A DNA stretch of 64,000 nucleotides from positions 1 through 64,000 of IMG/VR virus record IMGVR_UViG_3300025732_000020; one strand, written 5' to 3'. The position numbers and the translations under genes were made by a program. This document shows positions 1 to 64,000 of the stretch, piece by piece. The stretch's first letter is position 1, and each line of letters begins with the position of its first letter. A model generated the notes under the pieces. The model did not search any database, was not told where the DNA came from, and was given only the letters and a program-made list of their open reading frames with translations. The DNA is from a virus.

Positions 1-606
<606 letters not shown>

Positions 607-624
607 TAAAAATTAAATAAATCT

Positions 625-654
625 AGAGATCCTTTATAGGGTCTCTTTTTTTTT
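625..654 (+). terminator. Rho-independent terminator after psbA
   Basis: An 8-bp stem (AGAGATCC with GGGTCTCT, one G-U pair) and a 6-nt loop are followed by a run of nine T. It ends the psbA transcript before the next promoter. Confidence 0.85.
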
Positions 655-665
655 ATGTATATTTA

Positions 666-694
666 TTGACAGATGACCGCATATGGTCTAAAGT
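666..694 (+). promoter_or_regulatory. Sigma70-type promoter
   Basis: A perfect TTGACA is followed after 17 nt by TAAAGT (4 of 6 matches to TATAAT). It lies between the psbA terminator and a gene with a strong ribosome binding site, so it is well placed to start transcription of the following small-gene and bilin-reductase cluster. It would be read by host RNA polymerase. Confidence 0.65.
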
Positions 695-712
695 AGATAA
701 AAAGGAGGCTTT

Positions 713-952
713 ATGTATCACTCTGAGTTGTATTATTATTTGCTTTTGGCAGTCTTTGGAGTGATTGCGTACATGATCATAGTAGATAAAAATGTAGCTA
801 CATACATTGTTCTTCTTGGTAAGATGGCCAAATTGAAAGTCTCTCGATTCATCTTTTGGTTAAAATTCTATCCTCGTCTTCAGTTTGATACTTTTTGGCT
901 TAAGCAAAAGTCGAAGAAAGTCTTAAGAAACTCCAAGCGGGGTGAAGGATAG
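713..952 (+). CDS. Small membrane protein, unknown function
   Basis: This 79-residue protein has one clear transmembrane helix (about residues 8-25) followed by a strongly basic C-terminal half rich in Lys, Arg, Phe and Trp. The start is set by an excellent Shine-Dalgarno (AAAGGAGG, 4 nt from ATG). It is the first gene after the promoter at 666-694. I do not recognise the family. A single-pass topology with a basic tail would suit an inner-membrane or thylakoid location, but that is inference. Confidence 0.7.
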   Translation: MYHSELYYYLLLAVFGVIAYMIIVDKNVATYIVLLGKMAKLKVSRFIFWLKFYPRLQFDTFWLKQKSKKVLRNSKRGEG

Positions 953-984
953 ATTAGAATGGACAGGTACCGGAGATGCTCACT

Positions 985-1264
985 ATGCTCCAAGAAGAAT
1001 GGACTGAACTCAATGAAATGCACGCAAAACTCCTCAGTAATGGGATCACATCATTCTCTTCAACTTTTTTGGAGCGCTATTCTGAACTTTTCGCAAAATC
1101 TCTCCATGGTAAGGGAGACTCAATTTTCGACTCTGGATCCAACAACTCCATGGTATGAATGGCATTCATATCTTGAATGTTGCGCAAGTCTTGATCAAAC
1201 TCCTTCTCTAAGGAGGTTCATGGCATACAATGCTTACTTTAAATCGGTGACTCAAAATGATTAG
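985..1264 (+). CDS. Small gene split over two frames (possible frameshift)
   Basis: Two overlapping reading frames each look protein-like over only part of their length. The frame starting at ATG 985 (or 976) gives an amphipathic N-terminal half (MLQEEWTELNEM...) and stops at 1158. The other frame, open from 959, reads poorly at first and then gives a convincing end (WYEWHSYLECC...KSVTQND) up to 1264. A shift of one base forward near 1115-1145 would join the good halves into one protein of about 90 residues. It could be a sequencing error, a real inactivating mutation or programmed frameshifting. Function unknown. Confidence 0.4.
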
Positions 1265-1415
1265 TACTCTATTATCTGCGGGTAGATTGTTGGATAAACT
1301 ACAAAGAATAGAGCAGAAACTTGATGATATTCAAAAAGATCTCCTCATTATAAAGACACAGATGCCCCAATATAGAGAACAAACAATCTCAAGGTTTTCA
1401 TTAGGTGATAAATAA
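1257..1415 (+). CDS. Hypothetical 52-residue coiled-coil-like protein
   Basis: The ATG overlaps the end of the preceding frame and the stop (TAA) overlaps the next ATG by one base (TAATG), which is the coupling seen throughout this phage. The heptad-like segment LLDKLQRIEQKLDDIQKDLL at about residues 11-30 predicts a short coiled coil. Function unknown. Confidence 0.6.
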   Translation: MISTLLSAGRLLDKLQRIEQKLDDIQKDLLIIKTQMPQYREQTISRFSLGDK

Positions 1416-1612
1416 TGTACGAAGATCTTACTCAATTTGAAAGAGCATTAGCAAACTTTGGAGATAAAGTCGCACTAATAGCCGGTCTTGAAATAACAAA
1501 TAAAATTTCCCCAGAAACTGCTTATAAAGAGATTAAAAAGCTTTATAAAGGTCTAAAGAAACTACGGAAAGAAGAACGCAATTCTTGGGTCTTAGACGAT
1601 GAATTTGAATGA
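1415..1612 (+). CDS. Hypothetical 65-residue helical protein
   Basis: A 65-residue, mostly helical protein with a Lys-rich centre (KKLYKGLKKLRKEER) and an acidic end. Its ATG overlaps the previous stop by 1 nt and its 3' end overlaps the bilin reductase gene by 14 nt, so it belongs to the same transcript. Function unknown. Confidence 0.65.
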   Translation: MYEDLTQFERALANFGDKVALIAGLEITNKISPETAYKEIKKLYKGLKKLRKEERNSWVLDDEFE

Positions 1613-2261
1613 GTTAATCATAGATATTTTTCCAGACTGGAGGGTAACCAACGAGCTGCCCTCCGGTCTTTCTCATATAGAGACATCTGGAGACGCGGAG
1701 ATAAAGTCTTGGACATGGGACGGGGATAACGTCAGAAGGGTCAGACTCTGTCAGTTCTCTGTTCCAGGTAAGTTTTCCGCTGAAACTTTAGTAATCTATC
1801 CAGAGGAGTTTTGTGAGGCTCCGATATTTGGCTGTGAGTATTTGAGGATTGGTGGTAAGAAGTTTTTTGGTGGGATTGATTTTCATCCACTAAGTCAGGC
1901 AGAAACTTATCTGCGTGAATATATTGATAACTACCTTGATGACATGCCAGATACCTCGGCTGAGACATCTAAGTTCTATGACCTATCTACTTACTTCTCA
2001 AAGAAGTTATGGTTAAAAACTCACTCAGAAGACTTTTATGAAGAGTTTTATAAACAAACTGGCGAATACCTGATAAGATATAAGCAATTACTTGAAGAAG
2101 CAGAGCCAACTCACTCAATGTGGGGCCTCCATAAGAAATATGACCTTCATATGGGTACACATGACCCAGCTCGTGGGATCCTTAAGGCTTATTTTTCAAA
2201 AGAATTTTCTGACTTCTACATTGAAAAGTTTCTATTCAACCTGATGAGCGAACCACTATGA
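1599..2261 (+). CDS. Ferredoxin-dependent bilin reductase (PebA/PebS/PcyX-like)
   Basis: A 220-residue member of the HY2/PcyA family, which reduces biliverdin or its derivatives to phycobilins with electrons from ferredoxin. Visible family features are the segment IKSWTWD with RRVR at about 35-49 (PebA has a similar stretch), PIFGCEYL at about 75-82, and IDFHPL at 93-98 with the conserved Asp94. YFSKKLWL lies at about 132-139 and DPARG at 189-193; Asp189 would match the second catalytic Asp of PebS. The length fits phage PebS (about 230). Regiospecificity (PebA, PebS, PcyX or PcyA type) cannot be decided by eye. The phage also encodes a ferredoxin (6935-7228), a plausible electron donor. Phycobilins would support light harvesting or signalling during infection. 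Confidence 0.85.
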   Translation: MNLNELIIDIFPDWRVTNELPSGLSHIETSGDAEIKSWTWDGDNVRRVRLCQFSVPGKFSAETLVIYPEEFCEAPIFGCEYLRIGGKKFFGGIDFHPLSQAETYLREYIDNYLDDMPDTSAETSKFYDLSTYFSKKLWLKTHSEDFYEEFYKQTGEYLIRYKQLLEEAEPTHSMWGLHKKYDLHMGTHDPARGILKAYFSKEFSDFYIEKFLFNLMSEPL

Positions 2262-2662
2262 AAATTGTTACCAGGTCTGATATATATGCCCAGATTAAGC
2301 CAAAACATATTTTTTCTCTTAAAGAATTAGCAAATTCCTCAAATAAACATTCCTATTATCAATTCTATGGAAATGTCTCAAAAGGTTATGGTAGTTTTGA
2401 CTTAGATTTAAATGAATCTGTGACTTATTCTGCTCATGCATTGAGATTTACAAACTTTGAAGTATTTAAATTGCTTGAAAAGGCAATAAAAATCGTAGAA
2501 AACACCGAGCAATACACCGAGTATCTATTGAGTGAGACTTTTGGCGAACCTAAATTTATCATAAATCCCCCAGGAACCATAAGATTTTATTCCCAAGACC
2601 TAATTTGTTTTTATAATGGAAAAAGTTGGAGAAAACTTGATAGATCAAATATTCACATTTAA
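2258..2662 (+). CDS. Hypothetical protein, 134 residues
   Basis: The start overlaps the bilin reductase stop (ATGA), so it is translationally coupled to it. The sequence is rich in Tyr, Phe and Ser with a mixed alpha/beta pattern and ends FYNGKSWRKLDRSNIHI. I do not recognise a family; I compared it mentally with CpeT-type lyases and saw no match. Co-location with the bilin reductase allows a pigment role, but nothing in the sequence shows it. Confidence 0.7.
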   Translation: MKIVTRSDIYAQIKPKHIFSLKELANSSNKHSYYQFYGNVSKGYGSFDLDLNESVTYSAHALRFTNFEVFKLLEKAIKIVENTEQYTEYLLSETFGEPKFIINPPGTIRFYSQDLICFYNGKSWRKLDRSNIHI

Positions 2663-3446
2663 GTATCCTGGTAGGGAACCTCGGTATTTACATCACTTCT
2701 TAAATGAAAGACCGGATATTTTAGATTATTATATCTATGATATAAATCTAACAACTGGGAGTTTATTATATCTTTCTAAAGGAGGGATTGGGGCCACTAA
2801 GGAACCATATATAGCAAGAATGCATGAGTGGATTAAAACTTCTACAGTTAAATCTACTTTGGAGAGCGTATATAAAACCCGATTTAGAGAAGAGATCGGA
2901 AGATGGAAATATAATAAACTTAAGGAAAATTTTAATGAATATCCAGAGAAATTGAGTAATTGGACTCAATGTGCAGAACTCTACTTATTGTGGGTAGGTT
3001 CAAACTTTACTCATAGGTATAGACTGAATGGCTATGACGGAATATTTTTTCCAACAAAGTTAAAAACTAACGAACTAATTAATGCCTCACGGATAAACCG
3101 TGAGAAAAACCTTCTCTTTAGAGAGGAAGATTTGTTCTCTTTTAAGGAAAGTATTATAAATGATAATGTCATAGTCTATGCTCATCTCCCCAGAGAATTT
3201 GGCGTTTTTGGTGCGGGGTGGATGTGGAATAAAAACAATCTTGAGAGATTTACCAGAGTTATTTCAGAGTTTTCTACTACAAACAAAAAAATATTAATCT
3301 CAGCACAATTTGAACTAAGGGGAAGAATTGATTTAGATTATAGAAAGTATTTCCCAAGTTTTAATCATATCATAGTACCTGAGTTTAAAGAATCTACATC
3401 GTTTCTAGGTTCAAAGAACTCGGAGATATATCTTTTTAATTTTTAA
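2616..3446 (+). CDS. D12-class (Dam-like) methyltransferase fold, motifs degenerate
   Basis: A 276-residue protein whose order of segments matches D12-class adenine methyltransferases. A YPGRE stretch near residue 17 sits where the family has YPGGK, and YDINLTTGS near 40 is where motif I and the DINP region would fall. ELYLLWVGSNFTHRYRLNGYDG near 120 resembles the family's LYLxRxGFNGLxRxN segment, and VIVYAHLPRE near 187 replaces the DPPY strand. GAGWMW and a helix resembling the post-DPPY region follow. The catalytic DPPY and the glycine-rich SAM loop are not intact, so it is probably inactive or altered. The first ATG overlaps the previous gene by 47 nt with a poor ribosome site; TTG at 2637 is an alternative start. 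Confidence 0.5.
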   Translation: MEKVGENLIDQIFTFKYPGREPRYLHHFLNERPDILDYYIYDINLTTGSLLYLSKGGIGATKEPYIARMHEWIKTSTVKSTLESVYKTRFREEIGRWKYNKLKENFNEYPEKLSNWTQCAELYLLWVGSNFTHRYRLNGYDGIFFPTKLKTNELINASRINREKNLLFREEDLFSFKESIINDNVIVYAHLPREFGVFGAGWMWNKNNLERFTRVISEFSTTNKKILISAQFELRGRIDLDYRKYFPSFNHIIVPEFKESTSFLGSKNSEIYLFNF

Positions 3447-3449
3447 AAA

Positions 3450-3776
3450 ATGGGAAAACACTTCTTGCTTAATATTCATGGTGTCGATGCGCTACTACTC
3501 ACTGAAATGAGCGGGTTTATTGATTTTATCAGGCCGATGCTCGATGAATGTATGGCAGAAGTTGTTGGTGAATCTTCACATAAGTTTGAACCAGGCGGGT
3601 ATACTTATCTTGCCCTTTTAAGTACATCTCACTTCTCCATTCATACGTGGCCAGAAGATAACTGTGCTGCGATTGATATGTTCTCATGTGGAGAAATCCT
3701 CTCAGATGCTCTAATCTCATATGTAATTAAGTATTTTTCCCCAGAGACATACGACGTTAAGATGATTAAAAGATGA
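3450..3776 (+). CDS. speD: S-adenosylmethionine decarboxylase proenzyme
   Basis: A 108-residue short prokaryotic-type AdoMet decarboxylase. It self-cleaves to form a pyruvoyl group and makes decarboxylated AdoMet, the aminopropyl donor for spermidine. The signature STSHFSIHTWPE is at 58-69. By comparison with the Thermotoga enzyme, Ser60 is the pyruvoyl precursor, His65 the processing residue and Cys80 (FSCG) the proton donor. All are present with the usual spacing. speD is known in marine cyanophages, where polyamines may aid DNA packaging or photosystem stability. It follows the methyltransferase-like gene by 3 nt. Confidence 0.93.
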   Translation: MGKHFLLNIHGVDALLLTEMSGFIDFIRPMLDECMAEVVGESSHKFEPGGYTYLALLSTSHFSIHTWPEDNCAAIDMFSCGEILSDALISYVIKYFSPETYDVKMIKR

Positions 3777-3782
3777 TATAAT
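3774..3782 (+). promoter_or_regulatory. Extended -10 promoter element
   Basis: TGATATAAT, an extended -10 with a full TATAAT, overlaps the end of speD and lies 23 nt before the next ATG. No good -35 is seen. It is one of several near-identical sites in this window. Confidence 0.5.
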
Positions 3783-3805
3783 ATACCAGTAATTAAATTA
3801 AGTTT

Positions 3806-3949
3806 ATGGCACGAGTAACTGTTAAGAATGGTAAAAAACTTATTCTAACTTCTCCTAAAAATACCCGCCAAGGCTCATCCAGAAATACAAAACTGTCCGC
3901 TACTAGCCGCAATGGTGCTAAAAAGCGTTATCGTGGTCAAGGTAACTGA
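3806..3949 (+). CDS. Small basic protein, 47 residues
   Basis: A 47-residue, very basic protein (Lys/Arg with Ser, Thr, Asn and Gly) ending KKRYRGQGN. It looks disordered and could bind nucleic acid. Similar short basic proteins ending in YRGQG are, as far as I recall, common in cyanophages with no assigned role. Promoter-like TATAAT boxes stand on both sides, suggesting it can be transcribed on its own. Confidence 0.65.
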   Translation: MARVTVKNGKKLILTSPKNTRQGSSRNTKLSATSRNGAKKRYRGQGN

Positions 3950-3954
3950 TTCCC

Positions 3955-3963
3955 TGGTATAAT
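3955..3963 (+). promoter_or_regulatory. Extended -10 promoter element
   Basis: TGGTATAAT with full TATAAT is 20 nt upstream of the GlcG-like gene. The motif recurs at 8726, 9497 and elsewhere. Confidence 0.5.
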
Positions 3964-3983
3964 TATCTCTCTTATAAAGAATT

Positions 3984-4406
3984 ATGTATTTTGCAGCAGC
4001 AATTCAGGCCGTAAATGCCGGCCTTAAAAAAAGTAATGAGTTAGGCACCAAAATGAATGTCGCAGTAGTTGATCGCGGCGGTAATCTGGTTGCTTTTGCC
4101 CGTGAAGATGGCGCTTGGGTGGGCAGTGTAGACATCTCGATTAAGAAGGCAAGAACTGCTACTTTTTTTGACATGGAGACTCAAGAAATCGGTAAACTTT
4201 CTCAGCCGGGGGGTAGTCTGTATAATATTGAACATTCTAACAATGGCCTTATCACTTTTCCCGGCGGGATCCCTCTAACTGCACCAGATGGCACGATTCT
4301 TGGTGGGGTAGGTGTTTCTGGCTCGACTGTTGAGGATGATAAAGTTGTTGCTGAGGCTGCAGTTGAAGGATTTAAGACTGTTTTTGTAGAAAATTCCGCA
4401 GAATAG
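3984..4406 (+). CDS. GlcG/HbpS-like protein (DUF336, haem-binding family)
   Basis: A 140-residue single-domain protein of the GlcG/HbpS family. Diagnostic stretches are [20 protein letters not shown] at about 24-43, KKARTATFF near 54, and FPGGIPL with [15 protein letters not shown] near 93-117. The family end [13 protein letters not shown] follows. Members bind haem or, in some cases, promote its degradation, and others are of unknown function. There is no signal peptide, so it would be cytoplasmic. Its place near a bilin reductase makes a role in haem or tetrapyrrole supply attractive, but that is inference. Confidence 0.8.
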
Positions 4407-4439
4407 GTTAAAGATTGTGGGGCTATATGCCCCTTCTAG

Positions 4440-4515
4440 GCCTCTATAGCTCAGTGGCCAGAGCACTCGCCTTGTAAGCGAGCGGTCCTCGGTTCAAATC
4501 CGAGTGGGGGCTCCA
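4440..4515 (+). tRNA. tRNA-Thr (TGT)
   Basis: Cloverleaf with acceptor GCCTCTA/TGGGGGC (two G-U pairs), anticodon stem CTCGC/GCGAG with loop CTTGTAA, and T stem CTCGG/CCGAG. The 3' CCA is encoded. It reads ACA. Confidence 0.93.
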
Positions 4516-4587
4516 CGGGATGTAGCGCAGCGGTAGCGCGCCTGCTTTGGGAGCAGGATGTCGCAGGTTCGATCCCTGCCATCCCGA
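4516..4587 (+). tRNA. tRNA-Pro (TGG)
   Basis: It starts at the base after the tRNA-Thr CCA, so the two are processed from one precursor. Acceptor CGGGATG/CATCCCG, anticodon stem CCTGC/GCAGG with loop TTTGGGA, T stem GCAGG/CCTGC. CCA is not encoded. It reads CCA. Confidence 0.93.
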
Positions 4588-4601
4588 TTTTAAATTTTAA
4601 A

Positions 4602-4609
4602 GTTTAAAG
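4602..4609 (+). promoter_or_regulatory. GTTTAAAG element (candidate phage promoter motif)
   Basis: GTTTAAAG, preceded by a second TTTAAA, lies 25 nt before the ATG at 4635. The same octamer occurs upstream of several operons on both strands in this window (see findings). Confidence 0.45.
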
Positions 4610-4634
4610 TATAACATTTAATATTCAGATTACA

Positions 4635-5081
4635 ATGGCAATCAATTACTCCCTCTCAATAGGATCCGTAAAGAAAAGACTCGTAGAAAGAGAGTTTAGC
4701 GATGTGGTTATTGAAGCAAACTTTAGTGTATCGGCATTTTCTGACGCTGTAACCGAGATCAATGGAGATGGCGATGAGGTAATCGTAACCCCTTCCTTTT
4801 CTTATTCATGTAGTGGAACTAGACAATTCCCTGTTAGTGAAATTGATCCTGAAACATTTATCCCATTTGAACAGATTACAAAAGAAACTGTCGTTGAGTG
4901 GCTTCTCGCTGGAGAAGGGGTGGAATCTATAGAAGACTTTTCATATGTAAAGAGTTGTGTTCAGAATGTTGCTCAGAGGATTTATGAATACTCTCAAGAG
5001 GTTCCCGCATTTGTACCTGGTCAAGATCCTTCTGGTTCCTCAGACGCTGAATATGTTCCCACTGAACCGTCAGACGGTTGA
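4635..5081 (+). CDS. Conserved-type phage hypothetical protein, 148 residues
   Basis: A 148-residue protein with a beta-rich N-terminal part (alternating hydrophobic strands, DVVIEANFSVSAFSDAV), a helix near ITKETVVEWLLAG at about 81-93, and a disordered Pro/Ser/Asp-rich tail. It resembles small proteins widespread in cyanophages that carry an ETVVxW motif, but I know no function. A GTTTAAAG element precedes it, so expression may be late. tRNA genes flank it on both sides. Confidence 0.7.
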   Translation: MAINYSLSIGSVKKRLVEREFSDVVIEANFSVSAFSDAVTEINGDGDEVIVTPSFSYSCSGTRQFPVSEIDPETFIPFEQITKETVVEWLLAGEGVESIEDFSYVKSCVQNVAQRIYEYSQEVPAFVPGQDPSGSSDAEYVPTEPSDG

Positions 5082-5206
5082 CGATCCAAGGTTCTTCTGA
5101 TAGAATACTTCTATGAGCAATGAGGGTCCAAACCTCACGTAAGTCTCGCCCCTCCTAAGCCTCTTAATAACTCATAGTTATTGATGCTCAAACCTGGAGG
5201 TCTCTT
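5082..5206 (+). other. Non-coding spacer between a gene and tRNA-Arg
   Basis: No open frame with a credible start is seen. There is a small palindrome (TAACTCATAGTTA) and short GAGG/CCTC complementarity, but no complete cloverleaf. It may be leader of the tRNA precursor. Confidence 0.4.
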
Positions 5207-5280
<74 letters not shown>

Positions 5281-5389
5281 CTGGAGATCTGGAAATGTCT
5301 GGATCTCTTCTAAATCCTAGGGGGATTCTTCTAGGTCGGGGAATTGATCACCTCCGTTATAGGGGGAGTCCTCTAACACTCCCCACCAT

Positions 5390-5461
5390 TCCACAATAGC
5401 TCAGCGGTAGAGTCGGTGACTGTTAATCACTTGGTCCCTGGTTCGAATCCAGGTTGTGGAG
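5390..5461 (+). tRNA. tRNA-Asn (GTT)
   Basis: Acceptor TCCACAA/TTGTGGA, anticodon stem GGTGA/TCACT (G-U at one end) with loop CTGTTAA, T stem CCTGG/CCAGG. It reads AAC and AAT. The 109-nt spacer before it contains hairpins GAGATC/GATCTC and CCTAG/CTAGG but no gene. Confidence 0.92.
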
Positions 5462-5517
5462 TCGGTAGTCGTTAGGCAAACAGCCTAGAAAGACGCCGAG
5501 ATCATCAGATGCCGTTT

Positions 5518-5558
5518 GGTAGTTTCCATAGTCTGATGTGGTAAAAATTGAAACTACC
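5518..5558 (+). repeat. 9-bp inverted repeat in the tRNA spacer
   Basis: GGTAGTTTC at 5518-5526 is perfectly complementary to GAAACTACC at 5550-5558, with a 23-nt loop, just before tRNA-Gly. There is no T tract after it, so it looks more like an RNA-processing or folding element than a terminator. Confidence 0.45.
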
Positions 5559-5561
5559 CTT

Positions 5562-5632
5562 GCGGGCATGGTGTAGAGGTAACATCTCAGCCTTCCAAGC
5601 TGCAGTCACCGGTTCGATCCCGGTTGCCCGCT
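5562..5632 (+). tRNA. tRNA-Gly (TCC)
   Basis: Acceptor GCGGGCA/TGCCCGC, anticodon stem CAGC/GCTG with loop CTTCCAA, T stem CCGG/CCGG around TTCGATC. It reads GGA. CCA is not encoded. Confidence 0.92.
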
Positions 5633-5633
5633 T

Positions 5634-5653
5634 CCCCACAGCATATTGTGGGG
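5634..5653 (+). terminator. Hairpin after the tRNA cluster, terminator-like
   Basis: A 7-bp GC-rich stem CCCCACA/TGTGGGG with a 6-nt loop is followed only by GTTCATTT. The T tract is poor, so termination may be weak; it could instead define the 5' end of the porin transcript. Confidence 0.4.
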
Positions 5654-5683
5654 GTTCATTTGACCAATAATTATTAAAAAATA

Positions 5684-6565
5684 ATGAAACTTCAAACAAT
5701 TTTTGCCGCTGGTATTGTTGCTGCTACTGTAGTCTCTCCTGCCATGGCTCAAGTCACCAGTGTCACACAATTGCGTGATGTTCAACCTACCGAGTGGTCT
5801 TATCAAGCCATCTCTAACCTGGTATCGCGTTATGGCTGCGTTGCTGGTTTCCCTGATGGTACCTTCCGTCCTGGTCAACCCGCTACTCGTGCTGAACTTG
5901 CCGCTCTGACTAACGCTTGCCTAGATCGCATCACTGAGTTTTACACTGCAGACGACGCTCAACTCGCTGCTGCTCTGCGAGCTGAATTTGCTAAGGAACT
6001 TGGCGCTACTAATGCCCGCATTGCTACTTTGGAAAAAACTGCGGCAAAAAAAGCTCAAGGTGTTGGTAACTACGTCGGTCTGGGTGTGCTGCTGAACAAG
6101 CAAGGTGTTGATGGCGGTGGTTATACCGAGAACCGTACTATCTCTGGCGGTACTCTTCAGGCCCGTTATGCTGTGAAGAACTTTAAGAACCAGAACGCTG
6201 TGTCTGTTCGTCCTTACCTGAATGCCGTTGCTGGTCCTAATAGTGACATTGGTACTGCTGGTGGTGCTATGGTTTCCTATGACTGGAGTATTGCTAAGGC
6301 TAAGTCTGGTGTAAGTGCTGCTAACATCTACGCTGGTGTTGGTTACCAGGTTCCTTTTGCCAATGATACTCAAGCAAACTATCAGTCTGCTATCGGTGAG
6401 AAGGGTCAAGTTGTCCTCGCTCTTGGCGCCGAAGGTCGTATCACTAACTCATTGGTTGGCTTTGCTGATCTGAAGTTCCCTACCACCAACGCTGGTAATG
6501 CCTACGGTGGTTCTGGCGCTCCTTACAGCCCTGTCTTCACCACTGGCCTTGGCTTCAAGTTTTGA
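5684..6565 (+). CDS. SLH-domain outer-membrane porin (cyanobacterial type)
   Basis: This 293-residue protein has a classic signal peptide (cleavage after AMA, residue 22). One S-layer-homology domain follows at about 32-84 (DVQPTEWSYQAI, GCVAGFPDGTFRPGQ, TRAELA), then a short coiled linker at about 95-120. The rest is a glycine-rich beta-barrel ending in Phe, as outer-membrane proteins do. This is the layout of the major cyanobacterial porins (SomA type), in which SLH anchors to the cell wall. It is shorter than the roughly 500-residue host porins. Its base composition is more GC-rich than neighbours, suggesting transfer from a host. It has its own terminator. A role in nutrient uptake, envelope modification or blocking superinfection is inference. 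Confidence 0.88.
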   Translation: MKLQTIFAAGIVAATVVSPAMAQVTSVTQLRDVQPTEWSYQAISNLVSRYGCVAGFPDGTFRPGQPATRAELAALTNACLDRITEFYTADDAQLAAALRAEFAKELGATNARIATLEKTAAKKAQGVGNYVGLGVLLNKQGVDGGGYTENRTISGGTLQARYAVKNFKNQNAVSVRPYLNAVAGPNSDIGTAGGAMVSYDWSIAKAKSGVSAANIYAGVGYQVPFANDTQANYQSAIGEKGQVVLALGAEGRITNSLVGFADLKFPTTNAGNAYGGSGAPYSPVFTTGLGFKF

Positions 6566-6591
6566 TTAGGATTTCCTAACATAACCTCCAC

Positions 6592-6617
6592 GGGGGCCTT
6601 TACAAGCCCCCATTTTT
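6592..6617 (+). terminator. Rho-independent terminator after the porin gene
   Basis: Stem GGGGGC/GCCCCC with an 8-nt loop followed by ATTTTT. A strong terminator. Confidence 0.9.
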
Positions 6618-6651
6618 ATGATAAAGTGATTAAGGAATTTTAAATAGGAAA

Positions 6652-6846
6652 ATGACTGTAACTTCTAACGAAAACGGCCAACAAAATATGTGGGCAAAAG
6701 AACCAACCATGTATTACCATAACTACGGTCAGCAAACTCCTAATGAGTACAAGGAAACTTATAATGGACGCTGGGCTATGGTCGGTATTATTGCTGGGGC
6801 TATTTCTTATGCTCTCACTGGTAACCTCTTCTTCGGAGTAGCTTGA
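6652..6846 (+). CDS. hli: High-light-inducible protein
   Basis: A 64-residue Hli. The variable N-terminus (about 1-38) leads to a single chlorophyll-binding helix with the signature NGRWAMVGIIAG and TGNLFFG. Hli proteins bind chlorophyll and carotenoid, bind photosystems and dissipate excess light energy. The Glu usually before NGR is replaced (YNGR), and the second Glu in the helix is absent (SYALTG). It is followed at once by a very small gene and petF, forming a photosynthesis mini-operon. Confidence 0.92.
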   Translation: MTVTSNENGQQNMWAKEPTMYYHNYGQQTPNEYKETYNGRWAMVGIIAGAISYALTGNLFFGVA

Positions 6847-6848
6847 TA

Positions 6849-6935
6849 GTGGCAGAACTTTTCTACACAGTTACTATTGTAGGGTTTCTGATCCTACTCA
6901 CTAAATCTGTTGAAAACCTTTTGGATACTTACTGA
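6849..6935 (+). CDS. 28-residue single-helix membrane peptide
   Basis: A GTG-initiated frame encodes one transmembrane helix ([14 protein letters not shown]) and a short polar tail. Its stop overlaps the petF start (TGATG) and it begins 2 nt after the hli stop. Its size and place recall the tiny single-helix subunits of photosystems or cytochrome b6f, but I cannot match it to one. Tight spacing on both sides supports it being real. Confidence 0.5.
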
Positions 6936-7228
6936 TGGCTACTTACAACATTACTCTTCAATCCCCTGACGGCACTGAGAATACTTTTGAGTGCCCTGAT
7001 GACATGTACATTCTTGATGCTGCTGAGGAGGCGGGTATTGATCTACCTTCTTCTTGCCGTGCTGGTGCTTGTTCTGCTTGTGCGGGTAAACTTATCAGTG
7101 GTCAGGTAGATAATAGTGAACAATCTTTCCTTGATGATGACCAAATGGACGAAGGATTTGTACTCACTTGTGTTGCTTATTCTGTTAGTGACTGTGTGAT
7201 CCTGTCTGAGCAGGAGGAAAATCTTTGA
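6935..7228 (+). CDS. petF: Plant-type [2Fe-2S] ferredoxin
   Basis: A 97-residue ferredoxin of the PetF type, which carries electrons from photosystem I to reductases. The cluster ligands are Cys41, Cys46, Cys49 and Cys79, in the expected CRAGACSAC and LTCVAY contexts. It has no signal peptide and is soluble. In cyanophages petF is thought to supply electrons to phage bilin reductases; here such a reductase is encoded at 1599-2261. Its start overlaps the preceding 28-codon gene. Confidence 0.96.
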
Positions 7229-7250
7229 ATAAGTTTCTTCTCTATCTGCA

Positions 7251-7640
7251 ATGATTAAAAACATTCTCTCTGCAATTGCTACCATTACTCTCTTGCAAAC
7301 TCCCTCATTTGCAAGTAACGTTTCATCACCAAAATCTATTCCAGTGGTAAATTTTAATTCTTTTGCCTCGGGGATGAGTAACAGTAACACCCCTCCGAGC
7401 ATGGGATTGTCCGTGGTAAATATTCCAAATAACATCTCTTGTCGTAGCAAAGCACGTTCTAAATATTTTGAACTTAATGCCCGCAACATGTCAAACGACT
7501 CAGATAACTCCCAATGGGGCTCTATTGGAAGCATGCAGGCATTAGTTTGGTGTCGCGATAGCCAAGCAATTATCGCTATCGCAGGAAACGACTACAACTC
7601 TGTAGCAGAATTACGTGATGAAATCAAAAAAGCGTTCTAA
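7251..7640 (+). CDS. Exported hypothetical protein, 129 residues
   Basis: An N-terminal signal peptide (KNILSAIATITLLQTPSFA, cleavage after about residue 21) is followed by a Ser/Asn/Pro-rich linker and a small domain with two cysteines (SCRSKARSKYFELNARN and LVWCRD). These could form a disulphide in the periplasm. Function unknown. It follows petF by 22 nt and overlaps the next ORF by 1 nt (TAATG). Confidence 0.7.
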   Translation: MIKNILSAIATITLLQTPSFASNVSSPKSIPVVNFNSFASGMSNSNTPPSMGLSVVNIPNNISCRSKARSKYFELNARNMSNDSDNSQWGSIGSMQALVWCRDSQAIIAIAGNDYNSVAELRDEIKKAF

Positions 7641-7768
7641 TGCTAAAGAATATCATCACTTATATTCGCTGGGGTAATCTACCCCCAGAAGAAGAGAGCA
7701 AATTACAAATGCTCTCTTTAAAGGAGATCTTTAAGTCTCCGTACCTCACTCGCAAATTTTACGGTTAA
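7640..7768 (+). CDS. Hypothetical 42-residue protein
   Basis: A short protein (MLKNIITYIRWGNLPPEEE...YLTRKFYG) with its start overlapping the previous stop and the second hli starting 5 nt after it. The position between an exported protein and hli suggests one photosynthesis-related operon. Family not recognised. Confidence 0.55.
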   Translation: MLKNIITYIRWGNLPPEEESKLQMLSLKEIFKSPYLTRKFYG

Positions 7769-7773
7769 TTATC

Positions 7774-7896
7774 ATGAAAAAGTTTGGTTTTACTCCCGAA
7801 GCAGAACTCCTCAACTCCCGTCTTGCAATGATTGGGTTTGTAGCAGCTGTAGGCTCGTATCTTGTTACTGGGCAAATTATCCCTGGTATTTGGTGA
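7774..7896 (+). CDS. hli: High-light-inducible protein, short phage type
   Basis: A 40-residue Hli with the typical phage sequence: AELLNSRLAMIGFVAAVGSYL and TGQIIPGIW. Chlorophyll-binding residues (Glu11, Asn14, Arg16 region) are kept, with Ser in place of the usual Gly in NGR. It lacks a long N-terminal extension, as usual for phage Hli. A terminator follows directly. Confidence 0.93.
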   Translation: MKKFGFTPEAELLNSRLAMIGFVAAVGSYLVTGQIIPGIW

Positions 7897-7916
7897 GACT
7901 AAGTTCTCATTATTAC

Positions 7917-7941
7917 TCCTAGTTCAACTCTAGGATTTTTT
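7917..7941 (+). terminator. Terminator after hli
   Basis: Stem TCCTAG/CTAGGA with a 7-nt loop and six T. It directly abuts the tRNA-Ser gene, whose 5' base is the next nucleotide. Confidence 0.8.
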
Positions 7942-8025
7942 GGAAAGGTGGCCGAGTGGTTGATGGCAGCAGTCTTGAAAACTGCCGTGTGATGAGCACC
8001 GTGGGTTCGAATCCCACCCTTTCCG
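7942..8025 (+). tRNA. tRNA-Ser (TGA)
   Basis: Acceptor GGAAAGG/CCTTTCC, anticodon stem GCAGT/ACTGC with loop CTTGAAA, a long class II variable arm, and T stem GTGGG/CCCAC. It reads UCA. It sits right behind a terminator, so it needs read-through or another promoter. Confidence 0.93.
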
Positions 8026-8027
8026 TT

Positions 8028-8035
8028 GTTTAAAG
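8028..8035 (+). promoter_or_regulatory. GTTTAAAG element
   Basis: GTTTAAAG, followed by TTTATAC, lies 34 nt upstream of the ATG at 8070 and right after tRNA-Ser. It is a member of the recurring motif set. Confidence 0.4.
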
Positions 8036-8069
8036 TTTATACTGAAGATAGTTTATAAAAGTCAGTATA

Positions 8070-8516
8070 ATGGCCATTTCTCTCCGCGCTCCAGACGTAA
8101 GACTGGCCGTATTAGAAGAAAAATTAGATGTATATGAGGAACTCTCAAGAGAGATGCTCGCCAAGTTAGAGACTGCGGTTGATAAAATTTCAGAAGCAAA
8201 TCAGAATGTTGCGCGGATTTTAGTCCGCCATGAAGAGCGTTTAGACCAAACGCTCCAATCTGATGCAGCAATTATGAAACTCCTTGATGAGTTAAAGGAA
8301 CAAAGAAAACAGGACATGGTTCGATTAAATGAAGAGCTAAAGGGTATAAAAGAAGATATTGAATCTGCGCATAGTAAAGTCTCTGACCTCTCCAGATACA
8401 GATGGTTAATAGTTGGCGCGACACTTGTTCTTTCATTTGTTATATCTGAGAGTAATTTACTCTCGAACATGTTCAGTACTACCTCACAAGATACTCATAT
8501 AGAAAGGTCAAAGTGA
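8070..8516 (+). CDS. Coiled-coil membrane-anchored protein, 148 residues
   Basis: It starts ISLRAPDVRLAVLEEKLDVYEEL, continues as a coiled coil to about residue 105, then has one transmembrane helix (about 111-128) and a short polar tail. This layout matches a small protein common in cyanophages, best described as a tail-anchored coiled coil of unknown function. The next gene's GTG overlaps its stop. Confidence 0.75.
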   Translation: MAISLRAPDVRLAVLEEKLDVYEELSREMLAKLETAVDKISEANQNVARILVRHEERLDQTLQSDAAIMKLLDELKEQRKQDMVRLNEELKGIKEDIESAHSKVSDLSRYRWLIVGATLVLSFVISESNLLSNMFSTTSQDTHIERSK

Positions 8517-8674
8517 GGGGAAAACGGGTAGGATTTATACATAAAAACGTCTGGAAAAGTGGTATAATACAGTGCGTATCAGTAGATTTCCCAGGTCACT
8601 ATGCTATTTTTCTTGTCAAAGACTCCACCGGCACAGTTATTCCCGTGGATTCACGAGATACTTCATACCTATAG
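8513..8674 (+). CDS. Small beta-rich protein, 53 residues
   Basis: GTG start overlaps the previous stop (GTGA). The sequence (MRGKRVGFIHKNVWKSG..., AIFLVKDSTGTVIPVDSRDT) looks like a small beta-barrel and is the more convincing of two frames overlapping here. Function unknown. Confidence 0.55.
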   Translation: MRGKRVGFIHKNVWKSGIIQCVSVDFPGHYAIFLVKDSTGTVIPVDSRDTSYL

Positions 8675-8762
8675 GTGGGGAATTGTAGGGACTCTAAGTT
8701 TCCTATTGATATTTGTCCCAATCTATGGTATAATGTACATACACCAGGATTCTGGTAAATGA
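8601..8762 (+). CDS. Small membrane peptide overlapping two other signals
   Basis: A 53-residue frame with a credible transmembrane segment (IVGTLSFLLIFVPIYGIMYI). It starts at ATG 8601 with AGGT upstream, overlaps the 8513 gene for 74 nt in another frame, and its 3' end contains a good promoter. It is either a nested membrane-protein gene or a chance frame. Confidence 0.35.
   Translation: MLFFLSKTPPAQLFPWIHEILHTYRWGIVGTLSFLLIFVPIYGIMYIHQDSGK
8706..8734 (+). promoter_or_regulatory. Promoter for the tRNA-Ile/Met/Leu cluster
   Basis: TTGATA, 17 nt, then TATAAT preceded by TGG (extended -10). It is the best promoter match in the window. It lies 33 nt before tRNA-Ile and would drive the three tRNAs that follow. 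Confidence 0.75.
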
Positions 8763-8766
8763 GTTC

Positions 8767-8838
8767 GGGACTGTCGCCTATTGGTTAAGGCCCACTGCTT
8801 ATAACGGTGTGAACGGAGTTCAATTCTCCGCAGTCCTA
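8767..8838 (+). tRNA. tRNA-Ile (TAT)
   Basis: Acceptor GGGACTG/CAGTCCT (terminal G-U), D stem GCC/GGC, anticodon stem CACTG/CGGTG with loop CTTATAA, T stem CGGAG/CTCCG. The anticodon UAU reads AUA directly, unlike the usual bacterial CAU plus lysidine. Confidence 0.88.
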
Positions 8839-8840
8839 TT

Positions 8841-8882
8841 GGGTAGTCTGCGCTGGAAAGATAAACCAGAATGCCGCTACCC
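8841..8882 (+). repeat. Two-part hairpin between tRNA-Ile and tRNA-Met
   Basis: Outer stem GGGTAG/CTACCC and inner stem CTGG/CCAG enclose a 9-nt loop. It is not a tRNA. It may be a processing element in the tRNA precursor or the remains of a tRNA. Confidence 0.4.
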
Positions 8883-8886
8883 ACCT

Positions 8887-8959
8887 GCTCCTTTAGCAAT
8901 CTGGTGAATGCAATCGACTCATAATCGATGTGAGGTGGGTTCGATCCCCTCAAGGAGCA
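8887..8959 (+). tRNA. tRNA-Met (CAT), elongator-like
   Basis: Acceptor GCTCCTT/AAGGAGC, anticodon stem ATCGA/TCGAT with loop CTCATAA, T stem with one T-T mismatch. It lacks initiator features (a mismatched first pair and GGG/CCC anticodon stem). CAT could also be read as Ile if lysidinylated, but tRNA-Ile(TAT) is already present. Confidence 0.82.
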
Positions 8960-8963
8960 CCTC

Positions 8964-9046
8964 GCGTGAGTGGCGGAATTGGTAGACGCCCAGGTTTTAG
9001 GTACCTGTGTCCTTGCGACGTGGAGGTTCAAGTCCTCTCTCACGCA
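8964..9046 (+). tRNA. tRNA-Leu (TAG)
   Basis: Acceptor GCGTGAG/CTCACGC, anticodon stem CAGGT/ACCTG with loop TTTAGGT, class II variable arm, T stem GGAGG/CCTCT. It reads CUA. Confidence 0.92.
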
Positions 9047-9078
9047 TTTAGGTTAAAGATCTTTATGTAGGTAATCCT

Positions 9079-9387
9079 ATGTTGTCCACGCAAATAAGAC
9101 TAAGACTAGAGGCTATCGCGCAAAAAATTGCAAATCACGAAGCGGTAACCTTTGAAGAAATGCAATGGGCCCAGAAATGGGCAGATAATAATCGCTCAGC
9201 TGCCTCGATCTTGAATAAAGCTCGTAGGGTATCAATCAATGGAGTACCCGAAAAAGACTCACTCGATGAGTTTATGAACGATCTAGATTTAGGTGATCCA
9301 GATCCATCTAATCATCTTATCGGACCCCAAGACCCTGACACTCTTGCTAAATGGTTTAAAGCTCCACCATGGCTGAAAAACGACTGA
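9079..9387 (+). CDS. Hypothetical phage protein, 102 residues
   Basis: N-terminal helical half (IRLRLEAIAQKIANHEAVTFEEMQ..) and a C-terminal acidic, Pro-rich tail (DLDLGDPDPSNHL, WFKAPPWLKND). It resembles small cyanophage proteins of unknown function. The next gene overlaps its end by 19 nt. Confidence 0.68.
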   Translation: MLSTQIRLRLEAIAQKIANHEAVTFEEMQWAQKWADNNRSAASILNKARRVSINGVPEKDSLDEFMNDLDLGDPDPSNHLIGPQDPDTLAKWFKAPPWLKND

Positions 9388-9491
9388 TCACAGAGGAAGA
9401 GTTCGATAGGCTATCGGAGATGGCTCAAGAGTTAAAACTCCGTGAGTTGTTTGAAGAACCATCTTCATTTGAGGATGAACCAGAAGAATAA
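9369..9491 (+). CDS. Small acidic protein, 40 residues
   Basis: A highly acidic helical peptide (MAEKRLITEEEFDRLSEM..., ending FEDEPEE). It starts inside the end of the upstream gene, as expected for coupled translation. Function unknown. Confidence 0.55.
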   Translation: MAEKRLITEEEFDRLSEMAQELKLRELFEEPSSFEDEPEE

Positions 9492-9496
9492 TTATC

Positions 9497-9505
9497 TGGT
9501 ATAAT
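9497..9505 (+). promoter_or_regulatory. Extended -10 promoter element
   Basis: TGGTATAAT followed by AATAG, 24 nt before the tRNA-like remnant; no -35 is evident. Originally it probably drove the tRNA that has since been broken. Confidence 0.5.
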
Positions 9506-9528
9506 AATAGAGTCTCTACGAGACTTAC

Positions 9529-9559
9529 GGGAGATTAGCTCAGTGGTAGAGCAACTCAT
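9529..9559 (+). pseudogene. 5' half of a broken tRNA gene (tRNA-Val-like)
   Basis: GGGAGAT, TA, GCTC, AGTGGTA and GAGC form an acceptor strand and complete D arm, after which the sequence breaks off in the anticodon stem and runs into A-rich DNA. Its GTAGAGCA (9546-9553) is perfectly complementary to TGCTCTAC at 9573-9580, giving an 8-bp hairpin just before the HNH gene. Confidence 0.75.
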
Positions 9560-9588
9560 AAATAAAAAAAAATGCTCTACTAAAATTA

Positions 9589-10020
9589 ATGAAACAAACC
9601 GCCACTTGTCTAAATTGCTTTAAAACGTTTGCTTACAGTCCTTATCGTCAAAAAGGTAAGTATTGCAATAACAAATGTCAACAAGAATATACAAGAAATC
9701 AGTATATTACTAATTGGAAAGAAGGTTTAATTTCAGGAGGTTCTTCTTACAATTTATCTCAATATGTAAGAAATTATCTTTTAGAGGAAGCAAAATACAA
9801 GTGCTCTAAATGTGATTGGTTCGGAACTAATATTCATACTGGTAAAGTTCCATTAGAAATTGATCATATCGATGATGACCCATTTAATCACTCACCAAGC
9901 AATTTACAGGTTCTTTGCCCTAATTGCCACTCTCTTAAAACTCAACCACCAAATAAGAGTAAAGGTGGAAGATACAAAAATGGTGGTCATCCAAAATACG
10001 GGCGATTAGCTCAGCGGTAG
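9589..10020 (+). CDS. Free-standing HNH endonuclease next to tRNA-Val
   Basis: A 143-residue HNH endonuclease, probably a homing enzyme. An N-terminal treble-clef-like zinc site has Cys8, Cys11, Cys26 and Cys30 (CLNCF, YCNNKC). A helical middle part follows, then the nuclease core CSKCDW, LEIDHIDDDPFNHSPSNL and CPNCH with two CxxC pairs and the HNH residues. Its last seven codons and stop are read from the 5' end of the intact tRNA-Val gene. Neighbouring genes in this block are not in its operon style: there is an A-rich leader and low GC, consistent with mobility. Confidence 0.9.
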   Translation: MKQTATCLNCFKTFAYSPYRQKGKYCNNKCQQEYTRNQYITNWKEGLISGGSSYNLSQYVRNYLLEEAKYKCSKCDWFGTNIHTGKVPLEIDHIDDDPFNHSPSNLQVLCPNCHSLKTQPPNKSKGGRYKNGGHPKYGRLAQR

Positions 10021-10072
10021 TAGCGCCATCCTTACAAGATGGATGTCACTGGTTCGAATCCAGTATCGCCCA
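10000..10072 (+). tRNA. tRNA-Val (TAC)
   Basis: Acceptor GGGCGAT/ATCGCCC, anticodon stem CCATC/GATGG with loop CTTACAA, T stem ACTGG/CCAGT. The D arm reads GGTAGTAGCG, with one extra base compared with the usual GGTAGAGCG, so the D stem is weaker. It reads GUA. The first 21 bases overlap the 3' end of the HNH gene. Confidence 0.9.
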
Positions 10073-10102
10073 TGTTAGGATTTAATAACATCTTAATCAA
10101 CA

Positions 10103-10110
10103 GTTTAAAG
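10103..10110 (+). promoter_or_regulatory. GTTTAAAG element
   Basis: The octamer is here only 7 nt before the ATG at 10118, closer than elsewhere. If it is a promoter core, this would give a nearly leaderless mRNA; it may be coincidental. Confidence 0.3.
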
Positions 10111-10117
10111 TAATCGT

Positions 10118-10303
10118 ATGGAAAATATCACCTTTTCTGATAGTATTAAAATCAAACCCGGCGGTAGTATCAGCATTTCCGGCGATGCTAAAGCCACTAT
10201 TATCATTGACAACGAGGTCATTACCCTATCGGCCTCTACCCCACTCGAGGAGTATTGCAAGCGATTTCCCTCCGCCTTAGAATGCAGAGAATACGATGTG
10301 TAA
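10118..10303 (+). CDS. Hypothetical 61-residue protein
   Basis: The first two thirds form regular beta strands (SIKIKPGGSISISGDAKATI, IIDNEVITLSAS), and the end has LEEYCKRFPSALECREYDV with two cysteines. A small beta-domain protein; I recall similar frames in cyanophages but no function. A promoter and terminator follow it. Confidence 0.65.
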   Translation: MENITFSDSIKIKPGGSISISGDAKATIIIDNEVITLSASTPLEEYCKRFPSALECREYDV

Positions 10304-10310
10304 ATGACCC

Positions 10311-10340
10311 TTGACATGGCACCCCTCCCTGGAGTATGAT
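10311..10340 (+). promoter_or_regulatory. Promoter inside a terminator hairpin
   Basis: Perfect TTGACA, 18 nt, TATGAT. The -10 box is made of the end of the left arm and the loop of the following terminator, so initiation near 10347 would begin within the right arm and escape the hairpin. Confidence 0.55.
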
Positions 10341-10359
10341 TACTCTAGGGATTTTTTTT
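10327..10359 (+). terminator. Rho-independent terminator
   Basis: A 10-bp stem (CCCTGGAGTA/TACTCTAGGG, one G-U) with a TGAT loop is followed by A and eight T. It ends transcripts from the tRNA-Val region. Confidence 0.88.
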
Positions 10360-10362
10360 GCC

Positions 10363-10888
10363 ATGAACATTTTCTTTTCTCGACTACAATCCTCAAGTTG
10401 CTGCTGAGTATCACTGTGATAAGCATGTCAACAAGATGATTGTTGAGCATCTCCAGATGATGAGTGTAGCACTTGCTCACCATGGATTTGATCCTGCTCG
10501 GAAGAAAGACGGGGAGTTTTACAAAGTTCGTGGGTTTAAAAACCATCCTTGTACCCTATGGGTTAAAGAGTCTTCACTTAATTTTATTTGGACTTGGAAA
10601 CTTACCTGGCATCTTTGTGAAGAATTCAAAACCCGTTATGGCAAAGAACATTCTGGTAAAGATAGTCTGAGATCTATTAACCTTGAGGCCGTAATGTTTG
10701 ATTATCCAGATGTTGGTTATACTTCTCCGGCTCAAGCAATGCCAGACTTCTGTAAAGTTCCTCATAACCCGGTTAAAGCCTACCGTAACTACTACAACTG
10801 GACTAAGTGGCGCTTTGCTACTTGGAAGACTGAAGAACCAGATTGGTGGGCACCGGCTTGTTGTCTGGAGGCAAAAGATGAATACTAA
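10363..10888 (+). CDS. Conserved phage protein with apparent 1-nt frameshift near its start
   Basis: From ATG 10363 the frame reads MNIFFS and soon stops. The next frame, from about 10382, reads DYNPQVAAEYHCDKHVNKMI and continues for about 168 codons to 10888. Removing one T from the T-rich run at 10371-10380 joins them as MNIFFLDYNPQ... This matches the start of a family I recall from T4-like and cyanophages (AAxYHxDKHVVKMIVE), sometimes labelled a pyrimidine-dimer glycosylase-like or unknown protein. Later segments NHPCTLWVKESSLNF, AMPDFCK and FATWKTEEPDWW also fit. Without frameshift correction, translation would need ATG 10436 and lose the conserved N-terminus. Confidence 0.7.
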
Positions 10889-11522
10889 ATACTGTCTTAT
10901 TGGTGATCTACATGGAAGAGTGGACACTTTGGATAAAATTTTAGATAGATCGAGTGGATATAAATATATCTTTATGGGAGATATAATCCACCACAAGCCG
11001 TTCTTCCGAAGATCTAAGCGTACTTCTCCACTGCGGATGTTAAGTAAGGTCAAAAAGTTAGTAGATCAAGGCGATGCCACTCTCATCCTTGGAAATAACG
11101 AAAACTATATTCTCAAAAACCTACTACTCCCAGAAGAAAATATACTTCAAAAAGAAGTTAAGTATACCCTCTCATGTCTTAGAGACTTATCTCTTGATGA
11201 TAGACTTTCATATCTCCATTGGTTGACTACATCTCCGTTGACACTTGAATTTGACTCGTATGGCAGAACTTATCGTTGCGCCCATGCTTACTACAATCCT
11301 AGTTATACCTCTGAAACAAGAAACTCAGTACTTACTGGGATCGGTTACCCTTGGTTTAAGTTAGATAAGTTGGAAGATCATATAAGACCAGCAGCTGAAT
11401 ATTTCTTTGGTCATTATGGTTACCCTTATTTCCGTAAAAATCTTCACATTATCGACGCCACCAACTTCGAAGGAGTTGGAGTCTACTATACCGATCGTGA
11501 AGAGTTTTTAATTTACTACTAA
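10878..11522 (+). CDS. Calcineurin-like metallophosphatase
   Basis: A 214-residue phosphoesterase of the PPP/bis(5'-nucleosyl)tetraphosphatase type. Metal-binding motifs are GDLHGR at 9-14, GDIIHHK near 35 (the family has GDxVDRG), GNNENY near 76 (for GNHE), and CAHAY and FGHYGY near the end. The replaced DRG and GNHE residues make the substrate uncertain: protein phosphate, nucleotide or RNA 2',3'-cyclic phosphate are possible. The chosen ATG overlaps the upstream gene by 11 nt and starts exactly at the core fold. Confidence 0.82.
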   Translation: MNTKYCLIGDLHGRVDTLDKILDRSSGYKYIFMGDIIHHKPFFRRSKRTSPLRMLSKVKKLVDQGDATLILGNNENYILKNLLLPEENILQKEVKYTLSCLRDLSLDDRLSYLHWLTTSPLTLEFDSYGRTYRCAHAYYNPSYTSETRNSVLTGIGYPWFKLDKLEDHIRPAAEYFFGHYGYPYFRKNLHIIDATNFEGVGVYYTDREEFLIYY

Positions 11523-11536
11523 CCAGCCACTGGCTG

Positions 11537-11545
11537 TGATAAAAT
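11537..11545 (+). promoter_or_regulatory. Extended -10-like element before the polymerase
   Basis: TGATAAAAT differs by one base from the recurrent TGRTATAAT and lies 25 nt before the polymerase ATG. No clear -35. Confidence 0.4.
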
Positions 11546-11570
11546 ATTCCCATACTCCTCTACTCTTTCC

Positions 11571-14264
11571 ATGTCAAAACTGAACAATCTTGGGTACGTT
11601 GTCCTTTCAGATTCAATGAACTCCAAGGTATTTGGAGATGAAGTCCAGTCCACTCAGGTAAATAGTAAGACCCTCTCCTCTATCAAAGAAGAGATGGAAA
11701 AGTTTGGGGTAGAATTTCCAGTTAAAAATCCTGATAACTTCTTTATCGAGGACTTCTCTCTGCCCCAACTTAAAGCAGGTAATATTAAAGACCACTTTGA
11801 CAAGATCTCTAAGGAACTCTGTGAAGATCAAGTCAAAATTATGAAAGACTTCGCATATACTGACATCCCAGATACCCCCGACCGAACAACTTTTTTCCTT
11901 TATGCCGGATGGGTAAAATATCCCTTTAATGGGTCCCCAGAGATTGTTGATGGAATCGAAGAAGATATTGCTGTTTATGACTGTGAGACCTTCGTAAAAG
12001 GAAGTGACTTCGGCCATCCTATCTTGGCCACCGCTGTGACTTCAAAGGCTTATTATATTTGGATGCATGAGGCATTTGTAAATACTAAAAAAACCTACCA
12101 ACCTACTCTTGTACCTATTGGAAGTAAGGATAAGATTCTTATTGCTCATAACGTAGCGTTTGACCGAGCTCGGACTCAAGAGGCATATACCCTTGGTAAG
12201 ACTAATCTGTGGTTTGATACCATGTCTGCTCATATTAATGTAAGTGGATTGGCTTCTGGTCAGCGTTGGTGGTATCTCCAGAAAGCCGCAAAGAAAGCCT
12301 CTTACAAGGCGGATCCTGTGTGGGCTGATAAGGGAGCTATGAACAATCTCATTGATTGTTATAACTTTCACTGCCAACCAATGGTCCCTCTTGAGCAGGA
12401 AGATAAGAAGATTCGTAATATCTTCGTCGACGCCTCTTCTATGGAAGAATTCGTACCCGAACGAGATGATCTGATTGCGTATGCTCTGAATGACGTAAAA
12501 ATCACCTTCGAGTTATACTCGATTCTTTTCCTCAAATACATCCAGAATAACCCTTCACTGACAACTCTCATCGGGCATTTTGGGATTTCTTCTGCTCATC
12601 TTCCTGTTGTTAACGACTGGGAAAAGTGGTTTGCTGACTGTGAAAAACAGTGGGAGGATTCAATCTCTCGCCAAGAAGAGATTCTCAGCGAAATGGCGCA
12701 AGAAGTATATCAATCATGGAACGAGGGGGAGTTGACTGATGAAGACATCAAAGTAGATCCGTGGCTTTCACAACTCGACTGGGAAGCAAACTTCAAACTC
12801 ACTAAGACCGGTAAACCCAGTTCAAAGTGGTATGGAGTACCTAAATGGGTAAGAAGTGTCTCTTCTAAGGAACTTGTTAATGGAAAGCCAGTAATTCAAG
12901 GTATCTCTACTAAAAACCGTCTTTCCCACCTCCTCCTTCGTCTTAAGTGGAACGATCAACCGATCCATTTCTTTACTGATAAGGGCTGGTGCTTCATGGA
13001 TGAGGAACTTGGGGATTATATCCGTATTCCCCATCCTGACGGAGAAGGAGTTAATGTCGGCGGTGTATTAACCAAGGATTATGCAGAGGACTTTGAGTCA
13101 GGTCAACTTAGTTCTGATCTTTCAGAAGCCAAAGAACTTATCAAGTTGGCAATTAATGTTGCATATTGGACATCCGTTCGGAGTCGGGTGAGAGAACAAC
13201 TCGTGGAGACAATCAAGACCCCCGAAGGTAAGAAGTTCAAGATGATTGTTCCGGCCGCTGTACCCCACAACACCTCAACTAACCGCGCAGGGGAAAATCT
13301 CTGGTTGACTGTTCCTGATCCTAAGTATGACAAGATTGGAAGTGAAATTAAGACCCGCGTTCAAGCACCTGAAGGATACGTATTTGTCCAGTCTGACTTT
13401 GACGCTCAAGAAGCTGTAGTTGCCTCGATTTTTGCCGATTCATACCACAAAGTCGCCGGAAGTACTCAGTTCTCCCACTCCATCCTTGCGGGGTCTAAAG
13501 ACGATGGGACGGACATGCACTCGATGACAGCTAAGGCCATTGGCATCTCCCGAGCTGTGGCTAAAGGATGTAATTATGGCATGTTGTATGGATGTGGGGC
13601 TAAGACTCTTGCAAACACGATCCGTAAGGGGAATAAAAATATCCCTATGAAGCAAGCAGTTGAAATGGGTAATAAACTAATTAAAATTAAGAAAGGTGAG
13701 AAGGCGTCTCGTGTATCTCAGACTTTGATCGGCGGGTCTGATTCCTATGCCTACAATGAGATGGCTCGGATTGCTAACATGCCAGTTCCCATTAACCCCC
13801 TCAGCGGTACCAAAATGTCTACGGCGTTTCGTCCTACTTCAGTGGGGACTGATTTTTGGACAATGCGTAACAACTGGTGCATCCAATCCACAGGAAGTGC
13901 CATGCTTCATGCCTTTATGACTGCCATGGAGTGGTTAATTAAGGATAATAGCCTCAACGCAGAGTTTTGCATGAGTGTCCATGATAGTATTCTCTATATC
14001 TGCCCTGAGAACCAAGCAGAAAAGGTCGCAGCTTTGTTCCAAGTAGCTCATGCTTGGTGCTGGGCTTGGATGAGGTATAACTACGGGATCTATGAACTTC
14101 CAGTAGCAAATGCTTGGCTCTCTTCCATTGAGATCGATAAGATCTTCCGTAAAGCCGCCACTGCAAACACTAAGACCGTTTCTCAGCAAAAATCCGAACT
14201 TGATGGTGAATCTCGAACCATCCAAGATCTCATCCCAATTTTCAACTCTATGTTTACAAAATGA
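11571..14264 (+). CDS. Family A DNA polymerase, mitochondrial Pol-gamma-like
   Basis: An 897-residue replicative polymerase with 3'-5' exonuclease. Exo I is VYDCET (Asp137, Glu139), Exo II HNVAFDR (Asp198), Exo III YALND (Tyr304, Asp308). Motif A is QSDFDAQE (Asp609), motif B is GISRAVAKGCNYGMLYG, and motif C is MSVHDSI (Asp805; HDS in place of the usual HDE). Segments specific to mitochondrial Pol gamma, recalled from the human enzyme, are shared: DTMSxH, ISGL-like SGLASGQR, GTDMHSxTA, NYGxxYGxG, and WCIQSTG...LHxFMxAMEWL. The C-terminal helix IEIDKIFRKA is another. The human spacer is largely absent. Chan et al. (2011) reported Pol-gamma homologues in Acaryochloris phages. No helicase or primase is in view. 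Confidence 0.93.
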   Translation: MSKLNNLGYVVLSDSMNSKVFGDEVQSTQVNSKTLSSIKEEMEKFGVEFPVKNPDNFFIEDFSLPQLKAGNIKDHFDKISKELCEDQVKIMKDFAYTDIPDTPDRTTFFLYAGWVKYPFNGSPEIVDGIEEDIAVYDCETFVKGSDFGHPILATAVTSKAYYIWMHEAFVNTKKTYQPTLVPIGSKDKILIAHNVAFDRARTQEAYTLGKTNLWFDTMSAHINVSGLASGQRWWYLQKAAKKASYKADPVWADKGAMNNLIDCYNFHCQPMVPLEQEDKKIRNIFVDASSMEEFVPERDDLIAYALNDVKITFELYSILFLKYIQNNPSLTTLIGHFGISSAHLPVVNDWEKWFADCEKQWEDSISRQEEILSEMAQEVYQSWNEGELTDEDIKVDPWLSQLDWEANFKLTKTGKPSSKWYGVPKWVRSVSSKELVNGKPVIQGISTKNRLSHLLLRLKWNDQPIHFFTDKGWCFMDEELGDYIRIPHPDGEGVNVGGVLTKDYAEDFESGQLSSDLSEAKELIKLAINVAYWTSVRSRVREQLVETIKTPEGKKFKMIVPAAVPHNTSTNRAGENLWLTVPDPKYDKIGSEIKTRVQAPEGYVFVQSDFDAQEAVVASIFADSYHKVAGSTQFSHSILAGSKDDGTDMHSMTAKAIGISRAVAKGCNYGMLYGCGAKTLANTIRKGNKNIPMKQAVEMGNKLIKIKKGEKASRVSQTLIGGSDSYAYNEMARIANMPVPINPLSGTKMSTAFRPTSVGTDFWTMRNNWCIQSTGSAMLHAFMTAMEWLIKDNSLNAEFCMSVHDSILYICPENQAEKVAALFQVAHAWCWAWMRYNYGIYELPVANAWLSSIEIDKIFRKAATANTKTVSQQKSELDGESRTIQDLIPIFNSMFTK

Positions 14265-14437
14265 AACATTTTAAATACGGGGCAAATGTAAAGTTCCTAG
14301 GCGGATGTAATTATGATCATATTTTGATCAAAAATCAGGTATATTTTGTAGAAAAGACCCTTTCAGAGGGATACGTTATTCTTAGAGGAATCCATGGAAA
14401 ATTTAACTCAGACTGCTTCGAACAGACAACCAAATAA
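14261..14437 (+). CDS. Hypothetical 58-residue protein
   Basis: The ATG overlaps the polymerase stop (ATGA). A beta-rich protein (KYGANVKFLGGCNYDHILIK, YFVEKTLSEGYVILRGIHG) that may be a small SH3- or Tudor-like barrel. It overlaps the following gene's start by 44 nt in a different frame. Confidence 0.6.
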   Translation: MKHFKYGANVKFLGGCNYDHILIKNQVYFVEKTLSEGYVILRGIHGKFNSDCFEQTTK

Positions 14438-14756
14438 AATGAGTTGGTGGACATATATCTCCACGCATCTCATCCCTGTATGGCTCAAGTCCTTTGAAGA
14501 TAACTTCAGGATGTGGAGGGACTTGATGACTGGCAACTATGCCAATTATGCCCTTCTTGATGATGACGATCCGTTTACAGAATGTTATGAGTGGTTCTGG
14601 GCATCTATTAACATGGACGAGACCTATCCGAAAGAGTTCTTGGAGTATCTACAGGATTTATGTGATAGGATAGATAGCGGAGAAGAAGAACTTGTTCCCA
14701 TGGATCTTGACCAACTTAAAAGAATTGAAGAACTACTCGAGGATGTAGAATCATGA
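14394..14756 (+). CDS. Hypothetical protein, 120 residues
   Basis: Trp/Asp/Glu-rich helical protein. AGAGGA upstream of ATG 14394 is a good ribosome site, but that start lies inside the previous gene; ATG 14439, 1 nt after the previous stop, would give 105 residues. The C-terminus is a strongly acidic helix (RIEELLEDVES). Function unknown. Confidence 0.65.
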   Translation: MENLTQTASNRQPNKMSWWTYISTHLIPVWLKSFEDNFRMWRDLMTGNYANYALLDDDDPFTECYEWFWASINMDETYPKEFLEYLQDLCDRIDSGEEELVPMDLDQLKRIEELLEDVES

Positions 14757-15073
14757 AAAAATTACCTTATTTTAGACTAATTGAGTTTGTTCGGAGATGG
14801 GATTATGGCCACGAGTTCTATGTTTCATTCTTCAAAACATCTAAGTTTGTAGTATTACAAATTGCCATTGACTACAGCGAATATCCAGGTTGGCCATATC
14901 TGCAAATAACCTCAGGAATGGGCAAACTCTTCGGTATTTTGCTCAATGTCTGGAAAATTGGCATTTCCTTTGATCTATGCGGTTATCCTTGGAGATTTGT
15001 CATAGACGATATGGAAGAATATCCAACTCTTAAGGAACTATGCGAGGATTCCGATGAAACCCCTCCCCAGTGA
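14753..15073 (+). CDS. Hypothetical protein, 106 residues
   Basis: ATGA overlap with the upstream gene. Aromatic-rich beta protein with a hydrophobic stretch KLFGILLNVWKIGISFDLC and an acidic tail. The LFG...K.G.S pattern resembles the 85-residue product at 18220-18477, so the two may be distant paralogues. Confidence 0.65.
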   Translation: MKKLPYFRLIEFVRRWDYGHEFYVSFFKTSKFVVLQIAIDYSEYPGWPYLQITSGMGKLFGILLNVWKIGISFDLCGYPWRFVIDDMEEYPTLKELCEDSDETPPQ

Positions 15074-15236
15074 TTGGGACCTGAGAATCATGTGGACTGT
15101 GGCCACCTCATCCAGTATAGAAGGTGGCCCACCAGCCTATGCCAGGTTTGCCAAAATGTTGTATGATAGTCTTGGTGATGAGGAATCTTGCTATGAACTC
15201 TTTGAAAGAAAAGAAAGCCCTTCTCAAGAAACTTGA
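15054..15236 (+). CDS. Hypothetical 60-residue protein
   Basis: It starts 20 nt inside the previous gene and overlaps the next gene's start. Mixed helix with WDLRIMW and YARFAKMLYDSLGDEE. Function unknown. Confidence 0.5.
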   Translation: MKPLPSDWDLRIMWTVATSSSIEGGPPAYARFAKMLYDSLGDEESCYELFERKESPSQET

Positions 15237-15483
15237 GGGGGCCTATACCACTTGTTTTGATTGTGGGCGGGAGTATGGGGTGTATTCGGTTGGGTGCTCA
15301 TCCGTATGGACAGGAGAGTGCAATGTTTGTGGGAAAGAATCTCGAGTGACCGAAGCACGAGACTTTGGTTATTTCTCCAAACAAATTCGCCAACTTAAAA
15401 AAGAAATCAAGGATGAAACGAGTAACTGTAAAGCCAAAAAGCTCAAAAGCAAAGAATCGACTAGCCAATCTGATGGGGAATAA
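15193..15483 (+). CDS. Zinc-ribbon-like small protein, 96 residues
   Basis: CFDCG and CNVCG, separated by about 25 residues, look like a four-Cys zinc ribbon near the N-terminus. A basic Lys-rich helical tail follows (IRQLKKEIKDE, KAKKLKSKE). ATG 15193 with GAGGA upstream was chosen because it gives the compact domain. It could bind nucleic acid; that is inference. Confidence 0.6.
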   Translation: MNSLKEKKALLKKLEGAYTTCFDCGREYGVYSVGCSSVWTGECNVCGKESRVTEARDFGYFSKQIRQLKKEIKDETSNCKAKKLKSKESTSQSDGE

Positions 15484-15607
15484 TCCCATTTGTATTGTAG
15501 AACAAGACAAAGGAGACGGAATGCTTTTCTTAGCGTCAGAAAACCAAAAGTACTTCTTCTGGGTAAACATCAATGATTTCTGGGAATGTGATTGGGAGGT
15601 ACTATGA
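15413..15607 (+). CDS. Small conserved-type cyanophage protein, 64 residues
   Basis: Basic N-terminus (MKRVTVKPKSSKAKNRLANL) followed by a beta domain (ICIVEQDKGDGMLFLASENQ, KYFFWVNINDFWECDWEVL). I recall very similar short proteins in marine cyanophages, without a function. AAGG precedes ATG 15413; earlier in-frame starts would lie deep in the previous gene. Confidence 0.65.
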   Translation: MKRVTVKPKSSKAKNRLANLMGNNPICIVEQDKGDGMLFLASENQKYFFWVNINDFWECDWEVL

Positions 15608-15786
15608 AACCAAATTTTCATAAAGTTTTGGAGATGGCCCTTGAAGAAGGCGTCCGATTCGGTTATAATCGTGCTCATAAGCATGTAGAGAACCCACATG
15701 AGGATGCCATAGTTGATTGCGTGGTTCAAGGTGCTATGAATTCTATTTCTGAATGGTTTATTTTTGAAGAGGAAGTTTCTGAATGA
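15604..15786 (+). CDS. Hypothetical 60-residue protein
   Basis: The start overlaps the previous stop (ATGA) with GGAGG 6 nt upstream, so the start is secure. A helical protein with several His residues (YNRAHKHVENPHEDAIVDC). Function unknown. Confidence 0.65.
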   Translation: MKPNFHKVLEMALEEGVRFGYNRAHKHVENPHEDAIVDCVVQGAMNSISEWFIFEEEVSE

Positions 15787-16067
15787 GTTTTTCTAAGACT
15801 GTTTCTGTTTGTGCTGCTCTTGCAAGTATCTTTGCTGCTGGTACTGCTGGATGGAAATTGGCAAATGAAAATCAAACGATCCCAGTAGAACAGGGACAAG
15901 ATGTCTCTGTTTTTGAAGAAAAAATTAATAAACTCGAGGAGAAATTAAAAGAAGTGGAGGAAAAACCTACTCCAGAAGCAACATCGGCTCCGATCGTAGT
16001 GCAACAACCTCCCGTTCTTCCTCCTCTGCCACCTGTACCCGAACCTCAACCCGGAGAAGTTGAATGA
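15783..16067 (+). CDS. Membrane-anchored coiled-coil/proline-rich protein
   Basis: Residues 6-26 form a hydrophobic anchor or uncleaved signal, 42-62 a charged coiled coil (EEKINKLEEKLKEVEEK), and 70-94 a Pro-rich tail (PPVLPPLPPVPEPQP). This layout resembles some phage spanin-like or periplasm-spanning proteins, but no lysis gene is next to it, so the role is open. Confidence 0.65.
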   Translation: MSFSKTVSVCAALASIFAAGTAGWKLANENQTIPVEQGQDVSVFEEKINKLEEKLKEVEEKPTPEATSAPIVVQQPPVLPPLPPVPEPQPGEVE

Positions 16068-16276
16068 CTTACGATCAACTCTACGAGCACGTTGTTGCTT
16101 ATGTTGCCATGCCACATACTACTATTACTGTGCATGATAAACGTCGTGCTTGTTTGATTCTGGGTGCATTTATGGAATTTAACCTTGATTGTCTAGATGA
16201 AGGCATAGATCCACGAACACTCGATATTACTAGTTTTATCAACGAGAAACTTGACATTTTGGAAGGTAAGAAATGA
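16064..16276 (+). CDS. Hypothetical 70-residue protein
   Basis: ATGA overlap. A helical protein with an acidic middle (EFNLDCLDEGIDPRTLD) ending in an INEKLDILEGKK helix. Function unknown. Confidence 0.62.
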   Translation: MTYDQLYEHVVAYVAMPHTTITVHDKRRACLILGAFMEFNLDCLDEGIDPRTLDITSFINEKLDILEGKK

Positions 16277-16710
16277 AAACCTATAATCTCACCATCACTG
16301 AAAAGCAGGCACGAGCACTTGTAGATGCTACTGATTTGCTTCAAAGAGTTCAACTGGGTCAGTGGAGAGAAATTCAAGATAATCTACCTCTTCAAAAACC
16401 CATTGATTATGAGGAATTTCATCAAGATATGAGAATTATTGGAGCAATTCTATCCAAACATATGATTGATGGTATTGATGGTGGTGCTTCCTCACTTGGA
16501 GTAGGACATCCAGACCTTCCAGAAAGTAATGGTATTCTTTATGACCTTCATCGGGTCCTTCGTAGGAAACTTTCTGTCGAACGAGCAGTAGAACAGGGTA
16601 TCATTGAGAATGAAAATGTTTCCAGAAATGAAATGCCGATTACTGTAGACTTTGATATTCCTATGAAATGGGGGACTGAACCACTTGCTAAGATGGAAAG
16701 GGTCAGTTGA
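16273..16710 (+). CDS. Hypothetical protein, 145 residues
   Basis: ATGA overlap with the preceding gene. The N-terminal 25 residues (NLTITEKQARALVDATDLLQ) resemble a helical motif seen in small phage proteins. A Gly-rich loop GGASSLGVGHPDLPESNG lies in the middle. It is the last gene before a terminator-promoter module. Function unknown. Confidence 0.68.
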   Translation: MKTYNLTITEKQARALVDATDLLQRVQLGQWREIQDNLPLQKPIDYEEFHQDMRIIGAILSKHMIDGIDGGASSLGVGHPDLPESNGILYDLHRVLRRKLSVERAVEQGIIENENVSRNEMPITVDFDIPMKWGTEPLAKMERVS

Positions 16711-16712
16711 AC

Positions 16713-16759
16713 AACTGGCATAAGGGCATCTCCACAGGTGCTCTTTTTGTCTTATAATA
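16713..16759 (+). repeat. Terminator-promoter module, copy 1
   Basis: AACTGGC, a hairpin, a T-rich stretch and TATAATA within 47 bp. The same arrangement with similar sequence is at 22257-22303. The TATAAT at 16753-16758 would start transcription of the downstream block. Confidence 0.65.
16724..16748 (+). terminator. Rho-independent terminator
   Basis: GGGCATCT/AGGTGCTC (8 bp with two wobble pairs), a CCAC loop and five T. It separates two transcription units of the small-gene array. Confidence 0.75.
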
Positions 16760-16779
16760 ACTTCAGTTCAAATAAACCA

Positions 16780-16950
16780 ATGGACGACCAGCACGCTCTT
16801 GACGTTCAAATTGCTGACACACTTGAGAAGATTCAACACATCAATCCTGTTCTGTATGGCATGTGGTATAGCAAGTTGTACCCTCCTCATGGTGATAACA
16901 AATACTGGACCACTGAAACTCTCGTCCGTTTGAACAACCTTTTGAAATGA
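16780..16950 (+). CDS. Hypothetical 56-residue protein
   Basis: First gene after the terminator-promoter module. ATG 16780 (MDDQHALDVQIADTLEK...) was preferred because an earlier in-frame ATG lies in the terminator. Ends WTTETLVRLNNLLK. Function unknown. Confidence 0.65.
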   Translation: MDDQHALDVQIADTLEKIQHINPVLYGMWYSKLYPPHGDNKYWTTETLVRLNNLLK

Positions 16951-17120
16951 TTAGAGCAATCCTCAATCAGTTCCCTGCTCGCTATGGATCTTATTCTACT
17001 GAAGGTAACAAGATCCGCCGAACATTCTCTAGTGGTTTTAGTTACATCGCAAAAGAATGTAAATCACTACAAGAAGCACAACGCATCGTAAAAGATCTCA
17101 ATCAACTTTTAAGCAAATGA
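16947..17120 (+). CDS. Hypothetical 57-residue protein
   Basis: ATGA overlap with both neighbours. Basic protein (ARYGSYSTEGNKIRRTFSSG, SLQEAQRIVKDLNQLL) that looks like a small alpha/beta domain. Function unknown. Confidence 0.62.
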   Translation: MIRAILNQFPARYGSYSTEGNKIRRTFSSGFSYIAKECKSLQEAQRIVKDLNQLLSK

Positions 17121-17404
17121 CCGAAACCAAAACCTATCCTTACCTCAAATACATTCCACATTTTGTTGCAATTCGGTTGATTGTACTTGGTCCGGTTGCG
17201 ATTGCACAAGCGATAGCAGAGTTTATTTCTAACTCTCTGGACAAAGTATGCCATAAGATTGATAAATTTCTTCCAGAACCTTATATCGAGAAACAAGTAG
17301 AATGGGATCAGTTGCCCAAACGAAATCAAGAAGCGATTGAGTATCTTGCAAAAAAGCGTGATACCACCAAAGAACGAATTCTCATTCAAACTGTGAAACC
17401 ATGA
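17117..17404 (+). CDS. Possible membrane-associated protein, 95 residues
   Basis: A hydrophobic stretch at about 16-37 (FVAIRLIVLGPVAIAQAIAEFI) is followed by an amphipathic, charged C-terminal part. The start is of the CAAATGACCGAA type shared by the array. Function unknown. Confidence 0.65.
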   Translation: MTETKTYPYLKYIPHFVAIRLIVLGPVAIAQAIAEFISNSLDKVCHKIDKFLPEPYIEKQVEWDQLPKRNQEAIEYLAKKRDTTKERILIQTVKP

Positions 17405-17640
17405 CTAGATCATTACCACAAAAAACACATGCAGAGACACTAATCAAAGTCACGGAAGAATACACTCTACTACCCAAAACAGGTGATCGTGCTCGGGTAT
17501 GTATTGCTACTCTCCAATATCTGCTGGATAACTTTGCTTGCAATGTTGAGTATGATGCTGATGGTTGGGGTAATTCTGTTAAATGTGTAGAAACCGAAGA
17601 CATCGAACATCTTATTTACCAACTGCAAAAACTGAAATGA
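17401..17640 (+). CDS. Hypothetical 79-residue protein
   Basis: ATGA overlaps on both sides. Helical, with ICATLQYLLDNFACNVEYDA in the middle and ending HLIYQLQKLK. Function unknown. Confidence 0.62.
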   Translation: MTRSLPQKTHAETLIKVTEEYTLLPKTGDRARVCIATLQYLLDNFACNVEYDADGWGNSVKCVETEDIEHLIYQLQKLK

Positions 17641-17945
17641 TTGAAATCACATTCACCAGAGAAGAACTCCGCCATCTCCACGAATTTCTTCTCAAAAATC
17701 ATCTTCAAGTCAAACAATCAGTGATTGATAAGATTGATAAAGAAGTTATTGCCGATGAAATCTTTGAACTTCTTGGTGATCTTGAGTGTTTGGATGCTAC
17801 TCTTGATGAAGAATGGCAGAACAAACTATGGTATGATGACCCAGAAGATGAGTACACAATTGCTGTAAAGAGAGATCCTAAAATGTGGAATCGCCAAACG
17901 ATTGCTGAACTTAAAACTCTTATTGGTAAACTGGAGGCAAAATGA
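17637..17945 (+). CDS. Hypothetical protein, 102 residues
   Basis: The GAAATGATTGA junction gives the start. N-terminus EITFTREELRHLHEFLLKNH is shared in style with the next gene (IQLDHEQKQQLNRYLNL), and both then have an acidic middle and a Lys-rich end. They may be duplicates. Confidence 0.62.
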   Translation: MIEITFTREELRHLHEFLLKNHLQVKQSVIDKIDKEVIADEIFELLGDLECLDATLDEEWQNKLWYDDPEDEYTIAVKRDPKMWNRQTIAELKTLIGKLEAK

Positions 17946-18223
17946 CCGAAGAAGAGCTCCCAGCATCAAACGAATTCATCACATTTGTACGAATTCAACT
18001 TGACCATGAACAAAAACAACAACTCAATCGTTATCTAAATCTCCATTATCTTGGTGATGTGAATTGTAATGAGTATGATGAGAACTTCAAACTTGTTGCC
18101 AAGTACCCAGAGAAAGAAACAGAGGAGTTCAAAAATGCTATGTGGAGAGCAAATATGGTCAATGAGTATCAAGTAAAAGTTGTGTATGATGTAAATGGTA
18201 AATGTAAATTGGAGCTGCTATGA
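17942..18223 (+). CDS. Hypothetical 93-residue protein
   Basis: ATGA junction (AAAATGACCGAAG). Acidic N-terminus, Asn/Glu-rich centre and a beta hairpin end (EYQVKVVYDVNGKCKLELL). Function unknown. Confidence 0.62.
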   Translation: MTEEELPASNEFITFVRIQLDHEQKQQLNRYLNLHYLGDVNCNEYDENFKLVAKYPEKETEEFKNAMWRANMVNEYQVKVVYDVNGKCKLELL

Positions 18224-18477
18224 AACTCTTCCAATACGATAAAAAAGTTTGGGATGATGGTGATACTGACCGCACTTGGCAGTTTGGTATCTTCAACAAT
18301 AAAACATTATTCTGGGTTCATTATGAAAATCCCAGTCGTTTAGTTTTTAGTGATGGTGGATTACACATCCTGTTCTCATTCTTTACTAATTCTTTATTTG
18401 GAGTGGATTTTCAACTTGGTAAGGTTGGTTTGAGTTTAAACTTTTTTACTGAATACTTTGATGGGTGGGGTGAATGA
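18220..18477 (+). CDS. Hypothetical 85-residue aromatic-rich protein
   Basis: Phe/Trp-rich beta protein (WQFGIFNNKTLFWVHYEN, FSFFTNSLFGVDFQLGKVGL) ending FDGWGE. It resembles the product at 14753-15073 in its LFG...GK.G.S segment. Function unknown. Confidence 0.62.
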   Translation: MKLFQYDKKVWDDGDTDRTWQFGIFNNKTLFWVHYENPSRLVFSDGGLHILFSFFTNSLFGVDFQLGKVGLSLNFFTEYFDGWGE

Positions 18478-18680
18478 CTGACGCAGCATACATAGTTTGG
18501 GAAGCATTCAAAGCAGAATTAATTGTAGAACCCACCGATGATATGAAAGAAGCATTAGCATCTTCTATTCGTGTGATTTCTTCTATCATTCATAGAGATG
18601 GAGTGCTTGAAAATGAACCTTGGCTTACTCATACTGCTCAAGAACTAAATGAAATTGCTGGTGATGTGGAGGCACTCTAA
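18474..18680 (+). CDS. Hypothetical 68-residue helical protein
   Basis: Junction TGAATGACTGA. It ends LNEIAGDVEAL, a motif like the LLELCEELEAL end of the next gene; the two look like tandem duplicates. The following ATG overlaps the stop by 1 nt. Confidence 0.62.
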   Translation: MTDAAYIVWEAFKAELIVEPTDDMKEALASSIRVISSIIHRDGVLENEPWLTHTAQELNEIAGDVEAL

Positions 18681-18931
18681 TGTTTGGTATTGAAAAGGAT
18701 TTCCAAAAGTTAATGGAACAAGTTTATGGACCTCTCAAAAGAAATAAAATGACTAATATGAAAGAAAAAGCAGACAAAGTATTTTCTGTTTATTATGATT
18801 CTCCATACCACGACCTTAATTTACATCTTGCTGCTACTCTCCGTGAAGTCATCAACCAACTCCAACAAAGCCCTGGTGTGATTATGTGTTCTGACCTGTT
18901 AGAATTGTGTGAGGAATTGGAGGCACTATGA
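18680..18931 (+). CDS. Hypothetical 83-residue helical protein
   Basis: The segment YYDSPYHDLNLHLAATLREV and the end MCSDLLELCEELEAL resemble the product at 25297-25587 (DDSPFDRKCIADILEYTIRQ, FCEDLWDVVDAL). This suggests a family spread through the array. Confidence 0.62.
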   Translation: MFGIEKDFQKLMEQVYGPLKRNKMTNMKEKADKVFSVYYDSPYHDLNLHLAATLREVINQLQQSPGVIMCSDLLELCEELEAL

Positions 18932-19269
18932 AAATTTATTCACTCTATTATAAAGACACATTCGTAGTAGCATTTCCAAATCGGGAAGATACTATGAACT
19001 ATGGTAAAAAGCATTATGATGAGTATGCTTGGGATTGTAATATCCTTGAAGAGTATTTGAATAAGACACCTTATCAAATGTATACTCCTCCTTATACTAC
19101 ACCTAATACTATTCCTTGTAGTTCTCCTAATACTACAAAGTTGGTTCATAACTCTCAACCTAATGACCCAAAGCCTTATTTTGATACTTATGGTGGAGTG
19201 AAAGCAGAACCTTATAAAGATGTGAGTATAAGTTGGTATGGAGGTTATAGGGACCATTTGGGATTATGA
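18928..19269 (+). CDS. Hypothetical 113-residue protein
   Basis: A folded N-terminal part (MKIYSLYYKDTFVVAFPNRE) is followed by a low-complexity Pro/Thr/Tyr segment (TPPYTTPNTIPCSSPNTT) and a Tyr/Gly-rich end. ATGA overlaps on both sides. Function unknown. Confidence 0.6.
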   Translation: MKIYSLYYKDTFVVAFPNREDTMNYGKKHYDEYAWDCNILEEYLNKTPYQMYTPPYTTPNTIPCSSPNTTKLVHNSQPNDPKPYFDTYGGVKAEPYKDVSISWYGGYRDHLGL

Positions 19270-19556
19270 ACGAAACACTCAATAAGAACCTCACACTCAT
19301 TCAAGAGGTTGCTACAAAGGCACTTGAAGAACTCAAGAACTCCACAGAACGATTTGGTGGTGTAAATTATGCTGACCTACGAGTGGTGGATGTATGGGTG
19401 AAGTATAGTATTCACGAAGAAGATTTGGAGTATGGTGTGTTGATTGAAGAGTGCTCACCAACTGCTTATGATTTACAGGATTATATGGTATTATATCTTG
19501 TAGAAAATCTTCCCAAACACTTGGGATTGAATGTATCAGTGGAGTTGGATTGGTAA
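19266..19556 (+). CDS. Hypothetical 96-residue protein
   Basis: N-terminal helix (LNKNLTLIQEVATKALEELK) then a beta-rich acidic part ending LNVSVELDW. Function unknown. Confidence 0.62.
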   Translation: MNETLNKNLTLIQEVATKALEELKNSTERFGGVNYADLRVVDVWVKYSIHEEDLEYGVLIEECSPTAYDLQDYMVLYLVENLPKHLGLNVSVELDW

Positions 19557-19558
19557 TT

Positions 19559-19726
19559 ATGACTAAAACCCAATCAGCATTAGAACGAGTTATTATTGAA
19601 CTTGATAGTTGGTGTGATAATTGGACTCCCACATCTTATAATGACCCTCGCATTAGTTTGAGGCAGATCGCTGACCGTGCCCGTGATGTTTTAGAACAGG
19701 AGAAAAATGACTATGATTTTAGATGA
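19559..19726 (+). CDS. Hypothetical 55-residue protein
   Basis: Starts 2 nt after the previous stop. The helical N-terminus QSALERVIIELDSWCDN and NDPRISLRQIADRARDVLEQ segments are typical of small phage helical proteins. It overlaps the next gene by 20 nt. Confidence 0.58.
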   Translation: MTKTQSALERVIIELDSWCDNWTPTSYNDPRISLRQIADRARDVLEQEKNDYDFR

Positions 19727-19886
19727 AGAAGTCATCAAACTTGTGAAAGAACACTTTGAAGAAGATTGGGATGAAAATGATGGTTGGGAGTATTCTGGAA
19801 ACTTTGATGCCTTTGTGAAGTTTGCCCAAGAAATCTTTCAAATGGGTTATAATGAAGGTAGTTATGATATGTCCTACTATGAGTGA
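19707..19886 (+). CDS. Hypothetical acidic 59-residue protein
   Basis: Very acidic (EEVIKLVKEHFEEDWDENDG) with an aromatic end (MGYNEGSYDMSYYE). It starts within the previous gene at AAAAATGACTATG. Function unknown. Confidence 0.57.
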   Translation: MTMILDEEVIKLVKEHFEEDWDENDGWEYSGNFDAFVKFAQEIFQMGYNEGSYDMSYYE

Positions 19887-19891
19887 TAAAG

Positions 19892-20038
19892 ATGACTTAC
19901 GAAGTTCAAACTTGGGATGATGCAGATAAAACTGTATATTATGAAACCGTAAAGGATGCTATTGATTATGAGAGTGCTCGTGATATAATTGTAGAGAAGT
20001 ATCCAAACCGTAAAGTAATTGCTGTAATTAGAAAATGA
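19892..20038 (+). CDS. Hypothetical 48-residue protein
   Basis: Small alpha/beta protein (YEVQTWDDADKTVYYETV, KYPNRKVIAVIRK) with an ATGA overlap to the next gene. Function unknown. Confidence 0.57.
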   Translation: MTYEVQTWDDADKTVYYETVKDAIDYESARDIIVEKYPNRKVIAVIRK

Positions 20039-20466
20039 CTGAATTTCAACCAAATCCACAAACACCAGAACAAGTTGCCGATGGATTGCGTGATGCTTTT
20101 AGACAAGCAATCAAAGATGGTGTGATGGATGCTACTCCTTATCTGAAACAAATGACTTTCAAATCTGATATTGAAAAAACCGAAGCAGAAATTAAAGTGC
20201 TTCAAAAGAAACTTGAACTCCTCAAAGAGATTGAGACGCATAAATCTCAACCAAGAATGTATCTTGAAAACTCTGGGAAGTTTGAGGTTGTTTCTTATAA
20301 TGATAAGATTTATTATCGTCTGGAATATTCAACTGCTATTTTTTGGTATATGAGAAAAGAGGATGATAATGGTGCAATTCTCCTAAAACAGATTGCTGAT
20401 GGTGAAACTCATCGTCTTCTTGAAGGACTTTGGTTTAATGAAATTAGAAAGGGGAATTATGACTAA
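20035..20466 (+). CDS. Two-domain hypothetical protein sharing a domain with 24148-24876
   Basis: 143 residues. N-terminal helical part with a coiled coil (KTEAEIKVLQKKLELLKEIE at about 50-70). The C-terminal beta domain (FEVVSYNDKIYYRLEY, then DGETHRLLEGLWFN, KGNYD) is nearly the same as part of the 242-residue protein 4 kb downstream. The domain has been duplicated and joined to different partners. Function unknown. Confidence 0.68.
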   Translation: MTEFQPNPQTPEQVADGLRDAFRQAIKDGVMDATPYLKQMTFKSDIEKTEAEIKVLQKKLELLKEIETHKSQPRMYLENSGKFEVVSYNDKIYYRLEYSTAIFWYMRKEDDNGAILLKQIADGETHRLLEGLWFNEIRKGNYD

Positions 20467-20605
20467 CACTCAAAAAATTCAATCTGAAATTGATGAATTA
20501 CATAAAAAGTTTGATGTTCTTCAATCACAATCTGCGACTTTAAGTGAATTGAATAGTGTGCGAAGACAGTTAAATATTGCTTACGAAAAGTTGAGGAAGA
20601 ACTGA
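20459..20605 (+). CDS. Hypothetical 48-residue coiled-coil protein
   Basis: Helical, heptad-like (TQKIQSEIDELHKKFDVLQS, LSELNSVRRQLNIAYEKL). ATG 20459 overlaps the end of the previous gene by 8 nt. Function unknown. Confidence 0.57.
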   Translation: MTNTQKIQSEIDELHKKFDVLQSQSATLSELNSVRRQLNIAYEKLRKN

Positions 20606-20606
20606 A

Positions 20607-20786
20607 ATGACTGAACCAAAAAAGTGGAGTGAGACTTACGATAAAGAACTCACACTTGAAGAACTATTCCAACTGATTGTTAGTGTTGAGTACAGATTGA
20701 AAGATTATATTTGGGAACTTAAACAAGAAATTCAAGAATTAAAAAACACAGCACACTTCCACGACAATATGAATATTGAAAAATGA
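20607..20786 (+). CDS. Hypothetical 59-residue protein
   Basis: Shared junction CTGAAATGACTGAACC at the start. Helical and acidic (LTLEELFQLIVSVEYRLK, IWELKQEIQELKN). Function unknown. Confidence 0.58.
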   Translation: MTEPKKWSETYDKELTLEELFQLIVSVEYRLKDYIWELKQEIQELKNTAHFHDNMNIEK

Positions 20787-21121
20787 CTGAACCAGAAATC
20801 ATCGTAGAAAGAAAAAAATATGGAAGTTCTGCTATGGATTATACTATGAGAGTTTATCAAAAACTTGATGAAGAAACTATAATGATTGATGGTGTGAAGT
20901 ATCAAAAAGTAGAAGAACCAGAACCACTGATACTCAAAGATATTATTCGTGAGTGGATTGTTATTTACAATGTTAGAACTGATGGTATCAAAGACCATAT
21001 TACTAATGACCTTGTAGATAGAATTGAGAAAAAATGGTTGCCTGATGAAGATGATGGTGATGATAGATATGCTTGTGGATGGAATGATTGTGTTGAAAAG
21101 TTGAAGTTGAGGTTGAAATGA
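20783..21121 (+). CDS. Hypothetical 112-residue protein, paralogue of parts of 24148-24876
   Basis: IDGVKYQKVEEPEP at about 36-49 matches IMGVKYKRVEEPKP of the downstream 242-residue protein. The end (DRIEKKWLPDED, GWNDCVEKLKL) matches its C-terminus (DLVEDWLPKEQ, GFNHCLEKIKG). The central domain of the longer protein is missing here. Function unknown. Confidence 0.66.
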   Translation: MTEPEIIVERKKYGSSAMDYTMRVYQKLDEETIMIDGVKYQKVEEPEPLILKDIIREWIVIYNVRTDGIKDHITNDLVDRIEKKWLPDEDDGDDRYACGWNDCVEKLKLRLK

Positions 21122-21681
21122 CTGAACCATTAAATCATAAACTTGATGTAAGTAAAATCAAAACACTCAAAGATGTAAAGAATGTCTTTGAGTGTATGAA
21201 TTTGTATGCTTCTGCTGAAGAAGACAACGAACAGTATGAACTCCTCAAAGAATACTTCACTATTCCATATGAGCAACAAGAAATCAAATTTGAATTACCA
21301 CGCAAGTCATTAGAAGAAATCTCACAAGAGTTTGATGAGAAGATTGATGAGCAGATTGAAAGAGTAAAAGAGAAGTTTAATCAACTTGGATATACTCAAG
21401 AGTATCACTATCAAGTAAAGTTCAATAGAATTCTTGAGAACTTTGAGTATGCGAAGGAACACGGACAATTCCCAGTCAGACTTACAATAGGTAATTTAGA
21501 TTGTTCTACTCTTGGTGTGAGCAATGCTGTAGATTGGACTACAGAATTTAGAGTTGGTAAAGATGAGGTAGGATACTGGGACATCAAACCAAATATCAAA
21601 GTGTATTTGAAAAAGAAACCAAATCGTATTGTGAGATACTTTACTAAACTGCTTTTGGACTTTACATGGAAGGATAAATGA
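21118..21681 (+). CDS. Hypothetical 187-residue protein
   Basis: The largest gene in this part of the array. N-terminal helical half with a coiled coil (EISQEFDEKIDEQIERVKEK at about 64-83), then a beta-rich half (VRLTIGNLDCSTLGVSNAV, IKPNIKVYLKKKP). Start junction TTGAAATGACTGAACC. Function unknown. Confidence 0.66.
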   Translation: MTEPLNHKLDVSKIKTLKDVKNVFECMNLYASAEEDNEQYELLKEYFTIPYEQQEIKFELPRKSLEEISQEFDEKIDEQIERVKEKFNQLGYTQEYHYQVKFNRILENFEYAKEHGQFPVRLTIGNLDCSTLGVSNAVDWTTEFRVGKDEVGYWDIKPNIKVYLKKKPNRIVRYFTKLLLDFTWKDK

Positions 21682-21863
21682 GATACTACGAAACCAGAAC
21701 CTACGAACACCAGTGCGACTTTGATGCTAAAAACAGAGCAGAAAAAGCATCACAAGATTACTACAACAAGTGGATAAATCTTCGTAAGGAAGTTCGTAAT
21801 CTTGTAAGAGAACAAAACCTTACTATCACTCCTGATTTTGCTAAACTGATTGGATTGAAATGA
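21678..21863 (+). CDS. Hypothetical 61-residue protein
   Basis: ATGA overlaps both neighbours. Charged helical protein (AKNRAEKASQDYYNKWINLR, VREQNLTITPDFAKLIGLK). Function unknown. Confidence 0.6.
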   Translation: MRYYETRTYEHQCDFDAKNRAEKASQDYYNKWINLRKEVRNLVREQNLTITPDFAKLIGLK

Positions 21864-21964
21864 CTTACGCATCTTATTGTTGCCAAAAATGCGGAGAGCA
21901 GATAGGATATATTGGAAGGTTCTTTCAGTTTCTTCGTATTCCTTTACATCGGTGTGAGAAATGA
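21860..21964 (+). CDS. 34-residue Cys-containing peptide
   Basis: Start junction TTGAAATGACTTAC and ATGA overlap with the next gene. It contains CCQKCGEQIGYIGR and a final RCEK, a possible tiny zinc knuckle; shortness lowers confidence. Confidence 0.5.
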   Translation: MTYASYCCQKCGEQIGYIGRFFQFLRIPLHRCEK

Positions 21965-22254
21965 CTAATCCTCTCATAGAAAAATATAATGAACTCTACG
22001 GAAAGAAAGAAGAACCAAAACCAGATTATTATAAGGGTGAAAAGTCATACGCAGAAGAACTGGAAGAACTTCGGGATACTTCAACTATTCCTGTTAGTAA
22101 AATCAAAACTTATGACATTAATAGTGTGAATGTTTCTTTTCATCAAGTCGTAGAACAAGTCAAAAAAGGTGAGGCAAAAGTATCCACTATGAGTGTGGAA
22201 ATGGATATAATGTATGGAACAAAAATAACCTTTGAGGTTTATGTGGACACTTGA
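21961..22254 (+). CDS. Hypothetical 97-residue protein
   Basis: Acidic, with a Tyr-rich start (LYGKKEEPKPDYYKGEKSY) and a beta-rich end (STMSVEMDIMYGTKITFEVY). It is the last gene before the second terminator-promoter module. Function unknown. Confidence 0.62.
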   Translation: MTNPLIEKYNELYGKKEEPKPDYYKGEKSYAEELEELRDTSTIPVSKIKTYDINSVNVSFHQVVEQVKKGEAKVSTMSVEMDIMYGTKITFEVYVDT

Positions 22255-22256
22255 TG

Positions 22257-22303
22257 AACTGGCCCAGGAGCATCCCACAGGTGCTTCTTGATGTCGTATA
22301 ATA
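22257..22303 (+). repeat. Terminator-promoter module, copy 2
   Basis: AACTGGC, hairpin AGCATC/GGTGCT with a CCACA loop, T-rich stretch, then TATAATA. It mirrors the module at 16713-16759 in order, spacing and much of its sequence, and opens the next block of small genes. Confidence 0.65.
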
Positions 22304-22325
22304 CTCTCATACACACAGACATCCG

Positions 22326-22541
22326 ATGATTGACATCACAACTCAAATTCGCATCCAAAACCACGCAGATTATTGGTATACTGCCGAAGATCTTAATGTT
22401 GACTTAGGTTGTGAAGGTTTCACCGTTTCCTATTGGGAAATTCGCAAAGGAGAAGGAGATAAACGAGTTAATTTTATTACTATGGATAAAGAAGAAGCAC
22501 TCGCAGTAGCAGACGCAATCTACAAACTTTTTAAGAACTGA
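22326..22541 (+). CDS. Hypothetical 71-residue protein
   Basis: First gene after the second module; start ATCCGATGATTG. Beta-rich with a final helix (EEALAVADAIYKLFKN). The next ATG overlaps the stop by 1 nt. Function unknown. Confidence 0.63.
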   Translation: MIDITTQIRIQNHADYWYTAEDLNVDLGCEGFTVSYWEIRKGEGDKRVNFITMDKEEALAVADAIYKLFKN

Positions 22542-22714
22542 TGCACTACGAAACTGACATCATCATTCATCAGTATTCATCTGATGGAGATTTTTATTAC
22601 AAACTCAAAGTCACAGATGTAATGAATATGGATTACTACTATGATGGTAGTGCTTCTACACTTGATGATGTTATGGAATGTATCCAACTTCACCTCAAAC
22701 AACACCAGAACTGA
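22541..22714 (+). CDS. Hypothetical 57-residue protein
   Basis: Tyr/Asp-rich (HYETDIIIHQYSSDGDFYYK) beta hairpin followed by a helix (LDDVMECIQLHLKQHQN). 1 nt separates it from the next start. Function unknown. Confidence 0.6.
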   Translation: MHYETDIIIHQYSSDGDFYYKLKVTDVMNMDYYYDGSASTLDDVMECIQLHLKQHQN

Positions 22715-22715
22715 A

Positions 22716-22937
22716 ATGACTGACACACAAAAACTCCAATTCCTTCTCACCAAACTCAAAGAAACCGCACAGAGTAAGCATTGTTATGAAGAGTATGGTG
22801 ATGATTACTCACCTTCAGAAAGTGGTAGTTATGATGATGCTTTTGATGTGGGATTTGAGTATGGTGAAATCACATTTGCTCGTGAATTGCTTCAAAAACT
22901 AAACTTCCAAGTACAAATTGAACCTCATTTGAAATGA
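22716..22937 (+). CDS. Hypothetical 73-residue protein
   Basis: Start junction CTGAAATGACTGAC. Helix, acidic Ser/Tyr/Asp centre (YGDDYSPSESGSYDDAFDVG), helix. Function unknown. Confidence 0.6.
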   Translation: MTDTQKLQFLLTKLKETAQSKHCYEEYGDDYSPSESGSYDDAFDVGFEYGEITFARELLQKLNFQVQIEPHLK

Positions 22938-23125
22938 CTGACCAAGAAAAACTCTACAAACTCTGTATTCTTGATTTGCTAATTGCGATTGATGAGGACA
23001 TAGTGGATTGGAGAAACTATTACAAACTCTGGACAGCAGTTGGACTTGCTGATAAAACTCTTGATATTTGGGCAGGAGACAATCTCAAACAAATGCGTGA
23101 TGAACTTATTGAGGAATTGAAATGA
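22934..23125 (+). CDS. Hypothetical 63-residue helical protein
   Basis: Start junction TTGAAATGACTGACC. It reads MTDQEKLYKLCILDLLIAID and ends LKQMRDELIEELK. ATGA overlaps on both sides. Function unknown. Confidence 0.6.
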   Translation: MTDQEKLYKLCILDLLIAIDEDIVDWRNYYKLWTAVGLADKTLDIWAGDNLKQMRDELIEELK

Positions 23126-23256
23126 CCAGATTTGAAAAGAAAGATGAAAGAAACAAAAAGTTCATTCAAACAAAAGGATATGATATTTGGGGTAGAAATG
23201 TTGATAAGGCAAGAGTTACCGAACACGATAGAAAAAGAGGTGTAAAAACTAAATGA
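23122..23256 (+). CDS. Small basic protein, 44 residues
   Basis: Start junction TTGAAATGACCAG. Highly charged and basic (FEKKDERNKKFIQTKGYD, EHDRKRGVKTK), unlike the acidic neighbours; it could bind nucleic acid. Function unknown. Confidence 0.57.
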   Translation: MTRFEKKDERNKKFIQTKGYDIWGRNVDKARVTEHDRKRGVKTK

Positions 23257-23441
23257 AATACAACATCAAAAAACAACAAATCATTCAAAATGAAGAAGAT
23301 GGTTGGAGTTTTCAATTTTGGGAAGAAGTAGATTTTGTAAAAATTGTTTATTTTGAAAAACCACTTTCAAAAACAACAGAATTTCGTATTCCTAAAGATT
23401 GTGTAGAATATTTTATTGATGCTTTGGAGAACCTGAAATGA
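23253..23441 (+). CDS. Hypothetical 62-residue protein
   Basis: Beta-rich (KKQQIIQNEEDGWSFQFWEE, FVKIVYFEKPLSKTTEFRI) with a last short helix. ATGA overlaps. Function unknown. Confidence 0.6.
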   Translation: MKYNIKKQQIIQNEEDGWSFQFWEEVDFVKIVYFEKPLSKTTEFRIPKDCVEYFIDALENLK

Positions 23442-23629
23442 CTGACTTCTCTCAAGAACGATTTGTTGATTTAGGACAAACACTCTATGTTGAGTGGTTG
23501 AAAACCTTGAATAATGCTCAAAGTTCAACCGAAGAAGAAAGACGGGAACTATTTAAGTTTGCTGCTGAAATGTCTTTTGAAGCAGCAGAAGAGTTTGCTA
23601 AAGTATTCCATCATCAGGAGGAGAACTGA
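23438..23629 (+). CDS. Hypothetical 63-residue helical protein
   Basis: Start junction CTGAAATGACTGAC. Acidic helical bundle (EEERRELFKFAAEMSFEAAE). 1 nt to the next start. Function unknown. Confidence 0.6.
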   Translation: MTDFSQERFVDLGQTLYVEWLKTLNNAQSSTEEERRELFKFAAEMSFEAAEEFAKVFHHQEEN

Positions 23630-23630
23630 A

Positions 23631-23969
23631 ATGACTATCAAACGCATTCAAGTTAAAGAAACTAAAAGGTATTGTGGAGATTTTGATGGAAAACTTGAAG
23701 ACATTATTGCTTATCTTCAAGTAAAATTAGATGCTGGTTGGGAGGGACTTGAGGGTGAATATGAATGGGATTATGGTGGTGAAAGATACATCGAATATTA
23801 TCTCTACAAGTTCCGTGAAGAAACCGACAAAGAGTATGAGAAACGAGTAAAACAACTGGAGAAAGAAAAAGCAGAAAAAGCAAAAGCAAAGGAACGAAAA
23901 TTTCAACAACTCAAGAAAGACCTTGCTAATCTAACTGAAGACGAACTCAAACAACTTGGAGTAAAATGA
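23631..23969 (+). CDS. Hypothetical 112-residue protein with long charged helix
   Basis: Start junction CTGAAATGACTATC. N-terminal beta domain (IKRIQVKETKRYCGDFDG, YDYGGERYIEYY-like) then a long Lys/Glu helix (EKEKAEKAKAKERKFQQLKK). Function unknown. Confidence 0.62.
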   Translation: MTIKRIQVKETKRYCGDFDGKLEDIIAYLQVKLDAGWEGLEGEYEWDYGGERYIEYYLYKFREETDKEYEKRVKQLEKEKAEKAKAKERKFQQLKKDLANLTEDELKQLGVK

Positions 23970-24151
23970 TGGAACGAGTAAAATTCACACACATCACACG
24001 AGTGATTGATCCAAAGACCCGCATTCATTATCTGGATGCCGTTGATGAGAATGGATACCACTGGTCTGCTCAAATGACCCACCAAGAAGAACCTTGGATT
24101 GTTTACAAAGAAGTTTGGAAAAAAGACCCACAACAACCCTACGACCTATGA
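23966..24151 (+). CDS. Hypothetical 61-residue protein
   Basis: Small beta protein (VKFTHITRVIDPKTRIHYLD, WSAQMTHQEEPWIVYKEVW). ATGA overlaps on both sides. Function unknown. Confidence 0.6.
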   Translation: MMERVKFTHITRVIDPKTRIHYLDAVDENGYHWSAQMTHQEEPWIVYKEVWKKDPQQPYDL

Positions 24152-24876
24152 GTGATCTAATCTTCAAAACCAATGGAGAAGAAAAGTTTCGTATTCCTTC
24201 TCCGGCTCTTGAAACTGCAACTCTTGGGACTAAATGCCCTGAAACTAAACTTGAAATCAAAATGACTGGAACCGACATCTCAAAAGTTCTTATAGAAGGA
24301 GACTACGCAACCATTATGGGTGTGAAGTATAAGAGAGTGGAAGAACCAAAACCAAGAATGAACTTTCTATTTGATGGAAAGTGTGAGGTTGTTTCTTATA
24401 ATAAAAAATCTTATTATCGTTTTGAATTTCCTGATGAGATTTATTGGTATAAGAGAACCAGTCATGAGACCTACTTAGATTTGAAGTTAGAACGCGTTAC
24501 TGACGGTGAAACTCATCGTCTTCTTGAAGGTGTGTGGTTCAATGATGTAAAAAAGGGGAAGTATGATGAACCTTATTGTCCCGATGAACCAGAGTATTAT
24601 GATGAAGTAGAGTGGGATAAGAAGGATAATTCCCAGTATCGTATTACTGATGAAGTAGTTGATAAGTTGATCAAACAACACCAAGCACAAAAACTTTTCA
24701 ATAGATTGCTAGATGAACTTGGGTATGATATTGATACCTGTGATGAAATTATGGATTTGGTAGAAGATTGGTTGCCGAAAGAACAATCAGCAGCAGGAAG
24801 TCAGAATGTAAATACTGAATTACTTGTGGATGGATTTAATCATTGTCTTGAAAAAATTAAGGGGATGCTACGATGA
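24148..24876 (+). CDS. Three-part hypothetical protein, mosaic of two smaller array genes
   Basis: 242 residues. The N-terminal part is followed by IMGVKYKRVEEPKP (near 65). A central beta domain follows (CEVVSYNKKSYYRFEFPDEI, DGETHRLLEGVWFN, KGKYD), then a helical end (DLVEDWLPKEQ, HCLEKIKGML). The first and last parts match the product at 20783-21121, and the centre matches the end of the product at 20035-20466. ATG 24148 is fixed by ATGA overlap. Function unknown. Confidence 0.7.
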   Translation: MSDLIFKTNGEEKFRIPSPALETATLGTKCPETKLEIKMTGTDISKVLIEGDYATIMGVKYKRVEEPKPRMNFLFDGKCEVVSYNKKSYYRFEFPDEIYWYKRTSHETYLDLKLERVTDGETHRLLEGVWFNDVKKGKYDEPYCPDEPEYYDEVEWDKKDNSQYRITDEVVDKLIKQHQAQKLFNRLLDELGYDIDTCDEIMDLVEDWLPKEQSAAGSQNVNTELLVDGFNHCLEKIKGMLR

Positions 24877-25058
24877 CTGAACGAAACTTTACAAAAGAAC
24901 TCCTATACTCATATTATGCTGATATGGAAGGTGGAGATGATGTTGAGAGCATTGATTATCGTTCTTTGATACATATCATCACCGAACTTCATAATAGGAT
25001 TGAGAAACTTGAGGCATGGAAAGATCGTGTACAAAAAACTGCTAAGGGGATCAAATGA
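24873..25058 (+). CDS. Hypothetical 61-residue helical protein
   Basis: Start junction CGATGACTGAACG. Ends in a coiled-coil-like helix (HIITELHNRIEKLEAWKDRV). ATGA overlap with the following gene. Function unknown. Confidence 0.6.
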   Translation: MTERNFTKELLYSYYADMEGGDDVESIDYRSLIHIITELHNRIEKLEAWKDRVQKTAKGIK

Positions 25059-25300
25059 CTGAAGATGATAAGTATGCTCTTAAAGAGTTTCTCCGTGCTG
25101 TTGGTGTTACTGCCAGTGTCCTTATTGTATTCGGTATAATTTGCCTTGTGGTTATTAGTCTTTCCACAGGCGATGATAAACCAATCAGCTCCTCATCGTT
25201 TGAAGTGGTTGACAAATACAAAGAATGTGATATAGTGAGGTATGCTCCGCATCAGGCAGCAGAGTACAAATACTTCCTTTATTGCGAGGGAAACAAATGA
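25055..25300 (+). CDS. Single-pass membrane protein, 81 residues
   Basis: Start junction ATCAAATGACTGAAG. A clear transmembrane helix at about 15-37 (AVGVTASVLIVFGIICLVVI) is followed by a polar, Cys-containing domain (CDIVRYAPHQAAEYKYFLYC). The second half is probably periplasmic or lumenal with a possible disulphide. Function unknown. Confidence 0.68.
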   Translation: MTEDDKYALKEFLRAVGVTASVLIVFGIICLVVISLSTGDDKPISSSSFEVVDKYKECDIVRYAPHQAAEYKYFLYCEGNK

Positions 25301-25587
25301 CACATTCTGAGCATTATTACGATTACAACCGCAATGATCTTTCTCGCCCCAACCCCTTCGACTCACTCCCCAGTCCTGTGGCCGAGGGGATTATGGACAT
25401 CTACTATGGCAACTTTTCCGATCTAGATGATAGTCCTTTCGATCGTAAATGCATTGCCGATATCCTAGAGTACACAATCAGGCAACTCCGAGAGCACCAA
25501 GAACCCGGGCATGGTCGCTTTGTAATCTTTTGTGAAGATCTCTGGGATGTGGTTGACGCCTTGAGAAAGGAGTCCTATAATGAATGA
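25297..25587 (+). CDS. Hypothetical 96-residue protein
   Basis: ATG 25297 overlaps the previous stop. SPVAEGIMDIYYGNF and CIADILEYTIRQLREHQEPG lead to FVIFCEDLWDVVDALRKE, resembling the end of the product at 18680-18931. Function unknown. Confidence 0.63.
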   Translation: MTHSEHYYDYNRNDLSRPNPFDSLPSPVAEGIMDIYYGNFSDLDDSPFDRKCIADILEYTIRQLREHQEPGHGRFVIFCEDLWDVVDALRKESYNE

Positions 25588-26101
25588 GGATATGCCATGG
25601 GTCAACTTGACAGACAAAGAAGTGGAAGAGCTTAGAGCCAAAAAGTATGAGCTCACCGAATACGGCAAACAACGATTAAAACAACTCATGAGGAACCAAG
25701 AACCCTATCCCGACGCAATGTTTGAGGAAGCAGAGCGACGTGAGGCAGAGCGTAAAGCCCTCGACACCCTTGATGAGATTTATGAGAAGCATGGAGATGC
25801 CATGTTACGCCTCACTGAGATCGAGAAGGATGAGTGGGAACGAGAGCAAAGAAGCGATCGTATTCTTGAGCGATATAATCAATTCTACAATGAAGAATGT
25901 TCTGGAATGCCACATGGCACACCAATCACCCCAGAACATATGCAAGCAATGACTCTGGAATGTATGATTGATGCTCTCATCTGCGAAAATATGAATGTAG
26001 AATATAATTCCATTGCGATTGATGATATCAAGGATTTGATTGAAGGACTGTATCGGCAGAGTGATGAATTTCTTAAACGAGTGAGGAAGAATAATGGATA
26101 A
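25580..26101 (+). CDS. Hypothetical 173-residue helical protein
   Basis: Strongly charged N-terminal two thirds (EEAERREAERKALDTLDEI, EIEKDEWEREQRSDRILERY) predicted as long helices, then a Met/Cys-rich helical end. AAAGGAG is 9 nt before the ATG, one of the few real Shine-Dalgarno sites in this block. Function unknown. Confidence 0.68.
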   Translation: MNEDMPWVNLTDKEVEELRAKKYELTEYGKQRLKQLMRNQEPYPDAMFEEAERREAERKALDTLDEIYEKHGDAMLRLTEIEKDEWEREQRSDRILERYNQFYNEECSGMPHGTPITPEHMQAMTLECMIDALICENMNVEYNSIAIDDIKDLIEGLYRQSDEFLKRVRKNNG

Positions 26102-26384
26102 ACCATTCTATCGGTTTTTTGTGATTGATTATTGTGCTACTGGTGAAGGTCGCTCTATCTGGTTGCAGATCTGTCGCTATGACCTTGACGGAGAAAGAGA
26201 TTATGAGTTCGCAAAATTTGTAAACTTTGTGAACAATGATTATTATCTGCGTGGATGTGATGAACTTACAGAGCGAGAGTTTTTGGATAAGTATACAAGG
26301 TTTATGCCAAACCTGATTGCTAATATGCTACAGAAGAAAACTATCGGCACATGGAAAACTCATTTGCATTTTAACTTATCATGA
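26094..26384 (+). CDS. Hypothetical 96-residue protein
   Basis: Starts inside the end of the previous gene. YRFFVIDYCATGEGRSIWLQ near the start recalls GRAVWLGIYL in the next gene, so the two may share a fold. Function unknown. Confidence 0.62.
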   Translation: MDKPFYRFFVIDYCATGEGRSIWLQICRYDLDGERDYEFAKFVNFVNNDYYLRGCDELTEREFLDKYTRFMPNLIANMLQKKTIGTWKTHLHFNLS

Positions 26385-26566
26385 GTCGATTTATTAAAAA
26401 CCCTGATGAGATCCTCTTAGAGGATATTAAAATGGTCCATTATGAAACCATGGAACAAGGCCGGGCAGTATGGCTTGGGATCTATCTTAATAATGGCCAA
26501 ATCTTCCATCTCAATATAGGAGGAGATAATCTCTATGTTAATTACTCAGATGAAAGCATGGATTGA
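26381..26566 (+). CDS. Hypothetical 61-residue protein
   Basis: ATGA overlap. Beta-rich middle (GRAVWLGIYLNNGQIFHLNI). The next gene starts 32 nt before its end. Function unknown. Confidence 0.6.
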   Translation: MSRFIKNPDEILLEDIKMVHYETMEQGRAVWLGIYLNNGQIFHLNIGGDNLYVNYSDESMD

Positions 26567-26756
26567 GGAGGCCTGGTGGGCATGGGGTAATGGCATTTCG
26601 TTTCGATTTATCAACTATAATGATAACATCGACCGCTGCGCTTTTTTCGAAGAGATAAATTGTGGATGGTATCAAATGTACATTTATCCATACGATGATT
26701 GGTTTCGCCCTTCACACTCGCCCGAACGAAAATTACGACTGGGAAAATGGACATGA
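26535..26756 (+). CDS. Hypothetical 73-residue Trp-rich protein
   Basis: GGAGGAG lies 10 nt upstream of the ATG. It has seven Trp in 73 residues (EEAWWAWGNG, GWYQMYIYPYDDWFRP). Function unknown. Confidence 0.6.
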   Translation: MLITQMKAWIEEAWWAWGNGISFRFINYNDNIDRCAFFEEINCGWYQMYIYPYDDWFRPSHSPERKLRLGKWT

Positions 26757-26989
26757 CTCCAACTGAAGCTGGATTTGATGGAGAACGTGGAGTAAATCTG
26801 AACATCCCTCCAATGATGCATGGTGGAATTTACAAACTCCGAAGAGGTTCTGTGAAACCAGATTTAGAAAAACATAGCTACAAGAATCAGTTATTGTGGT
26901 ACATCCCAGAAAATAAAGAGCCAAAACTCTTGTATTGCAATGCGAATAATCAATTATTTGAACTTAATTTCACTCCTATAGACCTATGA
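26753..26989 (+). CDS. Hypothetical 78-residue protein
   Basis: ATG 26753 overlaps the previous stop. Gly/Pro-rich start (GFDGERGVNLNIPPMMHGG), beta-rich end. Function unknown. Confidence 0.6.
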   Translation: MTPTEAGFDGERGVNLNIPPMMHGGIYKLRRGSVKPDLEKHSYKNQLLWYIPENKEPKLLYCNANNQLFELNFTPIDL

Positions 26990-27330
26990 ACCTCCCAATC
27001 TCTTTAAATAAGTGGGTTATCTCAAATAAATTTATTAAGCATACCCCATTTTGGTGGTGGTATCGTCTAATCTCCCACGACAGATTCCGTCTCGGTGATT
27101 ATCACATCTACCCAGAGTTTTGGCGCTCTTTGAGTGGTGGATGGGAGCACATGGAATATGTACAAAAGTTCGAAGAGTTTTGGGGAAAAGGATCCTATCC
27201 ACCAGAGCGTATTACGGTCTCTGAAGAGGCTTATGACGAGTTGTTACGGCGTATCCATTCTCCACCGGATCCTGTTAGAATGGAGAGGTTAAAAGAGATA
27301 CTGAATCGCAAAGCCCCTTGGGAGGATTAA
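26986..27330 (+). CDS. Hypothetical 114-residue protein
   Basis: Aromatic N-terminus (HTPFWWWYRLISHDRFRLGD) and a helical end (ITVSEEAYDELLRRIHSPPD) that resembles an antitoxin-like or ribbon helix segment (SEEAYDELLRRI), though no toxin partner is visible. Function unknown. Confidence 0.62.
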   Translation: MNLPISLNKWVISNKFIKHTPFWWWYRLISHDRFRLGDYHIYPEFWRSLSGGWEHMEYVQKFEEFWGKGSYPPERITVSEEAYDELLRRIHSPPDPVRMERLKEILNRKAPWED

Positions 27331-27331
27331 A

Positions 27332-27499
27332 ATGAAACCTGAATTTTTTCAACGTCAATACAAACTCATTTACCACGCCATCCGCCGGTACCAAATCGAA
27401 AAGACAGTTCTCAATAGCACTGAATATCACGACTGCAACGAAATCCTTGACGAACTCTTTGACCATGTCTACACCCAACAACTGGAGCAAGTAACATGA
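27332..27499 (+). CDS. Hypothetical 55-residue protein
   Basis: GGAGG is 6 nt before the ATG. Helical and basic at first (QRQYKLIYHAIRRYQIEK), acidic later. ATGA overlap with the next gene. Function unknown. Confidence 0.6.
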   Translation: MKPEFFQRQYKLIYHAIRRYQIEKTVLNSTEYHDCNEILDELFDHVYTQQLEQVT

Positions 27500-27654
27500 T
27501 TGAGTGCATAGAAGAATGTGATGGATCCCTAACATTTTCATGGGACGAAAATGATCCGGTTGAAAGAGTCTTGAATACTTGGACGGAGCAGGATTTTATC
27601 GATGCCATCATGTCCCAAATTAATCACTTAGAGGAGGAACAGAACCATGAGTAA
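27496..27654 (+). CDS. Hypothetical acidic 52-residue protein
   Basis: Very acidic (MIECIEECDGSLTFSWDEND) with a helical end (LEEEQNHE). The GIY-YIG gene starts 8 nt before its stop. Function unknown. Confidence 0.57.
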   Translation: MIECIEECDGSLTFSWDENDPVERVLNTWTEQDFIDAIMSQINHLEEEQNHE

Positions 27655-28147
27655 AAATTGTTATTATACTTATGCCTACTTACGCGAGGATAAAACCCCT
27701 TATTATATAGGTAAAGGAAAAGGAAACAGAGCCTGGGATTCTATGCATAAACCCGTAGGTAAACCTGGTAAGGAGAAAATTTTAATTCTTAAAGGAGATC
27801 TTTCAGAAGAAGAAGCATTCAAGCATGAGAAATACATGATCTTTATATTTGGGAGAAAAGATAAAAATACCGGAATCTTACGTAATAAAAGCGATGGAGG
27901 TGAAGGGGCAAGAACCGGAGGTGTAGGAAATTTTAGAGAAGGAACAAGGCACACAGAAAAAACAAAAGAATTAATTGGTTCATATCATAGAGGAAAAATT
28001 GTATCAAAAAACACTAGAGAAAAATTAAGAAAGGCTAATTTAGGGAAAAAATGGTGGAATAACGGTTATAAATGTAAACATGCATTTGATTGCCCTGGGC
28101 CAGAATGGAAACCGGGTAGATTAAGTAAAAACACAAAGGAGGTTTAA
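27647..28147 (+). CDS. GIY-YIG homing endonuclease with NUMOD3-like tail
   Basis: A 166-residue free-standing homing-type endonuclease. The N-terminal GIY-YIG domain shows YYTYAYL and PYYIGKGKGNRAW (positions about 6-30), with the catalytic Arg28 and the Glu61 region (EAFKHEKYMI). The C-terminal half has a NUMOD3-type DNA-binding helix pair (HTEKTKELIGSYHRGKIVSK, TREKLRKANLGKKW). It has lower GC and more Lys than its neighbours. Its last codons (AAGGAGG) supply the ribosome binding site of the next gene, so it has become fitted into the operon. Confidence 0.88.
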   Translation: MSKNCYYTYAYLREDKTPYYIGKGKGNRAWDSMHKPVGKPGKEKILILKGDLSEEEAFKHEKYMIFIFGRKDKNTGILRNKSDGGEGARTGGVGNFREGTRHTEKTKELIGSYHRGKIVSKNTREKLRKANLGKKWWNNGYKCKHAFDCPGPEWKPGRLSKNTKEV

Positions 28148-28148
28148 G

Positions 28149-28565
28149 TTGGGACTATTTGATTATTTCCGATCATCTTATGACCTTGGAGAACCCTTTA
28201 CCGAGGTAGAGTGCCAGACAAAAGACATGGAGAGGGGCATAGGTGGCACTATGAGTACCTATTGGCTCGATCCTGGTGGGAGGTTATGGTTAATTGATAC
28301 TCGCGAAGCCTTTGATTTTGGCGAGGATCCAAACTGGGTCGATGATGGGGAAAAAATTTCTGCTCTGTTTAGGTATAAATTCTTGCCAAATGGCAAACAT
28401 GGTAAAGTAACCCTCCATGACATCACAGACTACGTCTGCGTATATCCTGCTCAATGGGATGGAGAGTGGGAATATTGGCCTACATGCAGAATACATTTCA
28501 CCAATGGAGTTATAAATGGTTACGAAAACATTACCAAATCTGAACAATTTTCAAGATATAAATGA
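28149..28565 (+). CDS. Hypothetical 138-residue protein (TTG start)
   Basis: TTG start supported by AAGGAGG 7 nt upstream. The protein (MGLFDYFRSSYDLG..., FTEVECQTKDMERGIGG) resembles small cyanophage proteins with an MGLFDY start, which I recall as conserved but of unknown function. It is Trp/Asp-rich and beta-rich in the middle. Confidence 0.66.
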   Translation: MGLFDYFRSSYDLGEPFTEVECQTKDMERGIGGTMSTYWLDPGGRLWLIDTREAFDFGEDPNWVDDGEKISALFRYKFLPNGKHGKVTLHDITDYVCVYPAQWDGEWEYWPTCRIHFTNGVINGYENITKSEQFSRYK

Positions 28566-28818
28566 TTATTTCATGGCAGAGTATGGTTTCGCTCTGTATC
28601 TCATTGAAGAACCCTATCTCATGATGAGAAAGAAAAAAGTTGCAAGGTGGGTGGGCTCACAAGATCCTAATATTACGCTTTTAAAACGAAATGGTAAACC
28701 AACCACTCGTTATCCCCGCTCTCATGGTAGAGTAGAGAACGGGGGACATAGACCTATTTCCCTCGGGACACTGATTTCAAACCTTAAGGACAATCGTCCG
28801 CTTTACTCAAGGATCTGA
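28516..28818 (+). CDS. Hypothetical 100-residue protein
   Basis: Starts 50 nt before the end of the previous gene. Acidic-helical start, then a basic half (MMRKKKVARWVGSQ, LLKRNGKPTTRYPRSHGR) that may bind nucleic acid. It ends the small-gene array. Function unknown. Confidence 0.62.
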   Translation: MVTKTLPNLNNFQDINDYFMAEYGFALYLIEEPYLMMRKKKVARWVGSQDPNITLLKRNGKPTTRYPRSHGRVENGGHRPISLGTLISNLKDNRPLYSRI

Positions 28819-28824
28819 CAATCA

Positions 28825-28832
28825 GTTTAAAG
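28825..28832 (+). promoter_or_regulatory. GTTTAAAG element
   Basis: Octamer just after the end of the small-gene array, followed by AT-rich DNA and then the promoter at 28881. The nearest start codon is about 130 nt away, so its role here is less clear. Confidence 0.3.
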
Positions 28833-28880
28833 TTAAATTCAACTATTTGTTAAGAATTTATTAAATTGCTTAACGGGTGG

Positions 28881-28910
28881 TTGTCATAGTATCTCTAACT
28901 CATCTATAAA
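28881..28910 (+). promoter_or_regulatory. Sigma70-type promoter for the RlpA-like gene
   Basis: TTGTCA, 18 nt, TATAAA, about 55 nt before the chosen start codon. The 147-nt spacer holding it has no gene. Confidence 0.5.
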
Positions 28911-28965
28911 CAATTGCAGATTGCAAAGATGACCCTGGAATATTATGTCCTTTACATCGGAGCTC

Positions 28966-29319
28966 ATGAAAAAAACACTAGTTACCCTAGCCATTGCTAG
29001 TCTCTCTTTCCTTCCTTTTTCTGCAAAAGCCGGACAACAATGTGGAGGGGCAAGTTATTACGGATTAGGGGACGGATATCAAGGTGAAATTACTGCATCT
29101 GGTCGTAGGTTTGATACATGGTCAAACCAGGCAGCTCATCAATGGCTACCTTTTGGTACAGTTGTTACGGTAAGGGCGAATGGCCGTAGCACGAGAGCAG
29201 TGATCACCGACCGTGGACCTTATGCCCATGGTAGGATCATCGACTTATCGGCAAAGTCATTTGGCGATCTAGGTCCGCTTTCAAGAGGAGTACATGATGT
29301 ATGTATCTCTTGGAACTAA
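28966..29319 (+). CDS. Exported RlpA-like double-psi beta-barrel protein
   Basis: 117 residues from ATG 28966 (GGAG 4 nt upstream; an ATG at 28945 is possible). A signal peptide (LVTLAIASLSFLPFSAKA) precedes a single DPBB domain with the RlpA signatures ASYYG, GEITASG, LPFGTVVTV and TDRGPYAHGRIIDLS. The Asp of the DRGP motif, implicated in RlpA lytic transglycosylase activity, is kept. The SPOR domain of bacterial RlpA is absent. It would act in the periplasm on peptidoglycan and could aid lysis or cell-wall remodelling. No holin or other endolysin lies nearby. Terminator downstream. Confidence 0.85.
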   Translation: MKKTLVTLAIASLSFLPFSAKAGQQCGGASYYGLGDGYQGEITASGRRFDTWSNQAAHQWLPFGTVVTVRANGRSTRAVITDRGPYAHGRIIDLSAKSFGDLGPLSRGVHDVCISWN

Positions 29320-29347
29320 GACCAAATAATAACTGAATAAAAAGATG

Positions 29348-29369
29348 GCCCCGAGCAAATGCCTGGGGC
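29348..29369. terminator. Bidirectional terminator between convergent units
   Basis: Stem GCCCC/GGGGC with a 12-nt loop. Read on the + strand it is followed by TTT; on the - strand by CATCTTTTT. It separates the RlpA-like gene from the convergent structural operon. Confidence 0.7.
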
Positions 29370-29378
29370 TTTAAAGTA

Positions 29379-29798
29379 TCAAATATCGTTAATCACTGAG
29401 GTAAGAAGATAAGAAATAATATTACAGTCAGATAAAATATCTTCTATTACATTAATTAGGCCATATAATTTGGATTCTTCAGCCTCCTCATGAAGTCTTT
29501 CCAAGCTTTCTTTAAATGAGGTATTTAAATCTAAGAGGCTTTCACATAAGTCTTTGGAAGTAGACCAATCAATTTCCGGCACGGAGTTAAAAATCTTTGC
29601 TTTAATCTCGATTCCGAGTCCTCTTCCTTGCTCTGCTAGACCATCTACTTTTTCTTCCACCATTCCGTAGACCCTCTCAAAGAGGAGGTGATATTGATAG
29701 AAATCACTGCCCTCTATATTCCAATGAGCAAGTCGAGAGGCACCTAGAAGATTGTTTTGAAGTTCTAGAGATTGTAGAAAAAGTTCTTCCATTGACAT
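29379..29798 (-). CDS. Dps-like ferritin
   Basis: A 139-residue four-helix protein of the Dps/miniferritin family, which oxidises and stores iron and protects DNA from peroxide. Ferroxidase-site residues are His25 (AHWNIEG), His37, Asp52 and Glu56. Their spacing of 12, 15 and 4 is the same as E. coli Dps His51, His63, Asp78 and Glu82. The sequence also keeps FYQYHLLFE and the LAEQGRGLG segment. It lacks a Lys-rich DNA-binding N-terminus. It is the last gene of the head/tail operon, which raises the possibility of packaging with the virion or protection of photosynthesising host cells. Confidence 0.85.
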   Translation of the reverse strand: MSMEELFLQSLELQNNLLGASRLAHWNIEGSDFYQYHLLFERVYGMVEEKVDGLAEQGRGLGIEIKAKIFNSVPEIDWSTSKDLCESLLDLNTSFKESLERLHEEAEESKLYGLINVIEDILSDCNIISYLLTSVINDI

Positions 29799-30724
29799 TA
29801 AGTATAATTTTTATTTAAGTGTACAGGGATTTCTTGTAATGCTGACGTGTATGGGTCTGAATTTGGAACTGTTCCAATCTCATTTCTCCATAATCCCGAG
29901 TCTATTCTTAACTTAAACCAATCTGGGTAAGAATCAGTATTATTTTTATAACATTTCCATACCTTTTGCAAAACTCCAGAAGTAACTTTAGAATTATCTA
30001 TTACCCTCTCACCATTACTATTAACCGAATAAGCATATCTTGGAATGAATCTGTAAGTTGCTGAGCCATTAAGTTCTTCACCACATGTCAGTTCTAGGAC
30101 ATCAGATATTTCTCTGGGACACCTTGGATCTTCTACTATGTACTCTTCAGTCTGCTCGGAGGTAATTATTCTTCTCCAAACAGCTAATCCAGTTGATCTT
30201 TGCTCTGGGGTTAAAAGACACTTTCTCTTGGGTAAAAAGTCTTCGACTGAGATCGGGTCAAATGCAGCACAAGGCTGAGAGTAAAATCTTCCATCTGCAA
30301 TTAATACCTCTACAGAGTACGTCTGCTCATAAATGAACTGAGATGCCTCCGTTACTTGGACGAATCTTTCATTCTCAAGTTCAAATCCTGTCTGAAACTC
30401 AAGACCTGGGACCTCAGGCACCCATCCTGTAACTGCATCAGCAATAAGGTCTAGGATGGGTAATGAGAAGCTATGTCCTTCCCGTTGTGTCTGCTTCTGG
30501 ATCAGAGTGACGGTATAGTTGAGTTTTCTGGCCCTAACAGTAGGAATATATGCGCCTTTGTGTGGGTTACTCGTATTCCCTGACGCAAAACTGACGATAA
30601 TCATCGCCTGTTCGGCAACTCTCCCAGAATCATCGATTTCCTCCGCAAGACGGATGACCACAGCACTCTGCCCTAGAGTGCCATGGACACGCCTATGGAG
30701 TTGGTTTTCAATCTCCAAAAGCAT
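29798..30724 (-). CDS. Mu gp37-like putative tail terminator
   Basis: A 308-residue protein whose N-terminal half looks like the Gp37/DUF1834 family of Mu-like phages. It begins with a helix (LLEIENQLHRRVHG), then strands (SAVVIRLAEEID, AMIIVSFASGNT, YTVTLIQKQTQ), a helix with LPILDLIADAVTGW, and YEQTYSVEVLI. The C-terminal 150 residues, with several Cys, are not part of that domain. Position after gp36-like genes supports a head-tail joining or tail-completion role. The 1-nt stop-start overlap with the Dps-like gene indicates coupling. Confidence 0.6.
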   Translation of the reverse strand: MLLEIENQLHRRVHGTLGQSAVVIRLAEEIDDSGRVAEQAMIIVSFASGNTSNPHKGAYIPTVRARKLNYTVTLIQKQTQREGHSFSLPILDLIADAVTGWVPEVPGLEFQTGFELENERFVQVTEASQFIYEQTYSVEVLIADGRFYSQPCAAFDPISVEDFLPKRKCLLTPEQRSTGLAVWRRIITSEQTEEYIVEDPRCPREISDVLELTCGEELNGSATYRFIPRYAYSVNSNGERVIDNSKVTSGVLQKVWKCYKNNTDSYPDWFKLRIDSGLWRNEIGTVPNSDPYTSALQEIPVHLNKNYT

Positions 30725-30727
30725 GGG

Positions 30728-31066
30728 TCAAAACTCCCCGCCACTAATAAAATCTTGAAGTTCCCAGAAGCCAGTAGTATAGTTATAGAGCAAGGCATCT
30801 CCTGGTTTTACATTACGAGTAAAACGAACATTGGATAGATCTTGGATTTTACGGTTGGCTTCTAACTCGATAACGTATTGTCTTAGAGAAGCGGCGTCTT
30901 GTTTATACTCAGAACCATCTGGAAAGACTCCAATCTTTCCACTTATTACTCCGTATCCGGCTCCGTAATAGCATCCTCCACTAGACCCATCTGCAACCAA
31001 GTAAAACCCAGCTCCATCTGTAGCAGCAGGGTTGAAGGGGTCATAGCCATAAGTTTGATTTGACAT
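30728..31066 (-). CDS. Hypothetical structural-operon protein, 112 residues
   Basis: Gly/Tyr-rich start (YGYDPFNPAATDGAGFYLVA), then a helix and a segment (PGDALLYNYTTGFWELQDF) typical of fibre or virion proteins. It lies between gp36-like and gp37-like genes. Function unknown; a minor virion protein is likely. Confidence 0.6.
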   Translation of the reverse strand: MSNQTYGYDPFNPAATDGAGFYLVADGSSGGCYYGAGYGVISGKIGVFPDGSEYKQDAASLRQYVIELEANRKIQDLSNVRFTRNVKPGDALLYNYTTGFWELQDFISGGEF

Positions 31067-31860
31067 TAGAATGTATCTCCTACTTGTAATCCGTCGTAGT
31101 TATCAAAGTTACCATCGGTAGATTCCGTGGTATTAGTAGCATTAATGGTATCGCCATCTTGTGGATCTACAGCATCGGAGGTGTTTGTAAATGCAGATAG
31201 ATCTCTTGTAGATTCAAGGGCAGAAACTAATTGGTTAATCTCAAGTGTCGACTCAGACATAGTAGACTCGATACCAAGTGTACTTCCATCCAACGCAGTT
31301 GAGTGGACTCTTGGGGAAGACATCGCCTCTTTACGTGGGAACTGGAAGAAACGATCATTCCCACCTTCATTTTGTACCCAGCGGTTAGTGGAGTTTTCTG
31401 TAAAACTTCTGCCTCTGCGGTAGGAACTTTTTGTCATCGAGCAAGCACTTCCCCAATAACGATATGCCTCTTGCCACTTAAGGCCTGTGGATGGAGATGC
31501 TTTAGCAGCCCATAACTCAAGTTGCTGAAGAGCCTTCTCAGCGGCATCAATGACTTGTTGACGTGGGCGGAGAGTATCGAGGTACCAACGTGCCAAGATG
31601 GCTTGGGTACGACGATATGACCCGGCAATAAGAATCTTGCCTTGAGGCGGAGCAGTGAGTATGTAATTATTTATCAGAGTTGCAGCATCGTTGAGTGCTA
31701 TCTGAATCTTATCGTAGTTTATATCATTGCCTGTAGGATTATCAATATTTGACAATTCTACGGCTTCTTGATATCCAAAGACTTCAATAAAGTAATCAAC
31801 AGTTGCCGGATTGCAGTTATCCGCTACTCCAAATTTATCTGGGTACGGAGAATTTGGCAT
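31066..31860 (-). CDS. Mu gp36-like (DUF1320) head-tail connector
   Basis: 264 residues. The first 120 fit the DUF1320/gp36 family: a target segment FGYQEAVELSNI, DYDKIQIALNDAATLINNYI-like helix, RRTQAILARWYLDTLRPRQQ, then EKALQQLELWAAKASPS. An unusual C-terminal extension of about 140 residues, Ser/Thr/Asp-rich and acidic at the end, is not part of the family. It is the first gene after the capsid terminator and has its own upstream GTTTAAAG element. Confidence 0.68.
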   Translation of the reverse strand: MPNSPYPDKFGVADNCNPATVDYFIEVFGYQEAVELSNIDNPTGNDINYDKIQIALNDAATLINNYILTAPPQGKILIAGSYRRTQAILARWYLDTLRPRQQVIDAAEKALQQLELWAAKASPSTGLKWQEAYRYWGSACSMTKSSYRRGRSFTENSTNRWVQNEGGNDRFFQFPRKEAMSSPRVHSTALDGSTLGIESTMSESTLEINQLVSALESTRDLSAFTNTSDAVDPQDGDTINATNTTESTDGNFDNYDGLQVGDTF

Positions 31861-31884
31861 AGTATTGGTCTATTCTATATATAG

Positions 31885-31892
31885 CTTTAAAC
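31885..31892 (-). promoter_or_regulatory. GTTTAAAG element before the connector genes
   Basis: On the - strand GTTTAAAG is followed by CTATATATAG and lies 24 nt before the gp36-like ATG. It restarts transcription just after the capsid terminator. Confidence 0.5.
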
Positions 31893-31910
31893 TTGGGGGG
31901 ATAAACACAT

Positions 31911-31938
31911 AAAAAAAAAGAGGCCCGGTTGGGGCCTC
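31911..31938 (-). terminator. Strong terminator after the major capsid gene
   Basis: Perfect 7-bp stem GAGGCCC/GGGCCTC, 5-nt loop, nine T on the - strand. It would limit read-through from the highly expressed capsid gene into connector genes. Confidence 0.92.
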
Positions 31939-31960
31939 AGAAGAAATAAGTGAGTTAGGC

Positions 31961-32944
31961 TCAGGCAACGGGGTTGTTGAAGATGAAGCCAGAACCGCAC
32001 TTGCCGTTTTCGCCCATGCCGACGAGCTCGAAGCTACGCTCAACAAGGATGTCACCGGTGAATACTCTACGCTCAATATTGAAACGCTCAGGAGTGGCGA
32101 TAGGATAGCCACTGAGAGTATAGGTGTAGGCGAAAGCAGGGTTGCCATAGTTGGCATCAAGAGCAGGCATGAAGCCATCGGTAGCTCCTGAAGGATGGTA
32201 GAAGAGAACAGCAACGTTGTTGTAGATGTTCTCAAGATTTCCTGTGGCAGGATCAAGCTTGAGTCTACGGGCAACGCGGATCTCATCAAGACCAAAGATC
32301 TGAGCCAGGGTCTTCTCATCCACGAGTACGCCACGCTGCATGAAGTCACGGATACGCTTGTTACGCTTAAGGGCATTAAAGGCGTCAGGTGAGATCACCA
32401 TCTTGTTAGGATAGATACCGATCTGTGAGCGAACTTGCTCCTTGGCATTATCCATGAGGACCTCAACGTCAGCAGTTGGGCTGTTGAACCGGTCAGCACC
32501 ACCGTTGTAGGTGGAGAGATCGAGAACGTTATCATTCTCATACTGGGCAGAATCGGTTACGATGTCAGCAACCTGAACTTCCCATGACTGCATGAGGCGG
32601 TTAGCAGCGTCTTTAGCAGCAAACTGACGAAGGTCAATTTGAGCAGCGCCGTTCTTGGCTTCAGCAGCGACTTCCTCGGCGATTTCCCAGCTGATCGCTT
32701 CCTGACGGAGAGCGAACGAACGGGTTCCGAACTCGTTCTGGATCTTCTGGATGTTAGTTCCAGGAGCGCGAAGGAACGACTGAGCCGCAAAAGCCTCCTT
32801 ACCAAAAACGAGTGTACGTCCGGCTCTGGTATTCATAGATACCGAAGGAGCGAAGAATGTAGCCACACCTTCGGCATTCTTATAGCCTTGGGCGAGTTGC
32901 GTAAGAATAGGGTCAATTACGCGTACCTGATCAAGATTCATCAT
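31961..32944 (-). CDS. Major capsid protein (HK97-fold, GpE/Mu-T-like)
   Basis: 327 residues. The pattern is that of HK97-fold capsid proteins. The N-terminal arm has DPILTQLAQGYKNAEGVATF, and the E-loop region has RAPGTNIQKIQNEFGTRSFAL with basic and aromatic residues. A long spine helix follows (QIDLRQFAAKDAANRLMQSW), then the P-domain (RSQIGIYPNKMVISPDAFNA, DFMQRGVLVDEKTLAQIFGL). A-domain strands end in RRVFTGDILVERSFELVG. A strong Shine-Dalgarno (AAGGAGAG) and an own terminator indicate high expression. GC content and codon use are more host-like than neighbouring genes, as usual for highly expressed proteins. Decoration and protease genes lie just upstream. Confidence 0.85.
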   Translation of the reverse strand: MMNLDQVRVIDPILTQLAQGYKNAEGVATFFAPSVSMNTRAGRTLVFGKEAFAAQSFLRAPGTNIQKIQNEFGTRSFALRQEAISWEIAEEVAAEAKNGAAQIDLRQFAAKDAANRLMQSWEVQVADIVTDSAQYENDNVLDLSTYNGGADRFNSPTADVEVLMDNAKEQVRSQIGIYPNKMVISPDAFNALKRNKRIRDFMQRGVLVDEKTLAQIFGLDEIRVARRLKLDPATGNLENIYNNVAVLFYHPSGATDGFMPALDANYGNPAFAYTYTLSGYPIATPERFNIERRVFTGDILVERSFELVGMGENGKCGSGFIFNNPVA

Positions 32945-32969
32945 AGTTAATTACTCTCCTTTATATCTA

Positions 32970-33461
32970 TCAAGCACCAGCTTCGTTACCGAGCTTAACA
33001 CGGATATACTGACCAGCGGTAGTGGCAGCAGAGGTGTCAAGAGCACGACCAAGAACAACACCAGCACCGGCAGCCTTAGTGGCGGTTCCAGTTGTTGTGG
33101 CATATACAGCGTCGTCTACACTGAAGGCAGCGGCAGCTGCATCAACTTCAACGATAGCAATACCGGAGGTAACAATCGAAAGAAGACCTTGGTATGGGAA
33201 TACGCTGGTCTTGAAGGGGGTTGTGGAAGGATTGAGTTGACCTTCGTAAACGAGAGTCGAACCATCATCAACCTGATAGCCCTTAGCGGTGAGTTCACCT
33301 TGGCCAGGGGCAGCATAAACGCTAACGCCAGCGGCATAAGCACCGGCAGCGGGATAAGCACCATTACGCTTTACAAATCTGTGGGCCTCAACAGCGTTGG
33401 TTGACTGCACAGTTTCAACGTACTGGTGGTCAAAAGACATATAACGTGGGTCAGTTGCCAT
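32970..33461 (-). CDS. Capsid decoration-like protein (DUF2190 type)
   Basis: A 163-residue, Ala/Gly/Thr-rich beta protein. The end AGAGVVLGRALDTSAATTAGQYIRVKL matches the DUF2190 family of capsid-associated proteins in Mu-like and other phages; VDDAVYATTTGTAT and GVSVYAAPGQGELTA are also typical. AAGGAG lies upstream. Its place directly before the major capsid gene fits a decoration or stabilising role. Confidence 0.72.
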   Translation of the reverse strand: MATDPRYMSFDHQYVETVQSTNAVEAHRFVKRNGAYPAAGAYAAGVSVYAAPGQGELTAKGYQVDDGSTLVYEGQLNPSTTPFKTSVFPYQGLLSIVTSGIAIVEVDAAAAAFSVDDAVYATTTGTATKAAGAGVVLGRALDTSAATTAGQYIRVKLGNEAGA

Positions 33462-33475
33462 TTTTAGTTTACTCC

Positions 33476-35410
33476 TTATGAGTTATTTGAGATAATTGCC
33501 TTCAGAGCGATGGTATATTCAACTCCTTTACTTTCAGCATACTCCAACGCCTGAACGTGGAGGTCTGCTGTAGAGGGGTCGTAGATATACCCATCGGCTG
33601 ATGGCGAGATTGACTTCTTAGCTGCTGGAGCCGAAGCCTGGGTTGCAAATTCTTCAAAACTGACCATTGAGGGTAGGTTCTCAAGGACATTCTTAAAGAA
33701 GTCAAATTGGGAAGTCTTACCTGACTCGGAGAAGTTCACGGAGTTCTTATTATTAAGGGTTTCCATGAAACGAACGAGGTCAGTCTTAGGAACGATTTGC
33801 TGAGTTAGCTTACCGCCCTCATAGAGAGTTTCACAGAAATCAGAGATCTCCTTCTCTCTCATCAACTTCTTCTGTCTGGAGAGTTCTTCCTCCAATTCGG
33901 CTACCCGAGCTTGTAAATCGCTCTGAACTCCCATAGCACGCTCGCTATGATCCAGAGTTCCTGTAGCCTCTTCAGTGGTGGTCTCTTCTGCCATATCGCT
34001 CTTTTCTTTCTCTTCTTCGTCCTCTTCGTTATCTTCGCATCCTTCAGCGTTATCAGAAACCTCAGTTTCCTCTTCACCATAAGCCTGCTCTCCCTTGGGT
34101 TCTTCAGCTCCCTTTACTTCCTCGGAAGTGGGATGTTCAGCTTCCGAAGGCTTTTCACCTTCTTTCACTGCTTCGCCCATGTCTTCAGTCTTCTCTTCTT
34201 CGTCCTCTTCTCCCTCTTCTTCACCCTTCTTAGCTTCGATCGCTTTCTTAAGTCCTTCGGGCATTTCGCCATAGGACATTCCATTCTCACCTTCCATCAT
34301 GGAAGCCGCATCGGTTTTTAGAGCTAGAGCCTTGATTAACTCATCAATTTCGTATTCTGAGGCGAGTTGAGCAATCTTTTGATCGTCGTCCTGCATGTCT
34401 CCAGACACATCGTCTGTTTCCATATCAGAACCATCATCTCCACCTTCTGAAGAAGGCCCAGCAGGAGGCATATCGTTGCCATCACCGCCATCTGTGTCTG
34501 GGGCACCGTCGGTACTATCAGCGCCATCTGCGTCTGCAGTAGGATCAGCATCGGCATCGATGTTATCACTACCATCACCACCGTCATCTGTTGGCATGTC
34601 AGAATCACTATCCATGTCAGAAGGCATATCGCCATCTTCAGGGGCATCATCTGCCATTTCCATCATCGGATCAGCAGGAGGCATTTCTGCATCCATGCCA
34701 TATTCCATTTCATAATCGGCTGGAGCGCCAGTTTCTGAAACTTTATTTCCGCTATCGTCATATACATTGGCGCCGGATTTACCACCACCGCCAATATTGA
34801 TATTAACAGTCATTCCCCCTTCGGAGTGTTCGATCACCGAAGCAGGAGTTTCTGTTTTGGTTTTTTTCCTAGCCATAGTTTGATTTTTTCCTAAGTGTTC
34901 TTTAAACGAAATAGAAGACTCCCCTTCGGAGGGGGTAAAAGTGATAGTCTCTGACTCAGAGATTTCAGAAAAAGCGGTTAGCCCTTTAACCGCTGGGATT
35001 GATACCAATCCAAGATGACGAAGGGCTAAATTTCCTGGTGTTGGATTCGTTTCCGCCTCTGGTAAGTAAAAGGAACTACTTACTTTCTTAAAAACTCCAT
35101 CTCGTATTAACTGTTCGGCCTTAGGGGTAAGTTCAACCTTACCCCAAAGTTCTTTGCCTTTTCTCCAGACTTTACGTACCCACCCAAGAGCTGGGGTTCC
35201 GTCGTCTTGGTCATGGCCAATAATTAACGGAGCCTCATGAGTATTTGGATTGTAGGTTTTAACGACCTGCTCCAGATCATTCTCAGTAAAGACCATTTTT
35301 TGGCCAGTAGAGGAAATCTGAGGACCCGCTCTGAACATCTCAATAAAAACAACCTTTTTAGGCTGTTGAGATGAAAGAGGCTCTTTAGTATTGAGTACGT
35401 GTTCTTTCAT
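33476..35410 (-). CDS. Mu GpI-like capsid protease/scaffold fusion
   Basis: 644 residues. The first 155 resemble phage Mu protease I: HEAPLIIGHDQDDGTPALGW, WGKVELTPKAEQLIRDG, SSSFYLPE and RHLGLVSIPAVKGL. Then comes a very acidic, low-complexity domain of about 300 residues (Asp/Gly/Glu/Ser), a charged coiled coil (VAELEEELSRQKKLMREKE) and a C-terminal segment typical of scaffolds. In Mu, protease I and scaffold Z are read from one frame with an internal start. Here ATG 34876 (MARKKTK) could serve that purpose. The gene lies between sheath and decoration genes. Confidence 0.78.
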   Translation of the reverse strand: MKEHVLNTKEPLSSQQPKKVVFIEMFRAGPQISSTGQKMVFTENDLEQVVKTYNPNTHEAPLIIGHDQDDGTPALGWVRKVWRKGKELWGKVELTPKAEQLIRDGVFKKVSSSFYLPEAETNPTPGNLALRHLGLVSIPAVKGLTAFSEISESETITFTPSEGESSISFKEHLGKNQTMARKKTKTETPASVIEHSEGGMTVNINIGGGGKSGANVYDDSGNKVSETGAPADYEMEYGMDAEMPPADPMMEMADDAPEDGDMPSDMDSDSDMPTDDGGDGSDNIDADADPTADADGADSTDGAPDTDGGDGNDMPPAGPSSEGGDDGSDMETDDVSGDMQDDDQKIAQLASEYEIDELIKALALKTDAASMMEGENGMSYGEMPEGLKKAIEAKKGEEEGEEDEEEKTEDMGEAVKEGEKPSEAEHPTSEEVKGAEEPKGEQAYGEEETEVSDNAEGCEDNEEDEEEKEKSDMAEETTTEEATGTLDHSERAMGVQSDLQARVAELEEELSRQKKLMREKEISDFCETLYEGGKLTQQIVPKTDLVRFMETLNNKNSVNFSESGKTSQFDFFKNVLENLPSMVSFEEFATQASAPAAKKSISPSADGYIYDPSTADLHVQALEYAESKGVEYTIALKAIISNNS

Positions 35411-35413
35411 TTA

Positions 35414-38047
35414 TCAGAATACGTTTGTAGTATTGAGAAGATTACTAAATCTCTCTTCATTTCTGGAGAACGAGTCACTCAACTGAACTACCTGTCCAGC
35501 TGGCGTTCTTACGACAGTAACAAGTAGACGCTCAAGGGTTGGACTTGTTGCCACGTAAACATCTAGTCTTACTGTTCCTTGCTCAAGGGTTAGACTGTCG
35601 TTATTAGCCGATGAACAGACTACTAAATAAGCCTGTTCTGGTCTTGCTCCAAAGAGAGCTCCTTGACGGAAGAATTGTCCACACACCTGAGAGGCAATAG
35701 ACTTAACTCTAGCGTATACTGTGCCAGCGGAATCGATTTGTTCAAACAGGATATCATCAAAACTACGGCCTAGAACATCAACTAAAACGTTGAGGATTAC
35801 GCGAGTATTGATAAACTTAAACAGAGGATTACTAGAGAGAGTTCTAGCGCCCCAAGTTACAATGCCACGATTAGGAAGTGAACGGATTGGGTTCAGACCA
35901 AGTGCATAAGTAACTTCTTGTTGTTGAGCAGAGATATCAAATCTAAGACCATTAGCACCGCGTAGTGGATAACGGGCGCCAGCTGGAGGCTGTTGGAAAC
36001 CTTCATTGATATATCTTGAGCAAGCAATACCAGCTACATATCCAGAAGGAGCAACATAACGATCGTCAAGATTCCTCACATATGGAGCGTAGTATGCGGC
36101 ATGGCCATAAGGCACTCCGACTGTACTCTTAAGAAGATCCAACTCATCTTGGACATCTCCAAGTGAAGTTTCATCAGCACCACAATCGATTAGAGCCACA
36201 TGCTGAGTAGCAGTGATTCCTTCGGTCGTTCCAATTCTGCCTTCAGCGGCACGAATTAGAGTCTGTGTAATCTTTAACCTTTCTTGACGAGCTTCGGAAG
36301 CACTTGCAAAGTCTCCTGTTCCTGCTTCATAGGTTAGTACTGAGTAAGCCTCTGGGGCAAATAGGAATCCAGGGGCGAGTGCTCCTGAACCTACTCCTTG
36401 CTCAATTGCATATACAAAGTCACTAGCTTTTGCAGTAGCGGAAACTTTATAAGAATCATAAGTAGCGTTCTGATCAGTGGAGATTAGTTTTACTACATTA
36501 GGATCAGAGATACCGGAACGATTGAGTCCTGGGTATACTGGCGAACTTACGCCGTTCTTAGAGGTAATCTTTACTCTTAGAACATAATCATGCGAGTAGA
36601 AGCCATTAGCTGTAGCTTTATCATCTTGAGTTGCTCCTTCATCCAACTCAGAAAGTTCTGGGCGGATATAAGGATTACCCACTACTGAGACTAGATCGCT
36701 GGTCGTAGATAGTCCGTTATTTGGGATATACTTGGTGGCTGAAAGTTTACCAGCATCAGAGTCAGAAACTAGAGCCTCTACTGAGTAAAAATCAATTAGA
36801 TCTTTTTCAGTAAGAATAGCTTTGATTTCAGTCTCTAGCCCAGTTGCCAATTCTTCAGGAGTTGCTCCATTGACAATAATGGCTCTGTTTTCACCAGCCA
36901 CATTGACATAGAACACCTGAACGGAATCAGGAAGATATCCTGTACGTGTAACAGGGTTTCCGCTTGGTACTACTGGATTGATTCCATCTACAACCTTCGA
37001 GAAGTTGCCAGAATTTGAGTCATACTGCCAATAAACTGCATCGGCATCAGCCCATTTATCAGTATTTGTACTAAGATCTTTTGAAATAGCTACATACTTA
37101 TTATCTGGGATATTTCCTGTTGTATAGATCTTTTGATTATTTAGGAAAGCCTTTAGGATAGCAGATTGCTCAGTTGTGATATCAGTATAAGTACTTTGTG
37201 CAGCGAAGAAAGAACTTAGTTGTGCTCCAGAGAGGTGAAGAATACCCTCTTTAGTTTCTTGATCGCGGGATACGCAGCGGAAGTTAATTTCCTTGATGGA
37301 AGTATAGAATGATACAACTCCGGGCTCTTGGAGAAGGTCGATTTTTTGAGCATATTCAGAGAGATTGAACTTATAAGCATGAAGTTCTTGAATCTCTGGG
37401 ACTCTACGAGAATCTTTTGAGAAAATTCTGAATTTGCCAGCTAATGCCTCAGTAGCACTCTGCTCGATTTTATAATAATCAGCAAACCCGTCACCATTAC
37501 CAGAAAGGAATGTGTATATATCTCTGGCGTTATCAGTTTTATCTAGTCCGGTGGTTGTGATAACTTTGATTTCAGTATTATCCGCATCATAGATGCCGAT
37601 AGGGGTACCGAAATATCTACCGTTTACTTTAATAGCAAATGCATTGTACCCAGTATCAGCAGAAGATTCACTAAGATTAACTACAGTTTCTGGGGTAGGA
37701 GTTACTCTGGTAAAGTAAAGAATACCATTTACTCCAACGTTATCAAAAAATGCTTTAATACTATCGTAACTAGCAAGAGCCCCTTTATTACCTACTGGAA
37801 TACTATTAAGTCCAATTTTATCCAGATAGTCATCTACAGATGCAATCTGAGTCGGTTTATAAGGTTCTAGATACGAGTAAGTATCAGTAGCATCTTTTCC
37901 ATAATAATCTTCAGCGGGAGTACTGCCAAAGATATACCCTACTGCGTGCGTTGCAATAGGTTGCGGAAGAGAGCCAGTTGTTGTTTGTGTAACAAAGACT
38001 CCCGGCCTATTCAATGACGCGGCATTGATTCTAATAGGATTGGCCAT
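35414..38047 (-). CDS. Contractile tail sheath protein
   Basis: 877 residues; this protein shows that the phage is a myovirus. It starts with the typical sheath N-terminus (ASLNRPGVFVTQTTTGSLPQ), and its last 250 residues have the conserved sheath core (GARTLSSNPLFKFINTRVIL, RSFDDILFEQID, GQFFRQGALFG). The C-terminal arm EQGTVRLDVYVATSPTLERL follows. It is longer than Mu gpL (about 495) or T4 gp18 (659), because the middle holds extra domains that would be surface-exposed on the tail. Operon order places it after putative tail chaperones. Confidence 0.9.
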   Translation of the reverse strand: MANPIRINAASLNRPGVFVTQTTTGSLPQPIATHAVGYIFGSTPAEDYYGKDATDTYSYLEPYKPTQIASVDDYLDKIGLNSIPVGNKGALASYDSIKAFFDNVGVNGILYFTRVTPTPETVVNLSESSADTGYNAFAIKVNGRYFGTPIGIYDADNTEIKVITTTGLDKTDNARDIYTFLSGNGDGFADYYKIEQSATEALAGKFRIFSKDSRRVPEIQELHAYKFNLSEYAQKIDLLQEPGVVSFYTSIKEINFRCVSRDQETKEGILHLSGAQLSSFFAAQSTYTDITTEQSAILKAFLNNQKIYTTGNIPDNKYVAISKDLSTNTDKWADADAVYWQYDSNSGNFSKVVDGINPVVPSGNPVTRTGYLPDSVQVFYVNVAGENRAIIVNGATPEELATGLETEIKAILTEKDLIDFYSVEALVSDSDAGKLSATKYIPNNGLSTTSDLVSVVGNPYIRPELSELDEGATQDDKATANGFYSHDYVLRVKITSKNGVSSPVYPGLNRSGISDPNVVKLISTDQNATYDSYKVSATAKASDFVYAIEQGVGSGALAPGFLFAPEAYSVLTYEAGTGDFASASEARQERLKITQTLIRAAEGRIGTTEGITATQHVALIDCGADETSLGDVQDELDLLKSTVGVPYGHAAYYAPYVRNLDDRYVAPSGYVAGIACSRYINEGFQQPPAGARYPLRGANGLRFDISAQQQEVTYALGLNPIRSLPNRGIVTWGARTLSSNPLFKFINTRVILNVLVDVLGRSFDDILFEQIDSAGTVYARVKSIASQVCGQFFRQGALFGARPEQAYLVVCSSANNDSLTLEQGTVRLDVYVATSPTLERLLVTVVRTPAGQVVQLSDSFSRNEERFSNLLNTTNVF

Positions 38048-38110
38048 AAGGAAATGAAGACACTATATCTTTCACTATTATCCTTAAACAAATAAGGTAT
38101 TTTGACTTGT

Positions 38111-38353
38111 TTATATAATTACGTCTTTTTTATAAAGAAGAAATAACTCGTTCATGAGCCAATCTGGACAGGAACTAACACCACATCTCTTAAACTCAAG
38201 GAGTTTCATTGATTTTCTTAAAATCTTATTAAAATCATTTGTATCTACGTATCTTGCACAAACTTTCACAAAAGACTTTAACTCTATTTGATCTTGTTCT
38301 ATACAAATAGAACATAAGATAAGGATAAGTTTTAATTTATCTGAGTCAGTCAT
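38111..38353 (-). CDS. Hypothetical 80-residue protein
   Basis: Helical, Leu/Cys-rich (KLKLILILCSICIEQDQIELK, NKILRKSMKLLEFKRCG). It overlaps the upstream gene's stop by 8 nt and precedes the sheath gene. Probably a small tail-assembly factor; function not known. Confidence 0.6.
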   Translation of the reverse strand: MTDSDKLKLILILCSICIEQDQIELKSFVKVCARYVDTNDFNKILRKSMKLLEFKRCGVSSCPDWLMNELFLLYKKDVII

Positions 38354-38795
38354 TAGGTTTCATTGAGTCTATTGCTTCTTTGTGGATTTGAGTCATAGCA
38401 ATAAATTTCGTCATAGGAACTTTTTCCATTTCTAGCACATTCGCAAATGACCCATTCTGTATTCCATAACAGGCTTTTAACCAGGAATATTTAGATATAT
38501 AGTTGCATAGGATATTATCCCTAATGCAGTTAAAAACCTTGATTATAGTTTTTTGAGTAAAAGACCCAGAACTTATCCCATCTAGATTTAAATAATCTAT
38601 GATGTTCTGAATATTTTCAAATGAAACTCTTTTTTGTCCTTCTTTTAAATTCTCATCTTTATCGCCTAAAATAACATCAAGATATTCTAAATCTTCTCCT
38701 GTTATATCTCTGAATTTGATCTCTCTTCCCTTTCTGTCTTTTATTGTTATTGTATAGTTATGATTACGAATTACTTCGAACTCATCATTCTCCAT
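38346..38795 (-). CDS. Putative tail assembly protein, 149 residues
   Basis: Begins with a beta part (YTITIKDRKGREIKFRDITG) and continues helical, with SWLKACYGIQNGSF near residue 107 and a last segment MTKFIAMTQIHKEAID. The KFRDITGEDLEYLD opening and the position between a chaperone-like gene and the sheath are reminiscent of baseplate or tail assembly proteins of myoviruses. Assignment is by context mainly. Confidence 0.5.
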   Translation of the reverse strand: MENDEFEVIRNHNYTITIKDRKGREIKFRDITGEDLEYLDVILGDKDENLKEGQKRVSFENIQNIIDYLNLDGISSGSFTQKTIIKVFNCIRDNILCNYISKYSWLKACYGIQNGSFANVLEMEKVPMTKFIAMTQIHKEAIDSMKPND

Positions 38796-39135
38796 CTCCG
38801 TCTAATCCTAGGAGTTGATTAATTGCTTGGCCAAGCATTTTAAGTTGCTTTGCGCGAAGTCTCTTAGCGTCTTTAAGTGAGAGTCTTTTTTGACCGGATG
38901 AAGGTGCGTGAAGAATACAAATAGTTTGTAGAGTAGCCTCTACTTCTGAAATCTTTTTATCTTCTGAGATATTAGAAATTGAGATGAGATCATCGGCGGA
39001 TGGTTCTTTAAGGCAAAGAAACTTCCCAGGAGCAATCTCTACTGGAATAACTTCCGGTTCTCCAAAGTCAAAAACGTCATTTTCAAACTCAGAGTCCTCT
39101 ACTTGAGAAACTCGTGACATTTTGTTGATTGCCAT
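38785..39135 (-). CDS. Putative tail assembly chaperone, 116 residues
   Basis: First gene of the leftward operon. An acidic start leads to EVIPVEIAPGKFLCLKEPSA, then helices (KISEVEATLQTICILHAPSS, LKDAKRLRAKQLKMLGQAIN). This is a common pattern in tail assembly chaperones, where a substrate-binding strand is followed by a helical bundle. It overlaps the next gene by 11 nt. A GTTTAAAG element lies 22 nt upstream. Confidence 0.5.
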   Translation of the reverse strand: MAINKMSRVSQVEDSEFENDVFDFGEPEVIPVEIAPGKFLCLKEPSADDLISISNISEDKKISEVEATLQTICILHAPSSGQKRLSLKDAKRLRAKQLKMLGQAINQLLGLDGDGE

Positions 39136-39157
39136 TGCGTTTATATAGTGTCTCTTT

Positions 39158-39179
39158 CTTTAAACCCCTTTGTTTAAAT
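39158..39179. promoter_or_regulatory. Divergent GTTTAAA elements between two operons
   Basis: On the - strand GTTTAAAG (39165-39158) lies 22 nt before ATG 39135. On the + strand GTTTAAAT (39172-39179) is 9 nt before ATG 39189. The two sites point away from each other, as expected of divergent promoters. Confidence 0.5.
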
Positions 39180-39188
39180 TTAAGATAG

Positions 39189-39815
39189 ATGGTAGGTATT
39201 TACGTGGCAGTTAATAATAACCCATATCAAGTATGGCAGAAACTCCGCCAAAATTCTGATTATAGGTCCACTGATACTCAAATAACCTCTTTAGTTAGAC
39301 AACAACTATCTCAATCTGAATATTTAAGAAATTCAAATCGTGTAAATCCTGGCCCGAATAGGAATACCAGAGTTAAGATAGCTAGAAATTCTCCACAAAT
39401 TCCTCACGTATTTGTATCTGATGATATGTGGGGATGGCAGAATTGGGTTCATTCTAGAGACGAATTTATATTATTTAATTTAGGTACTAACCTGATAGAA
39501 CGTGTAGATTACATCCCCGGTACTACATATTTAGATTCAAATATAGGTGGAATGTCTTATAATCTCTATTCTCCTCAAAATACGGGTTCAGTTCAAGTTA
39601 ATTCAGATTATCCTTTGATAACTTCAAGTACAACTTATAATTCATATATTGGAAATATCTCAGTAGATGTTAGCAATCTAACTTCTACATCCCAAGATTA
39701 TTTAATGATGTATAACTCTGCCAGTAATAAATTTGAATTTAAGTCTCCTCAGTATATACTGGGTATTTCTGATGGAGACTTTGATACCTCTACTCTCAAT
39801 TTTGGTGGTTATTAA
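39189..39815 (+). CDS. Putative virion protein, 208 residues
   Basis: A basic, Asn/Gln-rich N-terminal half (VWQKLRQNSDYRSTDTQITS, NRVNPGPNRNTRVKIARN) is followed by a Ser/Thr/Tyr-rich beta part ending DFDTSTLNFGGY. The C-terminal ending resembles the ends of phage fibre-associated proteins (DLGTY, DLGSY) next door. Probably a tail or fibre component. Confidence 0.62.
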   Translation: MVGIYVAVNNNPYQVWQKLRQNSDYRSTDTQITSLVRQQLSQSEYLRNSNRVNPGPNRNTRVKIARNSPQIPHVFVSDDMWGWQNWVHSRDEFILFNLGTNLIERVDYIPGTTYLDSNIGGMSYNLYSPQNTGSVQVNSDYPLITSSTTYNSYIGNISVDVSNLTSTSQDYLMMYNSASNKFEFKSPQYILGISDGDFDTSTLNFGGY

Positions 39816-39861
39816 ACCGATCCAACTCAGAGTTTAATATATAGTTAGAGATACTCTTCCC

Positions 39862-41298
39862 ATGGCATTACCACGTTTACAACTTAGAAAGGGAACATCA
39901 GCCCCTTCCGGTAATATAGCATTAATTGCAGAACCGTTTGTAGATACTACAAATAAGAATTTTTATATTGCTGATGGAACTAGTTCTTTCATCCATGTCG
40001 GCGGTGGAACTTATACGTCGAGAGTTGATGAATTTTTAACAGCTTCTATAGCATCTACATCTGTAGGCCGTATAACTCTAAAAGATGCACAGGCAACACA
40101 AAATTCTGTTACTCTTGATGTTCCAGCAACAGTAACTACATCATATAGTTTTACATTACCGCCAAATGCGGGTACTGATGGTTATATTTTAAAAACTGAT
40201 GGATCTGGAAATACCTCTTGGGTTCAACAACAATCTGGATTTGCTAACTGGGTGTTATCTGATGGAACAACTAGTCAAACAGTTAATAGTACAGATACAG
40301 TAACAGTTACTGGTGGTTCTGGTGTTGCTGCTGTTGTATCAGCAACAGATACTCTAACTATCAGTCTCGATATCAATGAACTAACTGCACTTGATGCTGA
40401 GGGCGGTGGAGATCCTTTAGTCGTTGCAGATAGTATTGCAGTTTATGATGCATCAGCAACTGCAAGCAAAAAAGTAACAATTGGTAACTTAGAAACAGTT
40501 ATTTTTGCAGATGTTTCTGGCGATATCACTATTGCTGCTAATGGAACAGCTGCTATTGGATCTGGAGTAATTGTCGATGCTGATATCAGCGCAACTGCAG
40601 AAATTGCTGTTAGTAAATTAGCAGATGGTGCAGCACGTCAACTCCTACAAACAGATGCGGCTGGCACAGGCGTTGAATGGACATCAAGCGTTGATATCCC
40701 AGGAACTCTAGACGTAACAGGAAAAACCACTCTAGACGGGGATCTAGACGTTGCAACTACAGTAACTACTGGCGGCGCAGTTAATATTGCTACCGGTACT
40801 ACATCTACTGGTAATACAAAGACTGTTAACATTGCAACAAACGGAGCTGCTGGATCAACTACTTCGGTTACTATTGGTACCAGTGCAGGAACATCTTCGG
40901 TAACTATCCTTGGCGATTTAACAGTAACTGGAGCAACTACTACTGTAAATACAAATAACACAGTAGTAAAAGATAGTCTAATTGAATTAGCAAATGGCAC
41001 AACCGGAACTCCTACATCCGACGCCGGTCTAATTATCGAAAGAGGAACTCTTTCTAACGTATTTGTTGGATATGATGAGGGTGCTGATGTATTCGTAGTT
41101 GGAACAACTAGTGCAACAGGTTCTTCTTCTGATACAACCCCAACTCCTATTACGTTCTTAGCTGGAGCACTTAACTTAACTGATACTGCCGGTACTAATG
41201 AGTCGGTAATTAGCTATCTTGCCGCTAATACAGTTTATGCTGGACAGGCTGCAGGAAGATATCTACAAAATGTCAATATTGATTTAGGAACATATTGA
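39862..41298 (+). CDS. Tail fibre-like protein, 478 residues
   Basis: Starts with a virion-attachment-type N-terminus (PRLQLRKGTSAPSGNIALIA, EPFVDTTNKNFYIADG) seen in cyanophage fibres. It continues as repeated Thr/Val/Gly strands (NIATGTTSTGN, VTIGTSAGTSSVTILGDLT, TVVKDSLIELANGTTGTPTS), typical of a beta-helical shaft, and ends NVNIDLGTY. A GTTTAATA site precedes it by 22 nt. Likely a side or accessory fibre for host recognition. Confidence 0.75.
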   Translation: MALPRLQLRKGTSAPSGNIALIAEPFVDTTNKNFYIADGTSSFIHVGGGTYTSRVDEFLTASIASTSVGRITLKDAQATQNSVTLDVPATVTTSYSFTLPPNAGTDGYILKTDGSGNTSWVQQQSGFANWVLSDGTTSQTVNSTDTVTVTGGSGVAAVVSATDTLTISLDINELTALDAEGGGDPLVVADSIAVYDASATASKKVTIGNLETVIFADVSGDITIAANGTAAIGSGVIVDADISATAEIAVSKLADGAARQLLQTDAAGTGVEWTSSVDIPGTLDVTGKTTLDGDLDVATTVTTGGAVNIATGTTSTGNTKTVNIATNGAAGSTTSVTIGTSAGTSSVTILGDLTVTGATTTVNTNNTVVKDSLIELANGTTGTPTSDAGLIIERGTLSNVFVGYDEGADVFVVGTTSATGSSSDTTPTPITFLAGALNLTDTAGTNESVISYLAANTVYAGQAAGRYLQNVNIDLGTY

Positions 41299-41343
41299 TA
41301 AATACATACTTATTAGTTGAATAAGTAATATCACTAATAAGTA

Positions 41344-41556
41344 ATGAATAACATACAAGTAGATTATCAGATGCTGGTCGAGGTGATGCAGGAGAAACTC
41401 TCCGCTCAACTCGCGCAGATAGTAGCCCTAGAGGCCAGAGTTAGAGCATACGATAAAGCTCTCACAGAGGCGTTAGATAATGCCTCTCAAAATAAACCGA
41501 CCCGAGCGCGAGGAAAATCCGCCGTAGATACGGAACAGGACTTGGGATCGTACTAA
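41344..41556 (+). CDS. Coiled-coil protein, 70 residues
   Basis: The N-terminal two thirds are a coiled coil (QMLVEVMQEKLSAQLAQIVA, LEARVRAYDKALTEAL), followed by a basic tail and an end DLGSY that echoes neighbouring fibre genes. It is probably a small fibre-associated or trimerising protein. Confidence 0.62.
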   Translation: MNNIQVDYQMLVEVMQEKLSAQLAQIVALEARVRAYDKALTEALDNASQNKPTRARGKSAVDTEQDLGSY

Positions 41557-41578
41557 TCACCTATATAGGTAAATAAGC

Positions 41579-42736
41579 ATGGCAGCACCGGTCCTAAAAA
41601 TTCGTCGCTCGAGCGTTCAGGGGAGCGCTCCTACCACCACGCAGTTGTCTCTGGGGGAGCTGGCGATAAACACTTACGATGGCAGGCTGTTTTTTAAGAA
41701 AGACGTAACAGGCACTGAGACTGTTATGGAAACGGTTACGACTACTGATAGTCAGACCTTAACTAACAAGACTCTTACATCTCCAACTTTAACAACTCCT
41801 GCGCTTGGAGTTGCCACTGGTTCCTCATTAAGTTTAAATGGAACTGCAACTGATACACTAAGATTATCTGCAACTCCACCCGGAACGAACAGTAACACTG
41901 GATTTGTTGCAATCGGTCCAACTCTAACATTCAACGACACAAATAAAATTGCAACCTTTGTAAGTGATGCTAATAATTATGTGCAAGTTATTCTTCAAAA
42001 CAAAAACACGGGCGGTGCTGCATCTACAGACTTCATTGTAAATAACGATAGAATTGGTGGTACTAGTATCTACGGAGACTTTGGTATTAACTCGTCTGGA
42101 TATGCAACTCCTGGATTGTTTGGTGATATTGACGGTACATATTTATATGCTGCAGGTGGTACTCTTGCAATAGGTACTTTAGGGTCATTTGATTTTAAAA
42201 TTGGAACAAATAATACTACTGTATTAACTATGACTGCTGCCGGTAATACAACTATTACTGGTAATACGACCTTAACACTTGCTAATGCTCTTACGGCTTC
42301 AACAGGTCTATCACTTGACACCGGAACAACTTATGATGCTTCTGCTGCCAGAACACTTACAGTAAGCACCAACACAAGAACAAGAACAATCAACGTCATT
42401 ATCGATGGTGGTGGTGCTGTTATAACTACTGGCGTAAAGGCTGACGTTGTTGTTGACTTTAACGCAACTATTGTTTCTTATGATATTCTTGGGGATGGTA
42501 CTGGAAACTTAACTGTTGATGTCTCAAAGGCATCTTATGCCAACTTCCCAGGAACTTTTACTGCATCTGGTGGTACATCACCAGCATTATCAGGAGCACA
42601 AAAGAACCAAGCAAATATCAACTGGACGAACTTTACAACTATCACTGCTGGGGATATTTTAAGATTCACTGTCAGTGGCACACCAACAGTAATCACCCGA
42701 GCAACTCTGGCAATTTTAATAACAACCAGTTCATGA
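41579..42736 (+). CDS. Tail fibre-like protein, 385 residues
   Basis: N-terminus APVLKIRRSSVQGSAPTTTQ and LGELAINTYDGRLFFKKD is a common phage fibre opening, followed by TLTNKTLTSPTLTTPALGVA repeats. The middle has Thr/Gly/Ala-rich strands, and the last 100 residues form a distinct domain. A separate fibre from its upstream neighbour. Confidence 0.75.
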   Translation: MAAPVLKIRRSSVQGSAPTTTQLSLGELAINTYDGRLFFKKDVTGTETVMETVTTTDSQTLTNKTLTSPTLTTPALGVATGSSLSLNGTATDTLRLSATPPGTNSNTGFVAIGPTLTFNDTNKIATFVSDANNYVQVILQNKNTGGAASTDFIVNNDRIGGTSIYGDFGINSSGYATPGLFGDIDGTYLYAAGGTLAIGTLGSFDFKIGTNNTTVLTMTAAGNTTITGNTTLTLANALTASTGLSLDTGTTYDASAARTLTVSTNTRTRTINVIIDGGGAVITTGVKADVVVDFNATIVSYDILGDGTGNLTVDVSKASYANFPGTFTASGGTSPALSGAQKNQANINWTNFTTITAGDILRFTVSGTPTVITRATLAILITTSS

Positions 42737-42748
42737 TAGAATGATACT

Positions 42749-43033
42749 ATGGAACAAACATGTGACCCAACTTGTTGGATTGTTGAGAGGTCTGAAGATC
42801 GTGTGGTTTACGAGACTACAGAGGGAGAGAAATGGGAGATTGTTGGCAAGTGTAATCAGTGCGGTGAGTGTGAAGTAGGTTCCGACAATGAATATATAAA
42901 ATGGACCGGTACTCCAGTGGGAGAACCAAATGCCTGCTATGACATTCGTGGAGAGGATAGACCAGATAGTCCTGTTCGCCCAGAATGTAGTCAAAATTGG
43001 CCTAATTGTAGTTTATCTGGTAGATATTTGTAA
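42749..43033 (+). CDS. Cys-rich 94-residue protein in the fibre cluster
   Basis: Nine Cys residues, including CDPTC near the start and CNQCGEC at about 35-41. The rest is acidic with a Pro-rich stretch. No signal peptide. It might bind zinc or an iron-sulphur cluster, or be disulphide-stapled as a virion part. The start of the next gene overlaps its stop by 1 nt. Confidence 0.62.
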   Translation: MEQTCDPTCWIVERSEDRVVYETTEGEKWEIVGKCNQCGECEVGSDNEYIKWTGTPVGEPNACYDIRGEDRPDSPVRPECSQNWPNCSLSGRYL

Positions 43034-43710
43034 TGGCAACACGTCTATATTTCCATAACGCATCAAACGCTCAAACAGGAACATTTCCAACTGTAGAGCA
43101 ATCTGCGGCTGCTGCGACTCAAACAGCGACTGGGGCTAATACATTAAGAACCATGGATACCAGTCTTGGTACTACAGTGGCTTCTTTAGCAGTTACCACA
43201 GGTGCCAACACCACGGCACAAAACCATTTCATGGGATACTTTTGTTCCCCGCCACTAGATGTAGCTCAGACAGTTGGTGGAGGCACGATGATTCTGAATG
43301 GAGCAGAGACAGAATCGAACCTTGCCGCGAACTGGTGGATTAACTCGCTTAATATATACGTCTGGAGACCAAGCACTGGGACTAAGGTGGGGACTATCCG
43401 CGATGCGGCTGGAACTTCTCTTGGTGGCACAGAACCTACCGCCGCATCTAGTAGACAAGTTACTCACATAACAGGAATTACATCCTCGGCAGTTTCCGCC
43501 GCTGCTGGGGATGTTGTTATCTGTGAAGTCTGGATTAGAGCAACCCAGGGCGCTTCTATGAGTTACACTGGCACGTTCTTTTACAATGGAACTACAGTAA
43601 CGACTACCGAAAACACAGTTGTAACTTCTCATGCATCCTTTATTGAACTTACGGAGAATTTAACCTTTGAAAGTGAAGCAAGAGCAAGAACGTACGTCAT
43701 TATCGTTTGA
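43033..43710 (+). CDS. Putative virion protein, 225 residues
   Basis: Begins ATRLYFHNASNAQTGTFPTV, an opening seen in phage structural proteins with a jelly-roll-like fold. Ala/Thr-rich beta strands run throughout, and it ends ARARTYVIIV. Probably part of a fibre or capsid appendage. Confidence 0.65.
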   Translation: MATRLYFHNASNAQTGTFPTVEQSAAAATQTATGANTLRTMDTSLGTTVASLAVTTGANTTAQNHFMGYFCSPPLDVAQTVGGGTMILNGAETESNLAANWWINSLNIYVWRPSTGTKVGTIRDAAGTSLGGTEPTAASSRQVTHITGITSSAVSAAAGDVVICEVWIRATQGASMSYTGTFFYNGTTVTTTENTVVTSHASFIELTENLTFESEARARTYVIIV

Positions 43711-43733
43711 TGGGTATCTCTATCGCGTATTCG

Positions 43734-43741
43734 GTTTAAAG
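43734..43741 (+). promoter_or_regulatory. GTTTAAAG element (with tandem GTTTAAA)
   Basis: GTTTAAAG is followed immediately by another TTTAAA (from 43742). The ATG at 43759 is 17 nt downstream. Confidence 0.45.
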
Positions 43742-43758
43742 TTTAAAAAAATTACACA

Positions 43759-43956
43759 ATGAACCTCTCTAGCTCCGAGATGCAAAGTTTGCGAAGATGG
43801 GCCAACCTCAACGAGCAAATAAGAGCTCAGTCAACTCTGGCTCGTCAGGTTAGAACCCAATCAAGATTGGCTCAAGGACTCACCGAAGGTCCTGCGCTTC
43901 CGCCCCCAGGAGCCTATAGGCAGGGAGGTTGTTCCTCATGCCGGAGAATCAGATGA
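43759..43956 (+). CDS. Hypothetical basic 65-residue protein
   Basis: Arg/Gln/Ser-rich helical protein (SLRRWANLNEQIRAQSTLAR, VRTQSRLAQGLTEG) with a Pro/Gly tail and a final CSSCRRIR. It overlaps the next gene. Function unknown. Confidence 0.58.
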   Translation: MNLSSSEMQSLRRWANLNEQIRAQSTLARQVRTQSRLAQGLTEGPALPPPGAYRQGGCSSCRRIR

Positions 43957-44246
43957 CATTAAGAAAACCAAGAAGACCATCTTCAACCTCTAATAAAATA
44001 GAAAAACAAGTGGAAGAGAATATAGAAAGAGCAATCGAGTTAGAAAAAGCTATAGAAGATATTACTGAAGCATTTGAAAAAACTGAATCTCTTATCGAGG
44101 AAGTTGATAAAGTTATCGAAAAACAAAAAAACACTGAATCTACAAGAGTATTTTTAGGCGATGAAGATCGTAGACTTCTTAAGAAATTCAATAAGTACAT
44201 TGTTAATAAACTTGGGATAGCCGGAAATAGGTCCTTCAAGATCTGA
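43938..44246 (+). CDS. Coiled-coil protein, 102 residues
   Basis: GGAGG, 9 nt before ATG 43938, supports this start (ATG 43953 at the ATGA junction is an alternative). A basic start is followed by a long acidic coiled coil (EKQVEENIERAIELEKAIED, TESLIEEVDKVIEKQKNTES) and a basic end. Function unknown. Confidence 0.6.
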   Translation: MPENQMTLRKPRRPSSTSNKIEKQVEENIERAIELEKAIEDITEAFEKTESLIEEVDKVIEKQKNTESTRVFLGDEDRRLLKKFNKYIVNKLGIAGNRSFKI

Positions 44247-44252
44247 TATAAT
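44244..44252 (+). promoter_or_regulatory. Extended -10 promoter element before the deaminase
   Basis: TGATATAAT, identical to the site at 3774, lies 21 nt upstream of the dCMP deaminase start; no -35. Confidence 0.5.
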
Positions 44253-44273
44253 GGTATCAGAGATAACAATGTT

Positions 44274-44684
44274 ATGAAACCTGAGCTTATTACGGCCTAT
44301 ATGGACATCGCAGAAAGATTCGCTCAGGTTTCTAAGTGTAATAGGCTGAAAGTGGGGGCGATAATTGTAAAAAACGGGAGTATTCTTGCCCATGGATGGA
44401 ACGGTACTCCGAGTGGATATAAGACAAATTGTTGTGAAGACAAAAACGGAGTTACCTCGCCCTTTGTTCTTCATGCAGAGCAGAATGTTTTGGTAAAGAT
44501 GGCCAAGTCTACCGAATCCATTGAGGGAGCAGAATTGTTCTGCACCCACTCTCCTTGTTCTGAATGCTCAAAACTTCTCGCGCAAAGTGGAATTAAAAAA
44601 GTTTACTATAAGTATAAATACAGAATTACTGAAGGAATTGATGTCCTAAACGCGTTAGGAGTTGAGACTGAAGAGGTAAAATGA
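44274..44684 (+). CDS. dCMP deaminase (deoxycytidylate deaminase family)
   Basis: A 136-residue zinc deaminase that converts dCMP to dUMP, the precursor for thymidylate. Active-site motifs are HAEQN at 67-71 (zinc ligand His67, catalytic Glu69) and PCSEC at 94-98 (zinc ligands Cys95 and Cys98). The additional conserved GxNGxPSG-like motif (HGWNGTPSGYKTNCCE at 40-55) is characteristic of the T4/ComEB class. It would feed DNA synthesis of an AT-rich phage. It stands alone among fibre genes with its own promoter, overlapping one further gene (ATGA). Confidence 0.9.
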   Translation: MKPELITAYMDIAERFAQVSKCNRLKVGAIIVKNGSILAHGWNGTPSGYKTNCCEDKNGVTSPFVLHAEQNVLVKMAKSTESIEGAELFCTHSPCSECSKLLAQSGIKKVYYKYKYRITEGIDVLNALGVETEEVK

Positions 44685-45043
44685 ATTTTAATACCGAAGA
44701 AGAAAAAGAAGCACTAAAACGATCGCTTCTCAATACCGAAAATTTAAATGAGACTCTCGAGTGCCTAGAACAGATTCTAATCAATCGTACTCCTTTTGCT
44801 CTTTACATAGCTACTGCTGATAGATCAGATTGTATGTGGATTTTTGATCCAGGTACGGTATATGAGATGGTTGGTGGAGAGAAAAAATATAAAGATATTT
44901 ATGAGGAGATGTTTAGTAGCAAAGATGATGAGAGTATTGGGGTGATATTTTTTATATTAAAAAAAGTCGGACCTCTGTACTCGATCCGACTCGATATTGA
45001 AGTTATTGAAGAAGTTATAGAAGAATTATACGAGAATATCTGA
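44681..45043 (+). CDS. Hypothetical 120-residue protein
   Basis: ATGA overlap with the deaminase. Acidic N-terminal helices, a beta centre (FALYIATADRSDCMWIFDPG), and an acidic helical end (IEVIEEVIEELYENI). Its stop codon directly abuts the stop codon of the convergent gene. Function unknown. Confidence 0.63.
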   Translation: MNFNTEEEKEALKRSLLNTENLNETLECLEQILINRTPFALYIATADRSDCMWIFDPGTVYEMVGGEKKYKDIYEEMFSSKDDESIGVIFFILKKVGPLYSIRLDIEVIEEVIEELYENI

Positions 45044-46378
45044 TTAGATAGTTGTTTTAGCGTATTGCAAGGTCGATGTTGTGTCGACAATATTAGAAGT
45101 GACTTCTACTAGAGTTGCACTAGATGCAATCGGTGCTACCGACTCAAGAACTAGAGTTCCGTCGATTGCAACAAGATCTTGGGGGTCGTAGAATATATTT
45201 CCGTACTCGATGGGGTAGGTTCCCATCTTTGTTCCGTCCTTGGGAAGTTTGACGATAAAGGAGTTGATTTGTCCGATCCCCGGCGTGTTCTCTTGAGACT
45301 TCATTCCTAAATAGATATAGTCATCGGAGTTTATATCTAATCCAATAGGCTGTTCATATCCGGCTGAATGGCCTATTTGTCTGGCTCTGACAAATGAACC
45401 ATCTTTGTTATATGTGAAAATAGGTAGACCGACTGTATCGGCAATATTATACGTTCTTTTACCATAGAACAAAATTTTATTATCTGACATTCTGATATGA
45501 GATAATTCAGTAACGTCTTGCGTACTATCCTCACTGGTTATTATTTTTTGCCATTCTATTGACATCGGAGATGTCGGATTTATCTTTAAAATTGTGGGTG
45601 CTAGATTTAGCTCTTCAACATCAGAAAGAGATCCTGATAAATATACTTTATTCTCATCATCAACAAAAATCCCTCGCGCTGCTAGATTCCCTATCTTAAC
45701 AGAATCCAATAATTCGCCAGAAGAACTTATTTTATAGAAGATCGTGTGGGTTGTGGGTACACCATTTCCATAACAATGGGCGGTTATGTATAGATTACCA
45801 TCTGGTCCCACTGCGGAATTGCAAATAACTTCATTTGAAAAATCATAAGATTTTTGCCATTCGAGATTCCCTACTTGTGAATATTTTGCAACAAAAAGAT
45901 CATTGCCTCCACCTACAAGATATACATTTCCGCTACTATCAACGCTGAAAGAAGTAGGTAATATACTATCTGTACTTTCAGAAGGTTTTGTTAAGGACTT
46001 AGACCATAGAAGAGACCCAGAATTACTATATTTAACAAGATTTACTCTCGCGGAGATATACGTGTCCGGCTCGTGATCCATTGAGAGGAGGTAAACGTTC
46101 CCAAGGATCGCTTTAACGGATAATTGATCTAATATCCTAGACCCAACTGATGTCTTTCTCTGCCACAAGAGTCCACCGTCCGTAGTAAACCTCATCAAAT
46201 CACCGCCCGTACCATAGAAATATACATTCTCGTCGTTTACAGAGAACGTTCCCACTGAAGCGGAGATTTGTAATATCCAAGGCAGTATTGTTGGCGTAGG
46301 AGTTGGTGTGGGGCCAGGAGTTGGCGTTCCTCCTGCCATGTTATTCACCGCCGCCTGGATTAAAAATTTACCTAACAT
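45044..46378 (-). CDS. Beta-propeller-like virion protein, 444 residues
   Basis: After a short N-terminus with a (Thr-Pro)n linker (GGTPTPGPTPTPTPT) the protein has repeated blades of about 45-50 residues. Examples are VYFYGTGGDLMRFTTDGGLL, VYLVGGGNDLFVAKYSQVGN and VYLSGSLSDVEE, with WQK/LWS at the strand ends. This pattern is known from SBBP-type beta-propellers. ATG 46378 overlaps the previous stop (TGATG). It is placed behind a fibre gene and could be a receptor-binding tip; that is inference. Confidence 0.72.
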   Translation of the reverse strand: MLGKFLIQAAVNNMAGGTPTPGPTPTPTPTILPWILQISASVGTFSVNDENVYFYGTGGDLMRFTTDGGLLWQRKTSVGSRILDQLSVKAILGNVYLLSMDHEPDTYISARVNLVKYSNSGSLLWSKSLTKPSESTDSILPTSFSVDSSGNVYLVGGGNDLFVAKYSQVGNLEWQKSYDFSNEVICNSAVGPDGNLYITAHCYGNGVPTTHTIFYKISSSGELLDSVKIGNLAARGIFVDDENKVYLSGSLSDVEELNLAPTILKINPTSPMSIEWQKIITSEDSTQDVTELSHIRMSDNKILFYGKRTYNIADTVGLPIFTYNKDGSFVRARQIGHSAGYEQPIGLDINSDDYIYLGMKSQENTPGIGQINSFIVKLPKDGTKMGTYPIEYGNIFYDPQDLVAIDGTLVLESVAPIASSATLVEVTSNIVDTTSTLQYAKTTI

Positions 46379-47292
46379 CACGCGTAACTTCCAATATATG
46401 CTCCGTACGCCCGAGTTCCCACCTTCCAAAAGACCAACGTATCTTTTGCTGTCAATGTTGGTGGAGTATTACCTTGTGCGCTAACCCAGGTCACACTTGG
46501 CCATGAAACAGTCGTGGCGCCCCCTCCTTCTAGCATTAGGACAACTGTTTGACCTTCTTCTAAACTCTCAGAGAATCTAATTTGGCTAGAACCTAGAGTT
46601 TTAGTCTGGATAGAACCATTAGCGGGATTTATATCAGATCCAGACAATGCATATACTTTTTCCTTTACTTCTTTTAAGATAATCTGATTATCCACAGTCA
46701 GTTCTTTGAGTATAGTTTCCCCAGTAACTGTTAGATTACCTGATATGGATAAATCATCACTGCTCTGTTTTGATAAAGATTCCACTCTAGATACTAGAGT
46801 ATCGATCGAAACTGACAATGAATCGATTATATCTGTCAACTCGTTCTGGTTTATTGTTAGAGTTTGAATCTTTTCTCTCTCATTTGAGATATTACCTTGA
46901 AGGTTTTCTTCTAAAGAGTTGATATCATCCTCTAGGAGTTGGAAAGCAGTTTCAAGATTAGAAATAGATACCGATGTTGCTTCAGAAAGTGCCGATTGAG
47001 CAGATGCAATTGCCGTAGTAAAAATTTTTAGATCACGAACTTTAGCATATGTTCTATCACCATACCTAACATTAACTATTCCACTTTCCGTGGTAGGATC
47101 CACTACCTCTGCCAAACTAACTCCTAGTTTGAGTCCACTTTTAACCCCACTGCCATCTTCAACAAAGATGGTGCCTTCTGTAGTAAATCCATCTTGGGAG
47201 AGAACTTCTCCCGTGGTTGAGATTTCTTGTCTGGAGATATTAAGTAATCCTCCAGCGTAATCCTCTATGTAACGAAAACGTAAATCAGCCAT
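46378..47292 (-). CDS. Fibre-like protein with coiled coil, 304 residues
   Basis: N-terminal beta part (RFRYIEDYAGGLLNISRQEI), a long coiled coil at about 95-185 (ISNLETAFQLLEDDINSLEE, LTDIIDSLSVSIDTLVSRVE), then LSISGNLTVTGETIL, a shaft-like segment. The C-terminal domain is Thr/Val/Trp-rich and ends AYGAYIGSYA. It is a trimeric fibre by pattern. It overlaps neighbours at both ends. Confidence 0.7.
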   Translation of the reverse strand: MADLRFRYIEDYAGGLLNISRQEISTTGEVLSQDGFTTEGTIFVEDGSGVKSGLKLGVSLAEVVDPTTESGIVNVRYGDRTYAKVRDLKIFTTAIASAQSALSEATSVSISNLETAFQLLEDDINSLEENLQGNISNEREKIQTLTINQNELTDIIDSLSVSIDTLVSRVESLSKQSSDDLSISGNLTVTGETILKELTVDNQIILKEVKEKVYALSGSDINPANGSIQTKTLGSSQIRFSESLEEGQTVVLMLEGGGATTVSWPSVTWVSAQGNTPPTLTAKDTLVFWKVGTRAYGAYIGSYA

Positions 47293-48100
47293 AGTATTCT
47301 TTAATCAGAGATTCTTCAAGATTAGTTGTAAAAAATGCGTACATTTGTGGCGGGATAATTGAAACTGGAGGGGGATTGTCCCACAAAACTAGCCAATTAT
47401 TACAGAGTAACATTCTAATTTTTGAGGATATCTTTCTGTTACTCCAGTCTATGGTATTACCTCTCAAATCGAGTACCGTCTCATACGTTTTTCTGAACAT
47501 GGAAAAAGTAGAGTTTGATGTAGAAGTTTTAACAGGATGAAAATCCCTTAATAGTTTCTCTTGGATAACCGAAGACATATTACAATTTCTAGCAATTAAC
47601 GCCTTTATTGAGCAATTATTGCCAAGATTTATTACATCTAAAAAGTTACAATTAGATATATTTAAAACTTCCAAATTGGGGGCATCGTGAATAAATATAG
47701 CCCTCATACTTCTATTACCCTCAAGATTTAAGTACTTTAAATTTTCTCTAGTAAGATTGAAGTTTGCATGTACTAACTTATTTTTTTGTAAATTAATTCT
47801 CTCTATTCTAGGATCAATTAAAGTATTTGTTTTAGCGTCGATCCAATGATCTTCCCAAGATAATATCCCTTGATTTGTCAATTTTAACTCATAGGGATCA
47901 TTTATATACTTATCCTCTATATTTAACTCGAGTAGATATGAGTCTACCATTTGTTTATATAGAAAAGCCGAGTTGTTAATAAATGAGTTTTTTGGATCAG
48001 GAAGATCAATATAATTAAAATTTCCTAGAGATTTCAGTCCAAACGATAGTTGCCTCTCGTCTTTTGACGTAACCTTAAAAAATGAATGTAGTTTTTTCAT
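47285..48100 (-). CDS. Leucine-rich-repeat-like protein, 271 residues
   Basis: ATG 48100 (ATGA overlap, GGAGGA upstream) was preferred to a longer frame. The middle contains irregular leucine-rich repeats of about 20-23 residues (LKYLNLEGNRSMRAIFIHDA, NLEVLNISNCNFLDVINLGN, IKALIARNCNMSSV, VLDLRGNTIDWSN). LRRs bind proteins; in a tail module this might contact a host receptor or another virion protein. Rare in phages and not assigned to a known family here. Confidence 0.66.
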   Translation of the reverse strand: MKKLHSFFKVTSKDERQLSFGLKSLGNFNYIDLPDPKNSFINNSAFLYKQMVDSYLLELNIEDKYINDPYELKLTNQGILSWEDHWIDAKTNTLIDPRIERINLQKNKLVHANFNLTRENLKYLNLEGNRSMRAIFIHDAPNLEVLNISNCNFLDVINLGNNCSIKALIARNCNMSSVIQEKLLRDFHPVKTSTSNSTFSMFRKTYETVLDLRGNTIDWSNRKISSKIRMLLCNNWLVLWDNPPPVSIIPPQMYAFFTTNLEESLIKEYYG

Positions 48101-51100
48101 TTTAATCTTCCTCCTGACAGCGTTCTTGGACAAAAATCAAGGTAATATTTACCATTTGATGGCGTAGCAAACTTCTTACATTTTACAATATTCATACACA
48201 TTTGATATTCAAATGGAGATTTGAATGTTGCACAATCAAACTCTGAACTTTTTTCGAGTTTTGCTTTTATTCCCTCTATAATTGCAAATTCAGTATTATT
48301 AAATTCGCTAACTTCTCCTCCTCCGTAACTAAACTTAATTGGCGTAGAAGATATACCTTTTAATATTGGTTCTCCTTTTTCTCCAAAGCCATTTATCTTA
48401 TTCTCTAATAAAGAGACATATGCAGGAGGAGAACTGAAAGAAGATGTAGGTACTAAAGATTCACTTGGTTTGAACTCAAGGAAAGATCCAAGTGGCCTAT
48501 CCACAGAGATAGATCCTACTGATGTTCCAGGTACAGTTTTATACTCCTCTGGATATAATGATTTATTAATTGATGGTACGCATCTATCCGCTAAATTTCC
48601 ATATATATCAGTACATTCTTTACCACCAAATCTTTGGCATGAGACTATAGGGTCAAATACTTTTAATATTTCTTGAGGTAAATTGGCCATTATCTCTTTC
48701 TTGGGTATATAAGAGACTCCTAATATAGAATTTTCAATTTCTGGCACTTCTCCTGCTTCCTTGTAGAGAGGAGGAGTCATATATTCCATTTTAGGAATAT
48801 TTATAGACATTGGAATAGTCTCGTATTCAGATGAAGGAGACCAGGCCTTAGTATCAACTACTTGGGTATTTGGATTAGATCCTGTTTCATATGTATTACT
48901 AATAAGATTGGCTAATTTATTTTCTTCAGAGATTTTAAAGAAGTTATTTATGATTATCTCTGGAGATTGCTTTATAACCTCGGTAAAATTAACATTATTT
49001 ATTGGGGTATTAAATAGTACTCTATACTGTTCTGGCGTAATAGAATTTACTATGGGGATTCTATTTGGTAATCTTGAATTACCAATTCCAGGGGACTCAA
49101 CTATGGGTGAGTTACCGGCTGTTATAGCTAGTTCTGGATTATCATCAGAAGACGAAAGAATATCTATTACAGTTTGATTTAAGGTATCAAATGATTTATT
49201 CTGTGAGTTAATTAACGCTTTAAATTTATTACTTAATACAGTTAATGATGAATAATCAAGACTAGATTTTAAAACATTTTCAACTATCCTCAGAGATTTA
49301 GAAATTGACTCAAATCCCTCAAGAAGAGTTAAAATGTTACTTTGTAAAGGATCACTTTGTAACTTAAAGTTATTAAGTTGTTGTGAATTTTTGTAAGTCC
49401 CGAGTCGGATACCTAATCCCGTTAAATTAGCATATTGAATGAACTTCGTGAAGTTACCTCCATTAAATCCATCTAATATCTGTCCTAATGCAGTCGTTGG
49501 TGAAGTTTCTCCTAGAAGAGTTATAAGTTCTTTTGGAGTTAATCCAACTGCTTTATCATAAAGAGCATTTATTAATTTTTCAGACGAGATATTACCTAAG
49601 TTATCACCAATGACTTCTGTCCATTCTTTCAATGCTATAGGGGCTAGACTATTAGTTTGTGCGTAGTCCAAGGATGGACTCATAAGTCCATCTTGATAAT
49701 TACCTTGGATGATTTGATCAATAATCCCGCTTAATAGGTTAATTTCATCTTTTGACTTTATGATATTTTCTTGGCCAGATTGAAATAAATAAGCAATTGA
49801 TTCTAGTAATGTTAGATTATTTTGTCCTAATATTTTGGTAAATTTTATTATCTGGTTTGGATCTATAGCGTAAGTTAGACCAATTAATAGTCCAATTAGT
49901 CTTGGATATTTACTAATATTGATATAGGTTGCTTTTGAAGGATCTTTTTGCGCTAAAGAAAGGATATTTAAGAGACCATCTACATCAGAGACAGAATATA
50001 AAAAGGAGAGATAAGCATCTATTCCATCTTGTCCACCTATTTGATATATTAACTGTGATAGTTCAAATCCTTTAAAGAAGGACTTAAGATCGTCTGAATT
50101 TGAAATAGGGGCAAAGGATGTTATTAAGTCAGAAAAGTTATTAATTGAAATAACTTTATTGATTTCGGATTCAGAAAACCCCAGGGATCTTAGGAAAGAA
50201 ATCAATACTGTGTTTTGCCCTTGGAATGAGATATTTGAGATATTAGGGATATACTCAAAAGAAGAAATACTTAATCGTGAGATACTTTCATATATTCCGT
50301 TAATTTGATCATTTACTGCGGCTGTAATTTTTAGAAGAAACTCTAAAGGATTACCAGGCAGTTGAGTGTATATAAATGTAGAGTATAACTGATCATATGA
50401 CTCCTTAATAAACTTAATAACTCCAGACATTCCAGGCTTTGGCCCTTCCCGTAAAGATTCCATATATGGGCTAGGAGGAAATACCCTCTGTAATTCTTTT
50501 AATTGCGGTTCTATAGAGCCTAATCCTTCCGATCCTGGAAGTTTTCCAGTTAAATCTAAGGAACTGAGCATCGACTGGACCAAGTCGCCTAGATATAGAC
50601 ATCTACTATAGAGTGTATTTATTGCAGAAGACAATAAATCTACGCTAGGTGGTATAGTATAGGAATTAGCCTTTATCTCCGCTGTATATCTATCTTTTAG
50701 ACCATCTTTAAATTGTGCATATATAGAGTTGTATGTGAGAGTTTTATTTTCTATAAAAGTATCATCAGGTACTTTTTGTCCATGTATAAAAGATTTCAGT
50801 TTTAAAAAACTATTTAAGAAATTTAATCCTGGAATTTTATTTAATGAAGTCGCGCCTGCAAATAAAACATCAAATTTTCCAAAAGATGACTCATTGTTAA
50901 TAGTAGCAAAAACATCAGAATTTAATCTGCCATACGCAGCTCCAAAAAGGTACTGGGAATATTTAGATATGTACTGAATCCCACCTATAATTGATCCCTC
51001 ATAACTTCCTATATAGTCAGAAAATATTTTTAGGCTATTTATACCTTGCAGAATAGACTTACCTTCTCCGCCAAAAGTCACGGTTAAAAGTTCTTCATTA

Positions 51101-51981
51101 ACAACAGTAGGGTCTGAATATTCTTCTATTTTTGAATCTGATATAACCGAGTTGATATCAAATCCATTTTCCAAAAATCCATTATAATACTGCCTAACGT
51201 TTTTTTCAAAAACTTCTTTAAATTTTGCTGCTCGATTAAGTCTTTTGGAGACATACTTACTCCATTGGCTAGATTCAAAAAAATCTCTAGTCGGAGACCC
51301 GACGTCTGGATTTAATTTATAGAGATCTCCATTATATATAATTAAGTCTCTGTATGAAATTGATAATCTATATTCAGACTTGCCTATCTTTGAAGCTACT
51401 CTATTGTAACTTAATGGAGAATAAGATGAGGTATTAGATAGACTTTGAAACTCCTCCCAATATCTGCTTTGTGGAAAAAGAGTGTAAACTGTCTTTGAGT
51501 AATTATTTACCTCCTTTACAGAATAAATAAATTTATCTTCAGAGTATTGATATTCAGGCGCAGTCTGTAATACATCAAAAACTGTTGAAGAGAAAAAATC
51601 TTCGTTAATTATAAATTTAGTTATAATCTCCTTATACTGCTTAATTTTTAGTAAGAAAATTGAGTAATTTTCGGAGTAGTTTTTAGCGTACTTACTAAGT
51701 ACTGCAACAACCTCATCGTATATTTCTATTGGATATACTTCATCGACTCCTATTTCTAATATGGATTCAGTGATTATCTGCTTAAACGGACTTATAGATA
51801 CTGACTCATTATTTTCTAATCTGTTAAATATCTCTAAAAATAACTTTAGTGTAGAGTCTTTTAACTTTTTTCTTAGTAAATCAGTATTAATTTTTTTATA
51901 TTTTTTCTCATACGAAATGAACCCCTCCAAAATGATGGGAGAGAGTACCGGTCTTAATATTTCTACGAGATTTTGGCTCAT
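48097..51981 (-). CDS. Very large presumed virion protein, 1294 residues
   Basis: The largest gene in the window and first of its leftward operon. It is Ser/Asn/Ile/Tyr-rich, mostly helical in the first 1000 residues with no transmembrane segments or enzyme motifs that I can recognise. The last 100 residues have several Cys (VSCQRFGGKECTDIYGN, CATFKSPFEYQMCMNIVKCK). No other tape-measure candidate is visible, but its helices lack the regular hydrophobic repeats of typical tape measures, so a baseplate or tail-tip protein is equally likely. Two tandem GTTTAAA sites precede it. Confidence 0.65.
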   Translation of the reverse strand: MSQNLVEILRPVLSPIILEGFISYEKKYKKINTDLLRKKLKDSTLKLFLEIFNRLENNESVSISPFKQIITESILEIGVDEVYPIEIYDEVVAVLSKYAKNYSENYSIFLLKIKQYKEIITKFIINEDFFSSTVFDVLQTAPEYQYSEDKFIYSVKEVNNYSKTVYTLFPQSRYWEEFQSLSNTSSYSPLSYNRVASKIGKSEYRLSISYRDLIIYNGDLYKLNPDVGSPTRDFFESSQWSKYVSKRLNRAAKFKEVFEKNVRQYYNGFLENGFDINSVISDSKIEEYSDPTVVNEELLTVTFGGEGKSILQGINSLKIFSDYIGSYEGSIIGGIQYISKYSQYLFGAAYGRLNSDVFATINNESSFGKFDVLFAGATSLNKIPGLNFLNSFLKLKSFIHGQKVPDDTFIENKTLTYNSIYAQFKDGLKDRYTAEIKANSYTIPPSVDLLSSAINTLYSRCLYLGDLVQSMLSSLDLTGKLPGSEGLGSIEPQLKELQRVFPPSPYMESLREGPKPGMSGVIKFIKESYDQLYSTFIYTQLPGNPLEFLLKITAAVNDQINGIYESISRLSISSFEYIPNISNISFQGQNTVLISFLRSLGFSESEINKVISINNFSDLITSFAPISNSDDLKSFFKGFELSQLIYQIGGQDGIDAYLSFLYSVSDVDGLLNILSLAQKDPSKATYINISKYPRLIGLLIGLTYAIDPNQIIKFTKILGQNNLTLLESIAYLFQSGQENIIKSKDEINLLSGIIDQIIQGNYQDGLMSPSLDYAQTNSLAPIALKEWTEVIGDNLGNISSEKLINALYDKAVGLTPKELITLLGETSPTTALGQILDGFNGGNFTKFIQYANLTGLGIRLGTYKNSQQLNNFKLQSDPLQSNILTLLEGFESISKSLRIVENVLKSSLDYSSLTVLSNKFKALINSQNKSFDTLNQTVIDILSSSDDNPELAITAGNSPIVESPGIGNSRLPNRIPIVNSITPEQYRVLFNTPINNVNFTEVIKQSPEIIINNFFKISEENKLANLISNTYETGSNPNTQVVDTKAWSPSSEYETIPMSINIPKMEYMTPPLYKEAGEVPEIENSILGVSYIPKKEIMANLPQEILKVFDPIVSCQRFGGKECTDIYGNLADRCVPSINKSLYPEEYKTVPGTSVGSISVDRPLGSFLEFKPSESLVPTSSFSSPPAYVSLLENKINGFGEKGEPILKGISSTPIKFSYGGGEVSEFNNTEFAIIEGIKAKLEKSSEFDCATFKSPFEYQMCMNIVKCKKFATPSNGKYYLDFCPRTLSGGRLK

Positions 51982-52002
51982 CAATTTAGATGCTTTTTTA
52001 AA

Positions 52003-52023
52003 CTTTAAACTTTAAGTTTAAAG
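52003..52023. promoter_or_regulatory. Back-to-back GTTTAAAG elements in a divergent promoter region
   Basis: On the - strand GTTTAAAG (52010-52003), followed by a second GTTTAAA, lies about 21 nt before ATG 51981. On the + strand GTTTAAAG (52016-52023) lies 22 nt before ATG 52046. The mirror arrangement in a 64-nt intergenic region is the best single piece of evidence for the motif being a promoter. Confidence 0.6.
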
Positions 52024-52045
52024 CTATTGGACTTAAATTGATCCA

Positions 52046-52495
52046 ATGCAATCAAAAATCTCTGTACTTCTTCTTAAGGGCAAAAATGTCAGTGAAACTT
52101 CAGACATGAATAAGATGGCTGTGCATCTTGAGCAAGTATTAGCAGAAAAGGACGGAGTTGAATTAAAAACCCGCCAAGGACTTACCGATGCAGTGGTTAA
52201 ATCCGCAGACTTTATCATATTTTGTGGATATGATTGTGGGATACTTTCAGAAATCTTTAAAGCATCTGGAGTTATAGAGGGTCTTGACGGTAAAGAAGGG
52301 CCAATTTTATTCCTTTATGAGGAACCTGGCAATTCAATTTATGAACATATTGACCGTATTTTAACCGCTGGCATGGATCTTAATAGAGTAGATTCTAAGA
52401 TTTTTGACAAAATCGTTGACACCAATAATCACCGTGATATAATTGGTTATATCGACGCCTATCTACGGAAACTTGGAAGTTCAACAGTTGCTTAG
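52046..52495 (+). CDS. Rossmann-like hypothetical protein, 149 residues
   Basis: Alternating strands and helices (SKISVLLLKGKNVS, FIIFCGYDCGILSEIF, GPILFLYEEPGNSIYEHIDR, RDIIGYIDAYLRKLG). It suggests a Rossmann-type nucleotide or sugar-binding fold, distantly like lysine-decarboxylase (LOG)-type proteins, without their catalytic PGGxGTxxE motif. First gene of the portal operon. Function unknown. Confidence 0.6.
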   Translation: MQSKISVLLLKGKNVSETSDMNKMAVHLEQVLAEKDGVELKTRQGLTDAVVKSADFIIFCGYDCGILSEIFKASGVIEGLDGKEGPILFLYEEPGNSIYEHIDRILTAGMDLNRVDSKIFDKIVDTNNHRDIIGYIDAYLRKLGSSTVA

Positions 52496-53450
52496 TATCG
52501 CTTCAGAATTAAAAGGCGAGTCGGCTTATGAGATAATCTTAAATAAGTTAATAGATTACGATCGTTGGAAAACTGAAGCGACATTTGCTCATGAATTAAA
52601 ATTAGAAGAACTGAGACTTAATGCCTCGTCTTCACGTCGGTCATCTTTGGTAAAACTTGATTCTGAATTTTCAGAAGAAGATAAAAAATTTAATATCCTC
52701 AGCTCATATGGAGCCTGTACTGAAAAGCATCTTGGGATGATATCCAAGACAAGAATTTGGGAAGGTGCTACTGAACAAGCAACTAAACTCTTTGAGAGTT
52801 GGTATTTTCATATAAGAGAGAATAACGTTCTACCACTCAAGGATTTAAAAGAAGGGCGGATTAAAATGCTTCTTCTTTTATTCCTTTGGGCGTCTGGATG
52901 TTCTCATAGGGCTGCAAAATGGCCAGATGCCCCCGATATTAATTATGTTACTCCATTGAAAAAAGAAATGGAGGAAAGACTTTCTAAGTTTAGTAAGCAT
53001 AGTATTGTTGCTGCTTATGAGTCGTTAAAAGTTTTTTGGAAAGAGATTAATGATTATGAGCAATGTCCGTTCAATGTTACCCTCATTGGAGAAGTTCTAG
53101 ATGAAGCATACACGTATGTCTCTGAAAAGACTACCGAAGAAAATAAATATGATATTAAAAACTCGCCGTTATTCTCAGAATTTGAAAAAACCTTCCCTTA
53201 TGTTTCTTTGGAGATTTTGGAAAAGTATTATACGAAAAACCGTAGAAACTTTGTAGCCGCTGGCGTGGGGGCTTTGAGAAAAGTCTTTACTACAACTCTC
53301 CCAGAGGAACTAGAACATAAGTATTCTATCTCTGAATGGCCAAAGAAGTGGCATCTTCATATCGCTACTTTTGAAGAAAAGTGGCAAAAACAACTTTATG
53401 ACATTATGAACTCTACCCGTGAGGAACAAGAAAAATGGAAAAAGGAGTAA
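52485..53450 (+). CDS. Hypothetical 321-residue protein upstream of the portal
   Basis: No good ATG near the 5' end; TTG 52485 with GGAAG upstream is my choice (TTG 52473 or 52443 are possible). All-helical, Glu/Lys/Trp-rich, with ASGCSHRAAKWPDAPDINYV in the middle. It does not show the Walker motifs or nuclease residues of a large terminase. Being next to the portal, a packaging or head-assembly role is possible but unproven. Confidence 0.58.
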   Translation, partial: QLLSIASELKGESAYEIILNKLIDYDRWKTEATFAHELKLEELRLNASSSRRSSLVKLDSEFSEEDKKFNILSSYGACTEKHLGMISKTRIWEGATEQATKLFESWYFHIRENNVLPLKDLKEGRIKMLLLLFLWASGCSHRAAKWPDAPDINYVTPLKKEMEERLSKFSKHSIVAAYESLKVFWKEINDYEQCPFNVTLIGEVLDEAYTYVSEKTTEENKYDIKNSPLFSEFEKTFPYVSLEILEKYYTKNRRNFVAAGVGALRKVFTTTLPEELEHKYSISEWPKKWHLHIATFEEKWQKQLYDIMNSTREEQEKWKKE

Positions 53451-53626
53451 ATGTTTTAACTGCAGGACAGAATGTAATTGTCGATGGTGCCGAAGAGGCA
53501 ATCGAACGCTATGAAAAAGGAGAGATTACAGCCGAAGAGCTCCGTGATATTATCCTTACTCTTGATGTAGTCTATATCGATCAGTCTAAGTTTAAAGATA
53601 AAAAAGATAATGAATCCCTAGAGTAG
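53435..53626 (+). CDS. Hypothetical acidic 63-residue protein
   Basis: Helical (EEAIERYEKGEITAEELRDI) and acidic. It overlaps the upstream gene by 16 nt and precedes the portal by 8 nt. Function unknown. Confidence 0.6.
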   Translation: MEKGVNVLTAGQNVIVDGAEEAIERYEKGEITAEELRDIILTLDVVYIDQSKFKDKKDNESLE

Positions 53627-53634
53627 GTAAAAGA

Positions 53635-55578
53635 ATGGCAGACGATCGCCCTTCGATAATGAAACCCAAAACAGGATATTATGACAGATACTTCGGTCTA
53701 GGAGTAGGTCAGGGCGGTCTTGCTGGGTACAAAGCAGATCCTTACGCATTTGCGGGTAATGGATATATCACAGGTGGTACGATCCTTCCTCGTCGTGATG
53801 ATATCCTTATTGAGGAAGGTGGTGGTGGGCCTCGAGCAATCGAGAAATATATGCGGCTGTTCAATGACAGCCAAACTATATCCGCATGGGAGAAGTTAAC
53901 AGGAGAGATTATCCAGCGTAAATGGGAAGTAGATCCTGCTAGTCCCTCAGACCGCGATGAGGAAGTAGCAGAGTTTGTCCGTCAGGTACTCTACCGTATG
54001 GGGACAAATACTCGCCAAGCATATGGTAAAGAAATGCTGGTGAGTTCTAACTCGGCATTTGATACTTTCATCAGAGGACTGTGTGAATCACTGATTCTGG
54101 GGATCAGTATTGGTGAGATTTGCTGGATGAGACAAGGAAACTATATCGTCCCGTCCGAGATTAAAATTCGTGATCCAAGAAGGTTTCTTTTTGTTCTCAA
54201 TGAGGATGGTACCATCTCCCCGCGCCTACTCACAGTAGAGAGTTCCGTAGAAGGCATTCCTCTGCCCCTCCGTTCTATGATTATCCATAGGCACTGGTGC
54301 TACAGTAACTTTATGGATCCTTACGGTACGGGTCTTGGTCGCCAGCTCTATAGCCTTGTAGAATTCAGACGGACGTTAATGTCTTTCTGGTTACAATACG
54401 CTGATAAGCATACCACCCCCACCGCAGTGGGTAAGTTCTCTCTTGGCACACCTGAGGATGAAGTAAATGCTTTATTTACTGCTCTTCAACGCCTGGGTCA
54501 AGAAACCGCGATCGTTGTCCCCGATGAGATGGATATTAGTTGGTTAGAAAGCCAAGGCCGCTCAGAGGTATATGAGAAGTTGATCGAATATGTTGATCAA
54601 CAGATCAGTTTTGTGATTAATGGGGAGAACACTGTTGGTCAAGAGACCGGCAATGTTGGGTCGTATGCCAGAGATCAAGTTTCGGATTCTGTTCGGATGC
54701 GCAAGGCTAAAGCGTTCTCTGAGGAACTTGATGAGACACTCAATGCTACTTTGATCCGTTGGATTGTTGAACTTAACTATCCAGGTGCTCCTGTTCCTAG
54801 ACTTCGTAGGAATTTTGATGATCTGGAGCAGAGAGAGGACCCAGTTAAGATTGTTCAAATGCTTACCCAACTTCAAGCTATTGGGTACGAGGTCAAGGAT
54901 CTTGATTGGGTAAGAGACAAACTCGAGATCCCGTCTCTAGGCAAAATGGACATGGGTGCTATGGGTGGTGGAATGCCTGGTGCTCCTGGAGCAATGCCAC
55001 CTGGCCCCGATCAAGCCCCAATGGCAGAGGATAAAAACCCAGAAGATGTGGAAAATGGGTCAATGGGTGCATTTGGAGCCGATCCAACTTCTCATCTTGA
55101 TCTATTTGATTTTTCAGAGTTCGATGAGGAAAATGATCTCGCGGATAAGACTCAGAAGGACAAAGTAGCTAAGATTATCGCTTCTAAGTTCGATGGAGGA
55201 CTTGATGATATTGGATTCCAGAGAATTGTTTCCACAGGAAACTCTGAGACTGATGCATCTAACTCGCGTCTCCGTATCGATGAGTATACTTCGCCTGGCG
55301 AAATTGCTCATGTGGCTAGAAGAATCATCGAAGAAATCAAAAAAGTTCCATATATCTCCCCAGAAGACTCAGTGATGAGCAGTTCTTTTGATATGGAACT
55401 TGCGAGTATTGAAAGTCAGATCAGAGTAGATAGGATCAGTGAATGTGATATCCAAAAACTTATTGATCTCTATAAAAAGATTTATCGTCTCAATCGCAGA
55501 GCAGTCTATAAAGAGTGTGTGGTGGTAGATTGCCAAAAAGCTGGTTATATGAAGTATTTTGCTCCGTACTTTATGTAA
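53635..55578 (+). CDS. Portal protein (DUF935, Mu gp29-like)
   Basis: 647 residues. The family signatures of the Mu-type portal are clear: RAIEKYMRLFNDSQTISAWE near 75 and RKWEVDPAS. Others are HRHWCYSNFMDPYGTGLGRQ and YADKHTTPTAVGKFSLG, then YEKLIEYVDQQISFVINGEN and SYARDQVSDSVRMRKAKAFS. A Met/Gly/Pro-rich linker (about 440-475) leads to an additional acidic and helical C-terminal domain of about 150 residues not present in Mu gp29. It forms the dodecameric DNA gate at the capsid vertex. The terminase is not in this window. Confidence 0.88.
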   Translation: MADDRPSIMKPKTGYYDRYFGLGVGQGGLAGYKADPYAFAGNGYITGGTILPRRDDILIEEGGGGPRAIEKYMRLFNDSQTISAWEKLTGEIIQRKWEVDPASPSDRDEEVAEFVRQVLYRMGTNTRQAYGKEMLVSSNSAFDTFIRGLCESLILGISIGEICWMRQGNYIVPSEIKIRDPRRFLFVLNEDGTISPRLLTVESSVEGIPLPLRSMIIHRHWCYSNFMDPYGTGLGRQLYSLVEFRRTLMSFWLQYADKHTTPTAVGKFSLGTPEDEVNALFTALQRLGQETAIVVPDEMDISWLESQGRSEVYEKLIEYVDQQISFVINGENTVGQETGNVGSYARDQVSDSVRMRKAKAFSEELDETLNATLIRWIVELNYPGAPVPRLRRNFDDLEQREDPVKIVQMLTQLQAIGYEVKDLDWVRDKLEIPSLGKMDMGAMGGGMPGAPGAMPPGPDQAPMAEDKNPEDVENGSMGAFGADPTSHLDLFDFSEFDEENDLADKTQKDKVAKIIASKFDGGLDDIGFQRIVSTGNSETDASNSRLRIDEYTSPGEIAHVARRIIEEIKKVPYISPEDSVMSSSFDMELASIESQIRVDRISECDIQKLIDLYKKIYRLNRRAVYKECVVVDCQKAGYMKYFAPYFM

Positions 55579-55627
55579 TATGGCTTAGTTTAAATATACA
55601 TTAGATATAACGTTTAGTTATCCCATC

Positions 55628-56056
55628 ATGCTAAATTATAAGCCCGTAGCTCAATCACAATTTTGGATTCAGGCTTCTCCATTCGCACATTATTTTACAA
55701 ATTTTAGTGGAATTAGAGACACAGCCGGAACATCTCAATATGCCGATGGCGTAAGAGGCCGTATCTTCAATATCCGTGGTCCTCGTACTCTTTCAGAAGT
55801 AACTATCTCGGTTCCTTTCGATCCTGAGAAGCACGCGGATGTAGTCGACTTCTGGAAAGCTTACGGTTGTGAGTTTGTAACTCTAACCATTACTCCTGTC
55901 TCCTGTGGCGAAGATCCTCAACCCCTTGGTCAACGTACTATCACTATTCCTGATGCTCAAATGACGGGCCTTAATTTTGGTACCGCCGATCGTACTTCTT
56001 CAAATGTTTCCACTATTGAACTAACGTTCGTAATGGATACATTTACCTACAACTGA
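55628..56056 (+). CDS. Probable tail tube protein, 142 residues
   Basis: A 142-residue beta-rich protein with strands SEVTISVPFDPEKHADVVDF, CEFVTLTITPVSC and RTITIPDAQMTGLNF. It ends STIELTFVMDTFTYN. The size and beta-sandwich pattern fit myovirus tail tubes (Mu gpM is about 118, T4 gp19 163). It stands alone with its own 49-nt leader after the portal, consistent with separate high expression. No direct motif proves it. Confidence 0.55.
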   Translation: MLNYKPVAQSQFWIQASPFAHYFTNFSGIRDTAGTSQYADGVRGRIFNIRGPRTLSEVTISVPFDPEKHADVVDFWKAYGCEFVTLTITPVSCGEDPQPLGQRTITIPDAQMTGLNFGTADRTSSNVSTIELTFVMDTFTYN

Positions 56057-56078
56057 TTCTTACTCACGAGGTTGAAGC

Positions 56079-57119
56079 ATGTCTCTTTCCAACCTCTATT
56101 TTAGGGGATGTTTTAATCAGCCTTCTCAAGAGCAAGTTGATGCTATTGAATCAATACCTAATGGAAATGTCGAAGGGACAGTAGTAGATAAGTCTTGTTT
56201 TAGAGAAGATCTAAATACTTGTGGGATTAGTATCCAAGATCTTTTTAATACATATTCTATTTATTCAGCTCAAAAGGGTTTGTATAAAAATTGGGGAGAT
56301 ATTAAGTTCCCTTGGAAGATTTTAACTACTACTCCTAATTTACTCATTAGTCAAACTAATGATAAGTGGGAGATAAGCACTTATAGGGAAGTTACTTCTT
56401 ATGAAGAAGGCGATAAAGTTCTTTATATAGAAAATGATGGATATGAAGTTTCTTTATATGAGGCTATTACAGATATACCGTCCTTACCTGGAATTTTCGA
56501 TCATTATAAATGGAATAAAAAGTGTAGTGTTAAAACGGTAAAACCCGTAGGTTTACCAACACTTGAGGAATTATATTCCCGCTATAAAGAATATGCCCTT
56601 GAAGTATATAATTCTGAGTGGGGTAATATTGAGATAGGTTGGTCCCAGCCTACTTCAGCACTTTGGAAGAATGCTCAGTCTAAAAGGAACAATTTTTATT
56701 TAAATGGAGATATCACTCTCGTAGAGCAAGAGTGTGGTGATATTGTATGTACATATATTGCTATCAGAGATATCCCAGTAAATGACTTTGTAATAGAAGA
56801 ATACGTAGGAAAAAAATTCTCACAGTCAATTTACTTATCTAAAGAAGATAAAGATTTAGGTGTATTAACTCCAGTTTGGGAAAAACTATATTGCGTACAA
56901 ACTCAAAGAAATAAATGTCTTGAATATCAAAGGAAAAAAGAACCAGAGCTAGGATATGATCTCTTGGAGATAGGATCACGTGGCCATTTTGTAGAAGTTC
57001 CTGTTCCATACAGACTACGTCCACCGGAGTCAACTCTTAATAGTAAAGCTGAGACAAAAGAACCTCCAAAAGTGTTAACTCAAGAGGAAATTGACTCCCT
57101 TCCAGAACCTAAGGAGTAA
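56079..57119 (+). CDS. Putative virion protein, 346 residues
   Basis: Tyr/Trp/Cys-rich protein with two related segments. YKNWGDIKFPWKI and YNSEWGNIEIGWS each follow a helix of the type LFNTYSIYSAQ or LYSRYKEYALE, suggesting an internal duplication. The tail is Pro/Glu-rich. Lies between tube and fibre genes; likely a tail or baseplate part. Confidence 0.62.
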   Translation: MSLSNLYFRGCFNQPSQEQVDAIESIPNGNVEGTVVDKSCFREDLNTCGISIQDLFNTYSIYSAQKGLYKNWGDIKFPWKILTTTPNLLISQTNDKWEISTYREVTSYEEGDKVLYIENDGYEVSLYEAITDIPSLPGIFDHYKWNKKCSVKTVKPVGLPTLEELYSRYKEYALEVYNSEWGNIEIGWSQPTSALWKNAQSKRNNFYLNGDITLVEQECGDIVCTYIAIRDIPVNDFVIEEYVGKKFSQSIYLSKEDKDLGVLTPVWEKLYCVQTQRNKCLEYQRKKEPELGYDLLEIGSRGHFVEVPVPYRLRPPESTLNSKAETKEPPKVLTQEEIDSLPEPKE

Positions 57120-57126
57120 TATACGT

Positions 57127-58077
57127 ATGGCAAAAGTATTTGGAGGAGGAGGAAGTTCGCTCCCCAGCGGAAGTAACGGAGCATCAAGTACCCTTGGAAG
57201 AGGAGGAAATTTTTCATCTGGAAGTAATAGAGTCACTGATAATACAAAAGTATTTGGAAGAACAAGTTCTCCACCGTGCTCCGATAGCGGAGTAAGTAAG
57301 ATTATTCCTACCTCTTCTGAAGCGTTAAGAACTGACCAAATTCAGTCTTTTTCTTCTTCTCCAAATTCTTATTCTAAAGGTCAGTCAGTAAGTGGCGATA
57401 TAAATGCTAAGGATTTTTACAATAAGTCCGAGATACAAAAACTTCTAAAAATTAAAGCTGATATTTCTTCCGTTTATACGAAAGATGAAACAGATGATGC
57501 TCTGACATCATTAGAGTTAAGAATTAACCAGTCCCTTATTGATTTTATTACTGAAGCTGAAGTAAATGCTAAAGTATCTGCTTCTTACGACAGTATCCTC
57601 TCATATCTTTCTCAAAATTATTATACTAATTCACAGACTTATTCTAAGAGTCAAGTAGATAGCCTTATCTCTTCACTTAGTCTAGAGGGTGATTTTCTAG
57701 TAAATCAACCTTCTACAACTGCTAGTAATACTATAAATCCTGGGGTTAATAACGCTATTCCTCTCACTCTTGTAGCTTCTACTAATCCGAGTGTTACTAC
57801 GATTCAAAATTGGGTAGATAATCAATCCAATCTAGTGGGAAGAATTAAGACCTCTGGCAGAGTCGAATTTTATCGAGATATGGTAATAGGACAAAATACC
57901 TCATTATCAAGTCCAGCTCTTGATGTTAGTAGCCGGAGAATTGCTAGTGTAGCTGATCCGATAAATCCTTCCGATGCGGTTAATAAGAATTATGTAGAAG
58001 GATATATTGCCGAGATTATTGATAATATAGTCCAAGGAGAAGATAAGAGTTATATCGTTGATGCATTGGTGTACTAA
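57127..58077 (+). CDS. Fibre-like protein with coiled coil, 316 residues
   Basis: Gly/Ser-rich N-terminus (KVFGGGGSSLPSGSNGASST). Then a repeated segment of the type YNKSEIQKLLKIKAD, YTKDETDDAL and YSKSQVDSLISSL follows. This Y-(S/T)-K-x-(E/Q) pattern is typical of trimeric phage fibres. It ends with a domain containing SRRIASVADPINPSDAVNKN, which is common in fibres as well. Start chosen at the ATG preceding the Gly-rich region. Confidence 0.73.
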   Translation: MAKVFGGGGSSLPSGSNGASSTLGRGGNFSSGSNRVTDNTKVFGRTSSPPCSDSGVSKIIPTSSEALRTDQIQSFSSSPNSYSKGQSVSGDINAKDFYNKSEIQKLLKIKADISSVYTKDETDDALTSLELRINQSLIDFITEAEVNAKVSASYDSILSYLSQNYYTNSQTYSKSQVDSLISSLSLEGDFLVNQPSTTASNTINPGVNNAIPLTLVASTNPSVTTIQNWVDNQSNLVGRIKTSGRVEFYRDMVIGQNTSLSSPALDVSSRRIASVADPINPSDAVNKNYVEGYIAEIIDNIVQGEDKSYIVDALVY

Positions 58078-58079
58078 TT

Positions 58080-59000
58080 ATGTCAGAATTAAGAGATAAA
58101 ATACTTTTACGTAGGTCTTCTCAGTTTTCAAAAAGACCTTCTCTTTTTGACATAGAGAATGGGGAACTAGCGCTCAACTTTAATAGCGAAGAGCCAGGTC
58201 TTTATTTTAAAGATTTTTCTGAATCGACAGGCACTCAATCTATTAGAAAAATAGGACCGCCTCATATGGGTCCTATACCTCCTAATAGTTTTGCGGAAGA
58301 ACTAGGATTTCCAGTTAAATTATCACATGCTGAAACTTGGATTGATACTAGTTTAGGACAAAACATAAGAATTTTAAGAGTATGGGATGATATAAGTAAT
58401 TCTTGGGAGGAAGTTTCAGGAGGAGGCGCCAAGTCGTATCTTTCATTAGATCAGTTTTTAGATGGATCCGATGGAAGCAATATAGTTCACACTGATGGTC
58501 TTAATTTAAAAATAAATAATAAAATTGCTTTATCTGGATATGCTACGACTACCGGTAATAAACTCGTAATCAACGAGGGCAGCGAATTTGCCAATGGAGT
58601 TGAATTACATGGCCCGAGTATACTAATAAAAAATCTTGAGTCGGATGCTAACCTTCAGATTCAAGTTGATACTTTAACTGTCCCAGAAAATGATTTTGTT
58701 CCGTTAGTAATAGGGGGGTTTGATCTTACATTTAGATCAGCTAAATTTATCATCCAGGTAGAGGGATTTACACAAAATAATGCGCAGCATGTTTACTATG
58801 TAATGGAGTCTCTTATCATCCATGACAATTTCAATGTTTTTATGACTCAGTATGGAATAGTTAGTACTATCAATAACGAAGTTCTTGGAAGTATTGATGC
58901 TTCGATACAGGGTGGGAAAGTAAAACTTACATTTCAAAGATTTCCAAATATTACTTCAGAAATAAAGGTAAGTACGACTTGCCAGTGCCTGTCGGTTTAA
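58080..59000 (+). CDS. Fibre-associated protein, 306 residues
   Basis: Opens LRDKILLRRSSQFSKRPSLF and NGELALNFNSEEPGLYFKDF, the same kind of attachment N-terminus as the other fibres here. The C-terminal 100 residues (PLVIGGFDLTFRSAKFIIQV, NAQHVYYVMESLIIHDNFNV) resemble the last domain of the 773-residue fibre next door (FRSAEYLVQITQGTEYQISK, ILLVHDGTNVYL). They may be a shared receptor-contact or trimer-capping domain. Confidence 0.72.
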   Translation: MSELRDKILLRRSSQFSKRPSLFDIENGELALNFNSEEPGLYFKDFSESTGTQSIRKIGPPHMGPIPPNSFAEELGFPVKLSHAETWIDTSLGQNIRILRVWDDISNSWEEVSGGGAKSYLSLDQFLDGSDGSNIVHTDGLNLKINNKIALSGYATTTGNKLVINEGSEFANGVELHGPSILIKNLESDANLQIQVDTLTVPENDFVPLVIGGFDLTFRSAKFIIQVEGFTQNNAQHVYYVMESLIIHDNFNVFMTQYGIVSTINNEVLGSIDASIQGGKVKLTFQRFPNITSEIKVSTTCQCLSV

Positions 59001-59002
59001 AG
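58995..59002 (+). promoter_or_regulatory. GTTTAAAG element before the large fibre gene
   Basis: The octamer overlaps the stop codon of the preceding gene and lies 34 nt before ATG 59037; a TATAAT stands directly before that ATG. Confidence 0.4.
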
Positions 59003-59036
59003 ATAGGCAGATAAATTCTCTTCTCTCTTATAATGC

Positions 59037-61358
59037 ATGGCTACTATAAGACCTTTTATTATTAATGATGATCTACTCGTAAAGGGTGGGGATATAACTA
59101 CAGCTGGTACTACCAGTACTTTATTTACTACTGTTGCTACCACATTAAATATAGGAGAGGCTGCGACTACTATATCTATTGGCGCATCAACAGGCACCAC
59201 TACTATTAATAACAACTTAGTTGTAACCGGCAGTATATCAGGCACACTAAGTAGTAGTACTACATCAACTCAAGATGGTTATTTTGGAGATATTTACCTA
59301 TTTGATGATTCTACTCCATCGCATTATCTTCAAATAACTAATAGCGCCAATTTAACTGCAGCAAGAGTTCTAAGTATCAATGTCAATGATGCTAATAGAA
59401 CTGTTAGTTTGGCGGGTAATTTAACATTAGCAAATAATTTTACCACATCGGGTAACTTTGCTGTCACTTTAACTGCCACTGCTTCAACCAGCGTAACTTT
59501 ACCTACTGCCGGTACTCTTGCCACAACGGGCAACCTAAGTCAATTTGCAGCAACCACATCCGCACAACTTGCCGGAGTTATTTCCGATGAGACTGGATAT
59601 ACTACAAATGCTAAGTTAGTATTTTCAACATCTCCAACCTTTGAAACAAGTGTAGTAGCCGGTACGGCTTCCCTTGATGTATTTAATACCGTAGCTACTA
59701 CTGTCAATGCATTTGGGGCAGCAACAACACTTACTATTGGAGCTACTACCGGTACTACCACTATACGTAATAATCTTGCCATTAGTGGGGACTTACGTGT
59801 TGATGGAACAACTACCGTTGTAAATTCTACTGTTACTAGCATTGATGACCCCATCCTTACACTCGGAGGCGATACCTCAGTGGTGGAGGTAACTAAGGAT
59901 CGTGGTGTTGAATTTAAATATGCTGGCGAAACATTAACAATTTCTAGTTACACCGGTGCGGGTACAACTACGGTTACAGGAGCTGTTGCCTCTACTACTG
60001 GCTATGCGGCTGGTGATATAATCACAATCTCTGGAGCAACTGGAACTGAACAAGCCAAACTTAATGGTACTTGGATTATTGCCTCAGTACCCAACTCTAC
60101 TACATTTACATTTGTAGTTACTCAAACTGTTGCAGCTGGTGCACTAACAACTACTTTAGGTACAACAATTAAGTCGAAGAATGGATTCTTCGGTCTTGAT
60201 CAAAGTACCGGAAGGTTTACGTTTATTCCGCAATCCCTTAATTCATCTGAAGTATTCTCTGGTACGGTTGGTGATATTGATGTTAATAACGGATTCTTCG
60301 CTGGTGACATTGCGGTCAATGGCGGAGACATTACCACTACGGCCACCGGCGCTACAACTATTTTCAATGCCAATACTACCAACCTCAGTATTGGTGGCGC
60401 TGCAACGACATTAGCACTTGCAAATACTGGAACTGGCGCAAGAACAATTAATATTGCTACTACAGCATCTGCTGGAGCATCTACATTAACATTTGGTGGC
60501 GCTGTTAGTGGAAATACTTTAAAGGTTGCAAGTACTGCTGCTGGAACTGTAAACATAACCACTGATGTTACTACAGGAATCGCTAATATTTTCGCTTCAT
60601 TAACTACTGGTACTCTTAATCTTGCCACCGGTACTGGGGCATCTACCATCAATATTGGTGGGGCTGGCGGAAATGTTAACGTAGGTGCTGCAACAGGAAA
60701 CTCCGTATTAACAGTTTATGGTAATGGTACTGGCGGTACTGCTGCTGTTGCAACTAACGTAACTACTGGAATTGTCAATGCACTTACTGCACTAACTACC
60801 GGTACTCTTAATCTTGCTACCGGCGGAGCTTCAACTACAAATATTGGCGGTGCTGGCGGATTAGTATATATCGGTACTACTTCAGGAAACTCTACTCTAA
60901 CTGTAAGAGGTAATGGAACCACAGGCTCCACAACACTTGCAACCAACGTAACAACTGGTAGTGCTAATATCTTTACTAGTGTTACAGGAACTGTAAACAT
61001 CGGCGGACTCGCCTCAACGATTTATCTTGGCACCCAAGCTGCCGTTGAATCCTCAACTACTGCTCTTTCTACTACTACTCAATCGCCAGTTGATACATTC
61101 TCTGCAACTACTTTTAGAAGCGCTGAGTACCTCGTGCAGATTACTCAAGGTACAGAATATCAAATAAGCAAAATTTTGTTAGTTCATGATGGTACTAACG
61201 TCTATCTAACAGAGTATGGTACTATTACTGGACCTGGATCAAGTGCCTTATGCACTTTAGATGCTGATATTGCTACTGGATCTGTTAGACTTCTTGTGAC
61301 TATGGGCACTGCTACAGCGGCTGTTGTTAAAGCTTCTAGAACAGCAATAGTAGTATAA
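59037..61358 (+). CDS. Long repetitive tail fibre, 773 residues
   Basis: Built from many Thr/Gly/Ala/Val repeats of about 20-30 residues, such as LFTTVATTLNIGEAATTISI, ANIFASLTTGTLNLATGTGA and STINIGGAGGNVNVG. These form a beta-solenoid shaft. An inserted domain holds YFGDIYLFDDSTPSHYLQIT and SINVNDANR, and the terminal domain resembles that of the preceding gene. Four in-phase copies of a TLNLAT- or TVNIGG-type unit occur near 60540-61030. Likely a main host-recognition fibre. Confidence 0.8.
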   Translation: MATIRPFIINDDLLVKGGDITTAGTTSTLFTTVATTLNIGEAATTISIGASTGTTTINNNLVVTGSISGTLSSSTTSTQDGYFGDIYLFDDSTPSHYLQITNSANLTAARVLSINVNDANRTVSLAGNLTLANNFTTSGNFAVTLTATASTSVTLPTAGTLATTGNLSQFAATTSAQLAGVISDETGYTTNAKLVFSTSPTFETSVVAGTASLDVFNTVATTVNAFGAATTLTIGATTGTTTIRNNLAISGDLRVDGTTTVVNSTVTSIDDPILTLGGDTSVVEVTKDRGVEFKYAGETLTISSYTGAGTTTVTGAVASTTGYAAGDIITISGATGTEQAKLNGTWIIASVPNSTTFTFVVTQTVAAGALTTTLGTTIKSKNGFFGLDQSTGRFTFIPQSLNSSEVFSGTVGDIDVNNGFFAGDIAVNGGDITTTATGATTIFNANTTNLSIGGAATTLALANTGTGARTINIATTASAGASTLTFGGAVSGNTLKVASTAAGTVNITTDVTTGIANIFASLTTGTLNLATGTGASTINIGGAGGNVNVGAATGNSVLTVYGNGTGGTAAVATNVTTGIVNALTALTTGTLNLATGGASTTNIGGAGGLVYIGTTSGNSTLTVRGNGTTGSTTLATNVTTGSANIFTSVTGTVNIGGLASTIYLGTQAAVESSTTALSTTTQSPVDTFSATTFRSAEYLVQITQGTEYQISKILLVHDGTNVYLTEYGTITGPGSSALCTLDADIATGSVRLLVTMGTATAAVVKASRTAIVV

Positions 61359-61404
61359 TAATCATTAATACTTACCACTTCATTATCAAAAAACTATAGA
61401 GTAA

Positions 61405-64000
61405 ATGGCAAATAAAAGAGACTTCGTAATCGGTTATGGCCTACGAGCTGATAAATCTGTAGGAGCCACAGATACTCTTACAGTTGATTATATTAATGAT
61501 AAGGTAGGTATTGGCACCTCTAGTCCTAGTGAAAGACTTCATGTTTCTGGTAATGCTCTTGTTACAGGAGACTTAACTGTAAACGGAACTATTAACTTCT
61601 CAACTTCGCAGATTTCTTCGATCGTCCAAGGTAATAGTTCTGTTTCAGTTGCTGATACCGGATCCAATGGGACAATAACTCTTACCACTGAGGGCGTGTC
61701 TAGACTAACAGTAAGTTCTGCGGGTACGGTCACAATGGGTGGCGGTATGAATCTAGGTGCTGAATTAAACTTCACTACGGCGAGTAATAAATACATAGAT
61801 TTTTATACCGATAATGATAGTGGGGTACTCTCTACTGCGTATCTTAGACTTGTTAATACCGCCTCTACGACCTTTCACAATGCCATTACAATGGCAAGAG
61901 GTGGAGCCGTTACTCTCTATCATAATAATGCTTCTAAACTCGCAACAACCTCCACTGGTGTTGATATTACCGGTGATCTAACAGTATCTGGCGGAGATAT
62001 TACAGCTGGTAACGTTGCAGCTTCGCTATTTGCTGGAAACACCACAACTAACATTACCATAGGTTCTGGACTGACCACAGGAACATTCACCGCGGGAGCA
62101 ACTGGTTCAACCGGAGCGGTGTCCCTCTTCCCAGCAACAGGCACTCAGAACATCACGTTTGGTGGAGCGACGACTGGAACGATTACTATTGGTTCTACTT
62201 CGGCCACTGCTGTTCAGTTACCAACAGGTAAAACTAAGATTGGTCAAACAACACTAGTACAAGGCGGTGCGGTAAGTATTACTTTGCCAACTTTAGCAGG
62301 TACTCTTGCTATTACATCAGAAATTTTATCTAGTTCTACTACATCAACTCAATCAGGATACTTTGGAGATATCTTTTTATATGATGACTCTACTCCATCG
62401 CATTATTTACAAGTAACTAATAGTGCAAACCTAACTGCTGCTAGATCATTAAGCATCAACGTTAATGATGCTAATAGAATTGTTTCACTTTCTGGAGATT
62501 TAACTGTATCTGCAGCAGCTACCGTATCTGGAACCAACACTGGAGATCAAACTATCACCTTAACTGGCGATGTTACTGGCAGTGGTACTGGTTCCTTTGC
62601 TGCTACTATTGGCAATAGCACAGTAACATTTGCTAAAATGCAAAACAGTTTAGCTACTGGATTATCTGTCATTGGCAGAAGTACCAATAGTGCTGGCGTT
62701 TTTGCTGAGATATCCGCTGGTTCAGATGGCCATGTTCTACGAAGATCTGGAACTACACTTGCATTTGGAACTTTAACGCTAGAAAACCTTCCTGATGCGT
62801 GGGTAAAACGTACAGTTAAAGCTTCAACAACTGCAGATTTAGCAGCAGCAAGTTCTACTACAACAACTTTAACTGGAACTTTAGTAGCATTCCCCGCTCA
62901 AGATGGAGTTACTATTTCTGTAGGGGATAGACTATTAGTTAAGAATCAAACTACTGCAGCACAAAATGGTATCTATACACTAACTACTGCTGGTGTTGCT
63001 GGAACTACAGCATGGGTATTGACACGAGCAACTGACGCTGACAATTCTGGCGAGTTAGCTGGAGCTACAGTTTCTGTTGACCAGGGAACTACTCAAGGTG
63101 GATTTATATATGATACTAATTTTAAGACTACAGATACATTAGGAACCACAGCTTGTAATTTTAGTCGTATTCTTGATACTGGAGCTGTATCAGGTGATGC
63201 TACAGTAGCAAATAGTGGTGCATTAACTATTGCTAATAATGCAGTAACTTTTGCTAAGATTCAGAACAGTGCTGCAGCTGGTTTATCTGTCATTGGTAGA
63301 AGTGCTAACTCTGCTGGAGTATTTGCAGAAATAAATGCTGGTACAGATGGTCACGTTTTAAGAAGGTCTGGTACTGCAATAGGTTTTGGAGAGATTGCGA
63401 CTGCAGGTATTGCTAACTCAGCTGTAACATTCGCTAAGATTCAGAACAGTGCTGCAGCTGGTTTATCCGTAATTGGCAGAAGTGCAAATAGTGCGGGAGT
63501 TTTTGCAGAGATTGCTGCAGGTACAGATGGCCATGTACTATATCGTGCATCTAGCACTTCGTTGACATTTGGACAATTACCAACTGCAAGTATTGCTGAT
63601 GATGCAATAACTTATGCCAAAATTCAAAACGTATCTGCAACAGATAGATTACTTGGAAGAAGTACTGCTGGTGCAGGTGTAGTTGAAGAAATTACATGTA
63701 CTGCTGCTGGCAGAGCACTTCTAGATGATGCTGATGCTGCCGCACAAAGAACTACTTTAGGATTAGGAACAATTGCTACACAAGCATCAAATAATGTTTC
63801 TATTACTGGTGGTTCTGTAACTGGTATTACTGATATAACTCTTGCTGATGGTGGAACTAATGCATCACTAACTGCAATTAATGGTGGTGTAGTATGGTCC
63901 AATGCTACACAACTCCAAATTAGTGCTGCAGGTTCTCCTGGACAATTCTTAAAATCCAATGGTGCTGCTGCTCCTGCATGGACAACTCTAGAGATGAGTG
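61405..64000 (+). CDS. Large tail fibre, N-terminal 865 residues (3' end outside window)
   Basis: Open from ATG 61405 to the window end. The N-terminus (ANKRDFVIGYGLRADKSVGA, GIGTSSPSERLHVSGNALVT) is the typical opening of large phage fibres. Further on are YFGDIFLYDDSTPSHYLQVT (shared with the 773-residue fibre), GTNTGDQTITLTGDVTGSGT, and a domain with VKNQTTAAQNGIYTLTTAG. Near the 3' side are four repeats of the type FAKIQNSAAAGLSVIGRSAN. All are common fibre modules. The C-terminal receptor or chaperone domain is not in view. Confidence 0.82.
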   Translation, partial: MANKRDFVIGYGLRADKSVGATDTLTVDYINDKVGIGTSSPSERLHVSGNALVTGDLTVNGTINFSTSQISSIVQGNSSVSVADTGSNGTITLTTEGVSRLTVSSAGTVTMGGGMNLGAELNFTTASNKYIDFYTDNDSGVLSTAYLRLVNTASTTFHNAITMARGGAVTLYHNNASKLATTSTGVDITGDLTVSGGDITAGNVAASLFAGNTTTNITIGSGLTTGTFTAGATGSTGAVSLFPATGTQNITFGGATTGTITIGSTSATAVQLPTGKTKIGQTTLVQGGAVSITLPTLAGTLAITSEILSSSTTSTQSGYFGDIFLYDDSTPSHYLQVTNSANLTAARSLSINVNDANRIVSLSGDLTVSAAATVSGTNTGDQTITLTGDVTGSGTGSFAATIGNSTVTFAKMQNSLATGLSVIGRSTNSAGVFAEISAGSDGHVLRRSGTTLAFGTLTLENLPDAWVKRTVKASTTADLAAASSTTTTLTGTLVAFPAQDGVTISVGDRLLVKNQTTAAQNGIYTLTTAGVAGTTAWVLTRATDADNSGELAGATVSVDQGTTQGGFIYDTNFKTTDTLGTTACNFSRILDTGAVSGDATVANSGALTIANNAVTFAKIQNSAAAGLSVIGRSANSAGVFAEINAGTDGHVLRRSGTAIGFGEIATAGIANSAVTFAKIQNSAAAGLSVIGRSANSAGVFAEIAAGTDGHVLYRASSTSLTFGQLPTASIADDAITYAKIQNVSATDRLLGRSTAGAGVVEEITCTAAGRALLDDADAAAQRTTLGLGTIATQASNNVSITGGSVTGITDITLADGGTNASLTAINGGVVWSNATQLQISAAGSPGQFLKSNGAAAPAWTTLEMS
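62630..63720 (+). repeat. Protein-level repeats in the last fibre gene
   Basis: Four copies of a unit starting F/YAKxQN and containing GLSVIGRS-like and AGVFAEI-like segments start near 62631, 63247, 63427 and 63610. Copies two and three are 180 bp apart and share a 35-nt identical run from 63253 and 63433. Such near-identical repeats allow recombination that changes fibre length. Confidence 0.75.

Follow-up and report, generated by a model that had tools for sequence, protein, structure and literature searches.

The T4 late promoter, TATAAATA, works with gp55, gp33 and gp45, and the T4 late RNA polymerase has no equivalent of the sigma-4 domain (PMC2988020). The late promoters of the T4-like cyanophages S-PM2 and Syn9 have the form NATAAATA (PMC2984593), and Ma-LMM01, a cyanomyovirus that does not belong to the T4 core group and whose genes fall into temporal classes, lacks gp55 and gp33 homologues, its promoters being host-SigA-like in every class (PMC5780444). 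Here, we analysed the octamer GTTTAAAG in the first 64,000 bases (the window) of a 135,407-base IMG/VR virus record. We conclude that it is most probably a lineage-specific -10-type promoter recognised by host RNA polymerase when it carries a phage sigma factor; reading by this sigma and transcription start at the motif are deduced from the sequence, and expression is probably late, as judged from gene content. The element has in common with the T4 late system its 8-bp, -10-only form, a phage sigma (here the putative reader), virion genes as targets and the absence of a conserved -35, and it differs in sequence and in its sigma, which cannot be recognised as a gp55 homologue and is predicted to contain sigma-3 and sigma-4 domains. 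As in S-PM2 and Syn9, a phage sigma would read it as a late promoter of a cyanophage, but GTTTAAAG was not enriched over the reversed word in Syn9 (3 vs 7 copies) or P-SSM2 (7 vs 10); T4 contained 16 vs 12. The virus resembles Ma-LMM01 in being a cyanomyovirus outside the T4 core group and presumably in having temporal classes. Cyanobacterial SigF and the Bacillus SigB/SigF group-3 sigmas were the best family match of the phage sigma, far below the cut-off, and unlike SigF/SigB promoters the phage sites lack the pair of a -35 and a GGGTAT-type -10. The remark in the first-pass annotation that the sites resemble T4 late promoters but differ in sequence therefore holds: this is not the T4 gp55/TATAAATA system, since the sigma has no T4-like match at E 0.01 and NATAAATA occurs upstream of genes only slightly above expectation (3/50 in the present virus, 1.5 expected; 5/57 in S-TIM5, 2.3 expected). 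The gp45 profile PF02916 matched T4 only, a profile that also misses the T4-like cyanophage Syn9.

Judged by its proteins, the present virus is related to the S-TIM5 cyanophages (Synechococcus myoviruses, genus Aurunvirus). The S-TIM5 group was the closest, with 57% identity in the tail sheath, 62% in the DNA primase and 66% in the sigma factor, and shared the gene order sheath-protease-portal and the position of the sigma gene beside the terminase gene. Related sheath genes were found at no fewer than 79 loci in IMG/VR. A full-text literature search found no published account of the motif or of gene switching in TIM5-like phages; the S-TIM5 genome paper, reportedly Sabehi et al., PNAS 2012, was outside its scope. 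The window also encodes a protein of 293 aa containing an S-layer homology domain (PF00395; 5684-6565, + strand), possibly a phage-borne host-like outer-membrane protein, a DNA polymerase of family A whose exonuclease domain is of the mitochondrial type (PF18136, E 2e-55; 11571-14264, + strand) and ten tRNA genes among small ORFs (4440-10072, + strand), some of them close behind TGGTATAAT elements.

The window contained 14 copies of GTTTAAAG, as compared to a mean of 3.46 and a maximum of 9 in shuffled sequences (0 of 100 shuffles reached 14), and the whole record contained 29 copies vs 2 of the reversed word. All nine octamers listed by the first-pass annotation were found at their coordinates and strands, with distances to the ATG of 25, 34, 7, 24, 22, 17, 18/21, 22 and 34 nt; so were the variants GTTTAAAT at 39172 and 55588 and GTTTAATA at 39832, and the outward-pointing copies at both divergent regions, 39158(-)/39172(+) and 52003(-)/52016(+). 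The list had overlooked five further copies (53590, 34900, 3383, 9354 and 28825), among which 53590(+) and 34900-34907(-) look functional. The sites and associated features in window coordinates are:

3383 and 9354: GTTTAAAG, with no start codon close behind or only a distant one.
4602-4609, + strand: GTTTAAAG, 25 nt upstream of ATG 4635 (148 aa).
8028-8035, + strand: GTTTAAAG, 34 nt upstream of ATG 8070 (148 aa), directly behind a tRNA-Ser gene.
10103-10110, + strand: GTTTAAAG, 7 nt from the nearest ATG, 10118 (61 aa).
11537-11545, + strand: TGATAAAAT, a putative host-type extended -10 element, 25 nt upstream of the DNA polymerase gene; an example of the other promoter class.
28825-28832, + strand: GTTTAAAG, not followed within 60 nt by the start of a long ORF; the next ORF begins about 112 nt downstream.
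31885-31892, - strand: GTTTAAAG, TAGA 7 nt downstream, 24 nt upstream of ATG 31860 of a head-tail adaptor-like gene (264 aa).
33476-34876, - strand: predicted nested in-frame product of 466 aa, the C-terminal part of the 644-aa protease ORF 33476-35410.
34900-34907, - strand: GTTTAAAG within the head-maturation-protease ORF, 23 nt upstream of the in-frame ATG 34876.
38082-38089, - strand: variant GTTTAAGG, 34 nt upstream of the tail-sheath ATG 38047.
39158-39165, - strand: GTTTAAAG, 22 nt upstream of ATG 39135, left arm of a divergent pair.
39172-39179, + strand: GTTTAAAT, TAGA 6 nt downstream, right arm of the pair; the S-TIM5 equivalent is GTTTAAAG.
39832-39839, + strand: GTTTAATA, TAGA 6 nt downstream, 22 nt upstream of ATG 39862 (478 aa).
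43734-43741, + strand: GTTTAAAG, 17 nt upstream of ATG 43759.
52003-52010, - strand: GTTTAAAG, 18-21 nt upstream of the start (51981-51984) of a 1294-aa gene, left arm of a divergent pair.
52016-52023, + strand: GTTTAAAG, 22 nt upstream of ATG 52046, right arm of the pair.
53590-53597, + strand: GTTTAAAG, 37 nt upstream of the portal gene start 53635; orthologous S-TIM5 site at 58636.
55588-55595, + strand: GTTTAAAT, TAGA 6 nt downstream, 32 nt upstream of ATG 55628.
58995-59002, + strand: GTTTAAAG, 34 nt upstream of ATG 59037 of a virion structural gene (773 aa).

The octamer at 10103 lies only 7 nt from ATG 10118 and is doubtful as its promoter. Several sites are conserved: the 31885 site has an ortholog in S-TIM5 at 41616, the divergent pair 52003(-)/52016(+) has a counterpart at 57048-/57054+, and the tail-sheath site at 38082 corresponds to GTTTAAAG or GTTTAAGG in relatives and to GTTGAAAGCT in a sister clade. 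In S-TIM5, for which the annotation of the depositors, independent of the present analysis, was used, 22 of 36 copies of GTTTAAAG were fully intergenic and four more straddled a gene end, although intergenic DNA makes up 5% of the genome; the possibility that the motif is equally frequent inside genes, named at the outset as a test of the promoter reading, is thus contradicted. Among all 8-mers upstream of genes, GTTTAAAG ranked first both in S-TIM5 (25 of 36 copies, log10 p -26) and in the present virus (15 of 29 copies, log10 p -15), the latter numbers being rougher because the gene calls came from our own simple finder. In both genomes it was mostly located 18-30 nt ahead of gene starts. 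The most frequent variant of the octamer was GATTAAAG, with 8 of 16 copies upstream of genes. A surplus of GTTTAAAG was also detected in relatives of the present virus, two sister-clade contigs excepted, and was absent from S-CBWM1 (0 copies, reversed control 11). The Cylindrospermopsis phage Cr-LKS4 (14 copies, control 4) was considered as a second occurrence and rejected, most of its copies lying inside genes according to a reading of their coordinates.

The genes behind the octamer belong predominantly to one class. In S-TIM5, 18 of the 27 genes up to 90 nt downstream of GTTTAAAG were annotated as structural, vs 47 of 212 overall (p 9.5e-8); a few targets, e.g. PhoH and an alpha-glucosyltransferase, were not virion genes. 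Sixteen other S-TIM5 genes, among them those for topoisomerase, ribonucleotide reductase and thymidylate synthase, were preceded by the host-type extended -10 element TGNTATAAT; only one of the 16 was structural (annotated for packaging), and no S-TIM5 gene carried both elements upstream. Across the genomes of S-TIM5 and the present virus the TGNTATAAT class was observed ahead of replication, nucleotide and tRNA genes. The original statement that there is no matching TTGACA/TATAAT is correct for the octamer sites, whereas the phage has separate TGNTATAAT elements elsewhere.

A candidate reader is encoded beyond the window, at genome positions 96489-97274 (- strand) adjoining the terminase gene. 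Its product is a sigma-70-family protein that matched PHROG 351 (E 6e-17) and scored 24.1 bits for sigma region 2 (PF04542, Sigma70_r2; cut-off 24), with the S-TIM5 orthologue just under at 23.7 bits. The best NCBIfam match was SigF (PRK07408, E 1e-10), at 41.7 bits vs a cut-off of 261, and the orthologues in S-TIM5 (gp108) and S-TIM54 are annotated as sigma factor or SigF. The AlphaFold model, of modest confidence (pLDDT 67, pTM 0.41), contains domains 2 and 3 and a sigma-4-like C-terminal bundle; the predicted helices 165-229 occupy the sigma-4 position with pLDDT mostly 75-87, and PDB matches span 220-260 columns. The PDB matches listed for the predicted fold were sigma factors, except for a few composite crosslinking models whose titles name none. 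The protein is thus predicted to be a three-domain sigma-70-family factor of the SigF/SigB type. The suggestion to look for a gp55-like sigma was fruitful insofar as a sigma-70-family gene exists, but it is not a recognisable gp55 homologue: a tblastn search of 50,697 phage records (E 0.01) returned five TIM5-like and five weak other matches and no T4-like one. TGNTATAAT or a close form lies upstream of the sigma operon in 32 of 35 loci, in both clades, and exact GTTTAAAG or GTTGAAAG was found within 700 nt of it in 0 of 35. This is the wiring expected if host transcription makes the sigma, which then switches on a later class. The start of the sigma gene is overlapped by a small gene that weakly matches thioredoxin (L010:14271-14588, - strand), and the S-TIM5 sigma gene is also directly preceded by a small gene.

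Motif and sigma changed together in the sister clade (clade B; clade A contains the present virus). At the position orthologous to the sheath promoter clade B has GTTGAAAGCT, and its contigs contained 22, 31, 19, 15 and 10 copies of GTTGAAAGC with a reversed control of 0, as compared to 0-6 copies in each clade A contig. Upstream 8-mers were ranked in two sister genomes, and the first two places went to GTTGAAAG and TTGAAAGC, which is the former word shifted by one base. In the sigma-bearing loci the ratio of GTTTAAAG to GTTGAAAGC was 86:4 in clade A and 12:60 in clade B. The sister-clade sigma (three contigs holding the gene) was 39-42% identical to that of the present virus, as compared to 77-100% identity within the IMG/VR clade of the present virus, and in region 2.3-2.4 three alternate positions differ (NRCLQFH in clade A, NRSLTFQ in clade B), residues which may be tied to the T-to-G change in the motif. 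As there was one evolutionary split between the two clades, the co-change demonstrates an association and not a cause, and another diverged phage protein could read the motif. Taken together, positional enrichment, preference for structural genes, a sigma gene with a host-type element and the clade-wise motif switch with sigma divergence support the proposal of the first-pass annotation that the octamer is a promoter specific to the phage and dependent on a phage sigma.

Downstream of the octamer, TAG peaked 6 nt past GTTTAAAG (24 of 155 dereplicated sites, log10 p -11) and 5 nt past GTTGAAAGC in clade B (34 of 76 sites, 45%, log10 p -35), p-values which overstate certainty because sites in related contigs are not independent. 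The base 6 nt past the clade B octamer, after the T, was a purine in 96%. In ordinary sigma-70 promoters six bases separate the -10 element from a purine start at +1, and the T plus purine at fixed spacing fits a -10-type element and its start site. No conserved -35 column was present in the aligned sites of either clade. A free EM search for a second element returned only a weak, ill-placed motif, and the question was settled by fixed-offset counting. The distance from octamer to start codon had a median of 24-25 nt (range 17 to 59 nt), which gives a leader of about 17-18 nt, and few octamer sites have a recognisable Shine-Dalgarno sequence.

The copy at 34900-34907 lies inside the head-protease gene 33476-35410 (- strand), which likely carries a nested scaffold gene. 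All 36 clade A loci with a protease gene have kept the octamer and, 23 or 26 nt behind it, an in-frame start; the octamer was absent from the 12 clade B protease genes. The codons over the octamer were fixed as TCG TTT AAA in 29 of 29 tallied, with TCG being only 12% of nearby serine codons, a constraint that is suggestive because neighbouring codons are conserved too. A scaffold nested in the protease gene is a known arrangement (lambda C/Nu3); the prediction made here is that the nested putative scaffold protein has its own promoter, namely this octamer. For S-TIM5 the nested product is predicted at 424 aa.

The same observations bear on other readings of the motif. It is unlikely, though the most credible of these, that the octamer is the site of a MotA-like phage activator that brings host RNA polymerase, together with a host sigma, to a -10 close by. 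Activators, too, could place a fixed element ahead of a weak -10, and TAGA follows the octamer after 5-7 nt. However, no TANNNT is preserved at constant spacing (only 20% of clade B sites have T as the sixth base of the presumed -10), 5-6 nt is a very tight spacing for a separate activator plus a -10, hardly any leader would remain where the ATG follows at 17-22 nt, as many do, and the phage has a dedicated sigma gene. Less probable still is the reading in which the sigma-4 domain recognises the octamer as a -35 and a degenerate -10 follows it. The SigF/SigB-like (sub-threshold) sigma with its sigma-4-like domain would suit such a role, and the octamer contains GTTTAA, the -35 of Bacillus SigB promoters, but both clade logos lack a second element about 20 bp downstream, the sole second element being 5-7 nt away; in addition, the start would fall at or past many ATGs, and the purine peak is found where a -10 predicts the start.

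We regard it as very improbable that the motif acts in mRNA leaders as an RNA signal, i.e. a processing site or translation enhancer: its location shortly upstream of start codons and the few recognisable Shine-Dalgarno sequences would be compatible with this, whereas the variable distance to the start (17 to 59 nt), the divergent pairs standing back to back with few bases between, the copy inside a coding sequence and the strong preference for one gene class are not. A short promoter spanning about 16 bp, with its start at a set position, would suit a phage single-subunit RNA polymerase, and a divergent enzyme is conceivable; the chance of such a reader is minimal, as PF00940 had no match in the present virus, S-TIM5, S-TIM54 or the sister-clade genome, with 1e-109 for the T7 control.

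In the -10-type reading that we favour, GTTTAAAG would be the promoter core of S-TIM5-like cyanophages, placed at roughly -14 to -7 without a conserved -35, although the predicted sigma-4 domain could allow -35 contact. Transcription would start 5-7 nt past the octamer, within the TAG(A) stretch, and leave a leader that typically measures about 17 nt. The phage sigma would be made first from the host-type extended -10 promoter TGNTATAAT and would then steer host RNA polymerase to GTTTAAAG, chiefly ahead of virion genes, with one sigma-directed promoter nested inside the head-protease gene.

On balance we lean towards the view that a three-domain SigF-like sigma and a -10-only promoter co-diverged in one cyanophage group, one core base (GTTTAAAG to GTTGAAAGC) changing along with residues of region 2.3-2.4, so that the two clades would form a natural pair of mutually exclusive transcription systems. 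The two sigma/promoter pairs are test material for how sigma region 2 sets specificity, and possibly orthogonal expression parts for cyanobacteria. TIM5-like cyanophages are a little-studied group present in many metagenomes, and with a named promoter and sigma their operons and expression classes would become readable straight from contigs.
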